Origin: a virus
IMG/VR virus record: IMGVR_UViG_3300025000_000114
Location: 1 to 58,890 of that record
Length of the DNA: 58,890 nucleotides
Direction: 5' to 3' (one strand)
Shown here: in pieces, positions 1 through 58,890 of the stretch
How the letters are laid out: every line of letters begins with the position of its first letter
Numbering within the stretch: position 1 is the stretch's first letter
Program-made: the position numbers and the translations under genes
The notes under the pieces: model-generated
Databases searched by the model: none
What the model was told of the DNA's origin: nothing
Seen by the model: only the letters and a program-made list of their open reading frames with translations

Positions 1-102
1 GACTTTTCTCTAAGTGATTTTTGTATATGGAAACAATTCTTCGCCGTTTTGTTTTTGTATTGAAATTACTAATAAAAATAAGAAAGAAGTGATAAAAATT
101 AA

Positions 103-768
103 ATGGAAAAGCAAATTTTAAATCACGTTAAACAATTAATACTTTTGCCAGATGGGATAAACACAACTGTTGAAATGGTTTCAGAATATTACGAAGTTAA
201 AGACAATGCAATGCGTCATTTAATATTAAGACACAATGAAGAATTAAAAAATAGTGGATTATATGTCATAGAAGGAATTCAACTAAAATCATTTAAAATA
301 ATAAACAGTATAAAATCAAGAGCAAGATCATTAACTATTGTTCCAGTAAAAGCAATATTAAAATTTAGTACATTATTAGCCAGTTCTAATATCGCACAAG
401 AAGTCAGAGAAGAATTGGTAAAACAAAATCCTAAACTATATGAAGAGTTGACAAATGGGCATAGATTGCAATTTAAGAAATTTGAGCAAAAATATGAAGA
501 ATATTTAAATTTTTCTTTTGGAGTAGAAAATATTCAAAAGCAAGTAAATTGTGGTGGTTATCTGATAGATTTTGTGTTGTTTAATACTATAGCTATAGAA
601 ATAGATGAGAATGGACATTCTTCATATTCTAATGAAAAAGAAATAATAAGAGAAAAACATATAAGAAGTGAAGGCTATAATATTGTTAGATTTAACCCAC
701 ATAAGCAAAAACCATATGAATTAATGGGGATGATATTAAAGATGACAGATGTCCTGCCAGGACTTTAG
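103..768 (+). CDS. Predicted DNA-binding protein with C-terminal nuclease-like domain
   Basis: A 221-residue protein. The first 60 residues (LPDGINTTVEMVSEYYEV, then a block ending LYVIEG) resemble the N-terminal DNA-binding domain of phage antirepressor-like proteins of Bacillota. The last 80 residues contain YLIDFVLF followed by AIEIDENGH, the D...ExD arrangement of a PD-(D/E)XK/DUF559-like nuclease fold, and end in a basic IVRFNPHK strand. Start: ATG preceded by AAGAAAGAAGTG. It has no operon partner: an inverted repeat follows its stop directly. A DNA-binding nuclease or a regulator with a degenerate nuclease domain are both possible. The family call is from motif memory and unverified. 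Confidence 0.6.
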   Translation: MEKQILNHVKQLILLPDGINTTVEMVSEYYEVKDNAMRHLILRHNEELKNSGLYVIEGIQLKSFKIINSIKSRARSLTIVPVKAILKFSTLLASSNIAQEVREELVKQNPKLYEELTNGHRLQFKKFEQKYEEYLNFSFGVENIQKQVNCGGYLIDFVLFNTIAIEIDENGHSSYSNEKEIIREKHIRSEGYNIVRFNPHKQKPYELMGMILKMTDVLPGL

Positions 769-808
769 TCAAATGACAAAGTGACACTTGGTCACACTGT
801 CATTTGAC
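768..808. repeat. Nested perfect inverted repeat
   Basis: Arms GTCAAATGACA (768-778) and TGTCATTTGAC (798-808) match perfectly. Inside them a second pair, GTGAC (781-785) and GTCAC (791-795), continues the palindrome around a short loop. It begins at the last base of the upstream stop codon. It lacks a T-run, so it looks more like an operator or recombination/binding site than a simple terminator. Confidence 0.6.
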
Positions 809-880
809 ACAGATGAACAATATGAGAAGATTAGAGATCATTGGAGAAAGTATCATATTGTTTTAGAATTAGATATTTAA
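788..880 (+). pseudogene. Possible gene remnant, 30 codons
   Basis: A short open frame from TTG at 788 reads a plausible protein tail (DEQYEKIRDHW, ending VLELDI). It has no ribosome site and its 5' part lies in the inverted repeat. It could be the 3' end of a gene whose front has been lost, or chance. Confidence 0.25.
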
Positions 881-912
881 CAATACATAAATAATATTTA
901 TTAAGATTTTGT

Positions 913-934
913 GGAGTTGCTGAAAAGTAACTCC
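913..934 (+). terminator. Weak terminator-like hairpin
   Basis: Stem GGAGTT (913-918) with AACTCC (929-934), 10-nt loop, followed by TTTAATATT. It could end transcription from the first gene. Confidence 0.4.
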
Positions 935-953
935 TTTAATATTGAAAATTTTT

Positions 954-1183
954 AGTCAATGGCTGATAGGAGTAATTAACCTGTCAAAAAGAAGGTTCCA
1001 ACCTACCTTCGCCATTGACTATTTTATATACAAAAAGGTTGGAGTACAATACAAAATTTGAAAGGTTGGGATACGAAATGAAAATTAAATTAATTATTGA
1101 CAAAGTATAAGAGAACCTAACGAAAGCAATGTATCGGTCAAAGCGTTGACCTCTTCTAGCCATTTCGCTATCGCTCAATGACT
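954..1183. other. Structured non-coding region
   Basis: No convincing gene between 881 and 1234. The stretch is rich in inverted repeats: AGTCAATGGC (954-963) with GCCATTGACT (1011-1020); GGTCAA/TTGACC near 1137-1152; a GCGATAGCG-type repeat near 1170; and a third copy of the outer motif (CAATGACT) near 1176-1183. Two imperfect direct repeats (AAAGGTTGGAGTAC, AAAGGTTGGGATAC) lie at about 1036 and 1061. It could be a structured RNA, the end of a decayed insertion element, or a protein-binding region. A 64-codon minus-strand frame here has no ribosome site and is discounted. Confidence 0.4.
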
Positions 1184-1234
1184 AGGATTATAATTTAATC
1201 TATTTTTAATAATATGAAGGTGGTGTTAATAACT

Positions 1235-1375
1235 ATGTCAAAATACATAAAAACAAATGATAACCAAATTATCAATAAAGAAACTGGAGAAATAATAGAA
1301 GAACAAGAAAATCAATTTGAAAGAAAGTTAAAACATAGAGTATCACAAGTGAGATATAAAAAGGAGGACATTTAA
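1235..1375 (+). CDS. Small acidic hypothetical protein (46 aa)
   Basis: ATG at 1235 preceded by GAAGGTGGTG. The product is charged (KETGEIIEEQEN in the middle, a basic C-terminus). Its stop codon is 2 nt before the next ATG and its last codons contain that gene's AAGGAGG, so the two are translationally coupled. Function not recognised. Confidence 0.6.
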   Translation: MSKYIKTNDNQIINKETGEIIEEQENQFERKLKHRVSQVRYKKEDI

Positions 1376-1377
1376 TT

Positions 1378-1653
1378 ATGGAAGTTTTATTTAGGTATAG
1401 TGATTCTAATTTTTGCGCTTATTTAAATTATCTCGGATTTGAACATGTTGGGTTTGATATTGTAGAAAAAAGAGGGAATAAACCTAAAGTATTTTTACAT
1501 TTTGAAGGAAATAAAGAAGATTTTATTAATATTTATAAAAATTATAATTCTAATGATATTTCATTAAATCTTATAGAATTTGGTAAAAGTAAAAATAGTA
1601 TTCTCAAAATTGTTCGAGAACACTTGGGAAACTATTTAAGAAGTAAGAAGTAA
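1378..1653 (+). CDS. Hypothetical protein, DUF5659-like (91 aa)
   Basis: Start ATG at 1378 with AAGGAGG 8 nt upstream. The sequence SNFCAYLNYLGFEHVGFD followed by KVFLHFEG and a final helix resembles the small DUF5659 family of Bacillota mobile elements (an 'AYL..LGFE' helix, a strand with an F-x-F core, then a C-terminal helix). No catalytic residues are apparent. Family assignment is tentative; function unknown. Confidence 0.6.
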   Translation: MEVLFRYSDSNFCAYLNYLGFEHVGFDIVEKRGNKPKVFLHFEGNKEDFINIYKNYNSNDISLNLIEFGKSKNSILKIVREHLGNYLRSKK

Positions 1654-1806
1654 AATAGGAATCTAATTTTGAAATCCCTATTCTAGCAAGAGTTTAAAGG
1701 TTTTAAAAATAATATATTTTGCATATAAGTGTTTTCTTACTGCACCACATGCAGTTACTTTAGAAATACCCGTAAAAGCTTATAAAGGAAGGGGTTGCAT
1801 TTGATT

Positions 1807-2454
1807 ATGCCAACTGATTTAGAAAAACAAATTGATATACAATGGCACAAACTTGATGATGATCGTTACGTTTATCTTCTTACAGGGGAATCGTTTAATA
1901 ATTTAGAATATTTGGGAGCAGTTAAGAGAGAAATTGAAAATGCTCAGTTAAAAGATTTTCATGAACATTCAAAGTTGCTAAGAAAATATGGCATTGATGT
2001 AAATAGAAAAATTAAAAACAAAGGTGATAAAACACCAATTGAAACAACATGTATTGCTTGGAAAGATACAAAGAAGGACTTATTCATTAAAGTATATAGA
2101 GGTGAAGGAGTCGAATTAATTATGAATAAGACATTGGATATTTTTGAAAAGGGATTTATGTTTACTATTCAGTCATTTGTTGAATTCAGAACAAATTGTG
2201 TAATTATAGACAGGGAATTCCCTACAGTAGAATATCTAGCAGAGTTAGCAGGTATGAGTCCTAGAAAGGCAAATGATATTATAAAGTCTTTAGAAAAGAA
2301 GAATATAATTAAGAGGTATAAAGATGGATTACATAAGAAAATATTTGTTAATCCTCATTATATGTGTGCAGGAGCGATTATTGAAGGTGAGATACCTTCT
2401 TATTTTGTGTCTGAAATAGAAGAAGAAACTATGGAATTATTTAATAGGCAATAA
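1807..2454 (+). CDS. Winged-helix protein, RepL-like replication/regulatory protein
   Basis: A 215-residue protein. I chose ATG at 1807 because AAGGAAGGGG lies 12 nt upstream; an in-frame TTG at 1795 abuts the ribosome site. Residues about 135-185 form a winged helix-turn-helix (PTVEYLAELAGMSPRKANDI, then LEKKNIIKRY and a wing ending FVNPHYMCAG), very like the C-terminal domain of Firmicute RepL-type plasmid proteins. The N-terminal 120 residues match nothing I recognise. It could be a second initiator or a transcription factor. The main initiator of this element is more likely the gene at 28823. Confidence 0.6.
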   Translation: MPTDLEKQIDIQWHKLDDDRYVYLLTGESFNNLEYLGAVKREIENAQLKDFHEHSKLLRKYGIDVNRKIKNKGDKTPIETTCIAWKDTKKDLFIKVYRGEGVELIMNKTLDIFEKGFMFTIQSFVEFRTNCVIIDREFPTVEYLAELAGMSPRKANDIIKSLEKKNIIKRYKDGLHKKIFVNPHYMCAGAIIEGEIPSYFVSEIEEETMELFNRQ

Positions 2455-2479
2455 ATAAATTTGAGGAGGTCATTTAATT

Positions 2480-3244
2480 ATGAGCATGGGAATTTATAAA
2501 ATAGAAAATATGATTAATGGAAAAATATACGTAGGCAGTTCTAAAAATATAGAGAACAGATGGAGTCAACATAGAAGTTTATTAAAATCAGGAAAACATC
2601 ACTCACAGCATTTGCAATATGCATGGGATAAATATAATGAAAGCAATTTCAAATTTGATATTATTGAAGACATGATTACACAAGAGGATTTATTTGTAAG
2701 AGAACAATATTGGATGGATAAATTACAATGTTATAATCCTAAAATTGGATATAATATTTCAATATTAGCTAATGCTTGTTTAATGAATGATAATTATGAT
2801 TTTAAAGAAATTATACAAGAAGAAAATGAATTAGCAAATAAACATAAAATAATATACATGATTATAGATAAGAAAAATGAAGAATTGATTTATAGAGGTA
2901 TGCAGGATAGATATCTCGTTGAACATATATTTAGTGACTTTATATATTATCTATACAGATATTTTGAAAGTATTGATTTTAAATCTTTTGATAATATAAT
3001 TCTATATACAGATAAAGGGAATCTAACCATGAAAGATTTTCAAGGAATAAATACAGAAATATGCAAAGACAATATTTATAAATTAAACTTTAAAAAGGTT
3101 ATTATTGAAAATGGCCATGGAGGGCAAAGAGAAGTTCTTTATAAGAATAGTTTTGAGTTTTATGAAATAAAAGAAAGTAAAGACGGTTATATGACAATTA
3201 GGGTTTATGATGGTTTTGATGTAATAAACTATATACTTGAATAA
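2480..3244 (+). CDS. GIY-YIG endonuclease family protein
   Basis: A 254-residue protein with GAGGAGGT before ATG at 2480. Residues 4-90 are a clear GIY-YIG nuclease domain: GIYKIENMINGKIYVGSS, then an arginine-containing helix (ENRWSQHRSLL) and E74-type REQYWMDKL, ending YNPKIGYNI. The remaining 160 residues have no recognised DNA-binding repeat. Proteins like this act as free-standing homing endonucleases or as element-borne nicking enzymes. Its unrelated tail leaves the target open. Confidence 0.85.
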   Translation: MSMGIYKIENMINGKIYVGSSKNIENRWSQHRSLLKSGKHHSQHLQYAWDKYNESNFKFDIIEDMITQEDLFVREQYWMDKLQCYNPKIGYNISILANACLMNDNYDFKEIIQEENELANKHKIIYMIIDKKNEELIYRGMQDRYLVEHIFSDFIYYLYRYFESIDFKSFDNIILYTDKGNLTMKDFQGINTEICKDNIYKLNFKKVIIENGHGGQREVLYKNSFEFYEIKESKDGYMTIRVYDGFDVINYILE

Positions 3245-3307
3245 AATAAAAAATACTATACAGATGTTCAATTGCAGAATATTACTAATTGGATGTTAGG
3301 AGTCCAG

Positions 3308-3376
3308 ATGAAGATTAAATATAAAACACTTTGTAAGAAATGTCATGCAACATCTCATGACAAAGGAGGAATATGA
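3308..3376 (+). CDS. Possible 22-aa peptide
   Basis: ATG at 3308 after TTAGGAG. It encodes a short basic peptide with a CKKCH motif and stops inside the start region of the next gene (TGA overlaps ATGATGATG). It may only couple translation of the following GIY-YIG gene. Confidence 0.3.
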   Translation: MKIKYKTLCKKCHATSHDKGGI

Positions 3377-4143
3377 TGATGATTATCAATAATATCAATG
3401 AGCAAAATGATAATATACAGGATAACTTAGTTTATAAATTCTATAATATAAATAATGAATTGCTGTATGTTGGCATTACCAATAATATGAAAATTAGATT
3501 AAAGCAACACAAGCAGGACAAAGAATGGTTTGATGAAATTAAAAGAATATACATCACTGAAAAAATGACTAGAAATGAAGCTCATATTTATGAAATATTC
3601 TATATTGCAAATGAAAATCCTTTATATAATATAGACTATATCAATGGTGGCAAAGTTGGTTTTGTGATAAGCGAATTATTATTCAAAGATTACAAGAAAG
3701 AGAGAAGAAAGAGGATAAACGTTGATATTGTTTTGAGAATGTATAATGAAGGTAAATCAATAGAGGAAATAGCCACAGAATTAAAATACTCTACTGAATA
3801 CATTGCTAAAAACTTGAGATCAAAATTAATAGAATTAAGGGAAGTTAAACCAAATCGTAGAAATGGGAAAAATGAAAGATTTGAAATGTTTGTTAATTGT
3901 CTTACATACTTGTCTAATAAAAAATATTTTACAATAGAAGATATTGTATATAAGTTCATGAATGATTATGAATGTACAGAGGAAACTGCAAAAACATATT
4001 ATAAAGACGAGTTTGCAGTTTTACTTATTGAAGAGGTTAATAAAATAGGTTTGAAAAGAATTAGAGCGAATAAAGTTATTAAAGAGCAATTTGGAATGGA
4101 TGGTGAAGGATACCCCTTTATAATTTGCAAAGATGGTGAATAA
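3373..4143 (+). CDS. GIY-YIG nuclease with C-terminal helix-turn-helix
   Basis: A 256-residue protein. AAAGGAGG is followed by three consecutive ATGs (3373, 3376, 3379), and the second or third has better spacing. Residues 15-95 form a diverged GIY-YIG domain (LVYKFYNINNELLYVGITNN, basic helix, then EIFYIANENPLYNID). Residues about 115-150 (RKRINVDIVLRMYNEGKSIEEIATEL) look like a resolvase-type helix-turn-helix. The C-terminal 90 residues are unrecognised. Likely a site-specific nuclease of the mobile element. Confidence 0.75.
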   Translation: MMMIINNINEQNDNIQDNLVYKFYNINNELLYVGITNNMKIRLKQHKQDKEWFDEIKRIYITEKMTRNEAHIYEIFYIANENPLYNIDYINGGKVGFVISELLFKDYKKERRKRINVDIVLRMYNEGKSIEEIATELKYSTEYIAKNLRSKLIELREVKPNRRNGKNERFEMFVNCLTYLSNKKYFTIEDIVYKFMNDYECTEETAKTYYKDEFAVLLIEEVNKIGLKRIRANKVIKEQFGMDGEGYPFIICKDGE

Positions 4144-4176
4144 AACTTAATATAAAACACTAAAATAAAATATTCC

Positions 4177-4205
4177 TTGACATTTGTTGCCTCATGATGT
4201 ATAAT
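4177..4205 (+). promoter_or_regulatory. Consensus sigma-A promoter
   Basis: TTGACA (4177-4182), 17-bp spacer, TATAAT (4200-4205). Both hexamers match the consensus exactly. It drives the small gene at 4234. Confidence 0.9.
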
Positions 4206-4233
4206 TATTGCAAAGTGAGGTGATAATATTATT

Positions 4234-4398
4234 ATGAGTTTAACAGATGATGCTTTAGAAACTGCCAAATATGTTAATGATTTATTAAATGGTGACTCCC
4301 AAAAACTAAAAAGGATTTATGAACATCTTTGTGTACATGATATTATAATGTATCATGCTTCAAAAGAACAAATGCTTGATATTTTTAAAGATATCTAA
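4234..4398 (+). CDS. Small hypothetical protein (54 aa)
   Basis: ATG at 4234 with GTGAGGTG upstream, 30 nt after a perfect promoter. The product is helical and slightly acidic (LTDDALETAKYVNDLLN...), with no recognised motif. A private strong promoter for such a short gene suggests a stand-alone regulator, toxin/antitoxin-like partner or host-takeover peptide, but nothing in the sequence settles this. Confidence 0.65.
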   Translation: MSLTDDALETAKYVNDLLNGDSQKLKRIYEHLCVHDIIMYHASKEQMLDIFKDI

Positions 4399-4405
4399 TC
4401 TCCCA

Positions 4406-4434
4406 TTGACATAAATCCTAAAATAATATATCAT
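4406..4434 (+). promoter_or_regulatory. Sigma-A promoter of candidate small RNA
   Basis: TTGACA (4406-4411), 17-bp spacer, TATCAT (4429-4434). Transcription would start near 4441 and meet a strong terminator about 85 nt later. Confidence 0.75.
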
Positions 4435-4440
4435 AACAAA

Positions 4441-4529
4441 CATAAGTGATTAATTTTCATTTTTCATTTATAAACTCTTTCTTTCATCCTCAAGAGGGAG
4501 TCTTTGTAATGAAGATTTCCTCATTTTTT
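4441..4529 (+). ncRNA. Candidate orphan small RNA (about 85-90 nt)
   Basis: Between the promoter at 4406-4434 and the terminator at 4494-4529 there is no ORF with a ribosome site. The 5' half is pyrimidine-rich (CTCTTTCTTTCATCCTC around 4476-4491) and could pair with the purine-rich ribosome sites used here (AAGAAAG and GAGGATG types). A new promoter begins directly after the terminator, so this is a closed transcription unit. Inferred from signals only. Confidence 0.5.
4494..4529 (+). terminator. Rho-independent terminator
   Basis: An 11-bp stem with two G-U pairs (4494-4504 with 4512-4522), loop TGTAATG, followed by ATTTTTT. Confidence 0.75.
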
Positions 4530-4534
4530 ACCTT

Positions 4535-4563
4535 TTGACTTTCCTATACTCGTCCTCTATAAT
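4535..4563 (+). promoter_or_regulatory. Sigma-A promoter
   Basis: TTGACT (4535-4540), 17-bp spacer, TATAAT (4558-4563). It lies 22 nt before the ATG at 4586 and heads the operon running to about 6.86 kb. Confidence 0.85.
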
Positions 4564-4585
4564 TAGTATAATGGAGAGTGATTAA

Positions 4586-5260
4586 ATGATTATTTTGGAT
4601 GATAATAAAATACAATTCACTGTACAAAGACAAAAACACATTATTGGGAGTAAATTATTTCCTGTTTCATCAAAAAGTAAATTACAAGTATTTAACTCTG
4701 AATATACAGAAGAATTAGATAAAAACGATCCTAAAATACTTCAATTTACTAAACTTGTTGATCAATGTAAATTTGAAATGGGCCATGCTTATACTAGTTC
4801 TGATATTATTCTTCAGATTGCAAATGCGATAAATTTAGAAGCAAAATTCTTTTCGGGTTGGTTAATTTATCCTTTTAGCAATACATTTCCTAGTCATCAC
4901 GCATGGACAGTAATTAATGGTAATAGCGTTGTAGATGTAATGCAATTCCCTGAAGAAATTGATATAATGATGAAAACTGATATGACTGATCCTGATTTTA
5001 AGAGGAAACTTGCCATTAAATTAGTTGAGATAAGGAAGAAAGAAAAACCTCTTTCTGAATCATGTTTCTTCGGTAAAATTAATTATGATTGGGTTTATTA
5101 TGTCGGTAGTCCAGATACTTCTGAAAATGCAAAAAGGATATTTAGGGAATTAATTTCAAAATACCCTAATCATCCTGCTTATATTCGTAAAGGGGTAAGA
5201 GAGTCAAATGGCAGAACTGAATTGCAGAATTTAATTAACGAGGAAATGGAGAGTGATTAA
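4586..5260 (+). CDS. Hypothetical protein with HAW motif, relative of the gene at 5586
   Basis: A 224-residue protein, ATG at 4586 after GGAGAGTG. The central part (GHAYTSSDIILQIAN, then FFSGWLIYPF, then HHAWTVINGNSVVDVM) follows the same order as the protein at 5586: a conserved helix start, a GW/GY strand, an HAW motif, then N-G-x-x-V-x-D. In the other protein the helix starts with Cys (GKCYELSL); here that position is not Cys. This suggests a papain/transglutaminase-like fold pair in which this member lacks the nucleophile. Function unknown. Confidence 0.6.
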   Translation: MIILDDNKIQFTVQRQKHIIGSKLFPVSSKSKLQVFNSEYTEELDKNDPKILQFTKLVDQCKFEMGHAYTSSDIILQIANAINLEAKFFSGWLIYPFSNTFPSHHAWTVINGNSVVDVMQFPEEIDIMMKTDMTDPDFKRKLAIKLVEIRKKEKPLSESCFFGKINYDWVYYVGSPDTSENAKRIFRELISKYPNHPAYIRKGVRESNGRTELQNLINEEMESD

Positions 5261-5262
5261 AT

Positions 5263-5562
5263 ATGTTAAATGATATTATTTCCAAAGTATTAAACAAGTT
5301 TTTAGATGGAAATATCGAGAGTATAGATTGTTATTCTAGGGGAAATTGTAGGTTTGATTTAATTACACAAAACAAAATTTCATACAAAGATTTTGTTAAG
5401 AAAACGAAGAATATTATATCAGAAAATGATATTTCTAGTTATGATGAAGAAGATTCTGAGTATCTTGAAGTCACTATTGAATTAACTGAAGATTTTATAA
5501 ACAAAATTATTAATCATATAAAATGTGATTGCATGAATGAATTTGAGGAAATGAAAAAGTAA
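5263..5562 (+). CDS. Hypothetical acidic protein (99 aa)
   Basis: ATG at 5263, two bases after the previous stop; GGAGAGTG lies 14 nt upstream inside the preceding gene. Acidic, with a Cys pair near the end (KCDCMNEFEEM). It sits between the two related HAW proteins, so it may belong to the same function. No domain recognised. Confidence 0.6.
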   Translation: MLNDIISKVLNKFLDGNIESIDCYSRGNCRFDLITQNKISYKDFVKKTKNIISENDISSYDEEDSEYLEVTIELTEDFINKIINHIKCDCMNEFEEMKK

Positions 5563-5585
5563 CTAGAGAAAAGAGGATAAAACAG

Positions 5586-5969
5586 ATGAAATCTAATGTC
5601 ATTAATATCAATCGTTCTAAAATTGGCAAATGCTATGAATTAAGTTTGCAATATATACTCGCTAACCCTAATTGGAAATTAATTCATGGATATATCTCAA
5701 ACCAACAACCACCGAACCAAACTATTGATCATGCTTGGTGTATTAATGGTGATAAAATTCATGATGAAATATTTGAGAAGGATTTTCATACAGATTTGTA
5801 TACTGCTTTATTTGCTCCAAAGATTGTCAAGAAGTATAAATTCAATGAAATGATAGAGAAAATGAATGAGTTTGAAACTTATGGGCCTTGGCATGATGTA
5901 GATGAGTTTAATGAAGATTATTATGATGAGTATGGAGATTTAAGGGATGAGTATAAAAGAAAGAAGTGA
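5586..5969 (+). CDS. Hypothetical protein with Cys-His(-Asp) papain-like motif order
   Basis: A 127-residue protein, ATG at 5586 after AGAGAAAAGAGG. It has Cys17 in GKCYELSL at the start of a helix, His48 in DHAW, and a following N-G-D-K-I-H-D strand. This is the order (Cys on a helix, His and an acidic residue on strands) of small papain/transglutaminase-like enzymes. The C-terminus is very acidic (YDEYGDLRDEYK). A peptidase or amidase activity is inferred from motif order only. Confidence 0.6.
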   Translation: MKSNVININRSKIGKCYELSLQYILANPNWKLIHGYISNQQPPNQTIDHAWCINGDKIHDEIFEKDFHTDLYTALFAPKIVKKYKFNEMIEKMNEFETYGPWHDVDEFNEDYYDEYGDLRDEYKRKK

Positions 5970-5973
5970 TAAT

Positions 5974-6123
5974 ATGAAAATTAAAAAATATACTGTAATT
6001 GTTATTTTTAACAAATATAAATGGGATGTTTTTGAAGTGATGGCAGAATCAAAAGTTCATGCTAAACAATTAGCTCAGTTAGATTTTCCTTATAGTAGAA
6101 TTGAAAATATATCTTTAGCATAA
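5974..6123 (+). CDS. Small hypothetical protein (49 aa)
   Basis: ATG at 5974 with AGAAAGAAGTG upstream, just after the previous stop. Two short strands and a helix (YTVIVIFNKYKWDVFEV, then ESKVHAKQLAQL). The length fits a single compact domain. Same operon; function unknown. Confidence 0.6.
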   Translation: MKIKKYTVIVIFNKYKWDVFEVMAESKVHAKQLAQLDFPYSRIENISLA

Positions 6124-6140
6124 TGAAGGAGAGTGATACA

Positions 6141-6644
6141 ATGGCAAAAGCAAAGGTGAAACTTATTATGACCGCAATATTAGAGGTTGAAATTGATCCG
6201 GCTAAAATATTTGATCTTGATGAATTCCCAGAAGATAATCAACCAATGATTGAAGATGCAATAAAGAGTGTAATTGAAGGATATCTTGATACACCCCTTT
6301 ATTTTATAAAGGATGAGAATACTGAAATTGGAATTAAACATGAGGTATTAGAATACAAATTACCGATTCAAGAGTATAAAGGGAATAATAAGGTAAAAAT
6401 AGATTATTCTAATGATAACTATATTATTAAGAACAAATCGGTTAAATTTATTAAAGGAATATTTAAAGATGAAATTGGTGTATTTAAACGAATAATTAAA
6501 AATACGGGCGGTGGTATATATTTATGCGAAATTTATGTTGTAGAAGAATTAGAACAATACAAGTCAGATTATTTTGTATTTGTTGATAACAATGTTCAAA
6601 AACTGTGGGAAGATAAGTCAAATGATTTTGTAGCAGAAGAGTGA
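6141..6644 (+). CDS. Hypothetical protein (167 aa)
   Basis: I chose ATG at 6141 because AAGGAGAGTG lies 6 nt upstream; an in-frame ATG at 6123 overlaps the previous stop but has no ribosome site. The N-terminal part is a strand-rich domain (KVKLIMTAILEVEIDPAKI). The second half (KFIKGIFKDEIGVFKRII, EIYVVEELEQY) reads like an SH3-like barrel. No catalytic motif. Last larger gene of this operon. Confidence 0.6.
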   Translation: MAKAKVKLIMTAILEVEIDPAKIFDLDEFPEDNQPMIEDAIKSVIEGYLDTPLYFIKDENTEIGIKHEVLEYKLPIQEYKGNNKVKIDYSNDNYIIKNKSVKFIKGIFKDEIGVFKRIIKNTGGGIYLCEIYVVEELEQYKSDYFVFVDNNVQKLWEDKSNDFVAEE

Positions 6645-6697
6645 TTAAATATATACTCCTGTTGAGCCTAATATAATATCAGAAGGAGAAGTGAAGA

Positions 6698-6859
6698 ATG
6701 CAACAAACAGAAAAAGACAATAAATTTTTTGAGGAAATGATTTGTAAAGGATTCTTCGATAAATTACACAATATGAAATTAATTACCGACTCTGAACACA
6801 AAAATTGTATCAGTGGGTATGATGAGTTTTATAAGGATAAGGATGCAGAACTTAAATAA
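6698..6859 (+). CDS. Small hypothetical protein (53 aa)
   Basis: ATG at 6698 after AGAAGGAGAAGTG. Highly charged, with two cysteines and many lysines and acidic residues. A short hairpin at its stop may end the operon. Confidence 0.6.
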   Translation: MQQTEKDNKFFEEMICKGFFDKLHNMKLITDSEHKNCISGYDEFYKDKDAELK

Positions 6860-6882
6860 GGGAAGTAAAAATCCCTTTTCTC
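6858..6882 (+). terminator. Weak terminator hairpin
   Basis: Stem AAGGGA (6858-6863) with TCCCTT (6872-6877), then TTCTCTTTC. A short stem, but placed exactly at the end of the 4.6-6.9 kb operon. Confidence 0.45.
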
Positions 6883-6920
6883 TTTCTATCTTATCATAAA
6901 TATAAAAATAAAATTTATAC

Positions 6921-6949
6921 TTGACAACATTATTTGCTAGTGGTATGAT
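6921..6949 (+). promoter_or_regulatory. Sigma-A promoter
   Basis: TTGACA (6921-6926), 17-bp spacer, TATGAT (6944-6949). It precedes a nine-codon ORF and the coiled-coil gene at 7073. Confidence 0.85.
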
Positions 6950-6979
6950 GAGAGAGTAGAAAGTGAGGTGAGGAAATAT

Positions 6980-7009
6980 ATGATTGTATTAACAAATATC
7001 AATACATAA
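6980..7009 (+). CDS. Possible leader peptide (9 aa)
   Basis: GTGAGGTGAGG precedes ATG at 6980, which reads MIVLTNINT and stops. A good ribosome site in front of nine codons, 63 nt upstream of the next gene, suggests a leader peptide or the remains of a lost gene. Confidence 0.35.
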   Translation: MIVLTNINT

Positions 7010-7072
7010 ATTATTAAGTTCACAATCTCCATAAAGTAAAAAATAAAATAATGAAAGTAGGTTAATTTATAA

Positions 7073-7597
7073 ATGTTTAATGTAAAAGAAATTAAAACTG
7101 GCAATGTCTTTGAGGTTTTTCAAGTGTTCGATTATACATATCTAAATAAAAATCAATTTGTATTTTTAATGTATGATTATAGTATCAATGAATGGGCTAT
7201 GTCAGATAGTAAGTATTTTGAGCCACTTACAGATATAAGCAAAGCTATTACAGAAGAAAAATCTGGTTTTGTGAAAGGTCTATTTAGTGGATTTAAAGGA
7301 TTATCTACTGAGAGTGTAATGGAAAGATTAAGTGAGTCATGGGAATCTATACCACAATGTATTAAAGAAAATATTTGTTTGTCTCTTGGCAGCAAGGGGA
7401 ACAGTGAAAAACTTATGGTTGTTTTGGATGAGTTTTCTAAACAAAACAAATTGTATATAGAAAAAGAAGAAGAACGTAAACGATTAGAAGACTTGTTAAA
7501 ATCTAAACAAGATGAGCATAGTAAGAAAATTTCTATTTTACAGGAAGAGTTTAATAACGCTGAAAAATTAATTAATGAAAAGTTAAAAGGATTGTAA
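7073..7597 (+). CDS. Hypothetical protein with C-terminal coiled coil (174 aa)
   Basis: ATG at 7073, weak AGTAGG upstream. Residues 1-50 form a small strand-rich domain; residues 60-115 contain GFVKGLFSGFKG and a helical part (SWESIPQCIKENICL); residues about 120-174 are a Lys/Glu-rich coiled coil (KEEERKRLEDLLKSKQDEH). No enzyme motif. Could be a structural or scaffold protein. Confidence 0.6.
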   Translation: MFNVKEIKTGNVFEVFQVFDYTYLNKNQFVFLMYDYSINEWAMSDSKYFEPLTDISKAITEEKSGFVKGLFSGFKGLSTESVMERLSESWESIPQCIKENICLSLGSKGNSEKLMVVLDEFSKQNKLYIEKEEERKRLEDLLKSKQDEHSKKISILQEEFNNAEKLINEKLKGL

Positions 7598-7601
7598 GAT
7601 T

Positions 7602-7632
7602 AAACCCATAGCAGAGGGGTTTATACTCTGCT
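7602..7632 (+). promoter_or_regulatory. Interleaved stems: possible pseudoknot or alternative hairpins
   Basis: Stem 1 is AAACCC (7602-7607) with GGGTTT (7617-7622). Stem 2 is AGCAGAG (7610-7616) with CTCTGCT (7626-7632). The 5' arm of stem 2 lies in the loop of stem 1, the order of an H-type pseudoknot. It sits 25 nt before the ATG at 7658, so it could control that gene's translation or act as an intercistronic attenuator. Confidence 0.45.
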
Positions 7633-7657
7633 TAATAATTACAAAGGTTGTGATTAT

Positions 7658-8164
7658 ATGCTATATATAATTGGTTATTTTGATGGAAGCGTTAAAAATG
7701 AAAAAGCCATAGGTGTTTGGACTTATAGTTTATATGAAAAATTAAATAAACAATCTCCAAGGACTAAAATAAAAACTGAGAGAGGTTGGGATTATTGTTT
7801 TTACGCAAATAGCATACAAGCCGAATTTATTGGGTTAATTGGTTTATTAGATAAATTAAAGCAATATTTCGAGATTGGTTTTATTAATTTTTTATTAATT
7901 AATGGAGATTGCGAGAGTATTATCAATCAAATTAAATACAAAAAATCAACTGACAACGAAATACTTAAAGACTATTTATTATTAGCAAAAGAATTGGTAT
8001 CTATGTGTGAAGTTCCTATTGATCTTCAATGGATTCCTAGAAGCAAGAATAAATCTGCGGATAAATTGTGCAAAATGGTATGGGAAGATTTGAAGAATAA
8101 AATGAGGAATACTAAAAATATATTTGGAAGTAATCAACCAGAAAATATTTTAGAATTTATTTAG
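7658..8164 (+). CDS. RNase H-like protein (168 aa)
   Basis: ATG at 7658 after AAAGGTTGTG. The RNase HI four-carboxylate pattern is visible: D9 in GYFDGS, E56 in QAEF at the start of helix A, D84 in NGDCES, and D135 in the final helix (IPRSKNKSADKLC). It would cleave RNA in RNA-DNA hybrids, for example removing primers or R-loops during replication of the element. All four residues are present, so activity is likely. Slightly longer than the bacterial RNase HI core. Confidence 0.85.
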   Translation: MLYIIGYFDGSVKNEKAIGVWTYSLYEKLNKQSPRTKIKTERGWDYCFYANSIQAEFIGLIGLLDKLKQYFEIGFINFLLINGDCESIINQIKYKKSTDNEILKDYLLLAKELVSMCEVPIDLQWIPRSKNKSADKLCKMVWEDLKNKMRNTKNIFGSNQPENILEFI

Positions 8165-8267
8165 TTTTTTGTTAGTGAATTGTTAGAGCAATAAATAAAT
8201 TAAACAGGTGAGAACTTGCAAGTTTTAATTGGTAGCTACCCTCCCTGATCAGGAGGAGAGAAAGAAA

Positions 8268-9395
8268 TTGGAAAACAATATATATTATGTTTATGAATAT
8301 ATACGACTAGACACAAATGAGCCATTTTATGTAGGAAAAGGCTGTAAGAATAGATGGTGTAACACCAAACAGAGAAATAAATATTTTAAAAACATAATTA
8401 GTAAAATTCCAGTAGCAGTACATATTTTACATGAAAATTTATCCGAAATTGAAGCATTTGAATATGAATGTTGGTATATCAATGAATACAAATATAATAT
8501 GAGTTATGATTTAACCAATATTATCGATGGTGGAGAAGGAGGGGATACAAGATCAGGAAACTCAGAAGAAAACATCAAACTAAATAAAAAGCAAAGTATT
8601 TCCAGCAGAGGAATGAACGCTATATTGAATGAGGAAAAAGTCAAAAAAATAAAGATAGAAATATTAAATAATATAGATATGCACTATATAGCTAAAAAAT
8701 ACAGTGTAAACTATACCACTATTTGTAAAATTAAAACATGTAAAAATTGGGAATGGGTATGTAGTGAGTTAAATAATAAATTATTAACTATGAATAAAGA
8801 TCAAGATGATAAAATAATTGATTATTATTACAGCAACCCACATTTATCAATGGTTCAGATTGGTTTAGATTTAAATACAGCATATGGAAGAGTTCGGAAA
8901 TTAATAAGTGATAAAATAAAATTAGAATCAAGGAATATTATAGGCGTAAACCTAAAGAACCAACTTTATAAGAGTAGAATTACAATAAAAGGAAAGGAGA
9001 TTCATCTTGGTCATTACAGAGAATTAAAATATGCAGAAAAGGTTAGATTAATTGCCGAAATAGTATATTTAAAAGATAAATCTCCGCAGAAACACAAGTT
9101 AAAAAAATACGACTTAGACTTTAAAGATATTGATATAAATACTTTAAATGAATTTATCAATAAATATTCAACTAAATCAACCGTTAAAATTATTTGTTTG
9201 ACTACAGGAGTTATTTTTAATAGTTTCAAAGAAGCCGAAAATTTCTATAGAATCAATAATTTTAGCAAGAATGGTTATTTGTGTTTAACAGGGAAGAGAA
9301 AAACTTTTGGCAAGCATCCAATTACAGGTGAACCTCTAAAATGGCAATACTACGATGAATACATAAAATCAAACCAACTCCCAACCGCAATATAA
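8268..9395 (+). CDS. GIY-YIG homing endonuclease with AP2/NUMOD-like DNA-binding modules
   Basis: I place the start at TTG 8268 because AGGAGGAG lies 9 nt upstream; the frame is open further 5' but without a ribosome site. Residues about 4-85 are a GIY-YIG domain (YYVYEYIRLDTNEPFYVGKG; ECWYINEY). Next come a helix-turn-helix (IAKKYSVNYTTICKI), a second HTH-like segment, an AP2-like block (KSRITIKGKEIHLGHY) and a final NUMOD1-type repeat (ICLTTGVIFNSFKEAENFY, ending GKHPITGEPLKWQYYDEYI). That last repeat is the same type as in the genes at 13984 and 26909. A free-standing homing endonuclease. Confidence 0.85.
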   Translation: MENNIYYVYEYIRLDTNEPFYVGKGCKNRWCNTKQRNKYFKNIISKIPVAVHILHENLSEIEAFEYECWYINEYKYNMSYDLTNIIDGGEGGDTRSGNSEENIKLNKKQSISSRGMNAILNEEKVKKIKIEILNNIDMHYIAKKYSVNYTTICKIKTCKNWEWVCSELNNKLLTMNKDQDDKIIDYYYSNPHLSMVQIGLDLNTAYGRVRKLISDKIKLESRNIIGVNLKNQLYKSRITIKGKEIHLGHYRELKYAEKVRLIAEIVYLKDKSPQKHKLKKYDLDFKDIDINTLNEFINKYSTKSTVKIICLTTGVIFNSFKEAENFYRINNFSKNGYLCLTGKRKTFGKHPITGEPLKWQYYDEYIKSNQLPTAI

Positions 9396-9432
9396 CTATA
9401 TAACTATATTTATATATAGTTATATAGTTATA
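9391..9432 (+). terminator. Long perfect AT-rich hairpin
   Basis: Two 19-nt arms (9391-9409 and 9414-9432) built of TATAACTA repeats match perfectly around a 4-nt loop. It overlaps the stop of the GIY-YIG gene. AT-only pairing makes it a weak RNA terminator; it could equally be a cruciform or binding site. Confidence 0.5.
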
Positions 9433-9473
9433 AATATAAATAAATAATTTAATATACTTAAAGGAGTGATAAA

Positions 9474-9686
9474 ATGAATAAAAATTGGACAGAAGAAGAT
9501 ATTATTAAAGCAAGAGAAATGTTAGACAAAGCTATAAAAGAGAAAGATTATTTATATTATCCGGAAAATTCAGATAGATGTATTTTAGATAAATTTAAGA
9601 TAAGGAGTCAACAGTGGTACAACCAATTTCACTCCAAACTGCAATATAACCAAATAAATAAATATAAAGGAGAATTAACATGGTAG
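9474..9686 (+). CDS. Small hypothetical protein (70 aa)
   Basis: ATG at 9474 after AAAGGAGTG. Helical N-terminus (NWTEEDIIKAREMLDKAI), aromatic-rich C-terminus. Overlaps the next gene by 7 nt, indicating coupled translation. Function not recognised. Confidence 0.65.
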   Translation: MNKNWTEEDIIKAREMLDKAIKEKDYLYYPENSDRCILDKFKIRSQQWYNQFHSKLQYNQINKYKGELTW

Positions 9687-10003
9687 CAATAAGAAGGGTA
9701 TACATAGACATTGATTGGACAAAAATGCAAACTTTACATAAGAAAATAACCTCTTCTCATATTGATTGTATGAAAACAAAATGGAGTCCTTTTAGAGATG
9801 AATGGAAGCAAGGTTTTGATAGTGATTGTTGTTGTGGTCATTGTACTAATACTGAGCATTGTTTTGAAGCATTTAGGGATAAAAGATGTCATCTAGAAAA
9901 TCATTTTAAACCTATAATCGTTGAGTTTGAGAAGAAATCATGTTGGGACGATGAAGAGGTAAATATATTTAATATAATATCGTTGAAAGGAGGTGAACAC
10001 TAA
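9680..10003 (+). CDS. Cysteine-rich hypothetical protein (107 aa)
   Basis: ATG at 9680 with AAAGGAG upstream. The centre carries a cysteine cluster (SDCCCGHCTNTEHC ... KRCHLE) that could bind zinc or an iron-sulfur cluster. The N-terminus is a strand with an Asp-x-Asp pair (YIDIDW). Its stop overlaps the next ATG (TAATG). Unknown role. Confidence 0.65.
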   Translation: MVAIRRVYIDIDWTKMQTLHKKITSSHIDCMKTKWSPFRDEWKQGFDSDCCCGHCTNTEHCFEAFRDKRCHLENHFKPIIVEFEKKSCWDDEEVNIFNIISLKGGEH

Positions 10004-10143
10004 TGACAGAATTAGAACATAAAGAACTAGTAGAAAGTCTAAATCAAATGATGGTAGAGATTATAAAAGTCAAAGAATTACAAAAAGTCCTTGTAGGTAT
10101 ATCTGGGATAGATATTAATCAAGAAGATTGGAAGAATTATTAA
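10003..10143 (+). CDS. Small helical hypothetical protein (46 aa)
   Basis: ATG at 10003 overlaps the preceding stop; AAAGGAGGTG upstream. Almost entirely helical (LEHKELVESLNQMMVEIIKV). Same operon as its neighbours. Confidence 0.65.
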   Translation: MTELEHKELVESLNQMMVEIIKVKELQKVLVGISGIDINQEDWKNY

Positions 10144-10164
10144 TATTTTAGGAGGTGATATAAA

Positions 10165-10362
10165 ATGGAAATAACAACTATGACTCTAGAAGAAGCAGAA
10201 AAGATTGGTTACGTTGCAAAAATCAAAGAACTCTACTGTGAATTAAAATCAGTTTGGCCTACATTTTCAGAAAAAACTAGAGACAATTTGACAATGTTGC
10301 TTGGTGGTTTGAAGGATAAAAGTGAAGTTATGGCTTTGATGGGTAAGGAAGATGATAGGTAA
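10165..10362 (+). CDS. Small hypothetical protein (65 aa)
   Basis: ATG at 10165 after GGAGGTGATATAAA. Predicted helical (TLEEAEKIGYVAKIKELYCEL ...). No recognised domain. End of the tight 9.5-10.4 kb cluster. Confidence 0.65.
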   Translation: MEITTMTLEEAEKIGYVAKIKELYCELKSVWPTFSEKTRDNLTMLLGGLKDKSEVMALMGKEDDR

Positions 10363-10454
10363 AAGAGTAATGGTAACACTCTCTGGGAAATAATTTATGT
10401 AGTTAGAGTAAATAAAAAATAAATGGGTGATGGCCGACATTAAGGAGAAAAAAT

Positions 10455-11090
10455 ATGATTTATTTATTAGATGGTTTAGAATTTAATGTTAGTAATATAG
10501 TGGAGTTTCTAGACTCTTATCAAAACAAAATTACCTCTTATAATGGATTTAATATGCAACAAATAATTCTTGATAAGTTACTCGAAGGAATAAAAACAAA
10601 TCAATTAATACATACACAATGGTTAAGAGGGATTGGCAAAACTCATACATTAATTGCGTTAGCAAAAGAAGCAGATTGTATTGTATTAGAACCAAATGTA
10701 GCTGTGGCATCTGCTATAGCAAAAAGGGAAAATTATTCAAAAGTATACCCTGCATCCATTGATTTTCTGAGAGGTAATACTTTAAGTAATTATGGCTATA
10801 GGTACAGCAAAGATAATCCTTTGGAAGTTGTTGTGGACGAAGGAGTAACAAATATTAAAGCTATTGAAGATATTGGATTTAAAGTAGTTACTGGATTTTA
10901 TACTCCTAAGAAAGAAGATGAAATTTCATTTAATGATAAAGTAACGAGAACTCTTATGAATGAAATTGAAGCTCTTACTCCTAAGTTAGAATTAACAAGG
11001 GAAAGTAAAGATTATGGAACATATAAGAATTTAATTAATGCTTATAGAGAGGTGTTAAATCTTATGAGATATTTTCCAGATAATCATTAA
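10455..11090 (+). CDS. P-loop NTP-binding protein (211 aa)
   Basis: ATG at 10455 after AAGGAG. Residues 58-65 RGIGKTHT form a Walker A-like loop (GxGKT), and LEVVVDEG (about 123-130) is a Walker B-like strand ending D-E. The rest is helical. It resembles the small AAA/terminase-like ATPases of phage genomes, but no partner nuclease or motor is adjacent, so the substrate is unknown. A strong terminator follows. Confidence 0.65.
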   Translation: MIYLLDGLEFNVSNIVEFLDSYQNKITSYNGFNMQQIILDKLLEGIKTNQLIHTQWLRGIGKTHTLIALAKEADCIVLEPNVAVASAIAKRENYSKVYPASIDFLRGNTLSNYGYRYSKDNPLEVVVDEGVTNIKAIEDIGFKVVTGFYTPKKEDEISFNDKVTRTLMNEIEALTPKLELTRESKDYGTYKNLINAYREVLNLMRYFPDNH

Positions 11091-11102
11091 ATAATAGCAA
11101 AC

Positions 11103-11139
11103 AAATACTCCCAACCGCTTTTGGTGGTTAGGAGTATTT
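11103..11139. terminator. Bidirectional terminator
   Basis: Stem AAATACTCC (11103-11111) with GGAGTATTT (11131-11139), extended by AACC/GGTT inside. It separates convergent genes, with T-runs on both sides. Confidence 0.85.
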
Positions 11140-11150
11140 TAATATAATAG

Positions 11151-11399
11151 TTATTTAAGTTTATCTAATTCGTCTAAATCAATAATAACTTCCTTAAAAA
11201 ACATAAGATATCCACATTCAGTACAAATGTAAGTAATAGTTGGGAATGGGCCAGAAATACCAATTGCATCAAATTCCATTCTTGCATTCATACCAAAAGT
11301 TTTTACTTTTTTAGATTGGCATATTGGACAGGTTTTAGATTGATTAGATATGGTTTGTTTGTTGATAGTGCGTAGATTTTCTTGTGTAGAATCTTCCAT
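11151..11399 (-). CDS. Zinc-ribbon protein (82 aa)
   Basis: Two CxxC knuckles, CPICQSKKVKTFG and YICTECGYLMFF, separated by about 30 residues, form a one-domain zinc ribbon. The N-terminal 22 residues are polar and probably unstructured. Small zinc ribbons of this type usually bind nucleic acid or protein partners. Start ATG with GGGAGGTAATCAT upstream. Confidence 0.75.
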   Translation of the reverse strand: MEDSTQENLRTINKQTISNQSKTCPICQSKKVKTFGMNARMEFDAIGISGPFPTITYICTECGYLMFFKEVIIDLDELDKLK

Positions 11400-11476
11400 A
11401 TTATGATTACCTCCCTATGTTTGATGATTATATTTGGTTAATTTAGCATGTCCATTTTGTTGGATTAATAATTACT

Positions 11477-12286
11477 CTATTTAAATCTAATCTCTTTAAC
11501 ATCAATTAAACAATCTGGATCTATAATAATTTCACTCTCTCCTCTTTTATCAATATAAGCAAGAATATCTTCAATTTTAATCATTGCTTCATATAACTCT
11601 CCCCTATATTTATTGAACCTTGTAGCAAAGAATTTAGCTTTTTCTTTATCAATTGTCCAAGAAAAAGCTTTTTGATAAGGTGTAGATTTAGTATTTTGTC
11701 CTCGATATATTTTGACCAATCCATTAACATCTGGTTTAATATTTTCATTTAAATTTTCTTTAGGTTTGTATTTGAAAATATTAAGAAAGAAGTCTTTGTT
11801 AAGGTTTGAGAAACCATACTCAGAACGGCTGTAGATGTCCTCAAAGCAATCGTATTTCTGTTCATCAGGTATATCATCAAATGATTGAATATAGAAGTCT
11901 AGAGCAATTTTCTTTTCAATAAGGAAAAATAATTTGTTGTATTGCTTTTTAGAGATATAATTATTCATACTTTCTTCAATTTTTTCAATTCTCTGTTTAG
12001 TATGCCAACTAGTCAATGATTCTATATTGAATACACCTATATCTACCATGACAGGGCCAGAGATGTAGGTAAAAGGTGTTAGAAAATTATCAGTAAAGTA
12101 GAAGTTAGATATTGGTTTATCAAGGTATTGTACGGCTTCTAGTATGGTTTGATAAGGTGGTATTTCATATTCAGTTTCTTCCATTATTTTGATTCTAAAT
12201 TGATTATCTGAGAAGAGTGATGCAGGGATTAATGAATTTTTGTTTAGGTTTCCATGAGATAGTTTGAATATGTCGCTTATGTTCAT
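11477..12286 (-). CDS. Predicted mono-ADP-ribosyltransferase (R-S-E type)
   Basis: A 269-residue protein, ATG at 12286 after AAAGGAG. The last 80 residues carry the three signature elements of R-S-E ADP-ribosyltransferases in order: R195 (VKIYRGQ), S209 (FSWT, followed by the helix DKEKAKFFATRF), and the ExE motif at E250-S-E252 (RGESEIII). An ExE pair is typical of arginine-modifying enzymes. The N-terminal 180 residues, with no signal peptide, are unrecognised and may determine the target. It would act inside the cell, comparable in logic to T4 ModA/Alt or to a toxin. No obvious antidote gene adjoins it. Confidence 0.65.
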   Translation of the reverse strand: MNISDIFKLSHGNLNKNSLIPASLFSDNQFRIKIMEETEYEIPPYQTILEAVQYLDKPISNFYFTDNFLTPFTYISGPVMVDIGVFNIESLTSWHTKQRIEKIEESMNNYISKKQYNKLFFLIEKKIALDFYIQSFDDIPDEQKYDCFEDIYSRSEYGFSNLNKDFFLNIFKYKPKENLNENIKPDVNGLVKIYRGQNTKSTPYQKAFSWTIDKEKAKFFATRFNKYRGELYEAMIKIEDILAYIDKRGESEIIIDPDCLIDVKEIRFK

Positions 12287-12319
12287 ATTGTTAACTCCTT
12301 TGTGTTTATAATGTTTATT

Positions 12320-13369
12320 CTATTTTAATAAGTCGAAATCCATTATTGTTTTCTTGAACCGTAGATAAAGTTTTCCACACATCTCATCTGCTTCGATTCC
12401 AAATATAGATGAATCAACGCCTAACACCTTAATAATTTCTTTAAATTGTGGCAGATTAATTTTCTTTTTACCTTTTTCAATATTGTATAATTCATCTAAT
12501 TTTAGATTGGAATTTTTAGTAAAGTTAGATGTAGATATTTTCTTTAACTTTCTTACTCTTTTAATATTAAATCCCATATAATTGCCATTTTTTATAGCTT
12601 GATCAATTTCTAATTGGATATAAAAGTTTTTTGTGCTGATTTGTTTTTCTTTTTCGGTTAATGTATCTGGTCGTTTATTATGGTGTTGTTTTAGTTGTTT
12701 TGGTTTTTGCGTATTTTTATCTATAGTTAATATATCTGTCCGGCTTTTATTTACAGGAGATTTGATTGCGAAGTCCATTATACTTGATTTGAATCGTACA
12801 TACAATTTTCCATAAAGTTCATTTTCTTCAAGATTAAATATAGAATAATCAATATTAAGTGAATCATATATTTTTACAAATTCTGATAAACAAATTCTAG
12901 TTTTACCAGATTCAATTTTAGTTAGTTCATACGATTTTATACCAATGTTTTCAGATAATTTAGCAACACTTATTTTCTGTATTTTTCGTATTCTTTTTAT
13001 GTTAGTTCCCATGTAGTTACCTTTTTCTATTGCTTTTTTAGTTTCTATTTGAAGATAAAAATCTTTTGTATTTTTATTAATGATATTTAATTTTTTAGCA
13101 TTTTTATCATTAAGTCTTTTTACTTTAATTTTACAACGATAACATAAAGAAGATAAGTTTTTGTATTTAAAAATTTTACCACATTTTTCGCATTTATCAT
13201 ATATTGTAACTTCTTCTTTAATATTTTGAGCACGCAATAAACTTTTATCACAGTCGATACATTTTAATGTTGTAGAATTTTCTGGTAATGGTTTAGCACA
13301 TTTGATACATAAATTGTATGCGATTCTAATTTTTTGAATATCATTATAATTTATAAGATTTATGTCCAT
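12320..13369 (-). CDS. Regulator with zinc-ribbon N-terminus and two XRE-type HTH repeats
   Basis: A 349-residue protein, ATG at 13369 after GGAGG. Residues 20-85 contain four CxxC pairs (CIKCAKP, CIDCD, CEKCGK, CYRCK), probably two zinc ribbons. Then come two copies of about 95 residues, each starting NYMG-x-NIKR and containing an XRE helix-turn-helix (SVAKLSENIG / STSNFTKNSN), then 'GKLYVRFK/GKLYLRFK..IMDF'. The duplication suggests one chain binds both half-sites of an operator. It has its own promoter, upstream of a long non-coding region it may control. Confidence 0.7.
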   Translation of the reverse strand: MDINLINYNDIQKIRIAYNLCIKCAKPLPENSTTLKCIDCDKSLLRAQNIKEEVTIYDKCEKCGKIFKYKNLSSLCYRCKIKVKRLNDKNAKKLNIINKNTKDFYLQIETKKAIEKGNYMGTNIKRIRKIQKISVAKLSENIGIKSYELTKIESGKTRICLSEFVKIYDSLNIDYSIFNLEENELYGKLYVRFKSSIMDFAIKSPVNKSRTDILTIDKNTQKPKQLKQHHNKRPDTLTEKEKQISTKNFYIQLEIDQAIKNGNYMGFNIKRVRKLKKISTSNFTKNSNLKLDELYNIEKGKKKINLPQFKEIIKVLGVDSSIFGIEADEMCGKLYLRFKKTIMDFDLLK

Positions 13370-13401
13370 GTGACAACCTCCATTTCGACAATGATGGTTA
13401 T

Positions 13402-13430
13402 ATTATAGCATATTTAGTTGTTTTGTTCAA
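13402..13430 (-). promoter_or_regulatory. Sigma-A promoter for the double-HTH regulator
   Basis: On the minus strand, TTGAAC (13430-13425), 17-bp spacer, TATAAT (13407-13402), 33 nt before the ATG. Confidence 0.8.
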
Positions 13431-13983
13431 ATTTGAGGTAATATGAAATTAATAAAATAATAAAAACAAACAAAAAAGAAACGAAGATTGGCTGTACACA
13501 CCAAATTCTTCATTTTAGCAGAGACCTTGAGATAATAAAAGCCATTGAGTTAGTTTGAGCTAGAAGAATGCTGAAAATAACTCAATGTGCTTATTGTAGC
13601 ATGGATTGGGTTGAGTTGTAAAGGTTAGGGTTTTTGGGATGGATATATTATCCCATAAAAGTATGTTTTTATTTTGTTTGAAATAATGGTTTTGAAAGTG
13701 GCTTATAGCAAGGGTTGTAGAGGTGGTAATTGTTGGGATTTGGGTTATTTGGAGGGATTTTTGAGGTAAATTAGTTAGAATTTAATATTTTTTATTTTTA
13801 AAGAGCTGTTGAGGTTCTTTTTGTTTTGTTTTGTTTGGGTAGAAATTGAAATTGAATTTAATATTGGTTGGATAGGAGTCAGGCCAGACTTTTATCTGTA
13901 AAACGAGGCACTTGAGTTTTCCTTAGAACTTGAGTGTCTTATTCCAATTGTGGCTCTTATTAAGGAAAGGGGATAGATTTATT
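13431..13983. other. Long non-coding region between divergent genes
   Basis: No supported gene in about 550 nt. It contains an inverted repeat CATTGAGTTA (13543-13552) with TAACTCAATG (13578-13587), a G/T-rich plus strand between 13600 and 13850, and two copies of ACTTGAGT (about 13911 and 13929) shortly before the start at 13984. It may hold regulatory sites for both flanking genes or be the scar of a mobile insertion. Confidence 0.4.
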
Positions 13984-15696
13984 ATGGGATTGATAACAAA
14001 AGAGGTTTGGGTAGAAGTAGGTAAAAATTTAAAACATTATGAAAAATTAAATTATTTTATACCAAAATCAATAAATAAGTACGGAAAATTAACTGTTTCA
14101 AGAGGAACTAGAATATTAGTTAAAGTAGAAGATTTGCCTAATCGTTCTGCTGTATTTGTTGATTGTGAATGTAACGGTTGCGGAAAAGAAATAAATAGAA
14201 TACCGTGGTATAATTATAAAAGATCAGTAGTAGACGATAATAAATATTATTGTCATCAATGTGCAAAGGCTGGTCATAAAGAATGGATAAGTTTCTTTAG
14301 ATGGTGTTACTTAAATTTATATAAAGAATTAGCAGATTATATTTTATCCAGATGGGATTATGAATTGAATATTGATAAAAATGGTAAATTAATAACACCA
14401 AAAGATATTAGTCATTCATCACAAGGTATTAACGGAAAAGGATATTGGTTTAAGTGTTTAGAACATCCAGAGCATCTATCAGAACAGAAAAGTATTAGCG
14501 GTTTTGTCGGAGGGACTCGTAGTATTACTTGCAATCAATGTAATAAGGTCTCCATTACATACCCTGCTCTCATTAAATATTTAGTAAATGAAGCTGATAT
14601 GTATAAATACTCTCTTGGTTCAAATGAACAAATCCCTATGAGATGTCCATATTGTGGATATGAGAAGGATATTACAATTCCTGTTTTTATAAGAGTTGGA
14701 TTTGGATGTTCAAGATGTTCAGACGGTGTGTCGTTCAGTCAAAAATTTATAGCATGTTTTTTAGAGCAGATATTAGATAAAGATTTTACAATAGAACTAA
14801 GTAAAAAAACTTTAAAATGGTGTGATAACTATAGATATGATTTTTATACAGAAAAATTAAACGGAATTATTATAGAGGCAATGGGTATACAGCACTACGA
14901 AGAATCTTTTAGAAAAATAAGTAAAAAAGCTAGAAGTTTAGAAGAAGAACAAAAGAATGACAGAGATAAAGAACAATTAGCAAAAGAAAATAATATTGAA
15001 AATTATATAGTTTTGGATTGTAGAAAAAGTGAAATGAATTGGATTAAAAATAGTATCATGAATAGTAATTTACCAAAATTATTAAATTTTATGGAAAAAG
15101 ATATAGATTGGTTGAAATGTGGCGAAGCAGGTTATTCAAGTTTGATTAAGATTGCTTGTGATTATTGGAATAGTGGAATAAAGAGTGTCAGAGAGATAGC
15201 AGAGAAAATGAAATTACATAGTGCTACAATTTCAAGATATCTTAAACAAGGTACTGAGTTAAATTGGTGTGATTATGGTGGGAAAGCAGAGATGTTTCGT
15301 AAGGTAATATGTTTAACCACAGGGGAAGTTTTTAATAGTGTTACGGAAGCTGAAAATAAATATAATACTTCTCATATTTCAGATTGTTGCAAGGGAAATA
15401 AAAAGACATCTGGAAAACTTTTAGATGGAACTAAACTTGTGTGGGTTTATTATGAAGAATATATATTAAGAACAGAGGAAGAAATTACAAGTATTTTAAA
15501 TAATTCAAAAAATATTCGGAATGTAAAAATAATATGTACAACAACTGGTGAAAAATTTGAAAAAATATCTGATGCGGAAATCAAATATAATATTTCTGCA
15601 CAAAGTATATCTAAATGTTGTAAAGGTAAATTAAATTCAGCAGGTAAACATCCCAATACAGGAGAGAAAATGGTTTGGAAAATATTTGATAAATAA
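13984..15696 (+). CDS. Large homing-type nuclease: zinc ribbons, Vsr/PD-(D/E)XK-like core, two NUMOD1-like repeats
   Basis: A 570-residue protein. I chose ATG at 13984 (AAGGAAAGGGG upstream) because the paralog at 26909 starts with the same MGLITKEV. Cysteine pairs (CNGCGK/CHQCAK, CLEHPEH/CNQC, CPYCG/CSRC) form treble-clef or ribbon domains in the first 260 residues. The core YDFYTEKLNGIIIEAMGIQHYEE followed by RDKEQL and YIVLDCR matches the D...E..GxQH nuclease pattern of Vsr/EDxHD-type enzymes. Two NUMOD1-like modules (ICLTTGEVFNSVTEAE; ICTTTGEKFEKISDAE) follow. Probably a selfish DNA endonuclease. Confidence 0.75.
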   Translation: MGLITKEVWVEVGKNLKHYEKLNYFIPKSINKYGKLTVSRGTRILVKVEDLPNRSAVFVDCECNGCGKEINRIPWYNYKRSVVDDNKYYCHQCAKAGHKEWISFFRWCYLNLYKELADYILSRWDYELNIDKNGKLITPKDISHSSQGINGKGYWFKCLEHPEHLSEQKSISGFVGGTRSITCNQCNKVSITYPALIKYLVNEADMYKYSLGSNEQIPMRCPYCGYEKDITIPVFIRVGFGCSRCSDGVSFSQKFIACFLEQILDKDFTIELSKKTLKWCDNYRYDFYTEKLNGIIIEAMGIQHYEESFRKISKKARSLEEEQKNDRDKEQLAKENNIENYIVLDCRKSEMNWIKNSIMNSNLPKLLNFMEKDIDWLKCGEAGYSSLIKIACDYWNSGIKSVREIAEKMKLHSATISRYLKQGTELNWCDYGGKAEMFRKVICLTTGEVFNSVTEAENKYNTSHISDCCKGNKKTSGKLLDGTKLVWVYYEEYILRTEEEITSILNNSKNIRNVKIICTTTGEKFEKISDAEIKYNISAQSISKCCKGKLNSAGKHPNTGEKMVWKIFDK

Positions 15697-15701
15697 TATT
15701 A

Positions 15702-15738
15702 TAGAGAGTAATCACAAAATTAATGTGATTACTCTCTA
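15702..15738. terminator. Strong bidirectional terminator
   Basis: A perfect 15-bp stem, TAGAGAGTAATCACA (15702-15716) with its complement (15724-15738), 7-nt loop, T-rich tails both ways. Shared by the convergent genes ending at 15696 and 15751. Confidence 0.9.
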
Positions 15739-15750
15739 TTTTTTACGCTT

Positions 15751-17208
15751 TTAATTTTCCATTACATGATTGATAATTAAAGTGGCGATATCCTTCTGAA
15801 CCTTTGAAGAATTCACAAGTTTCGATCCCTCCCTAAGACAGAAATTCCATATAGGATTACTCCTACTTAGAAATTTTTTGTCTGACAACTTTGTAAGTCT
15901 ATTCTCCCAATCATTTTCCTTGCGTAATCTATTAGCAAGAGCAAAGAAACCTGATATAAACATATTTTCTAAAATAAAATTCTGCTTTCTTTGTTCCGAT
16001 TTTGCTTCAATATCAATATTGCCCATTGCTTCAGGGAATATATTACTAATTAATTCATCCCAAAATTTAACAAGATATAAACCAATCTCTTCTGCTTCTT
16101 TTGGATTTAATGCTTTAAATTGTGCTACATTATCAAGTAGAGTTTTATAAGTGATAATTTTATTGCTTGATTTTGAAATTGTTCCAGAAACTAACTCTAT
16201 CTTACCTTTGAGCAAACTTTGATTCGCAATTATGTCAACAATTTTGCGATTTTCATTGAAAACATCATGAAAAGCCAACCTAGTACGACTTACAGCCTTA
16301 CCTTTTGAATTTGCTTCTACAAAAAGATTTTCTGACTCTGAGTGAGACAAATTAAAAATCACCACTGGTATATAAAATTCTCTAGGATCTTTTATGCTAA
16401 GAGCATCCTTTTTGAATCGTTTAACCCAAATCTTCATACTTTCTAACCTATGGGCTGCATCGCAGATGGTTAAAGCATGTTGTCCAGATAAAGTATTGTC
16501 ATCTTCGTTAAAGTGAAGTGCTTCAGGATATTCTTTTGCATAATTTAATAATACTTGACCAGCATCCATAGAACCGTCTAACATTTTTGATAAGATAGTT
16601 TTAACATTGGCAGTATAAATTAATGGTTTTTCCTCTCCTTTTGCGGTGGTACGCGAACCTCTCTGAACTGAGGGATCGTATATCACTGAAGGAGTTTTTC
16701 CAGAGTACATTTCATTTAGTTGATAACAATTTAATGTTGTGATCCATTTGTAAATAGAACCATTACGATAAACGGGTTGGCAATTTGGTATTGACCAAAA
16801 ATATCCATCTTCTTTATTATTGCTTTCTTTCCCAGTCTTAACCTTATTACTTAAACTACCAAACACAGGCATATTGGCATTCCCCATATTTCTTTCTCTC
16901 ATTTTTTTCTTTAGTTCTTCATCAGATTCTACAACTTTATCAATTTTATCAACTTCAATAATCTTATCACTCCTATCTTCTTCCCATTTTTCATCCTCAT
17001 CAATAATTTCATCCAAACTTTCAAATCCTGCTGAAGTTTCACTCATAGTTTTGCTAAATTCTTGTGTCATCGTATTGATTGCCTCTTCCTTAACTTGATT
17101 AACTACATTAGTGTTTGTCTGAGCAAGTCTGTCTCTACTTTTTCTTCCCATGTCTTCTTCTCCTTCCATAGTTTCCTTGACTAATTTATTAACCATATCA
17201 ATAATCAT
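15751..17208 (-). CDS. DGQHR-family protein, DndB-like
   Basis: A 485-residue protein, ATG at 17208 after GAAAGGCGG. The N-terminal 120 residues are charged and low complexity. The core has HALTICDAAHRLESM, a D-x-x-H-R variant of the DGQHR motif, followed by VVIFNLSHSESENLFVEANSKGKAVS, the strand-helix order seen in DndB and related DGQHR/ParB-like-fold proteins. DndB regulates DNA phosphorothioation, but no dndA, C, D or E gene is nearby, so here it may be a DNA-binding regulator. Located just downstream of the transfer genes on the same strand. The family is clear by motif; the role is not. Confidence 0.65.
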   Translation of the reverse strand: MIIDMVNKLVKETMEGEEDMGRKSRDRLAQTNTNVVNQVKEEAINTMTQEFSKTMSETSAGFESLDEIIDEDEKWEEDRSDKIIEVDKIDKVVESDEELKKKMRERNMGNANMPVFGSLSNKVKTGKESNNKEDGYFWSIPNCQPVYRNGSIYKWITTLNCYQLNEMYSGKTPSVIYDPSVQRGSRTTAKGEEKPLIYTANVKTILSKMLDGSMDAGQVLLNYAKEYPEALHFNEDDNTLSGQHALTICDAAHRLESMKIWVKRFKKDALSIKDPREFYIPVVIFNLSHSESENLFVEANSKGKAVSRTRLAFHDVFNENRKIVDIIANQSLLKGKIELVSGTISKSSNKIITYKTLLDNVAQFKALNPKEAEEIGLYLVKFWDELISNIFPEAMGNIDIEAKSEQRKQNFILENMFISGFFALANRLRKENDWENRLTKLSDKKFLSRSNPIWNFCLREGSKLVNSSKVQKDIATLIINHVMEN

Positions 17209-17293
17209 AATAAAACCGCCTTTCTATGACTATATCATATTTATACACAAAAACATAGAGAATAATACCTAAATTTTCTTAAAAATAAAGAAA

Positions 17294-17313
17294 AAGAATG
17301 ATTTCTCATTCTT
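17294..17313 (-). terminator. Terminator of the transfer operon
   Basis: Minus-strand stem AAGAATGA (17313-17306) with TCATTCTT (17301-17294), 4-nt loop, then TTTTCTTTATTTTT. It lies at the stop of the small gene at 17315. Confidence 0.8.
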
Positions 17314-17314
17314 T

Positions 17315-17482
17315 CTAATCAATAATTATCCCTTTTTCTCTTAGAAAATCCTCTTCTGCAAGTAATATTTCCTCAATAAGATTCTCGTTAACTCCTGTCC
17401 TTTGAGCAATTTGTTGAATCATAAGATCAACATCAATCGTCGGTTTGCTAAAACTATTGATGATGTTCCCTAAAATTCCCAT
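17315..17482 (-). CDS. Small helical protein (55 aa), end of the transfer operon
   Basis: ATG at 17482 after AATAAGGAG, 13 nt after the stop of the replication-relaxation gene. The sequence (VDLMIQQIAQRTGVNENLIEEIL) looks like a helix-turn-helix-sized helical unit. It is directly followed by a terminator, so it is the last gene of the transfer transcript. Confidence 0.65.
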   Translation of the reverse strand: MGILGNIINSFSKPTIDVDLMIQQIAQRTGVNENLIEEILLAEEDFLREKGIIID

Positions 17483-17495
17483 TATAGCCATCTCC

Positions 17496-18263
17496 TTATT
17501 TCATTTTCCATACCGTGATATCTGGAATTATTCTTATCTTTTTCATATTTGGATATTGAGTAAAAATATAAAAATTTTCTCTTAATTCTTCTATTTGAGC
17601 GATGTTAACTTGTTTGCCTAAGTTAGTTAATCTTCTAAACCCTGCTGAATTAGTTAACCAAAACAATTGAGGAAACCCCTTTACCTTCTGAGATACTTTT
17701 TCGTAAATATCAATCTTTTCTTTCAGTTGTTTTTTAGATTCTGTCCCTGCGTCAATTTCAAATAACAAGGTGGTGTCTTGTTCATCCTTAGTTAACACAA
17801 TCAATATATCTGATCTAAAAATATATTGCTTACCATTTTCTCTATCCTTGTATTTATAAATGAATTCAGGTTTATATTGCTTAATAAAAATCTTATTTAA
17901 ATTTTGCTCCCGAATCAGCAAAGCATAAATTTCATTAACTAATAGTTGATGAGTATAATCTGAAGGTAGTTTAGATAAATTCACTCCACCAATTTGGCAA
18001 AGTAATTTACCTGCCGTAACTAAGGATTCGCCATTTAATGCCACTGGAGTTCTTTTAATAAATTCTAATCTTTCTATTTTAGCTAGTCTTCGATTACAAA
18101 CAGTTAAACTTTGTTTAGATTGAAAGAACATTATTTGAATCTGAGTTCTGGAAAAAATTTTAAAATCTCTAATACTTCTTATTATCTCTAAATCTCTCCC
18201 CGTTAAATGGGCGTACTTTTGTCCCAAAATCAATTTTTCCAACATCAAATCTTTGCTGATCAT
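17496..18263 (-). CDS. Replication-relaxation family protein (Replic_Relax)
   Basis: About 255 residues. I chose ATG at 18263 because GAGGTGATTGACA precedes it. Residues 15-70 are a winged helix (LTGRDLEIIRSIRDFKIFSRTQIQ...). The second half, with LLVNEIYALLI, then FRSDILIVL and LLFEIDAGTESKKQLKEKI, has the E...D...ExD pattern of the PD-(D/E)XK-like fold of the Replic_Relax (PF13814) family. Such proteins accompany Gram-positive conjugation modules and may be the DNA-processing (relaxase-like) component, as no classical relaxase is visible. Its first 95 nt overlap the 3' end of the coupling-protein gene in another frame. Confidence 0.75.
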   Translation of the reverse strand: MISKDLMLEKLILGQKYAHLTGRDLEIIRSIRDFKIFSRTQIQIMFFQSKQSLTVCNRRLAKIERLEFIKRTPVALNGESLVTAGKLLCQIGGVNLSKLPSDYTHQLLVNEIYALLIREQNLNKIFIKQYKPEFIYKYKDRENGKQYIFRSDILIVLTKDEQDTTLLFEIDAGTESKKQLKEKIDIYEKVSQKVKGFPQLFWLTNSAGFRRLTNLGKQVNIAQIEELRENFYIFTQYPNMKKIRIIPDITVWKMK

Positions 18264-19872
18264 TGTCAATCACCTCTATATTAAAATCTGGTTCGGGGAT
18301 ATAATCCGATTCCAAAATTTCTTCCATAATTTCATCAACAGAACGTAAATATTTTTGACTATTTTGATTAATAGCATCTGGTATTTGCTTGCGTAAAGGT
18401 TTGGTTGGAGGATCACATTTAATAATAGATATACTTTTTTCACTTTTGTATAAAAATCTACAGAGTGCATGATATTTAGGAAGATTAAGAATAGCATATC
18501 TGTTAGACATATCTTTTTCTTCATCTCCTGTTTCAAATTCTTTAAACAGTGTTTGTGCTCCTCCTCTACCTATAGCAAAAGATATAATCTGAGGTTGTAC
18601 TTCTAACATCATTCTAATAAGTGATTGAATTTGAGTTTGTTCTGGAGACTGGAAGAAAAAATGTAAGCATAGTCGGTATTTTCTTGCTTCTGTTAAAATT
18701 TCTTCAATTCCAGCCTCATTTGACAAATACATTTGGGGTTCGTCAAGAAAAAGCATGAAAATCCTCCTTTTATTTTTATCTGTAATATCAAATCTTGATA
18801 AAGCTGCAATCCAAAACTTAGAAATAATTAGAGGGATCAGTATCTCAATATTAACTTTTCCGACAGCAACTTTTGGGGCTTTAATTAAAAGTATTTTTCC
18901 TTCATCCATTATCGTCCTGAAGTCAATAGTAGATTTGTTTTGACATATAATTGATTTCAAATAATCATTATTAGTAAGATTTCCTACTTTGTTTAACAAT
19001 GGTTTAATCATATCTCTTTTAACTGATGGAGGTTGGGCTTCAAATCTGTCCCAATATCTAACAACAGAAGCGTTCCTTTTGTTTTTTCTTAAAGACTTTA
19101 CTATTTGTTCACGATATTCTACTTCAGTTAACATTTTGATAATTCCTAAAAGAGTTTTAGGATAATCAGTTTGTTTAAGAATCGCGTTCAATGAATTTGA
19201 TAAAAGATCCTCACTTGCAAAACCTATTTGTTCTCCGAATCTTTTTTTGAAAAATGAAATTATCTCTGCATGAATAAAGTGGGGAAACTGTTTCTCAACT
19301 TTTTCATCAAATTCTAAGAGATTAATTCCTGGAAGAAAATCTTTATTGGAAAAGTCTAATAAAACAACATCCTCTAATCTATTTTCTGGGATAGACATTA
19401 AAATATTGTCAATTAATGCTCCATCTGCTACGTCTATAACACAAAATCCTGCGGTATTGAAATTTTGTAAATTGTTAATTTTAGATATTTGGATTGCAAT
19501 ATTTTCAGCCAAATTTGTCTTGCCACTCCCAGGTGAACCCACGTATATAGAATTTTTGCTAAGGTCGTCAAAATGATCTATAGGATAACTAATTACATTT
19601 TTTGTATTTAAATCTTTGCCCATTACTATACCATTACCTTTGAGTAAAAATTTACTAGGTTTTAACACTACCCTATCTCCTAACGAATTTTTATCATCGC
19701 CAAACTTCAAATTAGGTAATTTATAATCTGGAATACCTTGACCTAAAATACCATTTGAAATCATTTGAACTGTATAACCAAGACATCCTAACACAAATTT
19801 ACTGCTATATAGAGCAGAATATTTTCCTGATTTAATGGTTAAGTCTTTAATCTTATTAATTTTATCTCCCAC
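18169..19872 (-). CDS. Type IV coupling protein-like ATPase (VirD4/TraG-like)
   Basis: About 567 residues. I prefer GTG at 19872 (AAAGGGG 9 nt upstream) over TTG 19881, which abuts it. Walker A is YVGSPGSGKTNLAE (about 114-126); Walker B is MLFLDEPQMYL; FCVIDVADG and FFFQSPEQTQIQSLIRMM fit the HerA/VirD4 core. Hydrophobic residues near 30-45 may be one membrane segment. It would pump the processed DNA strand into the transfer channel. It overlaps VirB4 by 11 nt upstream and the replication-relaxation gene by 95 nt downstream. Confidence 0.8.
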   Translation of the reverse strand: MGDKINKIKDLTIKSGKYSALYSSKFVLGCLGYTVQMISNGILGQGIPDYKLPNLKFGDDKNSLGDRVVLKPSKFLLKGNGIVMGKDLNTKNVISYPIDHFDDLSKNSIYVGSPGSGKTNLAENIAIQISKINNLQNFNTAGFCVIDVADGALIDNILMSIPENRLEDVVLLDFSNKDFLPGINLLEFDEKVEKQFPHFIHAEIISFFKKRFGEQIGFASEDLLSNSLNAILKQTDYPKTLLGIIKMLTEVEYREQIVKSLRKNKRNASVVRYWDRFEAQPPSVKRDMIKPLLNKVGNLTNNDYLKSIICQNKSTIDFRTIMDEGKILLIKAPKVAVGKVNIEILIPLIISKFWIAALSRFDITDKNKRRIFMLFLDEPQMYLSNEAGIEEILTEARKYRLCLHFFFQSPEQTQIQSLIRMMLEVQPQIISFAIGRGGAQTLFKEFETGDEEKDMSNRYAILNLPKYHALCRFLYKSEKSISIIKCDPPTKPLRKQIPDAINQNSQKYLRSVDEIMEEILESDYIPEPDFNIEVIDNDQQRFDVGKIDFGTKVRPFNGERFRDNKKY

Positions 19873-21373
19873 TATACTCAACCCCTTTCATTTCTTCGTA
19901 ATTAGTGTTGAATAGAAGATATTCTTTATCATCAAATATTGGTCTAAAAGCATATTGCTTAGTTCCTATAGTCATCCAACCTTGTCCTTTCTCAATTCTA
20001 GATAAGTAGTCAATAATGTGAGGTGGTATATTCATATAATTACTAATATGTTGCAACTCTAAAGAAGTTAAATGAAGAATTAAAGTATTGGCACAATTTT
20101 TAATAATTAATTCAATATCATCCTTAGAGCAATCAGTGAGGTTCTGGGTGCAAACAAAAATGCCCACCCCTCTCTTACGATAACCTTTAGCAATTGCTAC
20201 AACTCTCTTAATTACTGCATCCGTTTTTAAAATATTCCATGCTTCATCAATTACAATAAGACAATCTTTAAATTCAGTTTTGAGTAAGAACTTTTCAAAA
20301 TCCTTAGATATAATAACAATATTCCTTGAAGTTAATTTAGCATATTCACCAGTGATATCAAGAATATAAATTTTCTTATGTGCAGATATTTTCTTTATAA
20401 TTGACTTTACTGCAAAACTCTTGCCACTTCCTGAAATTCCAAAAATGAAAAATGAATTATTAAATGTCTCTGCAAAGTTAATTTTAATTAATTGATGGTT
20501 TTGATAATCATATCCAATAGTAATACCTTTGCCGGAAACATATCTTACAAATGGATAGAAATTACTAATTGCACTTGTTAAAAATACTTTTAACTCCTTT
20601 ACATGATCAATTTCTTTGTATGCTCTGAAATTCTTGAAACAATTAAAATGTTCACAATTAGCAAACTTAAATCTTATCTGCATACCATCTAAAAGCATAG
20701 ATATTTGCTTTGTTTTTGTTTCTAATTGTTCAAGTGTTTGTCCTTTAATTAAGATATATAATCCAACCATGCAAAGTTTTTCTTCATTTCCCATAAGATC
20801 AACCATTGTTTTTTGTAACTTCTCTACAATTTCATCTTCTACAAAAAACTCTTGATTTGGGTTCTTTGAGGCTTTCCAATTTACATTTGCTTCAGTAGTA
20901 TCAATTCTTTTTTTTACGGCCTTTACAGCCTCTTCTTGTGGCAATGGAAAGATAGTAATAGCAATCTCAGTGTCAGGAATCATTAGATTGTTTATGAATC
21001 CCACAGAAAGCATTTGAGGATATTGGATAACTTTAATTAATTTAGCAAAATATTTTTCATTGTTTTCAGTGACAGAAATATACTTCCTAAATTCTTTAAT
21101 TTGGATATTGCTTGAAGTTGAACATTCAGATTGAGCATAGTCCATTCCCGAATTACGCAGGTTTTCACAAATATCAGAATTGGTAATTAGATAATAACTT
21201 GATTCGTTTATTTGTGTATCTTTGTTTAAATAATTTAAATCAGTTTTACAAATTATCCTTGATGAATCATTTAGAGAATTTAGCAAATATTTAAACTTGG
21301 ATCTGAGTAATATTTGATCTTCTTTTGTTGCTAAAAGATAGTTTGCTTTTGGGTAAAGTTGATATTGAAACAT
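19862..21373 (-). CDS. virB4: VirB4-like conjugation ATPase
   Basis: A 503-residue protein starting at ATG 21373 inside the 3' end of the PrgI gene. Walker A FIFGISGSGKSFAVKS (309-323), Walker B CLIVIDEAWNIL (about 363-374), and IFVCTQNLTDC (sensor/Q motif) identify the VirB4/TraC AAA+ family that energises the type IV secretion channel. Somewhat shorter than typical VirB4, with a reduced N-terminal domain. A cytoplasmic, membrane-associated partner of PrgI and the VirB6-like protein next to it. Confidence 0.88.
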   Translation of the reverse strand: MFQYQLYPKANYLLATKEDQILLRSKFKYLLNSLNDSSRIICKTDLNYLNKDTQINESSYYLITNSDICENLRNSGMDYAQSECSTSSNIQIKEFRKYISVTENNEKYFAKLIKVIQYPQMLSVGFINNLMIPDTEIAITIFPLPQEEAVKAVKKRIDTTEANVNWKASKNPNQEFFVEDEIVEKLQKTMVDLMGNEEKLCMVGLYILIKGQTLEQLETKTKQISMLLDGMQIRFKFANCEHFNCFKNFRAYKEIDHVKELKVFLTSAISNFYPFVRYVSGKGITIGYDYQNHQLIKINFAETFNNSFFIFGISGSGKSFAVKSIIKKISAHKKIYILDITGEYAKLTSRNIVIISKDFEKFLLKTEFKDCLIVIDEAWNILKTDAVIKRVVAIAKGYRKRGVGIFVCTQNLTDCSKDDIELIIKNCANTLILHLTSLELQHISNYMNIPPHIIDYLSRIEKGQGWMTIGTKQYAFRPIFDDKEYLLFNTNYEEMKGVEYSGR

Positions 21374-21638
21374 TTTGTTTTGTCATTCCTTTCCACTTAA
21401 ATTTAAAGAAAGATACTACTCCTTGGTCTATATCTGTTTTCGTAAGAATTGCTGTAGGAATACCAATATTTGGTAATATAAATAATTTTAAATAAATAGG
21501 TAAAGTTGTATTAAAAACCGATAATCCAAGTATAACCCCACCTATTAAATAAATAGTTTGTTTCCCTGTAAGTCCATAAAATATTTCATCCTTCATTTCA
21601 ATAATTTGATTTGTGTCGAACATTTCAGTATTTAACAT
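21291..21638 (-). CDS. prgI: PrgI family membrane protein
   Basis: A 115-residue protein, ATG at 21638 with GGAGGTAATTTAATG. Two adjacent hydrophobic stretches (TIYLIGGVILGLSVF and YLKLFILPNIGIPTAIL) preceded by a short cytoplasmic start, then KFKWKGMTKQNV, are typical of PrgI (PF12666), the small inner-membrane protein found before VirB4 in Gram-positive conjugation operons. It overlaps virB4 by 83 nt in another frame. Confidence 0.8.
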   Translation of the reverse strand: MLNTEMFDTNQIIEMKDEIFYGLTGKQTIYLIGGVILGLSVFNTTLPIYLKLFILPNIGIPTAILTKTDIDQGVVSFFKFKWKGMTKQNVSISTLPKSKLSFSNKRRSNITQIQV

Positions 21639-21642
21639 TAAA

Positions 21643-22629
21643 TTACCTCCTTCTACTCGCTCCTCTTCTTGAAGACATCATACCTCCCATTCTACCAAAT
21701 CCACTATATCTAATAAGTTTTCTAGGGCTTAATCCATATTTTATCTCTCTAAACATAGCAACTGGATTCGGAGCTTGGTGTCCATAACTAATCCATTGTT
21801 GAACATATGAAGGTGCTTTTAGCATAAATGATCCTGCCGATATACAAAGCATAATATGATAAAGTCCTCCGTGATTTGATTTTGATATTGAAGACTCAAA
21901 TCCTAACCAAATCACCATAATAATCGCATGGATAATTGGAGCAATTAAGTTATCTAATAATTCATCAATCCATACCTGTCTCATATTTTGATGTTTGGGA
22001 AATAAACATAGATAGAAAAATATAGGTGCTGTAGCAACTAGAAACATAATAGAAATCATTCTCATGAAATAAAACCATATTAAATTGACTAATATCATTG
22101 CAAAAATTAAAGTGAATATAATTAGACCTAAACCATACTGTGGAGTTAAAGCTCTGACCATTTGTGCTTCTGAACCGCCTAGAGATAGAATAACAATGGT
22201 AAATTTGTTTGTTGCATCTATTATCATTGGAAGTGCAATTATTGCAATATTTACAATGACCATTGATTGAGCTATCTTCACAATATATTCTGTACTCTGA
22301 TATTTACTACTTTTATTCATAATTTGCATAATTCCAAAATATACAATTCCTGCTATTGAGAATGTCATTATGATCTTTAAGAAGAAATAGTATAAAGATA
22401 ATATTGTAGGATTTTCTGCCAATACATTAGGCGTGTGAAGAAATAATTGTGTAAAATTTTGAACTAGAGAATCAGTAATAAAATGTTCTAATCTTCCATT
22501 TACTGTAGAAATATCTTGAGGTGTAGGTGCATTAAATAAAGCATCATTAACATTTTGAACTGTTTCTAGGGATGGAGGTGTGATAAAAAATTTAATTATA
22601 GCATCTCCTGCTTCTCCAACAGTGAGCAA
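21643..22629 (-). CDS. TrbL/VirB6-like polytopic membrane protein
   Basis: About 328 residues. AAAGGGG is immediately followed by ATG 22638 (no spacing); in-frame TTG at 22629 has a 9-nt spacing and is preferred. After a soluble start, six or so hydrophobic segments are visible (for example IIMTFSIAGIVYFGIMQIM, GLGLIIFTLIFAMILVNLIW, MISIMFLVATAPIFFYLCLF), then a basic, Gly/Arg-rich C-terminus (GRMGGMMSSRRGASRRR). This matches the channel-forming VirB6/TrbL-like subunit. Confidence 0.7.
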   Translation of the reverse strand: MLTVGEAGDAIIKFFITPPSLETVQNVNDALFNAPTPQDISTVNGRLEHFITDSLVQNFTQLFLHTPNVLAENPTILSLYYFFLKIIMTFSIAGIVYFGIMQIMNKSSKYQSTEYIVKIAQSMVIVNIAIIALPMIIDATNKFTIVILSLGGSEAQMVRALTPQYGLGLIIFTLIFAMILVNLIWFYFMRMISIMFLVATAPIFFYLCLFPKHQNMRQVWIDELLDNLIAPIIHAIIMVIWLGFESSISKSNHGGLYHIMLCISAGSFMLKAPSYVQQWISYGHQAPNPVAMFREIKYGLSPRKLIRYSGFGRMGGMMSSRRGASRRR

Positions 22630-22668
22630 TGGAATCATCCCCTTTATGAAGTTATAATAATTTTAATC

Positions 22669-22920
22669 TTAAAATTTTGGCATTGTTGGAAATACTCCTT
22701 TAAGTATTGTCCAGACAATCTTCACTACCCAAGGCCCAACAATTATAGTTATACATCCACGGATTACCGATTCCTTAAGCTCTTTGGATTGAGCTTTCCA
22801 ATTTCCATTTCCAATGACATCCATGACACCAGCCCAGACTATCATGATCATAGCTAAACCAATTCCTAGTCCAGATAATAATAAACAAATTTTTGTTGAC
22901 CACTGGTTAAATTCTTCCAT
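22669..22920 (-). CDS. VirB2/TrbC-like small membrane protein
   Basis: An 83-residue protein, ATG at 22920 after TAGGAGG. Two membrane segments (ICLLLSGLGIGLAMIMIVWAG and GCITIIVGPWVVKIVWTIL) flank a small basic loop (NGNWKAQSKELK). Size, topology and place before the VirB6-like gene fit the pilin-like VirB2/TrbC subunit of Gram-positive transfer systems. First gene of the transfer operon. Confidence 0.7.
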   Translation of the reverse strand: MEEFNQWSTKICLLLSGLGIGLAMIMIVWAGVMDVIGNGNWKAQSKELKESVIRGCITIIVGPWVVKIVWTILKGVFPTMPKF

Positions 22921-23152
22921 GATAAAAACCTCCTAGAAATTTTAATTTTTCCATGCCTCTTTACTAAGAAGACCTAGATTTTAAAATCTGAATCCCTTTA
23001 TTCATGCGGTCTGTAGGGTTCAGGGTGTATTAATGGCAATATAGGTGGTTAATATAGGGTTCTTGTCTTGATTTTTACAAACATTCATGTATAATCGACA
23101 TTATTTTGGTTAATAATATGGTCAACGAAATAAATTAAGGAGTGTGAATTTA
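22921..23152. other. Divergent promoter region upstream of the transfer operon
   Basis: No gene. It contains a 14-bp palindrome AGATTTTAAAATCT (22976-22989) and repeats of CCCTATATTAA/CCTATATTG type near 23040-23060. It separates the minus-strand transfer operon from the plus-strand 33-codon gene and may hold an operator, or an oriT candidate, for which there is no direct evidence. Confidence 0.4.
23068..23095 (+). promoter_or_regulatory. Probable sigma-A promoter
   Basis: TTGATT (23068-23073), 16-bp spacer, TATAAT (23090-23095), ahead of the small membrane-peptide gene at 23153. Confidence 0.6.
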
Positions 23153-23254
23153 ATGTTTTTACTGCCAATGTTTGTTGTAGGAGTAGGTTTGGTGGGTTAT
23201 TCAGCATATGAATTAGTTAATACAGTGCAACAATTAAGCAAACTTATTCAATAA
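23153..23254 (+). CDS. Small membrane peptide (33 aa)
   Basis: ATG at 23153 after AAGGAGTGTG, with its own promoter and a strong terminator 25 nt after the stop, the only plus-strand gene in the transfer region. The product is one membrane segment (MFLLPMFVVGVGLVGYSAYE) with a polar tail. It could be a type I toxin-like or entry-exclusion/regulatory peptide. Function is a guess. Confidence 0.6.
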   Translation: MFLLPMFVVGVGLVGYSAYELVNTVQQLSKLIQ

Positions 23255-23279
23255 TAAAATTCATATGCTATAATTCAAT

Positions 23280-23301
23280 CCCCTCATTTGAGGGGTTTAT
23301 T
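23280..23301 (+). terminator. Rho-independent terminator
   Basis: Stem CCCCTCA (23280-23286) with TGAGGGG (23289-23295), two-base loop, followed by TTTATTTTTT. The T-run overlaps the 3' end of the opposite gene. Confidence 0.85.
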
Positions 23302-23494
23302 TTTTAGCAAAATGCTTGATACTTTTGACAATTGATTCTTTAGACCAATATGCTCCAAAACCAAACATTAAAACTCCTAATGCGCCCATTGTCCATCCTA
23401 AAACCCAGTATGAAGGAGTAAGAAAAATCTCACCAAATTCTAATAGTGAAAAACTTCCAACTAAAAACATAAGAGCTTTTGTATCTTTTTTCAT
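23297..23494 (-). CDS. Small two-pass membrane protein (65 aa)
   Basis: ATG at 23494 after AAAAGGAGGAC. Two hydrophobic segments (ALMFLVGSFSLLEFGEIFL and VLGWTMGALGVLMFGFGAYW) and a basic C-terminus. Same strand and close to the M23 peptidase, so it may anchor or assist the transfer channel. No family recognised. Confidence 0.65.
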   Translation of the reverse strand: MKKDTKALMFLVGSFSLLEFGEIFLTPSYWVLGWTMGALGVLMFGFGAYWSKESIVKSIKHFAKK

Positions 23495-23510
23495 AATAAG
23501 TCCTCCTTTT

Positions 23511-24092
23511 CTATTTGCTTTTAGCAGGTAAATAATTAATTGGATTTAATGAATTAGTTCCATTATTAGTACGAATTTCAAAATGTACATGTGGGCCTCT
23601 GGATAGTAATCCGGTATTTCCAGACAAAGCAATTACATCATTTTGATTTACTTTATCTCCAACGTTGACTAATAATTGATTATTATGTGCATACACAGTC
23701 TGTTTTCCATCAGAATGATTGATATACACAACATTTCCAATCATTTCATTAAATTCTGCTTTAATTACTATGCCAAAATTAGAGCAATAAACTTTACTAT
23801 TTTCCACTACTGCAATATCAATTCCATAATGAAATCCATTTAATGAAGACTCTCTTGGGCCATAAGGACTTGAGATTATTCCATCTACTGGATAAATATA
23901 ATTAGAGGAAGAAGAAGTAAGCAATATATAAGTTTTATTAATGACAATGTTTAAGATACTTTTTGCTTCCTCTGTGGTCAACTCTCCTTTAGCTGAGACA
24001 GGATGAGGTATTGACAATAAAGTTAATAATAAAAGTGAAAATAATAGTTTTTTGCTTGGCTTGGGAATTAATTTTCCTTTTGTTTTTCTCAT
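23511..24092 (-). CDS. Secreted M23 (LytM) peptidoglycan endopeptidase
   Basis: A 193-residue protein, ATG at 24092 after AAGAGAGTG. Signal peptide: basic start, then LLFSLLLLTLLSIPHPVSA. The catalytic M23 zinc motifs are present: HYGIDIAV (H and D), and GPHVHFEIR (HxH). The family cuts peptide cross-links of peptidoglycan; beside a type IV transfer module it would open the wall locally for the channel. The usual NlpC/P60 or SLT partner domain of larger conjugation hydrolases is absent. Confidence 0.88.
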   Translation of the reverse strand: MRKTKGKLIPKPSKKLLFSLLLLTLLSIPHPVSAKGELTTEEAKSILNIVINKTYILLTSSSSNYIYPVDGIISSPYGPRESSLNGFHYGIDIAVVENSKVYCSNFGIVIKAEFNEMIGNVVYINHSDGKQTVYAHNNQLLVNVGDKVNQNDVIALSGNTGLLSRGPHVHFEIRTNNGTNSLNPINYLPAKSK

Positions 24093-24095
24093 AAT

Positions 24096-24308
24096 TCACT
24101 CTCTTATAAAATAAGGAGTCAAAACCAAATTCCCTTTATAACATTGATTTGCACTCATATAAACCTTTCTCCAACCTCTCGTCATTAAATCTTCATAAAA
24201 TTTTCTTTTATAATTCACAAAATCATCAACACTATCAAATTCCAAATGATTAATAATGTCATGGATTCTACGACCTTTATTAACCATTATTGATAATTTA
24301 ATTCTCAT
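24096..24308 (-). CDS. Hypothetical protein (70 aa)
   Basis: ATG at 24308 after GGAGGTATTATTAA. Basic and strand-rich (MRIKLSIMVNKGRR ... LVLTPYFIRE). It ends 3 nt before the peptidase start, so it is co-translated. No recognised domain. Confidence 0.6.
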   Translation of the reverse strand: MRIKLSIMVNKGRRIHDIINHLEFDSVDDFVNYKRKFYEDLMTRGWRKVYMSANQCYKGNLVLTPYFIRE

Positions 24309-24337
24309 TTAATAATACCTCCTTAAATTAAAGTACC

Positions 24338-24640
24338 TTAATCAACTCTTCTCCTCGGATAAATCCTATCTTTATCCTTACCATCCCAATCTGGAGATTT
24401 TAAAGAAACAAAATTCTCTCCTAAATTAACTCTAATGGCAAATCTCTGATCACATGTCGGACAATAATTTAAAACATGAATAAGTTCAGAATCAGTATCT
24501 TTTGTGATAATAGATTTTTCGGTAAATGTAGGATATTTAATTGCACATATTTAACAATTAAAAGTTACAGTTTGAAGTCGTTTTTGTGCTTTCTTATAGA
24601 GAGAATTACTTGGTTTTAGGATTGTATATAGTTTTCTCAT
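24338..24640 (-). pseudogene. Zinc-ribbon gene interrupted by an in-frame TAA
   Basis: A good ribosome site (AAGGGAGGAATTATTA) precedes ATG 24640. The frame stays open for 100 codons except for one TAA at 24553-24551. The stop falls inside the first zinc knuckle: the frame reads TFNC, stop, ICAIKYPT, then later YCPTCDQRF, so a CxxC has become C-stop-x-C. The protein would have been about 99 aa. A single base change is the simplest explanation; sequencing error or readthrough are alternatives. Confidence 0.65.
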
Positions 24641-24677
24641 TAATAATTCCTCCCTTATAACTATTCTTACCCCCTAC

Positions 24678-24962
24678 TCAATCCAAATCTCTTTCCTCGC
24701 TATTCTCAAGCAAATCCATCACAGCATCAAAATAATCAATAACATCCTCACTTGGCTCAATGTCCCATCCACGATCATAATAAACTTCACAATCATTATG
24801 ATTAAACTGTTCTCCACCAAAAATTGCTAATACACTAACCCTTCCACCATCAATTCCAAGTCTAGATGGGGTGTTGTATAGTTTAGCATTAAATTTAAAT
24901 CTACCAACTTCCCCTTTAACCCAATTAGAATTATTGTCAAATTTAGTAAAATATGCTTGCAT
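24678..24962 (-). CDS. Conserved hypothetical protein (94 aa)
   Basis: ATG at 24962 after TAAGGAGG. The pattern WVKGEVGRFKFNAKLY, then S-x-x-GIDGGRVSVLAIF and YYDRGWDIEPSED matches a small protein type common in Firmicute phages and plasmids (a DUF7678-like pattern by memory). Strand-rich, no catalytic residues. Function unknown. Confidence 0.6.
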   Translation of the reverse strand: MQAYFTKFDNNSNWVKGEVGRFKFNAKLYNTPSRLGIDGGRVSVLAIFGGEQFNHNDCEVYYDRGWDIEPSEDVIDYFDAVMDLLENSEERDLD

Positions 24963-24988
24963 TATGATTCCTCCTTAATTACTCACTC

Positions 24989-25231
24989 CTACTCCCCTCT
25001 ACCTCCTCCGCACTCATAAACAAAAATAAAATTAACATAATTTAAACTTATCTTTAAAACATTTTCCACAGATTCTTCTAATCCACAAATTTCACTGATA
25101 TAATTTTTAGCAGAATAATCTCTTTTTGCTCTAATTAAACATTTCGCAACTTCATCAGTGATAGTAAAAACAGAATCGAAATCATCATCATTTTGATTAC
25201 AAATGATGATACATTCAGGTTTTTGTTTCAA
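24989..25231 (-). CDS. Hypothetical protein (80 aa)
   Basis: Starts at TTG 25231 with AAGGAG 8 nt upstream, inside the 3' end of the preceding winged-helix gene (17-nt overlap). Acidic middle, glycine-rich end (YECGGGRGE). No recognised motif. Confidence 0.55.
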   Translation of the reverse strand: MKQKPECIIICNQNDDDFDSVFTITDEVAKCLIRAKRDYSAKNYISEICGLEESVENVLKISLNYVNFIFVYECGGGRGE

Positions 25232-25457
25232 TCATTTCAACTCCTTTGGATGTAATGTAGAATGAATTGGCATTCCTCTCTTTCCACCCTAGTTTAACCA
25301 TTCCAAGCATTAAAAGATGATTTAGATTATGTCTGACTCTCAAATGATTGATGTCAATTGCAAGAGATATATTCCTTACAGTTCTGCTGTTCATTGGATC
25401 AGTAAGATTTTCTGAAAATAAATGATGTAGAATATCTATCTCTAATTTTGATAGCAT
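25215..25457 (-). CDS. Winged helix-turn-helix regulator (80 aa)
   Basis: ATG at 25457 chosen because GAGGTGAAC is 8 nt upstream. The sequence SKLEIDILHHLFSE, then an HTH segment (NSRTVRNISLAIDINHLRVR), then LLMLGMVKLGW and SFYITSKGVEMIE forms a complete MarR/ArsR-like winged helix ending in the 'xYxLTxxG' wing typical of these proteins. It may regulate this small operon or the partition genes upstream of it on the same strand. Confidence 0.65.
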   Translation of the reverse strand: MLSKLEIDILHHLFSENLTDPMNSRTVRNISLAIDINHLRVRHNLNHLLMLGMVKLGWKERNANSFYITSKGVEMIETKT

Positions 25458-25691
25458 TTTAATTAGTTCACCTCGCTTTGTTTTAATAATGTGTGATAAT
25501 GTATCTGATTGTTCAACCATGCTTCATACTCCATCTTATTGATTGATAATTGTCCATTATGTTAGTCAATTTATGGGAAATCTTTGGACTTAAATGAAGT
25601 TGATTAATCAGACCTATACAATTACCCAAACATTATTTTATATGCTTTAATTTGATTTATTTTGTAAATTAATTTAAGATTAATAAAAGAA

Positions 25692-25713
25692 AAGCCCTGA
25701 TTTCTCAGGACTT
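25692..25713 (-). terminator. Terminator of the partition operon
   Basis: Minus-strand stem AAGTCCTGA (25713-25705) with TCAGGGCTT (25700-25692), loop GAAA, followed by TTCTTTTATT. Located right after the ParR-like gene. Confidence 0.8.
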
Positions 25714-25718
25714 AATAC

Positions 25719-25973
25719 TTAATCGTCAAACATATTAAAATTGATTTCTTTTACTGGTTTTGTTTTAGATCGCTCTTCCATTCTAATTTCATCTTTTTTA
25801 ACAAATACATCTATATAGATTTCCTCTTCATCCTCTAACATTACCTTATCTTCACCTTTAAAAAAATAATCATACAAAGCTCTTCTAATTACTTTGCTTC
25901 TCCTATTCTTAGGGATTGCATCAAGAAATGGTTTTAAGATTCTGTCGTCTCTAAAGTTTCTAATTTCCCCCAT
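25719..25973 (-). CDS. ParR-like partition adaptor (84 aa)
   Basis: ATG at 25973, overlapping the ParM-like gene by 40 nt. The N-terminus has the ribbon-helix-helix features of small DNA-binding adaptors (RKNRRSKVIRRALYDYFF-type helix after RNFRDDR). The C-terminus is acidic with KPVKEINFNMFDD, a tail that could contact the actin-like filament. It is called ParR from position behind the actin-like gene and size. It would bind the palindrome at 26841-26887 and link plasmid to filament. Confidence 0.7.
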   Translation of the reverse strand: MGEIRNFRDDRILKPFLDAIPKNRRSKVIRRALYDYFFKGEDKVMLEDEEEIYIDVFVKKDEIRMEERSKTKPVKEINFNMFDD

Positions 25974-26824
25974 GATAGATTCTTCACCAACTTTTCTGCC
26001 CCTCTTACATTTGAGAATTGACCTTTATGAAGTATTTTTTGAGGCCAATTAAGAAAATGATATATAGCAGACCCTCCTCCTCCAGTAACGATTATCTTGT
26101 CAATTTTCTTTAAATCATAAAAGGTTGATACATCTGCCTTGATTAATGTTGCAATGTCTGGGTAAAAATTCGCCAATGAGTCATAACCATCATATAAATC
26201 TACTTCATATATTTTTCTATCAGCACGTTTATAGATTTGCCACATTCCATTATTTGTAGTTTTGCAAAGTTCTCTAACTATTTCACCTCTGAGTAAATAA
26301 ATTAGATTTACAGTACCCATTCCTACATCAACGATTAAAGTAACATTAGGAATTTCTTCTTTAGTTTTGCCCTCATCATCAAGAAAATAATCCATTGACG
26401 CACAATATCCCTGTGGGAGACTTTTTATAAGTGTCGGTTTAAAGTTATGAATATGCTCAATATCCCCAATTTTATAATTAATATCCATATCATGAGAAAA
26501 CATATCAATAATTGATTTTTTTTCACTAAAATAAGATTCAAATGGAAAAAGAAATACTACTTTGTCTTCATTTTTATAGTTACATAAGGTATATTTAGTA
26601 AGAATTTTGAATGTTGATTGCTCTGTTTTAATTCCTTCAAGTGAATAATCTTGAGCATACCCATGTAAAATTGCATCTTCTCCAATGTAATGATTATCAA
26701 TAACCCACATTTTCTTTTCAGTAAAAGAATCTTGATATTTCCCTATGACAGAAAGAATCTTTAATTCCCTGCCTTTTGAATTTAACGCCTTCACATATGA
26801 ATTACCACAGTCCAAAAACAGCAT
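25934..26824 (-). CDS. parM: ParM/StbA-type actin-like partition ATPase
   Basis: About 296 residues. I chose ATG at 26824, 6 nt after AAAGGAGGAG. Actin-fold signatures: phosphate 1 loop FLDCGNSYVKAL (3-14), phosphate 2 TLIVDVGMGTVNLIYL, and adenosine motif KIIVTGGGGSAIYHFL near the C-terminus. This order is typical of ParM/AlfA/Alp proteins, which polymerise to push plasmid copies apart. It implies that the element is a plasmid or at least maintained as one. Confidence 0.85.
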   Translation of the reverse strand: MLFLDCGNSYVKALNSKGRELKILSVIGKYQDSFTEKKMWVIDNHYIGEDAILHGYAQDYSLEGIKTEQSTFKILTKYTLCNYKNEDKVVFLFPFESYFSEKKSIIDMFSHDMDINYKIGDIEHIHNFKPTLIKSLPQGYCASMDYFLDDEGKTKEEIPNVTLIVDVGMGTVNLIYLLRGEIVRELCKTTNNGMWQIYKRADRKIYEVDLYDGYDSLANFYPDIATLIKADVSTFYDLKKIDKIIVTGGGGSAIYHFLNWPQKILHKGQFSNVRGAEKLVKNLSWGKLETLETTES

Positions 26825-26840
26825 ATTTACTCCTCCTTTG

Positions 26841-26887
26841 ATTTGTAATACAATTGTAAGACATTGTCTTACAATTGTATTACAAAT
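26841..26887. promoter_or_regulatory. 47-bp palindrome at the parM promoter (operator/centromere candidate)
   Basis: Two perfect 23-nt arms around one central base, each containing TTGTAATACAATTG and GTAAGACA. It lies between the parM ribosome site and a candidate minus-strand promoter (TTGTAT, 17 bp, TACAAT), whose -10 falls in the palindrome. ParR-type binding here would both repress the operon and mark the centromere. Confidence 0.7.
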
Positions 26888-26908
26888 TTTATGAAAATAC
26901 AAGAGGTT

Positions 26909-28414
26909 TTATGATTCTAATAAATTATCATAATATTTCCAACCAAGAGGTACTCCTGTTTCGGGATGCAATCCGCAATACTTTGCTTTATTTCTGCAAC
27001 ATAGAGATATACCTGAATGAAAAATATTATATTTTAATCCAGCCTCTGTTTGAGAATTAAATATTTCTCCAGTAGTAGTGCATATTATTTTACTAAAAAC
27101 TCTTTTGCTTTTATATCCACTTTTTCTAGTCTCTTCTTTTGGGTCGTAATCACACCAACCTAGCTCAGTTCCCTGCTTAAGATATTTTATAACCGTTGAT
27201 CTACATTTTTTTATTATACTTGATATTTTTAATGTGTTTTTAATATCATTCCACATATTACAAATAGTTTTTACAATGCTTTTACAAGCATATTCATAAC
27301 ATTTTAACCAGTCTATATCACTTTCTGAAAAATTTAAAAGTTTTGGCAAATCTGATTTCATAATACTGTTTTTAATCCAATTCATATTTGAATATCGACA
27401 ATCTAAGACTATGTAATTATTAATATTATTGTTTCTAGCTAATTGTTCTTTTACTTTGTCATTCTCTTGGACTTCATTTAATCTCATTCTCCATGTACTA
27501 TTAGTTTCTTCATAATGTTGAATTCCTTGACACTCACAAATAATTTCATCAATTTTATTTATGTAAAAGTCATATTTATAATTATCGCACCATTTGAAAG
27601 TTTTTTCAGATAATTGTGTATTAAAATCATTGCCTAATAATTGTTCAAATACATTAAATAAAAATTTCTCAGGAAAACTTATACCGTCCCCACAACATTC
27701 ACATCCAAATCCTTTTTTCCACAATTTATCCAAACTCTTTTGTTTCTCATGTCCACAATCTGGACATTTCATTGGAATTTTTTTATTTGAACCAACTGAA
27801 TATTTATAAGCATCTTCTTTATTAACTAAAAATTTAATAAGTTCTTGATGCGTAACTGAAATTGTATTACACATAATACAATCAAGACTTATGGTAGATC
27901 CTTTTTTTATTGTTGTATAAGTAAAACGAGCAATACTTTTTAATTCGGATTTATGTTCTGGATGATCTAAGCATTTAAACCAGTAGCCCTTATTATTAAA
28001 ACCTACCGAACCATAACTTACATATTTAGGACTTATTATATTGCCATTTTCGTCAATATTTAAACTATAATCCCAACGTGATAATATCCAATCAGCCAAT
28101 TCTTTAGAGAGATGGGTATAGCACCACTCATAAAAAGAAATATAATTTTTGTGTCCAGTTTGAGAACATTTATGACAATAATATCTTCCATCTTCTTTTA
28201 CATATTTCTTGTAATTAAGCCATTTCATAGGTTTTAAATATTCTTTACATCCATCACATTGAACGTCAACTATAGCACTAGATGCATGTGTTAAATCTTC
28301 TACTTTTACTTTAAATTCCTCTCCAAGTTTAGTAAAGGCAAATCCTTTATCTATGTACCACTTTTTACTACTAAAATGCCACTTCATTATTACCTCTTTA
28401 GTTATTAATCCCAC
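26909..28414 (-). CDS. Homing-type nuclease, paralog of the gene at 13984
   Basis: A 501-residue protein starting with GTG 28414 after GAGGAGG. It shares the MGLITKEV start, the paired-cysteine domains (CDGCKEY/CHKCSQ, CLDHPEH/CIMC, CPDCG/CECCG) and the nuclease core YDFYINKIDEIICECQGIQHYEE ... VKEQL ... YIVLDCR with the gene at 13984. It has one C-terminal NUMOD1-like module (ICTTTGEIFNSQTEAG...) instead of two. Likely a selfish endonuclease inserted between the partition and replication loci. Confidence 0.75.
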   Translation of the reverse strand: MGLITKEVIMKWHFSSKKWYIDKGFAFTKLGEEFKVKVEDLTHASSAIVDVQCDGCKEYLKPMKWLNYKKYVKEDGRYYCHKCSQTGHKNYISFYEWCYTHLSKELADWILSRWDYSLNIDENGNIISPKYVSYGSVGFNNKGYWFKCLDHPEHKSELKSIARFTYTTIKKGSTISLDCIMCNTISVTHQELIKFLVNKEDAYKYSVGSNKKIPMKCPDCGHEKQKSLDKLWKKGFGCECCGDGISFPEKFLFNVFEQLLGNDFNTQLSEKTFKWCDNYKYDFYINKIDEIICECQGIQHYEETNSTWRMRLNEVQENDKVKEQLARNNNINNYIVLDCRYSNMNWIKNSIMKSDLPKLLNFSESDIDWLKCYEYACKSIVKTICNMWNDIKNTLKISSIIKKCRSTVIKYLKQGTELGWCDYDPKEETRKSGYKSKRVFSKIICTTTGEIFNSQTEAGLKYNIFHSGISLCCRNKAKYCGLHPETGVPLGWKYYDNLLES

Positions 28415-28556
28415 AATCTAATCCTCCTCTTTCTATAAATTATTATATTTCTCCCTACTTAATATTATAGCATAAATAGTAAATCATGTCAACATATATT
28501 TATTTTATAATTTAATAATTTTCTCTATCCCTTTCAGTGTTGTCCGGCCCAAACAC

Positions 28557-28595
28557 TTATCAACATGTGTATAAAATTTTAGAAACTTATACACA
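28557..28595. promoter_or_regulatory. DnaA-box cluster, candidate replication origin
   Basis: Three 9-mers in 39 bp: TTATCAACA (28557-28565), TGTGTATAA (28566-28574, the reverse of TTATACACA) and TTATACACA (28587-28595). They resemble the DnaA box TTATCCACA with one or two changes, and the last two form an inverted pair. AT-rich DNA adjoins on the left and the initiator gene lies 230 nt to the right. Confidence 0.6.
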
Positions 28596-28677
28596 GCCTT
28601 GTCGATTTGTAGTATAATGTATTAACATGTCCAACCCATATTAATGTTAATTTTTAGCAAAAGAATAATAGCAAAAA

Positions 28678-28717
28678 CTCCTTGAAGTGCTAGTTTGGTC
28701 GCGAACACTTCAAGGAG
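28678..28717. repeat. 12-bp inverted repeat in the rep leader
   Basis: CTCCTTGAAGTG (28678-28689) and CACTTCAAGGAG (28706-28717) match perfectly around a 16-nt loop. It lies in the untranslated leader of the initiator gene. It may be an RNA hairpin or a binding site for the initiator. Confidence 0.6.
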
Positions 28718-28763
28718 CCACAGCAGAGGTTGTTTTCGTTTGTATTTTTATTATAACAAAAAG

Positions 28764-28818
28764 AAAACCTTCTGTCTAGTGTGTTTTTGTTGTTGGCAAA
28801 ACATGGAGAGAAGGTTTT
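28764..28818 (+). promoter_or_regulatory. Inverted repeat that can mask the rep ribosome site
   Basis: AAAACCTTCT (28764-28773) is the exact complement of AGAAGGTTTT (28809-28818), which contains the Shine-Dalgarno sequence of the gene starting at 28823. If paired, the ribosome site would be closed, an arrangement known from translational control of plasmid initiators. Confidence 0.5.
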
Positions 28819-28822
28819 TATT

Positions 28823-29752
28823 ATGAATATGATTAGAGATCCAAAGAAGTTAAGAAGAGTTCCAATCAAAGAAGAATTAGTTGAAATTACAGGTGATTAC
28901 ATTAAGGCAGTTATTTTGCAACAATTTATTTACTGGTCAGAAAGAACCAAAGATTATGACCAATTTGTTTTAGAAGAAAAGTTTCAGGCCGAAAGGTGTG
29001 GATATGAATACAAGGCAGAATTGAAAAACGGATGGATATTTAAGAGTTCTGAACAACTATCAGAAGAAACTATGCTTAGATTAAAACATACCGCAATGCG
29101 TACACATATTAAGGTATTAGTGGATAAGGGTTTTCTATCTGAGAGAACTAATCCTCTTGATAAACGGGATAGAACCATACAATATCGTGTGAACATTTTA
29201 GCAATACAACTTGATCTACTAGAACATAACTATGTCTTAGATGGATATTCTAGTCCAATTAATTTTGAAACTCTTATGGAAGTTATCCACAAGAAAAAGC
29301 AATCTCGGAATGCGGAAATGCAAACATCATTAAATGGAAATGCTTCATCAGAATGTGAGATTGCACAGCCGGAAAACAATAATGGCATAGAATATGGGGT
29401 TGAAGACATAATTGCATTCTCGGAAAACGGAAATGCATCTCCGCAAATATGCAATGCAACTAGCGAAAACATGCAAGCATTACCAGAGACTACTTACAGA
29501 GATATATATCTTATTGATATTAATCGCGTGTGGGAAGAGGTTGTGGATAACTTGAGAAAGAAATTGTCTCCTGCTTCTCTGTCTGCTTGGATATTACCCA
29601 TCATACCAGAAATACAGGAGACAAAGTTAATACTTAATTGTTCAAGTCAATTTGCTGTGGATTGGATAGAGGGAAAATATCTTAGTATGATTGTTAATTG
29701 TTTGCCTGAAAATAGTGGAATTAAGGATGTTGTTGTATGTGAAAGTTCTTAA
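28823..29752 (+). CDS. Replication initiator with DnaA domain-I-like C-terminus
   Basis: A 309-residue protein. I chose ATG at 28823 with GAGAGAAGG upstream. Residues 1-150 look like the winged-helix N-terminus of Firmicute phage/plasmid initiators (KRVPIKEELVEITGDYIKAVILQQFIYWS; RTHIKVLVDKGFL). A polar linker follows. The last 80 residues (VWEEVVDNLRKKLSPASLSAWI, then LNCSSQFAVDWIEGKYLSMI) match DnaA domain I, which in host DnaA recruits helicase and partners. With DnaA boxes just upstream, it probably opens the origin and loads the element's own DnaB-like helicase. Confidence 0.75.
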   Translation: MNMIRDPKKLRRVPIKEELVEITGDYIKAVILQQFIYWSERTKDYDQFVLEEKFQAERCGYEYKAELKNGWIFKSSEQLSEETMLRLKHTAMRTHIKVLVDKGFLSERTNPLDKRDRTIQYRVNILAIQLDLLEHNYVLDGYSSPINFETLMEVIHKKKQSRNAEMQTSLNGNASSECEIAQPENNNGIEYGVEDIIAFSENGNASPQICNATSENMQALPETTYRDIYLIDINRVWEEVVDNLRKKLSPASLSAWILPIIPEIQETKLILNCSSQFAVDWIEGKYLSMIVNCLPENSGIKDVVVCESS

Positions 29753-29844
29753 AGGTTTTTCAGGAGAAAATGATTGGTAAATATTTATGGTTTTATTTGT
29801 ATTAATTTAGTAGTATTATGTAGCAAAAAGAAAGTTAGTGCAGA

Positions 29845-30627
29845 ATGTTCGACTATGAACAAGAATCAGAAATTGAGAAAATGCTTAAAGATGAAATCAG
29901 AGAGCAAAAGCGAACTGGCAATGGAATTCATGGTCGAGCATTAAGATTAAGAAAACACGAAACAGTTAGAACCCCTTCAGAATCTTTAGTAGGAATAGAA
30001 AGATTGAAAATTTATGCACCTTCTGTAATTCACTCAACAACGATTGGAGAAATGAAAATGACTGAACTTCTAGAAAAGATTAAATTAGGTGAAATTCCAT
30101 CTAAGTCAGAATTTGAAGCATTAGATTTTGAGAGTAATCAAAAAGCTTTAGCTGAATTGAGAAGATTACACACTAATCATGAAATTATGAAAAGTTGGAA
30201 ATGTTCGTCTACATCTCTTAGTAATTTCTTCGCAGAAATGCAAGTTGCAAAAATTAAAGGTGGAGAAATATTGATTGGAAAGTCTGCTGTTGATTTTTTA
30301 AATAAAGGAAGAATTACAAGAGGATTGCCTAAAATTGGTGAAGATAGTAATCAGGAGAAAATTAAAAGGCCATATAATAGGGTCGCTCCTATAGATAATT
30401 CTAAAGAAATTCTGAGTGAAAATATTATTCCCACTCAGAATGTAGATTCAATTTTTATTAATCAAAAAGAAACCATAATTGAGAATAACTATTTAATCAA
30501 TGTTAATAGAAAATTTAATACTAGGAACTTGGCTTCTTTTTTGGAAAGGTTAACTCTATTTCTCAGTGAAGAGAATCAGGAATTTTTAGTTGAAATTAGA
30601 GTTATTGAGGTTGGGAGTAAAAGGTAG
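29845..30627 (+). CDS. Hypothetical protein downstream of the initiator (260 aa)
   Basis: ATG at 29845 with only a weak AAGAAAG upstream. Basic, helical protein. A middle part (LLEKIKLGEIPSKSEFEAL ... ELRRLHTNHEIMKSWK) suggests several helices, and a basic linker follows (KIKRPYNRVAP). It follows the initiator on the same strand and may share its transcript, so a role in replication or copy control is possible. No recognised family. Confidence 0.6.
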   Translation: MFDYEQESEIEKMLKDEIREQKRTGNGIHGRALRLRKHETVRTPSESLVGIERLKIYAPSVIHSTTIGEMKMTELLEKIKLGEIPSKSEFEALDFESNQKALAELRRLHTNHEIMKSWKCSSTSLSNFFAEMQVAKIKGGEILIGKSAVDFLNKGRITRGLPKIGEDSNQEKIKRPYNRVAPIDNSKEILSENIIPTQNVDSIFINQKETIIENNYLINVNRKFNTRNLASFLERLTLFLSEENQEFLVEIRVIEVGSKR

Positions 30628-30634
30628 GTTATTA

Positions 30635-31123
30635 TCAACCCTTAATTATATCAATAAAGAACTCACCTTTGTCAAATAATCCCTGTTTTCTTCCAACCAA
30701 TATATTTTCACCATCTGTTGCTACCATACCACATCCACAATGACAAGTTGGAGCAATATCTTCAAACATTACTAAATCCTCAGCAATAACATTTGAACAG
30801 TTCTTCTTGATAATATTCCAAAATATATCTAATACTTCTGATTTTGCTTCATCAATTGTTGTTACAGCACCTTTAATTACTTTGCATTTAACATTTTGAT
30901 TCTCTTTTACTTTTTTACCTGCATAATATCGAATTATATATGCAGTAATAGGTTCTCTGCTTTCACATATAGGACATCTTTTATTATTTTGTGTGAAATC
31001 ATAAGGCGTAGTCATATAAGCAGGATGTGATTTATTTTCTGAACAATTGAGCCATATCAATACATCCTTTGCATCATGAGCTATTTCTTTAGGACTTCCA
31101 CCAATTTGTTTAATCTTTGCCAT
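30635..31123 (-). CDS. Hypothetical protein with treble-clef zinc domain (162 aa)
   Basis: ATG at 31123 chosen over an upstream in-frame codon because AAGGAAT is correctly spaced. The N-terminal half (VLIWLNCSENKSHPAYMT ... KRCPICES) has the W-x-C-x(n)-H-P ... CPxC pattern of small treble-clef domains also seen in the two large homing-type nucleases here. The C-terminal half has a second Cys/His group (PTCHCGCGM). Function unknown. Confidence 0.6.
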   Translation of the reverse strand: MAKIKQIGGSPKEIAHDAKDVLIWLNCSENKSHPAYMTTPYDFTQNNKRCPICESREPITAYIIRYYAGKKVKENQNVKCKVIKGAVTTIDEAKSEVLDIFWNIIKKNCSNVIAEDLVMFEDIAPTCHCGCGMVATDGENILVGRKQGLFDKGEFFIDIIKG

Positions 31124-31211
31124 TTTTATAATTCCTTCTTTCAATTGTTTTATTTAATCTAATATTGTAGTCTATTGGGCGTTTAAATTTCATATTAATA
31201 TTTCCCTTTTA

Positions 31212-31487
31212 TCACCCACATTTAGGACAAATCAAAATTTTCTCAATTACAGGTGTTCCAAAGTGTTCATTCCTATTTTCATCCCTTTGTTCTAACTCGC
31301 TTCTGCAAACCTCGCATAGTCCTTCTAATTCGCAATATTCTTCATTTTTATCTGACATAATTGATAACAAACTTTTAAAATCTATAATATCACTTGTCAT
31401 TCTCAATCCATTGCAACATTGAAGAAATTCTGGACTTTCAATTGGAAAATTTAAAATATCTTCTAGATCAATATTTGTGTTTATCAT
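31212..31487 (-). CDS. Small zinc-binding protein (91 aa)
   Basis: ATG at 31487 after AGGAGAC. C-terminal CEVCRSELEQRD and ILICPKCG supply two CxxC pairs about 20 residues apart, a zinc ribbon. The N-terminal half is acidic. Its last residues are the second knuckle itself, so the domain ends the protein. Confidence 0.6.
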   Translation of the reverse strand: MINTNIDLEDILNFPIESPEFLQCCNGLRMTSDIIDFKSLLSIMSDKNEEYCELEGLCEVCRSELEQRDENRNEHFGTPVIEKILICPKCG

Positions 31488-31523
31488 ATGGTTGTCTCCT
31501 TTATCTTATGTTTTGTTTCATAT

Positions 31524-32105
31524 TTACAATAATTTATTTGCTATATCTGTCCAATTCAATGCTCTTTCGCCTTGCCAGTTCTCATTCCAGCTTTTAATCA
31601 CACCAAAGCATATTCTACGTTCTACTGTTGTGACAGATTTTAAATTTGATTCAACATCATCTATAAATACATTGCCCTTGCCTACTGCATTTAATAGACT
31701 CTTATCCATTTTACAATTTTTATTTACAAGAAACATTGCTTCTGTAATAAAAGGAAGATTCGTATCAACCCACATTGTTTTATATTTTATATTAGAAAAC
31801 GAACCAATACTTATTAAGATAATTTCATATTTTTTATTTAATTCTCTTAAAACTACATATGTATTATGATTAATAAATTTAAGATTATTAAAGAAATCTC
31901 TTTTGCCAAATATCTCTTCTACTTCTTTAACTCCTTTGAGTAAAGGCAATTCATCTGCAAAATCCCATTTATTCACGTTCTGCCATATTGGAGGAATATA
32001 ATCAGGGTGATCTTTATAGATTTCTGAATATGTAGTACAAAATGCTTCAGTAGAAGAGGTTATGGTATTATCTATGTCACAGAATAATCGAGGTCTACTA
32101 ATCAT
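31524..32105 (-). CDS. 5'(3')-deoxyribonucleotidase-like HAD phosphatase
   Basis: About 193 residues. I chose ATG at 32105 with TTGGAG upstream. Motif I is FCDIDNTIT (nucleophile and acid aspartates), the cap region contains KWDFAD, motif II is IILISIGS, and the C-terminal motif is VFIDDVESN. This is the NT5C-type HAD nucleotidase found in phages and Bacillota, which removes phosphate from deoxynucleoside monophosphates. It overlaps the kinase gene by 8 nt. Together they would tune nucleotide pools. Confidence 0.8.
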   Translation of the reverse strand: MISRPRLFCDIDNTITSSTEAFCTTYSEIYKDHPDYIPPIWQNVNKWDFADELPLLKGVKEVEEIFGKRDFFNNLKFINHNTYVVLRELNKKYEIILISIGSFSNIKYKTMWVDTNLPFITEAMFLVNKNCKMDKSLLNAVGKGNVFIDDVESNLKSVTTVERRICFGVIKSWNENWQGERALNWTDIANKLL

Positions 32106-32676
32106 TATTTTCTCCAATCTTTTTTAAAATATATTTCACACATTCATCAAAATCATAATTTTTAACAATATAATCAACTTCTTGATTAACTATATCAAAT
32201 GTAAATTGTTCTTCATCATCTAATTTACGCCTATTCCATTCTATTTGATCAAATCCATCCCTATTAATTGCTCTTTGTTTTCTAGTTGGTTCATTTACAT
32301 CAATGAAAAATGATACAATGTTGTCTTTGAAATGTTTCTTGAGTTCTATTAACCCTAAAATATCTAGAACAACTATGTAATTATGTTTTGATAAATTAAT
32401 GCTTTCGCAATGTAAGCCGTAATACCAAACATCTGGCACATTATTCACAAGTGTATTATATTTTCTACATTCAATAAATTCTTCTTGTGCAATCATATCT
32501 TCAAATTGTTTTCTTGAAATGAAATGATATGGATTATTTTCTGATTCTAATGGTCGCATGGGGCGTGATGTATGAGATATCACCATTTCATAATTGTAAT
32601 TATCTGATATGTACTTAGATAAACTATCCTTTCCTGAACTGCTGAATCCTGCGAGAACCACTACTTTATTTTTCAA
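32098..32676 (-). CDS. Guanylate kinase-like nucleotide kinase
   Basis: A 192-residue protein directly after thyX (1-nt gap). Walker A is VVVLAGFSSSGKDSLSKYI (5-23). Then comes HTSRPMRPLESENNPYHFIS, the GMP-binding loop typical of guanylate kinase (TSRPxRxxExxGxxYHFxS), and VVLDILGL for the centre. The LID arginine region (NEPTRKQRAINRDG) is present. It would phosphorylate GMP/dGMP or a related monophosphate for DNA synthesis. Acceptor specificity cannot be read from the sequence. Confidence 0.8.
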   Translation of the reverse strand: MKNKVVVLAGFSSSGKDSLSKYISDNYNYEMVISHTSRPMRPLESENNPYHFISRKQFEDMIAQEEFIECRKYNTLVNNVPDVWYYGLHCESINLSKHNYIVVLDILGLIELKKHFKDNIVSFFIDVNEPTRKQRAINRDGFDQIEWNRRKLDDEEQFTFDIVNQEVDYIVKNYDFDECVKYILKKIGENND

Positions 32677-33303
32677 TTACTTCACCTCAATATCATCAAA
32701 TATTACTGGTATTTTCCCTTTTAATTCTTCTAATAGCATAATAGCAACTTCACGCATTTGTGGGTGTGCAACTTTAGCAGTTCTTAGTCTAAAGAAATGC
32801 CTTAATTCTCTAAGATTCATAGTAACAACAATTTCAGTTTTTAATGAATTGGGTAATACAGAACGTGCTTCTTGTGGACTTGCGCCTAATGTCAATAGTT
32901 CAAAATATGTAATCTCTGCTTGTAAACACCCTATTCTCCAAGATTGAAATTGTTTAGACTCTTCATTCCAAAACAAAGGTTTAATTACTGTAATTTCCTT
33001 ACCGAATTTTTCTTGATTATAGTTGCAATATCTGGTTGATTCCTGAGCATAAGAAGCAATTCTATGTCTTACAATTTCGTGTGTAACCCCTCTATCACAG
33101 ATGAACTTAACTGATATATTAAAGTGCTCAATCATAGCTTCATGGCCCCTTTTAATGAGGTCTGCAACGAATTTTTTAGATGAGTCAGGAGTAATTTTAC
33201 TCTCACTTTTGTAACAAGTTCGGCCTACTACTTCTATATGTTTAAGAATTTCATCTCCATTGATTTGATCTAATATCTCTACACTTGCATTAATAATTTT
33301 CAT
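32677..33303 (-). CDS. thyX: FAD-dependent thymidylate synthase ThyX
   Basis: About 208 residues; ATG at 33303 after AGAAGGAATAATT. The signature RHRIASYAQESTRY (RHRxxSxxxxSxR) is complete and is preceded by CDRGVTHEIV. The C-terminal LRELRHFFRLRTAKVAHPQMRE fits the dUMP-binding part. It methylates dUMP to dTMP with folate, NADPH and FAD. With the dCMP deaminase at 40430 and the ribonucleotide reductase at 43193 it gives the element a dTTP route of its own. Confidence 0.95.
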   Translation of the reverse strand: MKIINASVEILDQINGDEILKHIEVVGRTCYKSESKITPDSSKKFVADLIKRGHEAMIEHFNISVKFICDRGVTHEIVRHRIASYAQESTRYCNYNQEKFGKEITVIKPLFWNEESKQFQSWRIGCLQAEITYFELLTLGASPQEARSVLPNSLKTEIVVTMNLRELRHFFRLRTAKVAHPQMREVAIMLLEELKGKIPVIFDDIEVK

Positions 33304-33334
33304 TTTAATTATTCCTTCTTTCTTTCTTTTATTT

Positions 33335-33829
33335 CTACTCAAATTTTATTTTATCATACTGATATTTCTTATGATATATACATGTTTGCTCATAGCAACA
33401 GTCAGGACAGTTTCTATGATATAGCATTTCCTGATTATTACAGGATAATTTATTACGCATTGGAATTAGACCCTTTTCAAGAATTGCTTTCTCAATATCA
33501 GAAATCTCTTCTTGATTATCTTCATTTCCATTTTCTTGATTCAGCAACCATTGTTCATATTCCTCAATGGTTTTAAGAAGTCCAACAGTAATATCTTTTA
33601 GTTCATAATCATCATAAAATTTTATTTTGTAGTAATCAATATCTTTCCTAATATTTCTTTTTACAATGGTACATTCTTGACCTCTATATTTTACAATTAA
33701 GCCAACAAAAACTACTTTATCTTCTACATTAAATTTAGGTTCTTTTTTGATGTCGCTTAATTCTGAATATTTATCTTCCTTTTTTTGTTTAGGTGCTCTA
33801 GGGGTTAGATTAATTTTACCTTTTGCCAT
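33335..33829 (-). CDS. Hypothetical protein with SH3-like and Cys-rich parts (164 aa)
   Basis: ATG at 33829 after AAAGGATGTG. Basic start, a strand-rich segment at about 35-80 (EDKVVFVGLIVKYRGQECTIV, SH3/KOW-like), an acidic linker, and a C-terminal cysteine group (LSCNNQ, RNCPDCCYEQTCIYH) that may bind metal. First gene after a strong promoter, heading the thyX-kinase-nucleotidase operon. Confidence 0.6.
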   Translation of the reverse strand: MAKGKINLTPRAPKQKKEDKYSELSDIKKEPKFNVEDKVVFVGLIVKYRGQECTIVKRNIRKDIDYYKIKFYDDYELKDITVGLLKTIEEYEQWLLNQENGNEDNQEEISDIEKAILEKGLIPMRNKLSCNNQEMLYHRNCPDCCYEQTCIYHKKYQYDKIKFE

Positions 33830-33849
33830 ATTTTTCACATCCTTTCATA

Positions 33850-33904
33850 ACTCTGTACTACAATCCATATAAATTATTATACATTAATCACAATACAGAG
33901 TCAA
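33850..33904 (-). promoter_or_regulatory. Sigma-A promoter flanked by an 8-bp inverted repeat
   Basis: Minus-strand TTGACT (33904-33899), 17-bp spacer, TATAAT (33881-33876). ACTCTGTA (33850-33857) and TACAGAGT (33894-33901) are exact inverted copies; one overlaps the -35 and the other lies at about +20. This is the layout of a repressor site pair controlling the thyX operon. Confidence 0.75.
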
Positions 33905-33935
33905 TATAATTTTATTTATTGCTTTATGTATAAAT

Positions 33936-34148
33936 CTAATACTGCACAAACCCTGTAACCCTATTATCTTTCTCATTCAGCAACTCATAAGCAACTTTAA
34001 TAATTTGCCTCAATATAATATCACATTCATTGAAATCCATTCCCTCAAAATCAGCAGTCAAGAATCCTTTCATTCGATCATAATGTCTTATTTCTAATTC
34101 CTTATTTGAAAGAACTTCCTTATTTGTAATGTTTACATTATTTCTCAT
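33936..34148 (-). CDS. Hypothetical protein (70 aa)
   Basis: ATG at 34148 after AAAAGGAG. Charged, helical; the C-terminal half (ECDIILRQIIKVAYELLNEKD) is one long amphipathic helix. No family recognised. Confidence 0.6.
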   Translation of the reverse strand: MRNNVNITNKEVLSNKELEIRHYDRMKGFLTADFEGMDFNECDIILRQIIKVAYELLNEKDNRVTGFVQY

Positions 34149-34188
34149 AAATCATTCTCCTTTTATTTTATTTAATTTTATATCTAAT

Positions 34189-34482
34189 CTACTCCCAAGT
34201 ATCTTCTTCAGGTAAACTAATTGCAACAACTACTTCACCGCTACGATATAATTCTAAGATATGTCTACACATATATTCTTTGCTAGGTTTTTGCCAATCA
34301 AAACAAATTACAATATTGGCATTATTAATTTTTAATTTAAATCCATTCCAATGTTCCTGTTTTTCTATTTCTGCATCAACAACAGATAATTTAGTGATAA
34401 TTCCTAATTCTCCATCTGAATGAACAGATTCTATTTTAATTATCTTATTTAATGTTTTGTTCATAAAATATTCTAAATCCAT
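34189..34482 (-). CDS. Hypothetical protein (97 aa)
   Basis: ATG at 34482 after TAGGAGGAATAC, better supported than the upstream in-frame start. A compact alpha/beta protein (LSVVDAEIEKQEHWNGFKLKI, VVVAISLPEEDTW at the end). No catalytic motif recognised. Confidence 0.6.
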   Translation of the reverse strand: MDLEYFMNKTLNKIIKIESVHSDGELGIITKLSVVDAEIEKQEHWNGFKLKINNANIVICFDWQKPSKEYMCRHILELYRSGEVVVAISLPEEDTWE

Positions 34483-34545
34483 ATGTATTCCTCCTAATAT
34501 TTTATTTTTGATTATGCCTGACTCGATATATTTAGGCATCACTTC

Positions 34546-34932
34546 CTACCAACTCTTATAATCAGTGAAATCAATTACAATGTCACACTTAGGGCATACG
34601 CCTTTATATGTAGAACCTATTCCTGAACCATACTCAAACAATAATAAATGCCTTTTATCTTTATCACATTCAGCATATATTCCTAGCGCATTTATCTCGT
34701 CAGTTTTGCCAATATAAGTATAACCTTTCCTAATTAATCTCTTCTGTGCTTCTTTGTCATATTGATCAGCTTGGAGTTGAGTAATTTGATTTTGAATTTC
34801 TTTAATGTATGATTTCCGTATGTCTCTTTTAATTTCTAATCCAAGAATTTCTTTTCTGATATTGTCTAACTCTTGATTAGAAGACTCTAATTGTTCTTGA
34901 AGTTTAGCAATTTGAATGTTTGCATCAAGCAT
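34546..34932 (-). CDS. Coiled-coil protein with C-terminal zinc knuckle (128 aa)
   Basis: ATG at 34932, AAGGAGTGGGG upstream. Residues 1-65 form an uninterrupted coiled coil (QIAKLQEQLESSNQELDNI ... IQNQITQLQADQ). The C-terminus has YAECDKDKRH and GVCPKCDIVIDF, one clear CxxC plus further Cys/His. It may be an oligomeric adaptor. Function unknown. Confidence 0.6.
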   Translation of the reverse strand: MLDANIQIAKLQEQLESSNQELDNIRKEILGLEIKRDIRKSYIKEIQNQITQLQADQYDKEAQKRLIRKGYTYIGKTDEINALGIYAECDKDKRHLLLFEYGSGIGSTYKGVCPKCDIVIDFTDYKSW

Positions 34933-34960
34933 TTTATCCCCACTCCTTTAATGTTTTATT

Positions 34961-35155
34961 TTATGATATAACCACTTTTAATTCTAGTGCTACATGTTGC
35001 TCTCGATCCATTACTCTATATTTCTCAATATCAACAACTTTATAGTTTTTATTGCTTCCTTTAATTGTTACTTCCTCACCATTTTGATAATTAGGGTTAT
35101 TGGAGGTGTATGCTGTTACTATTTCATTTTTGGAATTGTATAATAAAATATCTAA
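34961..35155 (-). CDS. Small protein without a standard start codon (about 62-64 aa)
   Basis: A coding-looking frame (LLYNSKNEIVTAYTSNNPNY, then EEVTIKGSNKNYKVVDIEKY, ending ALELKVVIS) ends at TAA 34961. AAGGAGGAG lies at 35169-35161. In this frame a stop (TAA) at 35158-35156 is followed by TTA GAT ATT TTA TTA, so no ATG, GTG or TTG is available near the ribosome site. Candidates are TTA at 35155 (7-nt spacing) or ATT at 35149 (13-nt spacing). An internal ATG lies far downstream. Gene reality is supported by the codon pattern and ribosome site; start uncertain. Confidence 0.5.
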   Translation of the reverse strand, partial: LDILLYNSKNEIVTAYTSNNPNYQNGEEVTIKGSNKNYKVVDIEKYRVMDREQHVALELKVVIS

Positions 35156-35167
35156 TTAATCTCCTCC

Positions 35168-35323
35168 TTAAACAACTTCAAATTCATTATGATAATAAAT
35201 TTCTGCTAAATCCCTTCTAGCATCAATTTCAGATAGTTTGTATTCATTCATGAATTCTTCTACTAATTTGTAGTTAAGTTTATCCATTGCTTGTAGAATG
35301 TAGTTTTCTTTGTTTGTGATCAT
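35168..35323 (-). CDS. Small helical protein (51 aa)
   Basis: ATG at 35323 after AAAGGAGGAAC. Two helices (LQAMDKLNYKLVEEFMNEY, EIDARRDLAEIYYH). Its stop lies within the ribosome site of the next small gene. Confidence 0.6.
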   Translation of the reverse strand: MITNKENYILQAMDKLNYKLVEEFMNEYKLSEIDARRDLAEIYYHNEFEVV

Positions 35324-35365
35324 TTTAATTTGTTCCTCCTTTCACCATTAAATAGAGTTTTGATG

Positions 35366-35797
35366 CTAATTTAATCTCATTCCCCAACATTTATATTCAT
35401 GATACGGAATTTCTTTTTCTTTTGATGTTACTTTTATAGACCTATCATCTACAACTTCAACAACTAACTCTTCTTTGTGATTATGATAAACAGTATCACC
35501 TACCTTAAAATCAAAATCCGTTAAATAATAGTTCAAATAATTATATCTCTCACAAAATTTATCTAGTTCATCATATGCAATTATTTCACAACTTTTATTA
35601 AAAGAAGCAAAAGAGAAAGTGATTGTTGTTTGTGAAAGTTCAAATATAAATTTATCTAAATTAACATCATTTTCTTTCTTAATATCTAAAATTTCTAACT
35701 CAAATTTCTTTCTAAAGTTTTCAATGACTGTAAAAATAGAATCTATTGATCTTATAGCATGATAATCATTATTCATTTCTATGGTTCCATTAAACAT
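35366..35797 (-). CDS. Hypothetical protein with SH3-like end (143 aa)
   Basis: ATG at 35797 after GAAAGGAAG. The C-terminal 45 residues (FKVGDTVYHNHKEELVVEVV, then SIKVTSKEKEIPYHEY) look like an SH3-type barrel. The N-terminal 95 residues are alpha/beta. No enzyme motif. Confidence 0.55.
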   Translation of the reverse strand: MFNGTIEMNNDYHAIRSIDSIFTVIENFRKKFELEILDIKKENDVNLDKFIFELSQTTITFSFASFNKSCEIIAYDELDKFCERYNYLNYYLTDFDFKVGDTVYHNHKEELVVEVVDDRSIKVTSKEKEIPYHEYKCWGMRLN

Positions 35798-35844
35798 TTA
35801 TATCTTCCTTTCTTAATAGTGATTAAAATCATTATTTTAAATTA

Positions 35845-36186
35845 TCAATACCACTCGTAATAGTCTTTAAAATTTCTGTCATAATTCCAGTAATCATCAA
35901 TACCATATTCAGGTATAAATTTACAATATACAACATGATCAAGTGCTTCTTGACCAATATCCTTATCTATGTAAGCATATTGCCATCTATAACCTCTGGC
36001 ATTATCACTTGCTCTTATTGCTTTATAATAATCTCCATTATTTAATTCAATGGTAAATATTCCAGTGTTAGGAGATGTTTTGATAACTTTATTAATATCC
36101 TCTTGATTCATACTATCAAGTAATTCTTGTAATTTATTAAATGCCCTTTCCATCGTTGAACCATAAATAATTATATTTTTAGCCAT
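35845..36186 (-). CDS. Hypothetical protein (113 aa)
   Basis: ATG at 36186 after TAGGAGG. N-terminal strand and helix (NIIIYGSTMERAFNKLQELL), tyrosine-rich C-terminus (DDYWNYDRNFKDYYEWY). The first tnpB element lies immediately upstream, so its original promoter may have been displaced. Confidence 0.55.
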   Translation of the reverse strand: MAKNIIIYGSTMERAFNKLQELLDSMNQEDINKVIKTSPNTGIFTIELNNGDYYKAIRASDNARGYRWQYAYIDKDIGQEALDHVVYCKFIPEYGIDDYWNYDRNFKDYYEWY

Positions 36187-36325
36187 ATTTTAACCTCCTA
36201 TAATAAAATCTCATACGGACTCACTTGAACTTCACACGAATTAATTAGTGTGATTCTTAATTCATTGACCAGACTAACGCCCAATCTCCTTAAGCTAACC
36301 CTGTAGTTCCTACAGTTTTTATTAA
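36187..36325 (-). ncRNA. Right end of tnpB element 1, probable omega/reRNA region
   Basis: Downstream of the tnpB stop, the transcript-strand sequence around 36230-36290 folds into hairpins (for example CACTAATTAATTCGTGTG near 36236-36253). It has the look of the structured 3' end from which TnpB guide RNAs are made, with the guide ending at the element boundary near 36200. Assigned by position and resemblance only. Confidence 0.5.
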
Positions 36326-37438
36326 TTATGCTATTAACTTCAATCCTTCATTTCTAATATTAATAGCAGCATTTATGTCTCTATTATGACTACTGCCACA
36401 TTCTGGGCATTTCCATTCCCTAACACTTAAATCTAAATCAACATATTTCCATCCACAAACATGACAAAGTTTACTACTAGCAAAATATCTATCCACAACA
36501 GAAATTTCTCTACCATACCAAATTGCTTTATAATTCAACATTGTAGTAAAACTATACCATGAAGCATCTGATATACTTTTCGCTAATTTATGATTCTTCT
36601 TCATTCCTTCAATATTAAGATCCTCTAGGCAAATAACTTGATTTTCATTGATAAGTCTAGTTGATAATTTTTGAAGAAAGTCCTTCCTAGTATTAGTAAT
36701 TTTCTCATGAAGTCTAGCCACTTTAATTCTTGCCTTGTTTCTATTTTTACTACCCTTTTTCTTCTTAGATAGTTTTCTTTGAAGTTTTACTAATTTATCT
36801 TCATATTTACGATAATATTTTGGATTATCAATAATTTCACATTCAGATGTAATAGCAAAATCTTTAATTCCCAAATCAATACCAATATTTATTTCTGATT
36901 TAGGTAATTTAATAGGCTCTGGCACTTCGCAAAGAATAGAGATAAAATATTTACCACTAGGAACCTGAGATATTGTTACATTTTTAATTATTCCAATTAC
37001 TTCTCTTGATTTAGCAAATTTAACTAAACCAAGTTTAGGAAGTTTAATTCTATTGCTTTCGATTCTAATATTATTATTTGTAAAAGTAGTACGATAAGAC
37101 TTTCTATTATCTTTTTTAGATTTGAATTTTGGAAAACCTTGATTATTATTACCTTTCTTAATTTCTCTAAAGAAATTCTGATAAGCTAAGTCTAAGTTTT
37201 TAAGAGTTTGTTGGAGAGATATACTATCAATTTCTTTAAGTCATTCAAATTCTTTTTTAAGTTGAGGTAGGAGAATAGCACATTGATTATATGTTAAAGT
37301 TTGATGATTTTCTTTATACATCTCGATCCTTTTATCTAGAAAGTAATTATAGATGAATCTATTTGAACCTAAATGTTTATTGATTAAAATTGTTTGCTCT
37401 TTGTTTGGGTATAGTCTGAATTTGAATGTTTTAAGCAA
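36326..37438 (-). pseudogene. tnpB: tnpB (IS200/IS605-type, no tnpA) with one in-frame TGA
   Basis: Starts at TTG 37438 after GGAGGTGAG. The whole frame to 36326 is open except for TGA at 37243-37241, in the sequence KKEFE-stop-LKEIDS, where TnpB relatives usually have Trp, so one TGG-to-TGA change explains it. The nuclease residues remain: GIDLGIKDFAITS, VICLEDLNIEGM, the zinc finger CHVCG/CPECG and NRDINAAINI. Without readthrough only a 65-aa fragment or an internally initiated C-terminal part (GTG 36925) would be made. No TnpA lies beside it. Confidence 0.85.
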
Positions 37439-37498
37439 TTGATACTCACCTCCAATATTTATTTATTATATCAAATTTTTAACTGATTTGTTAACAAT

Positions 37499-37942
37499 TT
37501 ATCTCATGACTGAAGTCACGGATGTTCTTGTTGTCCACCATAAAACATCAACTTTATAATCAGCATAACTCACAGTTCTCTTCTGAAAATAAACTTTCAT
37601 ATCACTATCATCTTTAGGGGTTAACCAATAATATTTAACATTTTCACTATACTTAGGATTATTGAACCTATATTCTTGACCAGATTTAACTTTAAGATTG
37701 GATTTTGATTTATCAAATTCAATAAATGCTCCATAATCACCAATTACAATACGATTATAACCATTTGATATGAGTGTATTATTTAGACTATGTATTTTGA
37801 AATTAGTATCACCATTAATATTTAATTGTGATGGAAGATTGTCTAGATATTTTTGTCTAACTTCTTCTGATAGAGATGATTTTAGTTTGCGATATTTATA
37901 TTTTGCAGATAATTCTTCTTGGAATTGTAGTAAGTTTTCTAT
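37499..37942 (-). CDS. Hypothetical protein, probable ATA start, 3' end altered by tnpB element 1
   Basis: AAAAGGAGG is followed after 9 nt by ATA (37942-37940), then an open frame of 147 codons; the only standard starts in frame (TTG 37963, TTG 37975) lie on or before the ribosome site. The protein has FNNPKYSENVKYYWLTPKDD and DVLWW near its end. The last residues (TSVTSVMR) are read from the hairpin at the left end of the tnpB element, so the natural C-terminus was probably lost or replaced. Function unknown. Confidence 0.5.
   Translation of the reverse strand: MENLLQFQEELSAKYKYRKLKSSLSEEVRQKYLDNLPSQLNINGDTNFKIHSLNNTLISNGYNRIVIGDYGAFIEFDKSKSNLKVKSGQEYRFNNPKYSENVKYYWLTPKDDSDMKVYFQKRTVSYADYKVDVLWWTTRTSVTSVMR
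37504..37521. repeat. Left-end hairpin of tnpB element 1
   Basis: CATGACTGAAGTCACGG-type imperfect palindrome at the 5' boundary of the element; GACT/AGTC stem with flanking pairs. Such subterminal hairpins are recognised by the Y1 transposase of IS200/IS605 elements. Confidence 0.55.
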
Positions 37943-37946
37943 GTGG

Positions 37947-38109
37947 TTATTCCTCCTTTTCAATTTTACTCTCAATCTTATTAATGATTTCTAAAATTTC
38001 TATGCAAGCCTTTTTGTACCCTTTAGACCAAATATAAGTGCTTTCATTATAATGATCTTTGGAAAAATTATTAATGTGATTAATTAACCATTGTTTAAGT
38101 TCTTTCATT
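37947..38109 (-). pseudogene. Small gene with frameshift or non-standard start
   Basis: Read with one base removed from the AAA run near 38099-38101, ATG 38109 gives a 53-aa protein (MKELKQWLINHINNF ... KIESKIEKEE). As written, ATG 38109 stops after four codons. A second reading: AAAGGAGGTGATAA at about 38142-38129 precedes an ATT that runs in the correct frame but meets TGA at 38108. Either way the gene is not conventionally intact. Confidence 0.45.
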
Positions 38110-38197
38110 TATGGTTTCTCCTTTCTTTAATTTATCACCTCCTTTCTGTGATTTATATTATGATTGTTCAATGTTGATTTTATATTTTATCTTCCAT

Positions 38198-38380
38198 TTA
38201 AAATTCCTCATCCAATGCTAGTTTCCAACATTCAGAGCACATTGTATCATTACTTGCAATACATTTATTATGTTGATTTTCATTTAATCCTACAGCGTTA
38301 GGGCATACGCCAAATAGATTACTAATTTTAGAATTTGATTCTAATTGCAGATATTCTATTAATTTATCTTTTCCTGTCAT
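38198..38380 (-). CDS. Small cysteine-containing protein (60 aa)
   Basis: ATG at 38380 after AAGGAGTG. Four cysteines (GVCPNA, KCIA, MCSECW) could bind one metal ion. No family recognised. Confidence 0.6.
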   Translation of the reverse strand: MTGKDKLIEYLQLESNSKISNLFGVCPNAVGLNENQHNKCIASNDTMCSECWKLALDEEF

Positions 38381-38386
38381 TTAGAT

Positions 38387-38647
38387 TCACTCCTTAATAA
38401 ATTCTAATATATCCATCATGGCATATGTTCTTTGTGCGTCTTTTTCTACATCCCAAACATCGAGTAACCATTGGTTTTCTTTGTGGTAATCAGTACTGCC
38501 ATAGTGGATTTGTTGAGGAATAATTGTTCTGATTGATGTAATACCTTGATAATTTTTATATTTTACTTTGATTGGAGGATTTGCTGGTTTAGTTTGAATT
38601 ATGTTTTCTTTTATTGCAACATTCATTACCGAATCATTAACTGCCAT
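38387..38647 (-). CDS. WYL-like hypothetical protein (86 aa)
   Basis: I chose ATG at 38647 with AAAGG 9 nt upstream. The stretch VKYKNYQGITSIRTIIPQQI, then GSTDYHKENQWLLDVWDVEK and a final acidic helix matches the strand order of the small phage-borne WYL-like domain, a ligand/nucleic-acid-binding barrel. Stand-alone copies are common near phage metabolic genes. Function unknown. Confidence 0.6.
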   Translation of the reverse strand: MAVNDSVMNVAIKENIIQTKPANPPIKVKYKNYQGITSIRTIIPQQIHYGSTDYHKENQWLLDVWDVEKDAQRTYAMMDILEFIKE

Positions 38648-38649
38648 TT

Positions 38650-39189
38650 TTAACATCCTTTCACTTTAGCAAGTTCTTTATAAATATCTCCTATAATAAA
38701 ATCTACTACGAGATTAGTTTTATTTAATACAGTATGAGGAAATTCACCATCTTTTAAAATATCTAGAATATGACCACTAATAATTAAAGATTCTTCTTCA
38801 GTTTGCATTCTACCAACAGAGTCATATTCTCCAAGATTATTGATAAAATAATTCATATTATGATAAGTATTATGTGTTTCAACAATTAAACCTTTAAAAT
38901 TAGAAGACAAATCTTTTCCATAATATAAAGATAGAAGAAGAGGTGAATCTGTAATAATAACATCCACTTTTCCTTTAACTGTAAACATTTTATGATTTTG
39001 TTTACCGAAAATATAAATCTGATCTTCTAAGACCTTAAAACTTTCTTCCCAAACTTTACTTTTTGCATATTCAGTAACAAGTTCACAACGAATACCTTGT
39101 CTTTTTAATTCATAGAATATTCCTGCTGAAGTGGTTGATTTGCCAGCAGATGGGCCTCCAAATATATTTACGACAATAGTTTTATGCAT
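38650..39189 (-). CDS. AAA/P-loop kinase-like protein (179 aa)
   Basis: ATG at 39189. Walker A is VVNIFGGPSAGKSTTSAGIF (5-24), followed by an ELVTEYAKSKVWEE helix and Walker B VDVIITDSPLL. The E-Y-A-K and D-S-P motifs are typical of AAA_28/NadR-like ATPases, often kinases of small metabolites. Its 3' end touches the WYL-like gene. A deoxynucleotide or NAD-related substrate would fit the setting but is not shown. Confidence 0.7.
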   Translation of the reverse strand: MHKTIVVNIFGGPSAGKSTTSAGIFYELKRQGIRCELVTEYAKSKVWEESFKVLEDQIYIFGKQNHKMFTVKGKVDVIITDSPLLLSLYYGKDLSSNFKGLIVETHNTYHNMNYFINNLGEYDSVGRMQTEEESLIISGHILDILKDGEFPHTVLNKTNLVVDFIIGDIYKELAKVKGC

Positions 39190-39198
39190 TGTTTATAT

Positions 39199-39534
39199 TC
39201 ACTCCTTAACATATTCTTTAATTTCAATTCCTAATTTCTCTTCTAACCACTTTGATACTAAAAATCTATGACAGAATCCACTCTTCTCCCAACATAATAA
39301 TACAGCATTTTCACCTAATTCTTCATAGACATGTTGAGGATCTAATTTATCAAGAATTTCTTTTTGATATTGTTCAGTATAGAATTGTTTATCACCATCT
39401 TCTTTGTATTTCTTAAAGAACCAGTACGATGGGGCTAACTTTTTATATTCTCTACCTTTATACCAAGTTGGACATTTACCTGCAATTGATACAGCATTAT
39501 CTCCTTTATATTTTGCGTAGTAGGATGTTTGGAT
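39199..39534 (-). CDS. DUF488 family protein, start possibly ATC
   Basis: The pattern IQTSYYAKYKG, AVSIAGKCPTWYKG-x-EYKKLAPSYWF, then VLLCWEKSGFCHRFLVSKWLEE is the DUF488 family, a small Rossmann-like fold with a conserved CHR motif, of unknown biochemical role. AAAAGGAG ends one base before an in-frame GTG (39543), which is too close. The codon at normal distance (10 nt) is ATC at 39534, and DUF488 proteins usually begin just before 'xTSYFAK'. Either start gives a complete domain. Confidence 0.75.
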   Translation of the reverse strand: MQTSYYAKYKGDNAVSIAGKCPTWYKGREYKKLAPSYWFFKKYKEDGDKQFYTEQYQKEILDKLDPQHVYEELGENAVLLCWEKSGFCHRFLVSKWLEEKLGIEIKEYVKE

Positions 39535-39636
39535 AGTGGGCACACTCCTTTTATATAAACTTAAAGCTCCATTTATATTAGATTTAGTATACTATATAGT
39601 AATTGGATAATTGGTTAAACACCAGATGTAGTATTG

Positions 39637-40395
39637 TTAAATCCTTTCACATTTACATACTCCATCTTTATAACTTTCACAGGGAATTATTTTTCCATCA
39701 CACATCACAACTAATTTTTCTATTCCTGCTGTACATTTCCCATGTGATAAAGGAAGACCTAACTTGACAACATCTTTATATTTAGTATATAAATGATCCA
39801 TTTGCTCCTTTAAGATTCTATCATCTAATATTAAATATTGGTTGTTAACGCATCTCCCTTGATTAACTAGTTTTAATAGATTTATCTTTTTCACACCTAA
39901 ATTAATCAAATAATCTATTGTTTCTTCTAGTGTATAAATATTAATTGTCATTGGAACTATATGAACTTCGACATTCATATTAGTTTTTAATGAATATCTT
40001 AAATTAGATAAGACAGTAGAATATAAATCTTTGTTTGCAATAAAGTTAAATATATTGTTTCTATTGCTGTAAAAGGGAAAAACAATTGTATTAATATATT
40101 TGTCAAATGATAATTTTTTTATATCATTACCCCACCATCCATCTCCAGAGGTATACATTTTTACTTTTACATTTTTAGTTTGTAGATATTCTAACAGATT
40201 ATAAATATCTGGATATAATAATGGTTCTCCTCCGCTAAGATTTACCCATTCTGGATCGTATTTGTCAATAGTTTCTTTTATTATGTTAATATCTAATTTA
40301 TCTAGCTCGTCATTATAGTTAGAACTTGCATTAGTAGAGCAATGCAGACAATTATTAAAACATTTATTAGTTAGTTCAAACGTTATCTCTTTTAT
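39637..40395 (-). CDS. Radical SAM enzyme, probable ATA start
   Basis: CFNNCLHCS (CxxxCxxC, the 4Fe-4S site) near residue 12, then NLSGGEPLLYPD (GGEP motif), VKMYTSGDGWW, and a C-terminal CTAGIEKLVVMCDGKIIPCESY with further cysteines, a short SPASM-like end. AAAAGGAG is followed 9 nt later by ATA (40395), giving a start KEITFELTNKC close to the cluster as in relatives; the in-frame TTGs at 40425/40422 lie upstream of the ribosome site. Substrate unknown; neighbours are DUF488 and dCMP deaminase. Confidence 0.75.
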   Translation of the reverse strand: MKEITFELTNKCFNNCLHCSTNASSNYNDELDKLDINIIKETIDKYDPEWVNLSGGEPLLYPDIYNLLEYLQTKNVKVKMYTSGDGWWGNDIKKLSFDKYINTIVFPFYSNRNNIFNFIANKDLYSTVLSNLRYSLKTNMNVEVHIVPMTINIYTLEETIDYLINLGVKKINLLKLVNQGRCVNNQYLILDDRILKEQMDHLYTKYKDVVKLGLPLSHGKCTAGIEKLVVMCDGKIIPCESYKDGVCKCERI

Positions 40396-40429
40396 ATTGA
40401 TCAACTCCTTTTCAAATGTCAACAAATGT

Positions 40430-40906
40430 TTATTTCGAAGTATTACTTAAAGTAATCTCTATCTTACAATCACTAATTAATTGTCTATATTTTACTTCTG
40501 CCATATTTAGAATAAATCTAGAAGCAATTGTTTGTTCCATATCCTTATATTTATCACTTAGATATACTACTTCAGATATTCCAGATTGAACAATTGTTTT
40601 AGAACACTCATTACAAGGAAATAATGTGGAGTAAAGAATACATCCATTTAAATTATTTTTAGCATAAAGTATAGAATTTTGCTCTGCATGAATGACATAT
40701 AGATATTTTCCTTCTAATCCTTCTTTTGATTCCCAAGGCATTTCTGAATCATTGCATTTGTTAGGCATTCCATTGTAACCAGTTGATATGATCCGATGAT
40801 TAGTGTCCACTATACATGCTCCTACTTGTGTTCTTGGATCTTTGCTACGCAATGATGATATGTACGCAACGCTCATGAAATAATCATCCCAATTTATTAT
40901 TTGCAT
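40430..40906 (-). CDS. dCMP deaminase
   Basis: About 158 residues; ATG at 40906 with AAAGGA upstream. Zinc and catalytic motifs: VIHAEQNSILYA (HAE) and STLFPCNECSKTIVQ (PCxxC), preceded by DPRTQVGACIVD and GYNGMP, characteristic of ComEB/dCMP deaminases. It converts dCMP to dUMP, the substrate of ThyX. An upstream in-frame codon extends the frame into the tnpB element 2 end, so the insertion lies just before this gene and may have replaced its promoter. Confidence 0.92.
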   Translation of the reverse strand: MQIINWDDYFMSVAYISSLRSKDPRTQVGACIVDTNHRIISTGYNGMPNKCNDSEMPWESKEGLEGKYLYVIHAEQNSILYAKNNLNGCILYSTLFPCNECSKTIVQSGISEVVYLSDKYKDMEQTIASRFILNMAEVKYRQLISDCKIEITLSNTSK

Positions 40907-40959
40907 TTGGTTTTGTAGTCCTTTCTGTGAGGGGGTAGGAGAGATATATTTCAATCTCT

Positions 40960-41119
40960 GCTACTAAAAATATAGACAAATATACTCAATTATCTATATC
41001 TAGATAATTGCTGATTCATAGTGTCTGTTTTTGTATTATTTCTAACACTACTCACATTTGGTGTAACACTCCACAGCCGTAAATTCCCGACTAGCCATCG
41101 GTATTTGATAATATTTGTT
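40960..41119 (-). ncRNA. Right end of tnpB element 2, probable omega/reRNA region
   Basis: After the tnpB stop, the transcript strand reads ATGGCTAGTCGGGAATTTAC and GTGTTACACCAAATGTGAG near 41100-41045, resembling the structured 3' ends of IS607-type tnpB transcripts. A perfect TATCTAGATA-type repeat lies near 40990-41010. The boundary toward the dCMP deaminase is uncertain. Confidence 0.45.
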
Positions 41120-42299
41120 TTAAGCAACTTTAAATACTTTAGCATTCTTCAAATTTACACTTGCATTTTTATCACGATCAAGAATCATTCCACATTCTTT
41201 ACAAATATATTCTCTATCTGAAAGTTTCAAATCCCTATCTATAGCACCACATTCACTACACATTTTACTTGAAGGAAAATATCTATCAACAATTCTTAAC
41301 TCAATATTATTCCATGAACATTTATATGTTAATTGCCTTCTAAACTCATGAAAACTTTGTTCGGCGACTGCTTTAGATAAATGCCTATTCTTCATCATCC
41401 CCTTGACGTTCAAGTCTTCGATCACTATATACTCTGGTTTGTTTTTCACCAGAATATTTGTGATTTGATGAGCATAATTTAAACGAATATTGGATAATTT
41501 TTGATAAATAGTTCTGATTTGAGCTTCTAACTTGATAATGTTTTTAGTTTTAATGAACTTCTTGCCATCTTTGTTCATTTCGTATTTTTTAGAGACTTGA
41601 CGTTGAAGTCTTCTTAATTTTCTTTTAAGTTTCTTTACAGCAATAGTCTTATTGATATTTTTGAATGGTTTATCAATATTGCTGATAATTGCCAAATCCT
41701 TAACCCCTAAGTCAATTCCAATTCCTTCATTACTAACATTTGAATAATTATTATTGTCTACAATATCACACAGTACAGAAACATAATACCTTCCTGCTTT
41801 CATTGAAACAGTACCACTTACTACTTTTGCATTGGTTGGAATATATCCTTTTTCTTTCAGTTCGACAAATCCTAAAGTTGGAATTTGTATTTTATGACGT
41901 TTAACAGTCCAGTCACCCTTCCCATTCTTAGGAAAATAGATATTAACATCTTGATTTTTCTTCTTCTTGAATCTAGGGAATTTAGCTTGCCCCCTTAAAG
42001 AATCTTTTATATGCCATTTCTGCATTTACGATTGCTTTCTTTCTTGCCTTTGACCCACAATTATCAATCCATTTGAATTCATCTAATACTTTTACTTCAT
42101 TATTAATATATTTATCAAAATCATTGGCACTCATAAACGCTTGTTTCTTGTCAATCTTACCTTCTTTGTATAATTTATAAAGTTCTTGATTCTTAGTTAA
42201 ATAAGAATTATAGAGGAAGCGACATATGCCAATTGATTGATGAATTTTATTAATATGAATTTCGGTTACTCTGAGTTCAGTTTTAAATCCTTTGAGCAT
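41120..42299 (-). pseudogene. tnpB: tnpB of an IS607-like element, single-base frameshift
   Basis: ATG 42299 (GGAAGGTAGT upstream) opens a frame (MLKGFKTELRV ... AEMAYKRFFKG) that goes out of phase in a run of five G at about 41990-41994. The other frame continues QAKFPRFKKKKNQD to the end at 41120; four G would restore one protein of about 390 aa. RuvC residues (GIDLGVKDLAII, YIVIEDLNVKGM, DRDKNASVNL) and the zinc finger CSECG/CKECG are intact. This may be a pseudogene, a slippage site or a sequencing error. Confidence 0.85.
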
Positions 42300-42467
42300 A
42301 CTACCTTCCTCCCTTCATTAAATAATTTTAAATGTTCATCTGTATAATAACGTCTGTCAGTAGGTGTTCTAAATTCTTTTAATTTACCTTTCTATATCAC
42401 ATCTTTGATGCGTTTTGACTGACACACCTAACATTTCTGCAAAATCATGTGGTTTATAATTGCTCAT
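42300..42467 (-). pseudogene. tnpA: Remnant of IS607 serine recombinase tnpA
   Basis: After GGGAGGTTGAG, ATG 42467 reads the MerR-type start of IS607 TnpA (SNYKPHDFAEMLGVSVKT), then loses frame. A neighbouring frame continues GKLKEFRTPTDRRYYTDEHLKLF and runs into the tnpB start. The whole catalytic serine-recombinase domain is missing. The element can therefore no longer move by its own transposase. Confidence 0.75.
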
Positions 42468-42559
42468 GCACTCAACCTCCCTGAGTATATCTTAACACTT
42501 ATAAACACATTTGTTAATGTTTTTGGCAATCATTCCTAACTCTCCTTTTTGTATTATAA

Positions 42560-43162
42560 TTACTTAATAAAATGTTCTACAGCAATTTTACTCCAAGATT
42601 CTAACTCTCCTTCAAAATTAAGTAAATCATTTTTAGAAATCCAATCACCAACTAAAGTGTCTGTTTCTTTTACACTAATATCTAGTCCTGCAACTTCAAC
42701 AACATACACAAGGCCCAAATGGACTGAATCAACCTCTGTATTATTTGAGCAAATCATACCAATTAGATCAATAGATTTAATACTTGAATTGATATTAATT
42801 TCTTCATCTAATTCTCTCATCATACCTGACTTGATGTAATCATCATCAGTGCCATCTACACGCTCTAGATGCCCTCCTACGCCTAGAGAATACTTACCTG
42901 TGAGTCTTACATCACCTTCTAATCTACGAGTGATGAAATAGTTATCAGCACATTTTACTAAGCAATAAGGGATTATTTGTCTATGCTCAAAATTCAATTC
43001 TGCATCATAACGAGGAATGAATTTCCCCACTGAGTTAAAAATATCACTATATTTATTGTCTTTGTCTAATTCAACGAATGTATCAAAATCTTTTGTCAAT
43101 TCATTGCTTACTACAAATACTTCAACGTCGCCATATTTAGCTTTTAATTGTTCTTTATCCAT
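42560..43162 (-). CDS. Nudix hydrolase family protein (200 aa)
   Basis: ATG at 43162 after AAAAGAGG. The Nudix box is GGHLERVDGT...MMRELDEEI (G-x5-E-x7-REUxEE with a short insertion), in the setting YCLVKCADNYFITRR ... LGVGGHLE. The family hydrolyses nucleoside diphosphate derivatives. Beside ribonucleotide reductase it may clean or balance dNTP pools. The N-terminal 60 residues are extra. Start and length are solid; substrate unknown. Confidence 0.8.
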   Translation of the reverse strand: MDKEQLKAKYGDVEVFVVSNELTKDFDTFVELDKDNKYSDIFNSVGKFIPRYDAELNFEHRQIIPYCLVKCADNYFITRRLEGDVRLTGKYSLGVGGHLERVDGTDDDYIKSGMMRELDEEININSSIKSIDLIGMICSNNTEVDSVHLGLVYVVEVAGLDISVKETDTLVGDWISKNDLLNFEGELESWSKIAVEHFIK

Positions 43163-43192
43163 TATTAATTTCCTCTTTTCATTTTATTTATT

Positions 43193-46100
43193 TTAGCACT
43201 TGCTATATCCACAAACACAACTAATACAGCCACTAATATGTTTCAATTTAATACCACAGTCTGGACATTTATCTTTTTCATCAGGTTCCAATTTTTCTTC
43301 ATTTGATAATTTAGCAATAGGTTTAATACTTGCACTTAATTCTCCATTGATAAATTTTAGCATTTGTTTTGCTATAGAATCCGCACAACTTTTCCCGATA
43401 GTCTTATCTTTTTTTCTAGCTTCTTTACTCACATCGCAACTTACGCTTTGAAGTTGATCAATTACTTGCAGAGGATCAACATTTGCTCTTAATAATAATG
43501 ATACAGACCTACTCAACCCCTCTGTCATTCCGCGACAGCCTCCGGTACTTCCTGATTGAGAAAATATTTCACATAAATTATTATCATTGTCATATACAAG
43601 TGTTAACCACATTGATCCACATCCAGTTTTAATTTTTAATCTTACTGAATTGGCAATATCTAATGTTTCATTAATCAAGACATATTTTTTATCTTCATCA
43701 GTTGAAGAAATTTTACCTCCTGAAAGGGTTTGATTTTGTCTTGACCCATCTCTATAGACAGCTAATCCCTTAAGACCTTCTTTCCAAGCATAAATGTAAA
43801 TATCATATATATCTTCTACACTAGCATTACTTGAAAAATTGACTGTTTTAGACAAGGATAAATCTACATGTTTTTGCAAAACTGATACCATGTTCACATG
43901 TTCTTTAGGAGATAAATCATGAGCAGTAACAAAAATATTTCTAATTTCTTTAGGAATTTCTTTTATTCCTTGACATGAACCATGATTATTTTCAATCTTA
44001 CCCATTAGTTCTTCAGAATAAATCCCCAATTCTTTAAGTTTGTTTTCAAAGGTTGGATTATTTATAAAATAAATATTATTATCATATGTCCTACGACTGT
44101 ATGTAAGACCAAATTGTGGTTCGCAACCTCCAGAAACCCCTGCTAGAAATGATATTGTTCCATTGGGGGCAATTGAAAGCAATGAACTATTTCTAACTTT
44201 CAATCCCTGTTGTTGCCATTCACTACCTTCCCAAGCAGGGTAAACTCCTCGTTCTTCTGCTAAATCCATTGTAGCTTTTAAGGCATTGTCTTTCATTACT
44301 TTAATAATTCTCTCTGCGAAATCATAACCTTTTTGAGAATTATATTTAATTCCTAATACATACAGAGCATCTGCCAAACCCATCATTCCCATTCCAATGG
44401 GACGAATCGCTTCAGTCATTTGTTGAATTTTGGTTAGTGGCAATTTATTAATAGAAATCATATTATCAAACCATCTAATCGCTTTATATGACAAGATTTT
44501 TAATTTATCCCAATTAAATTTACCATCTTTGATACAAGCATATATATTAATACTACCTAAGTTACATGAAGAATTAGGTATATTACTAAACTCATTGCAA
44601 TTATGGACATAAGCTCCATTTGTAATTCCCATATGTAACTCATTTTCTGTAAAATCCCATACTTCTGCTTCATCTAGTTCAGAGATTAATATCACTGTTT
44701 CAAATTTTTCATCTAGTTTGTTTTGGTATTCTAGATAGCCATTTTTATAGTCTTGAATAAATCCAATTTCATCAAGGAATTTTTTATAGGAATTTCTACT
44801 AATAACAATATGGGCAGATTGTTTACAAGTATAAGTCCCATTGCTAAATTCTATATCATTCTTTTTATTGTGATACCACAATTTGCCTTTAACACCAAAC
44901 ATCAATAACATTTGTTGAACCTGTTTCAACATTTCTGTATTAATAGATACTAATTGAATCCTATGATGTTCTTTTAAATTGCATCCATTTGCACTAAAAA
45001 GTCCAATCAAAAAATCTTTCATTTCATTTTTAGGAAGAGTCATAATCCAATCTGGTATCATACGATCATCAATTTTATCATAAAAAGCATTAGCGTATAC
45101 AGTACCATAGGGGATATTTAAGACATGATTTATATCTTGCTTGTTAGAATCTTTTGCGTAAAACTTTTCTCCTAATTCTTTTTCTATTAAAATCATTGCT
45201 TCTTTATCTTTTTCTGGATTTGCAAAAATATATTTCATTCTATTAGATGCTTTATGGAATGTTGCATCTCCAAATTCAAAACCTAAGACTTTATAATTTA
45301 CATGAGGGTATAGATTATTTCCGATCCATTCTTTTTCTTTAATTTCAAAAGCAATATCTTTTCCAATTAAATCAATTGCTTTACACCAACTACCATCTTT
45401 AAGCATAAATTTATGATCTTCAGTAGTAGTGTACTCATAACCACTTTTAGTCATAATTTTATATACTTTTTTTATGCCTGTTTGCCATGTTTTCGTAGTT
45501 ACATATTTTTCTCCATTCCACATCTTAGATTTAATATTGCTAATTTTCTCTAAACCATTCTCAGTTACCATATAAGTATCTTTGTGTAAACAAGGATTTG
45601 TAAAAATTAATGTACTTAAATGTTTATTGGGATTATCCGCATCCATGCGACTTTGATAATTCGCTCCGGGTTCTCCTGTCTCCCATGAACATCTTGCAAT
45701 TTCTTCTAAAATTTCTTTTGCTTTTAATGTCTGATACACAATGGTTGGATAACCTTTATCTTTCCACCACTCTAAATCTCCATTCCATTCTTGATTATAA
45801 ATTTCCTTATTCCATTGATAATCAGGAAACTCTAGATTCCAATCTTCATCATTTTCTACAGCCTTCATAAAATCATCAGTAAGAGAGATAGAAATATTCA
45901 TTCTTTTTAATTCACTTGTATTGTCTTTACTATGTATAAAATCTAATAATTGAGGATGCCAACATTGAAGATTTATTTTTAAAGCGCCTTTTCTTGATGG
46001 ATTAAATTTAGTCATATCATCAGCAGTTCTATCATATTTTCCCATAAATGTAGTAACTCCACCAGCATATCCTTTAGATGTATCTACTTTTGCTTTTGCA

Positions 46101-46459
46101 GGTCTTAATACACTAATATCTGTTCCTGCACCACCATTGCGTTGAAAAATCTTACTAAATTCTGCATCTAACAAACATATGTCTTCTATATTATCTTTCG
46201 TTTGCAAAACAAAGCAAGATGATAATTGGCCTGGATTATCTTTATCTGCGTTTAACAAAACGGGTGTACTAAATATGAATTCCAAATTAGACATTGCTTC
46301 ATAAACTTCTTTTTTAATCTGTTGTTTTTTATCATTAGTTTCTACTTCTGCAATTGCAGTTGAAACCCTTTCACATAAATCTTCCCAAGTTTTTTCGTTT
46401 TCTTTAAAGTATTGTTTTTCTTTAAGTAATTTCAATGCATCTTCTGAAATAGTTGTCAA
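43193..46459 (-). CDS. nrdJ: Class II (B12-dependent) ribonucleotide reductase NrdJ with intein
   Basis: A 1088-residue precursor; TTG start at 46459 with TTGGAGG 9 nt upstream. Extein features: SSCFVLQTKDN (active-site Cys), GGAGTDISVLRP, NPCNEFSNIPNSSCNLGSIN interrupted by the intein, RPIGMGMMGLADAL, LSIAPNGTISFLAGVSGGCEP, and a C-terminal zinc/thioredoxin-type end (CPDCGIKLKH...SCVCGYSKC). The absence of an NrdB-type subunit gene fits adenosylcobalamin-dependent class II. Spliced length about 757 aa. It makes dNDP/dNTP for the element's replisome, independent of oxygen but dependent on B12. Confidence 0.92.
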   Translation of the reverse strand: MTTISEDALKLLKEKQYFKENEKTWEDLCERVSTAIAEVETNDKKQQIKKEVYEAMSNLEFIFSTPVLLNADKDNPGQLSSCFVLQTKDNIEDICLLDAEFSKIFQRNGGAGTDISVLRPAKAKVDTSKGYAGGVTTFMGKYDRTADDMTKFNPSRKGALKINLQCWHPQLLDFIHSKDNTSELKRMNISISLTDDFMKAVENDEDWNLEFPDYQWNKEIYNQEWNGDLEWWKDKGYPTIVYQTLKAKEILEEIARCSWETGEPGANYQSRMDADNPNKHLSTLIFTNPCLHKDTYMVTENGLEKISNIKSKMWNGEKYVTTKTWQTGIKKVYKIMTKSGYEYTTTEDHKFMLKDGSWCKAIDLIGKDIAFEIKEKEWIGNNLYPHVNYKVLGFEFGDATFHKASNRMKYIFANPEKDKEAMILIEKELGEKFYAKDSNKQDINHVLNIPYGTVYANAFYDKIDDRMIPDWIMTLPKNEMKDFLIGLFSANGCNLKEHHRIQLVSINTEMLKQVQQMLLMFGVKGKLWYHNKKNDIEFSNGTYTCKQSAHIVISRNSYKKFLDEIGFIQDYKNGYLEYQNKLDEKFETVILISELDEAEVWDFTENELHMGITNGAYVHNCNEFSNIPNSSCNLGSINIYACIKDGKFNWDKLKILSYKAIRWFDNMISINKLPLTKIQQMTEAIRPIGMGMMGLADALYVLGIKYNSQKGYDFAERIIKVMKDNALKATMDLAEERGVYPAWEGSEWQQQGLKVRNSSLLSIAPNGTISFLAGVSGGCEPQFGLTYSRRTYDNNIYFINNPTFENKLKELGIYSEELMGKIENNHGSCQGIKEIPKEIRNIFVTAHDLSPKEHVNMVSVLQKHVDLSLSKTVNFSSNASVEDIYDIYIYAWKEGLKGLAVYRDGSRQNQTLSGGKISSTDEDKKYVLINETLDIANSVRLKIKTGCGSMWLTLVYDNDNNLCEIFSQSGSTGGCRGMTEGLSRSVSLLLRANVDPLQVIDQLQSVSCDVSKEARKKDKTIGKSCADSIAKQMLKFINGELSASIKPIAKLSNEEKLEPDEKDKCPDCGIKLKHISGCISCVCGYSKC
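44600..45592 (-). mobile_element. Intein in NrdJ (331 aa) with degenerate LAGLIDADG endonuclease
   Basis: Residues 290-620 of the precursor. Cys290 begins block A (CLHKDTYMVTENG). Block B TxxH is T346-E-D-H349. The end is GAYVHN followed by Cys621, so all splicing residues are present. The endonuclease domain has motifs LGFEFGDAT (392-400) and LIGLFSANG (484-492). In the second, the usual catalytic Asp is Asn491, so DNA cleavage is probably lost. Inserted in the conserved NP-CNEFSN active-site region, a common intein position. Confidence 0.9.
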
Positions 46460-46513
46460 TTTATGTATCCTCCAATAATTTTATTTTAATATTTATAAGT
46501 TAAAAAGATTATT

Positions 46514-46726
46514 CTATTGCCTTTGAATACGTTCATATTCTTTTTCATATTTCTCCATAATTTTAGTATCATACTGCCAACCTGAAATCTCTGCACTTAA
46601 ATTATTAGAAAGCACCCTCACTTCTTCCATTTCTACCTTATTTAATTCAGAAAATTTATGTAATAGTCTTTTCAATTCTCTAACAATGTCTAAGATATCC
46701 ATATTTCCATAATCCATTGTCATCAT
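46514..46726 (-). CDS. Small helical protein (70 aa)
   Basis: ATG at 46726 (or 46723) after GGGAGGTGATAGAA. Long helices (DILDIVRELKRLLHKFSELN, MEKYEKEYERIQRQ) suggest a small coiled-coil protein. Upstream neighbour of nrdJ on the same strand. Confidence 0.6.
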   Translation of the reverse strand: MMTMDYGNMDILDIVRELKRLLHKFSELNKVEMEEVRVLSNNLSAEISGWQYDTKIMEKYEKEYERIQRQ

Positions 46727-46747
46727 ATTTCTATCACCTCCCTTCAA

Positions 46748-46987
46748 TTACTTCCAGTGATTATTCTTCTTTAGAATATCAACAACCTCATCAGCATAAT
46801 CAACATCAACATTAATAACAAGATATTTATTTCCTGTATTCTTATTGAATTTATATCTACTGATTCTAATATTTTTAAGTATTCTAGCTAAATCTGTCCT
46901 ATCTTGTTCTGAAGCATGTTTAATCACATCTTCTTGTTTAATGACAATGTATTTATTGAAGTCTGCACCACTTAAATTAACACTCAA
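46748..46987 (-). CDS. Hypothetical protein (79 aa)
   Basis: GAAGGTGG precedes an overlapping GTG (46999) and an in-frame TTG (46987); the TTG has usable spacing. Alpha/beta composition (NKYIVIKQEDVIKHA, NKYLVINVDVDYADEVVDIL), resembling a small ferredoxin-like fold. No motif. Confidence 0.55.
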   Translation of the reverse strand: MSVNLSGADFNKYIVIKQEDVIKHASEQDRTDLARILKNIRISRYKFNKNTGNKYLVINVDVDYADEVVDILKKNNHWK

Positions 46988-47006
46988 ATGTTTTACCACC
47001 TTCTTT

Positions 47007-47171
47007 CTATTTTAAATAACCATTAATTCTTTTATCATAAAGATATTCACCTAATGATGAACTTAATAAGTTTGCAAATATTCTCAATTCCTCTAATTGT
47101 TTAAAATTTAGAACAGGATAATTATTGAGTAACGGTTTCATTTGTTCGACAATATATATTTCTCTGATTAT
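47007..47171 (-). CDS. Small protein with probable ATA start (54 aa)
   Basis: GAAGGTGATAC is followed by ATA (47171), which overlaps the stop of the preceding gene (ACATAATC, where ATGA would be usual). The open frame reads REIYIVEQMKPLLNNYP, then QLEELRIFANLLSSSLGEYLY to TAG 47007. The first standard start is an internal ATG (47141) without a ribosome site. Helical protein, function unknown. Confidence 0.45.
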   Translation of the reverse strand: MIREIYIVEQMKPLLNNYPVLNFKQLEELRIFANLLSSSLGEYLYDKRINGYLK

Positions 47172-47371
47172 GTATCACCTTCTTTATCTTCGATTAATTC
47201 TACCTGAACCATCTTGCTCCTATCTCCATAAAACCATTGCCAATTGTTCTCTTTTGAACAAATGTTTTTAAATTTAATATAAACAAGATTGGAGGAGTTT
47301 TTATATAAGAATCTACTACATACCATTGATTGTATGCAATCGGAGTATTCACATAAGCAGAAATCGAACAC
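47168..47371 (-). CDS. Cysteine-rich hypothetical protein (67 aa)
   Basis: GTG at 47371, with GGATGGAAG upstream. Six cysteines, four of them within the first 18 residues (FCLCEYSDCIQSMVC). It could bind metal. No family recognised. Confidence 0.5.
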   Translation of the reverse strand: MFDFCLCEYSDCIQSMVCSRFLYKNSSNLVYIKFKNICSKENNWQWFYGDRSKMVQVELIEDKEGDT

Positions 47372-47374
47372 TAA

Positions 47375-47572
47375 TTAATCTTCCATCCTTTCATTTTTAA
47401 TTTCTGACATTTCATTATCAAATACTTCAATTGCCACCTTTTTGTAATAATGACCTTTATTAGTGTCTTGATCTACAATGAATGCGTAATTAACTTTATC
47501 TGTATAGTTTTTCTCATACTCTTCAGAAGTGCACTGAATCCAATCACCATCTCTACCATGTAAAATTTTAAT
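47375..47572 (-). CDS. Small protein with probable ATT start, relative of the gene at 47709
   Basis: AGAGGTGATACAT leads to ATT (47572) at 8-nt spacing, then KILHGRDGDWIQCTSEEYEKN ... KGHYYKKVAIEVF, 65 aa. The neighbour at 47709 has the same build (NRIDGKWTTCTSQEYNSQDKA ... TYYKKIG) and starts with ATG at about the same place, which supports this start. The frame stays open further upstream but crosses a hairpin and has no ribosome site. Unknown function. Confidence 0.55.
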   Translation of the reverse strand: MKILHGRDGDWIQCTSEEYEKNYTDKVNYAFIVDQDTNKGHYYKKVAIEVFDNEMSEIKNERMED

Positions 47573-47592
47573 ATGTATCACCTCTTTTGATT

Positions 47593-47645
47593 TAGCAAGA
47601 ATTTGATTAGTGGTATTAATAAGATATGTGATCAAATTCTTGCTA
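47593..47645 (-). promoter_or_regulatory. 15-bp inverted repeat before the gene at 47375
   Basis: TAGCAAGAATTTGAT (47593-47607) and its exact complement (47631-47645), loop 23 nt. It lies directly upstream of the AGAGGTG ribosome site, between two related small genes. It could be an attenuator, RNA-processing site or operator. Confidence 0.55.
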
Positions 47646-47708
47646 ATATTTATTTTATGCTTATGTATGTTAATTATGTCAAGATTATTGAATAATAGAA
47701 TATAGATA

Positions 47709-47855
47709 TTAACCGATTTTCTTATAATAAGTAGTGATATTTGTGTCATTATTTTTGCTGAACATGAAGTTTGCTTTGTCTTGGGAATTGTATTCTTGAG
47801 AAGTGCATGTAGTCCATTTTCCGTCGATGCGATTGATGAGTTTTGTGGGGTTCAT
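47709..47855 (-). CDS. Small protein (48 aa), paralog of the gene at 47375
   Basis: ATG at 47855 after GAGGAGGTG, 31 nt downstream of a consensus promoter. MNPTKLINRIDGKWTTCTSQ, ending TYYKKIG, aligns with the next gene. The G-x-W-x-x-C-T-S-x-E-Y motif is conserved between the two, suggesting a small fold with a functional Cys or aromatic surface. Confidence 0.6.
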   Translation of the reverse strand: MNPTKLINRIDGKWTTCTSQEYNSQDKANFMFSKNNDTNITTYYKKIG

Positions 47856-47885
47856 TTTTGTTTTTCACCTCCTCTCTATGTGAAT

Positions 47886-47914
47886 ATTATAGCATGTGGG
47901 GAATGTGGTGTCAA
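47886..47914 (-). promoter_or_regulatory. Consensus sigma-A promoter
   Basis: Minus-strand TTGACA (47914-47909), 17-bp spacer, TATAAT (47891-47886). It starts a transcript just after the RecD-like gene, likely feeding the small genes and perhaps nrdJ. Confidence 0.88.
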
Positions 47915-47920
47915 GGAATT

Positions 47921-50182
47921 TTATTTATTGGTTTGAGATAGTAGCAATTCTTTAAGATAAGTTTTTCTATTAAAGTCTGCTTTTTTCTTTATAGCTCTAT
48001 TTACCGTTTCTATTTCACCAAAATGGAATACTTTTTGCTTTGCTCTCGTTTGCGAAACATAAATAAGATTGCTATTAAGCATAAAGGTGTGAGCTTTAGG
48101 AGTTATCATAATAACCTTTTCACATTGACCGCCTTGGCTCTTTAATATCGAAATACTATATGAAAGCTTAATATTAATTAAATCACTTTTATTATAAATA
48201 ACCAACTCATCAAATTGAATAATTAATTTACCATTCTTAATTTTTACGATTTTACCTATTTCTCCATTTGCAACAAATGTTTTATCATCTTCGTCTATAT
48301 AACTTTCATTATATCTTATCGCACTATAATTATTAACAACTTGAATAACAAGATCATTCTCATAAAATTTTGTATCTCCAAGTTGAACATGTATATTTCC
48401 TGATAATACATTAGGATTTGCTATAGGTTGCAAGTGCTTATTTATAGCAACCGTTCCATAATCACCTACATTATACGATGACAATATCATTATATCTTCT
48501 TTTGATGTTCCAGATGATAATAATTTTTGATATAACGCCACAACATTTTTCATTATATTTTCTTGCAACATAGGTATAAACATATATCCTTTGTCATTAC
48601 CAAACATTTGTGGATTTTTAGAATCTGCTAGGAATTTTTCACTATTTCTTGTTTTTGTTGCTACAGTTAATACTCCTCCTTCTCCATATCTAAATATTTG
48701 AGTAAGAGAAACTATTGGAATTAAATTTGAATTAATTAGATCATAAAAAACATTACCTGCTCCAACAGAAGGAACTTGAGCTGAATCTCCAATCATCAAT
48801 AACTTAGTTTTAGAAAAATCAATTGCTTCTAATAGATGTTTCATTAAGAAAACATCACACATCGAAAATTCATCCACACAAACGATAGAATAAGGTAATT
48901 TACTTTCTTCGTTATATCCCCATATTGGAGGTTTGTATAATAATCCTCTATGTATTGTTGATGCAGGTTCTTTTGCATATTCCGACAATATTTTTGCAGC
49001 CCTTCCTGTGGGAGCAAACAAACAAAATGATTTATTATTATCATTCAACATATCAATCAAAGATTTAGTTGTAGCACTCTTCCCACTCCCGCTAAACCCA
49101 TTGAGAATACACACATTAGAATTACACACCATAGGTAAAACTTTATGTTGTTGCTCTGTGAGAGTAATATTCCCATTATTCTTATATTTTTCCGTATCAA
49201 TTTCCCATTTATTTTCCACCTTCAATCCTTCTAAAATCCTATTAGCAATATATAATTCTGTTTGATATGTTTCTTCTAATGCAACAGTATTTAAACCTTT
49301 ATCAAAATGAATATCTTTATCATTCTTAATAATATCAACAAAATGTTCAATACATTTCTTTGCTAGTGCTTCAGATTGTTTTCTTAGGACTTTGATATCA
49401 ATTTTAGTATTTCCATCATTCTCATTTTCTTCTAGTAGAAACATAATTGCTGATTTTTGTCTTTGACTAGAAGTTTGTAAATCAAAAGTAAAATCAATTG
49501 GAGGAATTTCTCCTTTTGCTTTTGTTGTAATACAATCTTTGTTAAATTCAAGTAGTATCTTATCTGCAGTTTTGAATGAAATTCTTGACAATCCGCATAA
49601 ACACATGTACGGATTGTCTTGTAGTTTTTCTTTAATCTTATCCACTGAACCATATTTATCATATAATGCCTTTAAGATTTTGAATTCAATAAATCCTTTA
49701 AATTCTGTAACTAATTCTCCTAATACAAAATTCTCAACAATTTTTCTTTTAATGACCTCAAATCTAACTTCTCCAATATTGTATAATTTCTTTAAATCAA
49801 TGTCATCTAAGCGATTATTTATAACTCTATCAATAATATCTGGATATTCACGCATCACTTCATCAACCTGACTATTACTATCTAATATGCTTTGTAAAAA
49901 CAATCTAGTTGATGTCTCTGTTTTAGGCATATCCCTTCCTATATTAATTACTTTATACGATATTCCATTTTTCCCTTCTTTTTCTTCTGATTTTATACTA
50001 TACTCTATGCCCGTTTCAAGGTCGGGTAAATTTCCTAGAATGCTGACATTTTGATAAGAGTTTTTAACTATATGAGGATATTTAGTTTCATCAACATCTA
50101 GTGCATATATTTTATAATCGTCAGTATTATAAGGGTTTGCTACCACAACACCTTTAAATTCATAAATTATTTTATTTTTCAA
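47921..50182 (-). CDS. RecD-like SF1B DNA helicase
   Basis: A 753-residue protein, TTG start at 50182 after CAGGG, 16 nt after the polymerase gene. Walker A is LNGFSGSGKSATTK (360-373). Then motif Ia-type FAPTGRAAKILSEY, TIHRGLLY, Walker B IVCVDEFSMCD, motif III LLMIGDSAQVPSVGAGN, and C-terminal SQTRAKQKV follow the RecD2/TraA order. The N-terminal 340 residues are the extra RecD2-type region. A 5'-3' helicase for fork progress or recombination, co-transcribed with DnaE. Confidence 0.85.
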   Translation of the reverse strand: MKNKIIYEFKGVVVANPYNTDDYKIYALDVDETKYPHIVKNSYQNVSILGNLPDLETGIEYSIKSEEKEGKNGISYKVINIGRDMPKTETSTRLFLQSILDSNSQVDEVMREYPDIIDRVINNRLDDIDLKKLYNIGEVRFEVIKRKIVENFVLGELVTEFKGFIEFKILKALYDKYGSVDKIKEKLQDNPYMCLCGLSRISFKTADKILLEFNKDCITTKAKGEIPPIDFTFDLQTSSQRQKSAIMFLLEENENDGNTKIDIKVLRKQSEALAKKCIEHFVDIIKNDKDIHFDKGLNTVALEETYQTELYIANRILEGLKVENKWEIDTEKYKNNGNITLTEQQHKVLPMVCNSNVCILNGFSGSGKSATTKSLIDMLNDNNKSFCLFAPTGRAAKILSEYAKEPASTIHRGLLYKPPIWGYNEESKLPYSIVCVDEFSMCDVFLMKHLLEAIDFSKTKLLMIGDSAQVPSVGAGNVFYDLINSNLIPIVSLTQIFRYGEGGVLTVATKTRNSEKFLADSKNPQMFGNDKGYMFIPMLQENIMKNVVALYQKLLSSGTSKEDIMILSSYNVGDYGTVAINKHLQPIANPNVLSGNIHVQLGDTKFYENDLVIQVVNNYSAIRYNESYIDEDDKTFVANGEIGKIVKIKNGKLIIQFDELVIYNKSDLINIKLSYSISILKSQGGQCEKVIMITPKAHTFMLNSNLIYVSQTRAKQKVFHFGEIETVNRAIKKKADFNRKTYLKELLLSQTNK

Positions 50183-50198
50183 TTATTTACCCTGCTTT

Positions 50199-53100
50199 CT
50201 AATATACATCATAGTTGATAAGTATCTCTTCGTCCTCATCTGACTTCATCCACTTGCCGCCAACGTTCTTTGTCTTCTTTTGAGTTTTGAATTCATTGAC
50301 TTTTAAGACATCGTACAACTTGAAGGGGTTTTGGGAGAATATCTTGCCATCCTTGATTTTTGTCTTCATTTCTTTGCCATTATTTATTTGGCGTAATGTG
50401 ACATATGGTTTAGTTTTATCCTTATATACTTCATACTTAATAATTATATAAAAACTATCTCCTGCTCCTTCATTGATATACTTAACATATTCTAAATAAT
50501 CCATTTCAAATTTAACTTGATCTTTAATTGACATTGATTTGTCTTCTATAGTTTGAATAACTTCTCTGACATATCCTATCATATCTAATTCTTTATAAAG
50601 TGTTTCAGTTGTTTTATTACTATATTTTTTTAATGTATCTTCATTAATATTTAGTTTTGCAATATCTTTGAAATTTATTTGTTTACGACTTGCAAAAGTA
50701 TCATATATTTCAATTATTTGAAGAAGTTTTTTATTCTTGCCAAATTTTTTAAAGAAATCTAGTCCAGTTAATATTTTTAGCTGTCTTGAATTAGTTGAAG
50801 TATTTTTTATATCTTGCAATAGAGTTATAAAATTAGTATATTTAGTTTGTTGTGCTAAATTATATAACTCTATTGCCACTTGACCATTGAGAAATTTAAT
50901 TGAAGTTATAGATTTATAAATTGTATTTGTTTTCCTATCAAATGAATATGTATCTATTGAATTTCCAAATTCAATGTCTGATAATTTAATATTAAAATAA
51001 GGTAATTCTTCAAGAATCTTATGAGTTTTTTCTGTATCGGAATCATATTCATTTAATATAACCGTGTAGTATTCTAAGGGATAATTTGCTTTTAAATAAG
51101 CCCCATATAAACTATCCCAAGCTACAGAAAGGCTGTGACTGGCATTAAAAGAATATTTCGAGGCATCATTGACAACTTGCCATACATCCTCAAACTTTTC
51201 ATCATTACCTACGTTTTTTATATATCCTGCAATTAATTCACTTTTAAGTTCTGCAATCTCTTCTTCTTTAAATTTCTTTTTTGCAATCTTTTTGATGATG
51301 TCGTAAGTATGATCTTCTTTAAGTCCACACCATACAAGAAATGCCATAATAGATTCTTGATAAAGCATGAAATGATATGATGGTTCTAGAATATCATCTA
51401 TTTCTTTAACTCCTGTTGAATATTCATTTCTCTCTAAAAATGTATTAAGTAAACTTGCGAACCCTGGCCTAATGGCAGCTACAAAACCAGAAATTTCTGC
51501 TACATTAATGGGGCAGTATCTTTTAACAAAAGTCGTACTTAAATCTGTGTCAACTTGATTAAGAGTTGCTGTCAATCCATTTTTATATAAATCCCAAACC
51601 TTATCATTAAGGAGTTTTTTTAGTTCTCGAATATTCGGAATTGGTTTATCAAGTAATTTGAAAGTATCTGATACAATTTTCCAAACTTTTACAGTAAGAA
51701 AATCATTTTTAAGATATTTCCAATTATCGGATGTATACCCATCAATACATGCACAAATTTGATCCCCTACTCTTAGCAATCCTAATTCTTTAGATATTGG
51801 TTTGTTCAACATAACAAAACTACATGGACTAGGAGATATACTATCTATTACTCCTATAAACTTTTTGGATTCTTCAATTAAATCTTTCCATTGTGGATCT
51901 TTAACGTATTTCTCAACATCTTTACCAACTTCATTGTATTGATCCATTGGCATATCATATGCTCTACATAGGTTTCTAAAAGCAGAAGACTCTTTCATAG
52001 TTCCTATGGCATACATATAGTAAACATTGTCTTCTCCTAAAATATCTTTAGATGCTTTAATTGGAGCTTCTACGTCTGCCCAATTAAAATCTATATCGGG
52101 CAAACTTTTAGATTCAAGAATTCTTGAAACAGTCATAAATCTTGAAGGATATAGAGGAACTTCAGATTCAAATCTATCTATTTCTGTGAATCCTAGAAGT
52201 TTATTTACATAGAAGCTAACCGCACTGCCACGTCCCGTTCTAGTAAGAATTCCATCATATACATTAACTGCCCTATCAATAATTCTTTCATTTAATAAAA
52301 AATAATCTGCCATATCTGTATCTTTAATGGTATTATATTCAAATGCGATTCCGTCTTGATATTCCTTATGTCTTTTTGGATCAATATTTTTCTTTTCTTC
52401 TTCCCATTTTTCTAAAATAATTGATTTAAGTTTTTTATTAGAATCTTCATTGGGATAAATTGTTGGCATTTTAATATCTTTTGTGAAAATTAAATCTTCA
52501 CATTGATCGAATATTAATGTATTATTTAGTGACTGGATAATTTGATTACTTGATAAGACATTTTGATCTTTATATCTTTCAACGATAGTATCATAATCAG
52601 GATAATCTAAGATAAATCCTTCTTCCTCTTCATATCTTAAACCCTTTCCTCTTAGAAATAAATCTCTATCATGTCTTTGTTCTGGATAGATATAGTGAGA
52701 GTCGTTGGCATGAATAATTGGAATATTAAATTCTCTAGCTAATTTAGTTATTTTTAAATTATGTATAACTTGAATTTGATGAGCATGCGCTTGTGTTTCT
52801 AGATAAAAATTATTACCAAAATGTTTTGCTATAGGTTCTAAAAATATATTTGTAGCATCTTCATCTCTTAATATTCCTGCAACACAAGCAGATGTAACTA
52901 TAAAATTGTTTGGATTTAATGAAAGCAATAAGTTTAAATCGATTCTTGACTTATAATAAAATCCTGTCTTATTTGATTCAGACATTATCTCATTTAATTG
53001 ATAAAAAGCATCTTGATTTTTACCAATAATAATAATATGGCTATTTCTATTGTCTTTTTCAAATCTATCTTTTACAATATAAAGTTCTGCCCCAAAAATC

Positions 53101-53291
53101 ATTTTAATATCATTCTTTTGGCATAAATCATACATTTCTAAAAAGTTACCGCCCCACCCATGTTGAGTTGTAAATAGGGTGGTATGATTTAATTCTTTTG
53201 CTCTGTCTATATAATCTTGTGGTCTTACTATACAATCCAATGTCTTAACATTCGAGTAGTGACAATGTTTATGGTAATTATTATATCTCAT
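50199..53291 (-). CDS. dnaE: DNA polymerase III alpha subunit, DnaE type
   Basis: A 1030-residue protein, ATG at 53291 after AGGAGGATAA. The N-terminal PHP domain retains several metal-type residues (NYHKHCHYSN; TTQHGWGGN; ACVAGILRDEDA; HANDSHYIYPEQ). The catalytic palm has LTRTGRGSAVSFYVNKLLG (about 349-367) and LPDIDFNW with Asp399 and Asp401. A tandem HhH region and finger segment follow. Somewhat shorter than chromosomal DnaE. It would copy the element with the DnaB-like helicase and primase encoded beside it. Confidence 0.92.
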   Translation of the reverse strand: MRYNNYHKHCHYSNVKTLDCIVRPQDYIDRAKELNHTTLFTTQHGWGGNFLEMYDLCQKNDIKMIFGAELYIVKDRFEKDNRNSHIIIIGKNQDAFYQLNEIMSESNKTGFYYKSRIDLNLLLSLNPNNFIVTSACVAGILRDEDATNIFLEPIAKHFGNNFYLETQAHAHQIQVIHNLKITKLAREFNIPIIHANDSHYIYPEQRHDRDLFLRGKGLRYEEEEGFILDYPDYDTIVERYKDQNVLSSNQIIQSLNNTLIFDQCEDLIFTKDIKMPTIYPNEDSNKKLKSIILEKWEEEKKNIDPKRHKEYQDGIAFEYNTIKDTDMADYFLLNERIIDRAVNVYDGILTRTGRGSAVSFYVNKLLGFTEIDRFESEVPLYPSRFMTVSRILESKSLPDIDFNWADVEAPIKASKDILGEDNVYYMYAIGTMKESSAFRNLCRAYDMPMDQYNEVGKDVEKYVKDPQWKDLIEESKKFIGVIDSISPSPCSFVMLNKPISKELGLLRVGDQICACIDGYTSDNWKYLKNDFLTVKVWKIVSDTFKLLDKPIPNIRELKKLLNDKVWDLYKNGLTATLNQVDTDLSTTFVKRYCPINVAEISGFVAAIRPGFASLLNTFLERNEYSTGVKEIDDILEPSYHFMLYQESIMAFLVWCGLKEDHTYDIIKKIAKKKFKEEEIAELKSELIAGYIKNVGNDEKFEDVWQVVNDASKYSFNASHSLSVAWDSLYGAYLKANYPLEYYTVILNEYDSDTEKTHKILEELPYFNIKLSDIEFGNSIDTYSFDRKTNTIYKSITSIKFLNGQVAIELYNLAQQTKYTNFITLLQDIKNTSTNSRQLKILTGLDFFKKFGKNKKLLQIIEIYDTFASRKQINFKDIAKLNINEDTLKKYSNKTTETLYKELDMIGYVREVIQTIEDKSMSIKDQVKFEMDYLEYVKYINEGAGDSFYIIIKYEVYKDKTKPYVTLRQINNGKEMKTKIKDGKIFSQNPFKLYDVLKVNEFKTQKKTKNVGGKWMKSDEDEEILINYDVY

Positions 53292-53301
53292 ATTTATCCT
53301 C

Positions 53302-54453
53302 CTAATCCATCAAATCCTTCATCCACGACAAATCCTCTTCATCTACTTTACTATCTTTATTATTAAACATCTCTAAAGTATCAAGATATGCCTTATATGG
53401 TGCGTGAATTTTTGCTGAATAACCATTCAAATTCGCCAAGAAATAACTTTCTGTATCTGTAACATCTTGCCACCATATTTTATTATCCAATGTATTTTTA
53501 TATTCAACTTGCTTAACCTTAATCTCTTCAACTGTCTTTACAATATCATCTAATAATTCTTGAATTGATTCATCATCTAGCGATATTTCAACATAACAAT
53601 CTTTAACTACAAATTTACTCTTTACATCACCAGGTAAACATTCTATTGAATTGTCAACTACCATTTTATTAAGATAATCATCTATTTCTTCTTCGCTGAA
53701 TTTACTATCTGATTTCTTTAACCACATCTTAGCATTTGATGATAAACTACTTCCTATAGCATTTCTTTCAACGATTCTACTTTTTAATTTGCCATTAGCT
53801 TGCATACATTCTACTTCTACATATTTAAGGAACGCCCATCTAGCAATAATTTGATCCATCGGTATGTTTAGTTTTTTGTGGACACCATAACTATAAAGTA
53901 GAAGTTGACCTTGCTCTTTCTCTATTTTTTTACCTTTATACAAGGAGCTTGTTTTCCAATCTGTGATTACGCAGATATCTTTATCTTCTCTTTTTTCCAT
54001 ATGTATAGCATCTACATAAGCCTGTATTAGTATATTATTTATCTTTATTGGAACAAAGACTTCAAGTTTCAATTTATGAGGTATTCGTTGATGATTTTTA
54101 AAGAAGTGTCTCATACATGATTCATATTTATTTCCTATTTTTTTATTTTTGTCTTCATCACTTCTATCATATTTTAGATTGCCAATAGTAAATTCAAATA
54201 GTTTTTCTTCAAATATTTCTATCATATCGGCGTAGGATATTTCTTTATTATAATATTTTTCTAATATATCATGAGAAGCGTTACCAAATACCCCGTATAT
54301 TGAATCTTTTCTGTCCTCTGGTATTTTAAGAATATATCGTAAGAAGAAAGTATAAGTGTCTCCTTTGTATTGGTTATATTTTGACCATGAATATATTTCA
54401 TCACAATCTAATTTATTAGCTATTAATCTAATTTCTTCGCCTGTTTTACGCAT
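53302..54453 (-). CDS. PD-(D/E)XK exonuclease, RecB/Cas4-like
   Basis: A 383-residue protein; ATG 54453 (GAGGAGATTATAAC upstream) overlaps the HNH gene by 8 nt. Motifs: WSKYNQYKGDTYTFFLRYI (N-terminal helix), VFGNASHDILEKYY (GxxxHxxLE type), then IQAYVDAIH, VITDWKTS (D-x-K) and GQLLLYSYGVHKKL (QxxxY). This is the RecB-family nuclease layout found in phage replication clusters. Probably acts with the RecD-like helicase in end processing or recombination. Confidence 0.8.
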   Translation of the reverse strand: MRKTGEEIRLIANKLDCDEIYSWSKYNQYKGDTYTFFLRYILKIPEDRKDSIYGVFGNASHDILEKYYNKEISYADMIEIFEEKLFEFTIGNLKYDRSDEDKNKKIGNKYESCMRHFFKNHQRIPHKLKLEVFVPIKINNILIQAYVDAIHMEKREDKDICVITDWKTSSLYKGKKIEKEQGQLLLYSYGVHKKLNIPMDQIIARWAFLKYVEVECMQANGKLKSRIVERNAIGSSLSSNAKMWLKKSDSKFSEEEIDDYLNKMVVDNSIECLPGDVKSKFVVKDCYVEISLDDESIQELLDDIVKTVEEIKVKQVEYKNTLDNKIWWQDVTDTESYFLANLNGYSAKIHAPYKAYLDTLEMFNNKDSKVDEEDLSWMKDLMD

Positions 54454-55174
54454 TAGTTATAATCTCCTCTTTATCTATATCTTGAAATGTACATTGCCTA
54501 TGAGTTTTTCTTTTACCTGCTAAACACTTATTAACATTAGCTTGTATTAAATCATATTTTTTACATATATCAGTTATTAAACCTATGTCACTTTCTCCAG
54601 AAGGTAAATTTATTTTAATGTATCTGTTACTTCTTTTATTTCTTGAATTTTCACTTCTTGTTACTATTCTAATATTTTCTTCTTCATAATTACCATTGTT
54701 ATCAATTCTGTCTACTTCATATATTTTATGATTTTGTAATAAATCTTCATACTTATCAACATTTTGTAAATAATCAATGAAATATTCAAAGCACAGCCAA
54801 TTTTCTGAAACGAATATTCCTCTCCCTCCATAATCAATATAACTTTTAGTTGATGGATTGTAACATCTCTCTAACATTTGTTTCCAATGGGGATATAATT
54901 TATGGCGAGAAGACATATTACCCAAACACCCAACTCCACAAACTGCACCGTAATAATATGGATTTTTCAAAGTTCCGTTTTTTATATTATGATGTCTAGC
55001 CGATAATTGCGTACCATCATCAAATTCTACCAAAAAGGTATGATAATTACGGCGTTTTTCTATCATACCAACAATTCTACATATACCATAATTATTTGTT
55101 TCCCATAAACTACCGTTATAATATGTAACGGAGGTGTTAGCTATTAATTGAATTTCTTCAAATTGTTTTCTCAA
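54446..55174 (-). CDS. HNH-type homing endonuclease-like protein
   Basis: About 242 residues; TTG 55174 (GAGAGGGAC upstream) chosen, which overlaps the primase stop by 17 nt. After an N-terminal strand domain come YPHWKQMLERCYNPSTKSY and YGGRGIFVSENWLCFEYFI, then YEVDRIDNNGNYEEENIRIV, the motif order of a common phage HNH-like family. A helix-turn-helix-like end (GLITDICKKYDLIQANVNKCL) follows. Probably a free-standing homing nuclease lodged inside the replication operon. Confidence 0.75.
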   Translation of the reverse strand: MRKQFEEIQLIANTSVTYYNGSLWETNNYGICRIVGMIEKRRNYHTFLVEFDDGTQLSARHHNIKNGTLKNPYYYGAVCGVGCLGNMSSRHKLYPHWKQMLERCYNPSTKSYIDYGGRGIFVSENWLCFEYFIDYLQNVDKYEDLLQNHKIYEVDRIDNNGNYEEENIRIVTRSENSRNKRSNRYIKINLPSGESDIGLITDICKKYDLIQANVNKCLAGKRKTHRQCTFQDIDKEEIITNA

Positions 55175-56243
55175 GTCTTTTGTCCCTCTCTTTAATATAT
55201 TTTTTATGTTCTGAGTCATCATATACAACTCTATGTTTTAGTAAATATCTATATACTTTCTCAGGTTTATCTGCTGGCGATTCTTTTTCTTCTAGTAATC
55301 CATATTTATCGAACACATAACTTACGGTACGGATTCCATAGAATTTATCGCACATACTTCTAATATGTTGTAAGGAAACATCTTTGTCCATACAAATAAT
55401 TATTTCTGTATTAAGAGAAATCAATATTTTTACTTGTTCCTCAGATATATCATGTGATCCTATAGACACACCAGTTCCATCTTTTCTACTATGTCTTTTT
55501 AATGTTGATTTCTCCGATTCAAACGCAACAACTCTATTTTCTTCTTGAATAGTCTTATAGTTTTCTTGCAATCCGTATAAATGTATTGATTTTGGAAACT
55601 TTTTTAAAGGAAAATATTTAGGAATGTCTAACATTTTATATTCAGGAATTGTGGTTCTCCCAATCACTCCAACAAAATCATTTTCATCACCGCACCAATA
55701 CCTCCAGGGAATTATAATTCTTTTCTTTTCTGCACTATAACCAATTTTAAATACTTCACAGGTAAAAGGAAGAATACCATCTATTCTTATCCAATCAATA
55801 TGAGGTAATGGAATATACTCCTTGATAATCTCATTGTCATACAACTCAATGTCGTCAATGTTTACAATGCATCTTTTTCTTTTAACCTTTTTGAATACAT
55901 TTAATGGATCTTTCTTATCAGGTTTATCTTGTTTATTAGTTTTAAATTTATATTCTAAACCAAATAATTCATGTAAATATTTATTAGCTTTTGAAAATGA
56001 AATATTTTTTATAGTTTGGCAAAGAGTAAATATATCTCCTCTTATTATTTCACCATCAGATTGAAATATTTTAGTAGAAAGTGTTTCTTTGTTTATTGCA
56101 ATATTATTATTTGATGCATGTTCGGGTAAACCAGACCTATATTCTTTTGTATATTCTTTAATACCATGACAATTTAGGGATTTAAGTACTTCTTGTGTTT
56201 TATCATTGTCTAATATGTATTGTTTAAGCTCAATATAATCCAT
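55158..56243 (-). CDS. DnaG/TOPRIM-type primase
   Basis: A 361-residue protein, ATG 56243 after GTAGGTG. The N-terminal part (GDIFTLCQTIKNISFSKANKYLHELFG) is like the zinc/CHC2 lead-in of phage primases but with a reduced cysteine set. The TOPRIM domain has VVAFESEKSTLKR (Glu) and IIICMDKDVSLQHI (DxD) followed by a KESPADK end. No fused helicase: the DnaB-like protein is separate. It would make primers for the DnaE polymerase. Confidence 0.8.
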   Translation of the reverse strand: MDYIELKQYILDNDKTQEVLKSLNCHGIKEYTKEYRSGLPEHASNNNIAINKETLSTKIFQSDGEIIRGDIFTLCQTIKNISFSKANKYLHELFGLEYKFKTNKQDKPDKKDPLNVFKKVKRKRCIVNIDDIELYDNEIIKEYIPLPHIDWIRIDGILPFTCEVFKIGYSAEKKRIIIPWRYWCGDENDFVGVIGRTTIPEYKMLDIPKYFPLKKFPKSIHLYGLQENYKTIQEENRVVAFESEKSTLKRHSRKDGTGVSIGSHDISEEQVKILISLNTEIIICMDKDVSLQHIRSMCDKFYGIRTVSYVFDKYGLLEEKESPADKPEKVYRYLLKHRVVYDDSEHKKYIKERDKRLEKTI

Positions 56244-56263
56244 TCAAGTATATTCACCTACCT

Positions 56264-57013
56264 TTACTTAACTATTTTTGCATCAAATCCATATTTTTCA
56301 TATAAATGACTATTGTTAAAATTTTTTATTTTTATCTCCTCCTTTAATCTTGCTATAATAGCATCATCTAATTCATCAAAATAACCTAAATGTTTTTTCT
56401 TTCCATAAAATATCTGTGAATGCCATTTATTCATCTGTTTGTTAAAATAAACTCCTTGGCAACCACTACTATTATTTATATTTGGGTTCCTATTAACATT
56501 ATTTTGTCTGTGATCTGTAGTTCTGAGATTATATTTACGATTATTACTTTTTTGTCTATCGATATGATCAACTTCTATTTCTGGATTATTGACTCCCATA
56601 ATAAGCCTATGTATTCTAATTGTTTGTTTTTCATCTTCATCATTTTCTGATATACTAGAAACAATATATCCTCGTTTGTTTTTATGCCAACAATATACTT
56701 GTATCTTATCATAGTCTTCTAAATCAAATTCAAAGTAATTATTTCTAAAATCATAACCTATACCATATTCACCAGTTAAATCATATGTATTAGTTTTGCT
56801 ACACCTAGCAATATTAACTTCTTTTTGCAAACATCCACAACTTCGAGTATTTCCATTTCTTAAACTAGTGCCATTTACTGTAAATATAGTTTTAAGAGGA
56901 CAACTACATTGAACAATCCAATGACACACCCTATGTTTATTAATGTGAGAAAACTCTAAAACTAATAATCTATCAAATGTTTTCCCTTTTAAATCAATTA
57001 TTTTTCCCCATAT
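56264..57013 (-). CDS. HNH endonuclease with AP2 domain; start is ATA or frameshifted ATG
   Basis: Coding similarity extends upstream to IDLKGKTFDRLLVLEF, the usual start of this phage HNH family, then WIVQCSCPLKTIF and RSCGCLQKE (Cys-rich), IRIHRLIMG, VDHIDRQKSNNRKYNLR (HNH) and an AP2 domain (GCQGVYFNKQMNKWHSQI). AAGGAG lies at 57024-57019. ATG 57011 is in the wrong frame by one base of an A5 run, whereas ATA 57013 is in frame without any change. The conservative first standard start is GTG 56929, which would cut off part of the N-terminus. Confidence 0.75.
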   Translation of the reverse strand: MWGKIIDLKGKTFDRLLVLEFSHINKHRVCHWIVQCSCPLKTIFTVNGTSLRNGNTRSCGCLQKEVNIARCSKTNTYDLTGEYGIGYDFRNNYFEFDLEDYDKIQVYCWHKNKRGYIVSSISENDEDEKQTIRIHRLIMGVNNPEIEVDHIDRQKSNNRKYNLRTTDHRQNNVNRNPNINNSSGCQGVYFNKQMNKWHSQIFYGKKKHLGYFDELDDAIIARLKEEIKIKNFNNSHLYEKYGFDAKIVK

Positions 57014-57022
57014 ATAATCTCC

Positions 57023-58552
57023 TTACCAATCCATAGGTATATTAACTATACCTAATTCTTTATATACATTTCTCGAATAATCATTTTCGCTGATAATCTG
57101 AAATTCATCTGTACTTCCAAATCTATTCTTAGTGACAAATATAATAGTATAAGACTTATTTTTGTCAAGTTTAAAGGGTATGCGAGTAAGTTTATTTTTA
57201 CCTTCTAATCTAAAACATTTTAATTCATTTTTACCACCTTCAAATTCATCATCAAATGGTTTTCTTATCATTAAATTTGTTGATGCTACATCTACGATAT
57301 TCTTAGCCAAACCAATATTATCATTTGTAAAATGCCTTTGTTTTGTACTACTTTTTCCTAATTGATATGTAATCCATATATGTACATTTTTCCCTGCTGG
57401 TTTAATACAATCATAAATAGCAACACTATCCTTTGTCATTTCTGTCCATACTTGATCTGTTGAATTAATATCTGCACTAGCCTTCATTGTATCTAGTATG
57501 AACATTGAGCACCCTAATGAATGATATTTTTTGATAGTTTTAATTGCTAAAGACGCATTATATTTAGGAAATGGAATTATAGTAATATTTTTATTCTGTT
57601 TCTTTTCTTCTATCCAGTCTGCACATTGATGTAATAATTCTTTATCTTCTGGAGAAAATTTACCATCTCGCAATCTATATTTTTGAAAATCTTTTTTGAA
57701 TATATTATTAGCCACCCATATAATTAATTCTTTTCTCCATTTTGTCACATCTTCTTCATTTATCATTATGCATAATTTTTCATCATAAGTTATAACTTGT
57801 GGAAGAATTAATTCAATAGTTGTTGTGGTCTTACCTGCCCCACTTAAAGCTCCTAACATTGTAATATTACCTTCTAAATTACCTCCAATTTCTTTATTTA
57901 GAATAGGGGAATTATACAAAGGCATCCCTACTGCCAATCCTTTATCCATTTCATCTACTAAATCATGAATCTCTTCGCATAAATTATAACTCTTGACATC
58001 TCCTTCTGCATTGATAAATATATGATTTAAGTGAGTTTCATAATATGCATAAATTTGTTCAACATCCATATCCGCAAACTTACTTAATTTATCATACACT
58101 GGAAATTTTGCTTTCAATAACCCCAACACAGCATTCCATTTATGTAGTTCACTTATATAACCAATTAAGTTTTCTTCCTTGACATACTCTTTAGCTTTTT
58201 CAATAGTATCATAACCACCATATTCTTCATATTTAATCTTCAATTTATTGTGTTTTTCAAGATATAATCCAACAGTTATTTCATCTAATGATTGTTTTTT
58301 CTCTTTAATTACTACATCATGTGCAATTACAAAATAAATCTTCCATATATTATTACTAAACTCTTCTACTTTTAATTTCTCATTTGTATAAATTAATTCA
58401 GGATTCTTAAAAAATATAGAAGTTATATTGGCTTCTGCTGATAATTTAAACTCTTTTACTTTTTTTACAGCATCAATGAGTAATTGTTCATAAGGACTTA
58501 TTTCTTTTTTTACAACAGTAGTTTTTGACTTTGTTTTTGTAGCAACAGCCAT
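57023..58552 (-). CDS. dnaB: DnaB-like replicative helicase
   Basis: A 509-residue protein, ATG 58552 directly abutting the previous stop. Walker A MLGALSGAGKTTTTIEL (232-248), then IMINEEDVTKWRKELI (DnaB motif with E-x-x), Walker B MFILDTMKAS, and VHIWITYQLGKSS (switch/Q-type). The N-terminal domain (residues 15-180) has the helical DnaB-N look. It would form the ring helicase of the element's fork, loaded by the initiator at 28823. Confidence 0.85.
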   Translation of the reverse strand: MAVATKTKSKTTVVKKEISPYEQLLIDAVKKVKEFKLSAEANITSIFFKNPELIYTNEKLKVEEFSNNIWKIYFVIAHDVVIKEKKQSLDEITVGLYLEKHNKLKIKYEEYGGYDTIEKAKEYVKEENLIGYISELHKWNAVLGLLKAKFPVYDKLSKFADMDVEQIYAYYETHLNHIFINAEGDVKSYNLCEEIHDLVDEMDKGLAVGMPLYNSPILNKEIGGNLEGNITMLGALSGAGKTTTTIELILPQVITYDEKLCIMINEEDVTKWRKELIIWVANNIFKKDFQKYRLRDGKFSPEDKELLHQCADWIEEKKQNKNITIIPFPKYNASLAIKTIKKYHSLGCSMFILDTMKASADINSTDQVWTEMTKDSVAIYDCIKPAGKNVHIWITYQLGKSSTKQRHFTNDNIGLAKNIVDVASTNLMIRKPFDDEFEGGKNELKCFRLEGKNKLTRIPFKLDKNKSYTIIFVTKNRFGSTDEFQIISENDYSRNVYKELGIVNIPMDW

Positions 58553-58873
58553 TTACCATAATTCCTCCAATTCCTTATCAATATTTTTATCTTTTGATTT
58601 TGCTGTATATTCAGCTCCTTCATGTATTTGATTTTCTAATTCTATATGTATGGTTTTTTCTTCTGCTTTTTTAGAATTTTTTAATCTTAATACCACATTA
58701 TTTATTTCATTTTCAACAAAACTCATAATAGTATTTATTAAATGCCGTTCATCTTTAATCTTATCTCTACTTGGGCCTAAATATTGAAGAATACTATATT
58801 TACAAAATTTACAAGTCAATAATATAATTTTATAATCATAATTTGCTTGTGGTTTCTGTTTTTTATTTGCCAT
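58553..58873 (-). CDS. Hypothetical protein (106 aa)
   Basis: ATG at 58873, near the window edge; AAAGGAAC upstream. Basic N-terminus, CKFCKY, then a charged helical part (KTIHIELENQIHEGAEY). Its stop codon abuts the ATG of the DnaB-like gene, so it is translationally coupled to it and may serve the same replication function. Unknown family. Confidence 0.6.
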   Translation of the reverse strand: MANKKQKPQANYDYKIILLTCKFCKYSILQYLGPSRDKIKDERHLINTIMSFVENEINNVVLRLKNSKKAEEKTIHIELENQIHEGAEYTAKSKDKNIDKELEELW

Positions 58874-58890
58874 AAATGTTCCTTTATGTA

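What the first reader, a model, noticed from the sequence alone, without database searches (positions are those of the whole stretch)
34961..57013. Repeated isoleucine (ATA/ATT/ATC) initiation codons behind good ribosome sites
At least five minus-strand genes lack ATG/GTG/TTG at normal distance from a good Shine-Dalgarno sequence and have an Ile codon there: 37942 ATA (AAAAGGAGG, 9 nt), 40395 ATA (radical SAM, AAAAGGAG, 9 nt), 47171 ATA, 47572 ATT (8 nt) and 39534 ATC (DUF488). 57013 ATA (HNH) and 35155/35149 TTA or ATT are weaker cases. Homology or a paralog supports several of these start positions. In bacteria, AUU/AUA/AUC starts are rare and are discriminated against by IF3. Random errors would rarely hit start codons while leaving polymerase, helicase and reductase frames open. 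It could mean IF3-sensitive translational control of a gene set, or altered initiation in the host.
Basis: partly seen in the sequence, partly recalled or inferred. Interest (0 to 1): 0.75.

Follow-up and report, generated by a model that had tools for sequence, protein, structure and literature searches.

The report
Isoleucine start codons in clostridial-type phages
A family of large phages appears to begin several of its genes at isoleucine codons (ATA, ATT, ATC) instead of the usual ATG, behind strong ribosome-binding sites, which probably keeps those proteins scarce; the trick is known for a few bacterial genes but seems unusually common here.

Summary
Largely real. Over 18.7 kb the window is identical to three other IMG/VR contigs, so random errors are unlikely. 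Relatives put the Ile codon on the start position of the genes at 37942 (ATA in three divergent contigs, one copy broken later), 39534 (ATC also in a 72%-identical relative, ATG in others) and 47572 (ATT/ATA in 15 of 19 hairpin-linked contigs; several have an in-frame stop nine bases upstream and no standard start near). Site 35155 is TTA; relatives have ATA, TTG or GTG. Site 47171 is more likely ATC 47168, supported only by a shared leader. Radical SAM 40395 is plausible, unconfirmed. HNH 57013 is a one-base frameshift beside an ATG.

Across 22 related contigs, aligned start positions swap between NTG and ATA/ATT/ATC in ten families (16 of 453 sites, against 0 of 347 in two control phage sets). 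A paralogue just upstream of 47572 keeps ATG in 20 of 20 contigs, so the trait is gene-specific rather than global relaxed initiation. Best reading: weak near-cognate starts behind strong Shine-Dalgarno sites attenuate particular accessory genes, as for infC, ccpN and cvfC1. IF3 dependence is inferred. No phage IF3, initiator tRNA or ATA reassignment was found.

The parts
37499..37942 (-). 147-aa gene of unknown function, ATA start at 37942
   Evidence: ATA at the same place in L052 and L053 (146 aa, intact) and L054 (frame breaks after 19 codons), behind different upstream DNA; L053 and L054 have no in-frame NTG back to the upstream stop
37952..37960 (-). SD AAAAGGAGG, 9 nt before ATA 37942
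   Evidence: sequence
39199..39534 (-). DUF488-like gene, ATC start at 39534
   Evidence: PF22751 E 1.1e-8; ATC also in G008 (71.6% aa identity), ATG in L043-L047 at the same residue; a GTG overlapping the SD is in frame at -9 in both ATC copies
39545..39552 (-). SD AAAAGGAG before ATC 39534
   Evidence: sequence
39637..40395 (-). radical SAM gene, probable ATA start at 40395 (TTG at 40404, 40422 or 40425 not excluded)
   Evidence: PF04055 E 6e-11; SD AAAAGGAG; no relative informative at the N-terminus
40405..40412 (-). SD AAAAGGAG before ATA 40395
   Evidence: sequence
47375..47572 (-). 65-aa gene, ATT start at 47572
   Evidence: ATT/ATA in 15 of 19 hairpin-linked contigs, ATG in 4; in L059, L061, L063, L066, L067, L069, L072, L073 an in-frame stop 9 nt upstream excludes any upstream NTG
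47577..47584 (-). SD GAGGTGAT before ATT 47572
   Evidence: sequence
47592..47646 (-). 16-bp hairpin with 23-nt loop ending 7 nt before the SD of 47572
   Evidence: fold z -4.7; 98.7% of cells paired in 15 sequences, 3 pairs with changes on both sides, reached by 6 of 500 shuffles
47709..47855 (-). 48-aa paralogue upstream, ATG start at 47855 (internal control)
   Evidence: ATG in 20 of 20 contigs (hits of 55% identity or more)
47886..47914 (-). perfect sigma-70-type promoter TTGACA-17-TATAAT with TG, ahead of the paralogue
   Evidence: consensus scan only; 8 promoter-like sites in the 701 bases against 4.7 expected, this one 12 of 12
47007..47168 (-). 53-aa ORF, possible ATC start at 47168 (rather than ATA 47171)
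   Evidence: leader shared with six contigs in which ATT or ATC follows, but ahead of a different protein
46748..46987 (-). 79-aa gene, TTG start at 46987 in the window; its homologues in six contigs start at ATT (3) or ATC (3)
   Evidence: N-termini differ in length, homology read from the printed translations
34961..35155 (-). 64-aa gene, start position 35155, codon TTA in the window
   Evidence: same position ATA in G008, G010, G012, G013 and G017, GTG in G005, TTG in G014 and G015, ATT without SD in G006
35163..35169 (-). SD AAGGAGG before TTA 35155
   Evidence: sequence
56264..57013 (-). HNH endonuclease; ATG at 57011 out of frame because of one extra G in the run 57006-57009
   Evidence: alignment with L004, 93.5% identical; phrog_99 E 7e-36

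Best explanation
The window is part of a large phage (one contig holding it is 230 kb, from a clade related to clostridial phages) in which certain accessory genes truly begin at near-cognate codons, AUA, AUU or AUC and once UUA, placed about 7-9 nt after a strong Shine-Dalgarno sequence. The host's ordinary initiator tRNA (CAU) is expected to pair with them with a third-position mismatch; the strong SD holds the 30S subunit there long enough, and initiation is inefficient. The result is low expression of those proteins, very likely sensitive to IF3 as for infC and other weak-start genes. Shown: codon, SD, conserved position, swapping with NTG among orthologues, gene-specificity. Inferred: decoding as fMet, low output, IF3 sensitivity, benefit to the phage.
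For: Aligned start positions switch between NTG and ATA/ATT/ATC in ten families; 16 of 453 NTG+ATH sites against 0 of 347 in C. difficile and Lactococcus phage sets, Fisher p 1.3e-4, sites not independent. No in-frame NTG between the upstream stop and the conserved protein in eight 47572 relatives, two of 37942 and the ATA copies of 35155. In family 35155 no contig of nine has ATG at the start position; 37942 is ATA in 4 of 4 (one copy broken); 47572 is ATT/ATA in 15 of 19 while the adjacent paralogue is ATG in 20 of 20. SD matches are longer at Ile starts than at ATG starts (20 sites, mean 6.35, against 467, 5.75; one-sided p 0.028). Spacing peaks at 8-9 nt, as for ATG at 7-9. ATA is not read as Met internally.
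Against: No expression data. Control phages and a Clostridium chromosome also show a few such sites (7 Ile of 137 strong-SD starts in C. difficile phages, 2 of 83 in Lactococcus phages, 1 of 59 in the chromosome), so the trait is not exclusive, and the excess in the clade by that survey is modest (43 of 451; p 0.03-0.12). Some Ile-start copies are broken further on (37942 in L054; 47572 in G010 and G011). DUF488 and sporadic cases could be drift. Several Ile-start genes have an in-frame GTG or TTG overlapping or just before the SD.
Confidence: 0.72

Rival explanations
1. Global relaxed initiation: the host (or the phage during infection) has lax IF3 or an altered initiator tRNA, so ATG drifts freely to ATH.
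For: Ten families show ATH in some contigs; TTA and CTG also appear at aligned start positions.
Against: Gene-specific clustering: paralogue 20 of 20 ATG beside 47572 15 of 19 ATT/ATA; no phage IF3 or initiator tRNA in the records searched; the only host proxy has a CAU initiator-type tRNA and an ordinary-looking infC.
Confidence: 0.1
2. The true starts are ordinary GTG/TTG/ATG codons elsewhere in frame, for example the GTG inside GGAGGTG or an upstream ATG.
For: In-frame NTG exists upstream at 47572 (GTG -9, TTG -63, ATG -177), 39534 (GTG -9), 40395 (TTG -9, -27, -30) and 37942 (TTG -21, -33); the GTG at -9 of DUF488 is also present in G008.
Against: For 47572 and 37942, relatives lack these codons (upstream stop or shifted frame) and keep the Ile codon; the upstream NTGs of 47572, 37942 and 39534 have SD matches of 3 or less in the window; orthologues put ATG, GTG or TTG exactly at the Ile position.
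Confidence: 0.12
3. Sequencing or assembly errors at start codons.
For: Metagenomic contig; the 57013 case is an indel.
Against: 100% identity in three other contigs over 18.7 kb and the same non-standard codons in divergent relatives.
Confidence: 0.03
4. The genes are decaying, having lost their start codon.
For: HNH has a frameshift at its start, TnpB an in-frame stop; the 37942 homologue in L054 stops after 19 codons and the 47572 homologues in G010 and G011 are in pieces.
Against: Open frames with conserved SD, spacing and Ile codon in the other contigs, 59-94% identical in protein; the one 35155 relative whose match is cut short (G010) is an exception among nine.
Confidence: 0.05

Closest known systems
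infC AUU/AUA/AUC start (IF3 autoregulation)
   Same: Ile-codon start behind a strong SD; the Clostridium MAG reads GGAGGTGAAAAAT ATT at the expected place
   Different: Single cellular gene with a known feedback; here several unrelated phage genes and no known feedback
ccpN (AUA) and cvfC1 (AUU) with extended SD, S. aureus and relatives (PMC13009471, abstract and passages seen)
   Same: Conserved non-canonical start with extended SD that lowers initiation, shown there by ribosome profiling and reporters
   Different: Handful of chromosomal genes; here a phage clade with codon swapping among orthologues
sigR GTC start, Streptomyces, IF3-repressed (PMC5472188, passages seen)
   Same: Weak start used for attenuation
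   Different: GTC, other host, IF3 effect demonstrated
AUU start of orf28 in Streptococcus thermophilus phage TP-J34 (PMC3952083, one passage seen)
   Same: Phage gene with predicted AUU start, sequence re-checked by the authors
   Different: One of 60 orfs; no comparative evidence in the passage

Membership tests
Genes with non-canonical (near-cognate) start codons in Bacillota | Ile codon at the start position, no usable NTG | tested here: met
   for 47572, 37942 and the ATA copies of 35155; 39534 has an in-frame GTG overlapping the SD
Genes with non-canonical (near-cognate) start codons in Bacillota | strong or extended SD at 5-11 nt | tested here: met
Genes with non-canonical (near-cognate) start codons in Bacillota | conservation of the codon among relatives | tested here: met
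   37942 4 of 4 and 47572 15 of 19; 39534 2 of 8 contigs (5 ATG; L048, 36% identical, ATG one codon upstream); 40395 not testable
IF3-regulated start codons (infC type) | expression rises when IF3 is low or the codon is changed to AUG | not testable with these tools
   needs experiment
Altered genetic code, ATA read as Met | internal ATA aligns with Met in homologues | tested here: not met
   M in 2.8% of 498 ATA positions against 3.0% of 702 ATT and 27.3% of 256 ATG (six window genes)
Phage-encoded initiation machinery | IF3 or initiator tRNA gene on the phage | tested here: not met
   IF3_C in 0 of 11 clade records; of 12 records searched for tRNA, only G001 and G002 have one, odd and not of initiator type; most records are fragments

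The most novel reading that the evidence does not exclude
A phage lineage uses Ile-codon starts as a regulon-wide dial: a set of accessory genes is kept low by IF3 discrimination and released when the IF3:ribosome ratio falls during infection or starvation, so the phage senses the state of the host's translation machinery.
Probability: 0.12. Interest if true: 0.85.

Novelty: new variant of a known kind. Interest (0 to 1): 0.52.

Why it matters
Gene finders that allow only ATG, GTG and TTG misplace or miss these starts; in a C. difficile phage record, two annotated starts lie on a GTG inside the SD where an ATA or ATT follows at normal distance. A clade in which homologous genes swap between NTG and ATA/ATT/ATC is a natural experiment on start-codon strength and IF3 discrimination, which the papers I saw describe for a handful of bacterial genes, and the neighbouring ATG paralogue is a built-in control.

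Tried and rejected
Altered code (ATA = Met): rejected. Phage initiator tRNA: the one tRNA on the 230-kb contig has an 8-nt anticodon loop, is called Thr, and has none of the initiator features I recall. Phage IF3: none in the 11 clade records searched. Window sites ATT 25463 (minus strand) and ATT 4228 (plus strand): an ATG lies two codons downstream, and for 25463 the relatives keep that ATG, so not counted. Radical SAM relatives: too distant to place the N-terminus. No match of window 38000-58000 (megablast) or of the 47572 protein (tblastn) in 50,697 phage records. Host: inferred only from a related phage contig (DNA polymerase 74-75% identical, 141-base end repeat) in a Clostridium MAG.

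Limits of the counts: my gene caller and SD score are home-made. The survey needs an SD match of 7 or more and missed 47572 and 35155 in G002, so its counts there are lower bounds. In one search, 53 clade sites, 3 C. difficile and 4 Lactococcus sites were dropped as 'shifted' (an NTG with SD within five codons), hits under 45% or over 97% identity or covering less than half were dropped, and ten clade sites with other codons (most in the hairpin or one codon off) are not counted as starts; 1 CTG and 1 TTA are also outside the 16 of 453. The two C. difficile ACG sites (one gene) and one Lactococcus TGA are likewise outside the 0 of 347. Sites within a family are not independent. The 19 hairpin-linked contigs leave out G015, where the hairpin precedes another gene; L067 and L073 are near-copies of G017 and G011; the ATG of G020 is followed by a one-base insert that puts it out of frame with the conserved body.
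Full report
Setting. The window is an IMG/VR virus record of 58,890 bases. It matches a 230,300-base contig (G002) from 103,305 to 162,028 at 99.9% or better, and three contigs, G002 among them, are 100% identical to it over 18.7 kb. The DNA polymerase is 48-51% identical to those of Geobacillus virus E3 and C. difficile phages. A related phage (polymerase 74-75%, end repeat of 141 bases) sits in a Clostridium MAG, so the host is probably clostridial; this is an inference.

Observation. For 37942, three divergent relatives also have ATA, each behind its own SD in different upstream DNA, and two of them have no in-frame NTG back to the preceding stop; one of the three, L054, breaks after 19 codons. 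For 39534 (DUF488), ATC is shared with G008 at 71.6% protein identity, and L043-L047 have ATG on the same residue; L048 (36% identical) has ATG one codon earlier. For 47572, 15 of 19 contigs found by the upstream hairpin have ATT (13) or ATA (2) and four have ATG (G006, G014, G020, L005). Two of the 19 are near-copies of others (L067, L073), the G020 ATG is out of frame with the conserved body through a one-base insert, and the copies in G010 and G011 are in pieces. Two further homologues without that hairpin match have ATA (G007) and ATT (G015). In eight of the relatives examined, GAGGTGA(A/T)TACATATT places an in-frame stop nine bases before the ATT, so no upstream NTG can be used, and the next in-frame NTG downstream is 141 nt or more away, or absent within 150 nt. 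For 35155 the window has TTA where relatives have ATA, TTG or GTG at the same distance from AAAGGAG(G); ATG occurs at that position in none of the nine contigs compared. The radical SAM gene at 40395 has no informative relative. The HNH case at 57013 is a one-base insertion next to an ATG, seen against L004.

The 47171 case. No clade contig gave a clear homologue of this ORF (one weak partial match). Its leader AAGAAGGTGATACATA is shared by six contigs (one with a C in place of the last T), where ATT (3) or ATC (3) follows at the 47168 position, but the protein behind it there is a homologue of the window's next gene, which starts TTG at 46987. So the leader keeps its Ile codon ahead of two different proteins, and the 46987 gene itself is TTG here and ATT or ATC in six relatives.

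Is it more than chance? In G002, 103 of 305 called genes have an SD match of 7 or more; 82 have NTG in reach, 10 have a weaker NTG, 8 have only an Ile codon and 3 have neither. Three consecutive in-frame codons hold an Ile codon 25% of the time, so 8 of 11 has P = 0.0013; seven of the eight lie at 8-9 nt. In the 22-contig clade, aligned start positions with SD are ATG 376, TTG 43, GTG 18, ATA 12, ATC 3, ATT 1, CTG 1, TTA 1, 53 shifted and 10 others (518 in all); in three C. difficile phages ATG 114, TTG 32, GTG 4, ACG 2, 3 shifted; in three Lactococcus phages ATG 161, TTG 28, GTG 8, TGA 1, 4 shifted. ATH is 16 of 453 against 0 of 347 (p 1.3e-4; sites are not independent, and the 16 fall in ten families). 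One pair is 96% identical in protein yet ATC in G012 and TTG in G017. The Ile-start copies of the ten families that I translated, one or two each, are open for 53 to 176 codons.

The trait is not exclusive. The single-genome survey, which does not need orthologues, finds 43 Ile of 451 strong-SD starts in the clade, 3 of 74 in the Clostridium MAG phage, 7 of 137 in C. difficile phages, 2 of 83 in Lactococcus phages, 1 of 59 in E3 plus Perkons, and 1 of 59 in 318 kb of the MAG chromosome. The C. difficile seven are ATA in a 479-aa frame of two phages and a 500-aa frame of the third, ATT in a phosphatase gene of two, and ATA in a 206-aa frame of two, of which one has an ATG two codons upstream. 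The clade excess is modest by this measure (p 0.046 against the chromosome, 0.030 against Lactococcus phages, 0.12 against C. difficile phages).

Gene-specific or global? Directly upstream of 47572 lies a 48-aa paralogue with ATG at 47855, behind a 12-of-12 promoter match. It has ATG in 20 of 20 contigs (two near-copies among them), while 47572 has ATT or ATA in most of the same genomes. A host that reads all near-cognate codons well would not give this contrast. This favours selection for weak initiation in particular genes. SD matches are also longer at Ile starts (20 sites, mean 6.35) than at ATG starts (467 sites, 5.75; one-sided p 0.028), the expected compensation.

Regulatory context of 47572. 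A 16-bp hairpin with a 23-nt loop (47592-47646) ends seven bases before the SD; it is paired in 98.7% of cells over 15 sequences with three pairs changed on both sides (6 of 500 shuffles reach this). It accompanies both ATT/ATA and ATG members, so it is not part of the start-codon trait; a role in mRNA stability is a guess.

Machinery. ATA is not read as Met inside genes. The clade records searched have no IF3 gene (0 of 11; the 351-kb contig G023, fetched for its DUF488, has one) and no initiator tRNA. In the Clostridium MAG, infC reads ATT behind GGAGGTGAAAAAT (that this is the start is by analogy with known infC genes) and a CAU initiator-type tRNA is present (the C1 x A72 mismatch and GGG/CCC stem are read by me from the printed sequence, the criteria recalled).

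Literature. Passages of PMC13009471 report AUA (infC, ccpN) and AUU (cvfC1) starts with extended SDs in S. aureus, with reporter tests for non-canonical against AUG starts; passages of PMC5472188 report IF3 repression of a GTC start of sigR; one passage of PMC3952083 reports one AUU among 60 orfs of phage TP-J34. The other listings showed by title and start of abstract no paper on a phage clade with recurrent Ile starts; the library lacks most subscription papers.

Verdict. Real, conserved, gene-specific near-cognate initiation: a known kind of translational attenuation, unusually frequent in this phage clade. Decoding as fMet, low output and IF3 sensitivity remain inferences.

Noticed in passing
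window 36326-37438 (-): TnpB-like gene (TTG start at 37438) is interrupted by an in-frame TGA at codon 66.
   Followed up: partly
window 43193-46459 (-): Ribonucleotide reductase frame of 1088 aa with an apparent intein: LAGLIDADG match above, splicing-domain match below its Pfam cut-off.
   Followed up: no
L074 1501-1573 (-), G001/G002 contig: Single tRNA-like gene with an 8-nt anticodon loop, called Thr(AGT) by ARAGORN; decoding unclear.
   Followed up: partly
G002 53449 (+): 526-aa frame with ACG eight bases after AAAGGAGGTGA and no NTG in reach; an ACG start also appears in a 529-aa gene of two C. difficile phages where a third has ATG.
   Followed up: partly
L124 10526-10538 and L123 19019-19031 (C. 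difficile phage OR397124): Annotated start lies on a GTG inside the SD; ATA or ATT follows at normal spacing, so these starts are probably misannotated.
   Followed up: partly
L132 (G023, 351-kb contig IMGVR_UViG_3300024259_002152): A phage contig that encodes an IF3-like protein (PF00707, E 2e-14).
   Followed up: no
G024 contig C58 61962 (+): 541-aa frame in a Clostridium MAG chromosome with ATT behind AAAGGAGGTG.
   Followed up: no
G002 170718 (-): 49-aa frame with ATA here, TTG in G005 and G010 and ATG in G008 at the aligned position; outside the window.
   Followed up: partly
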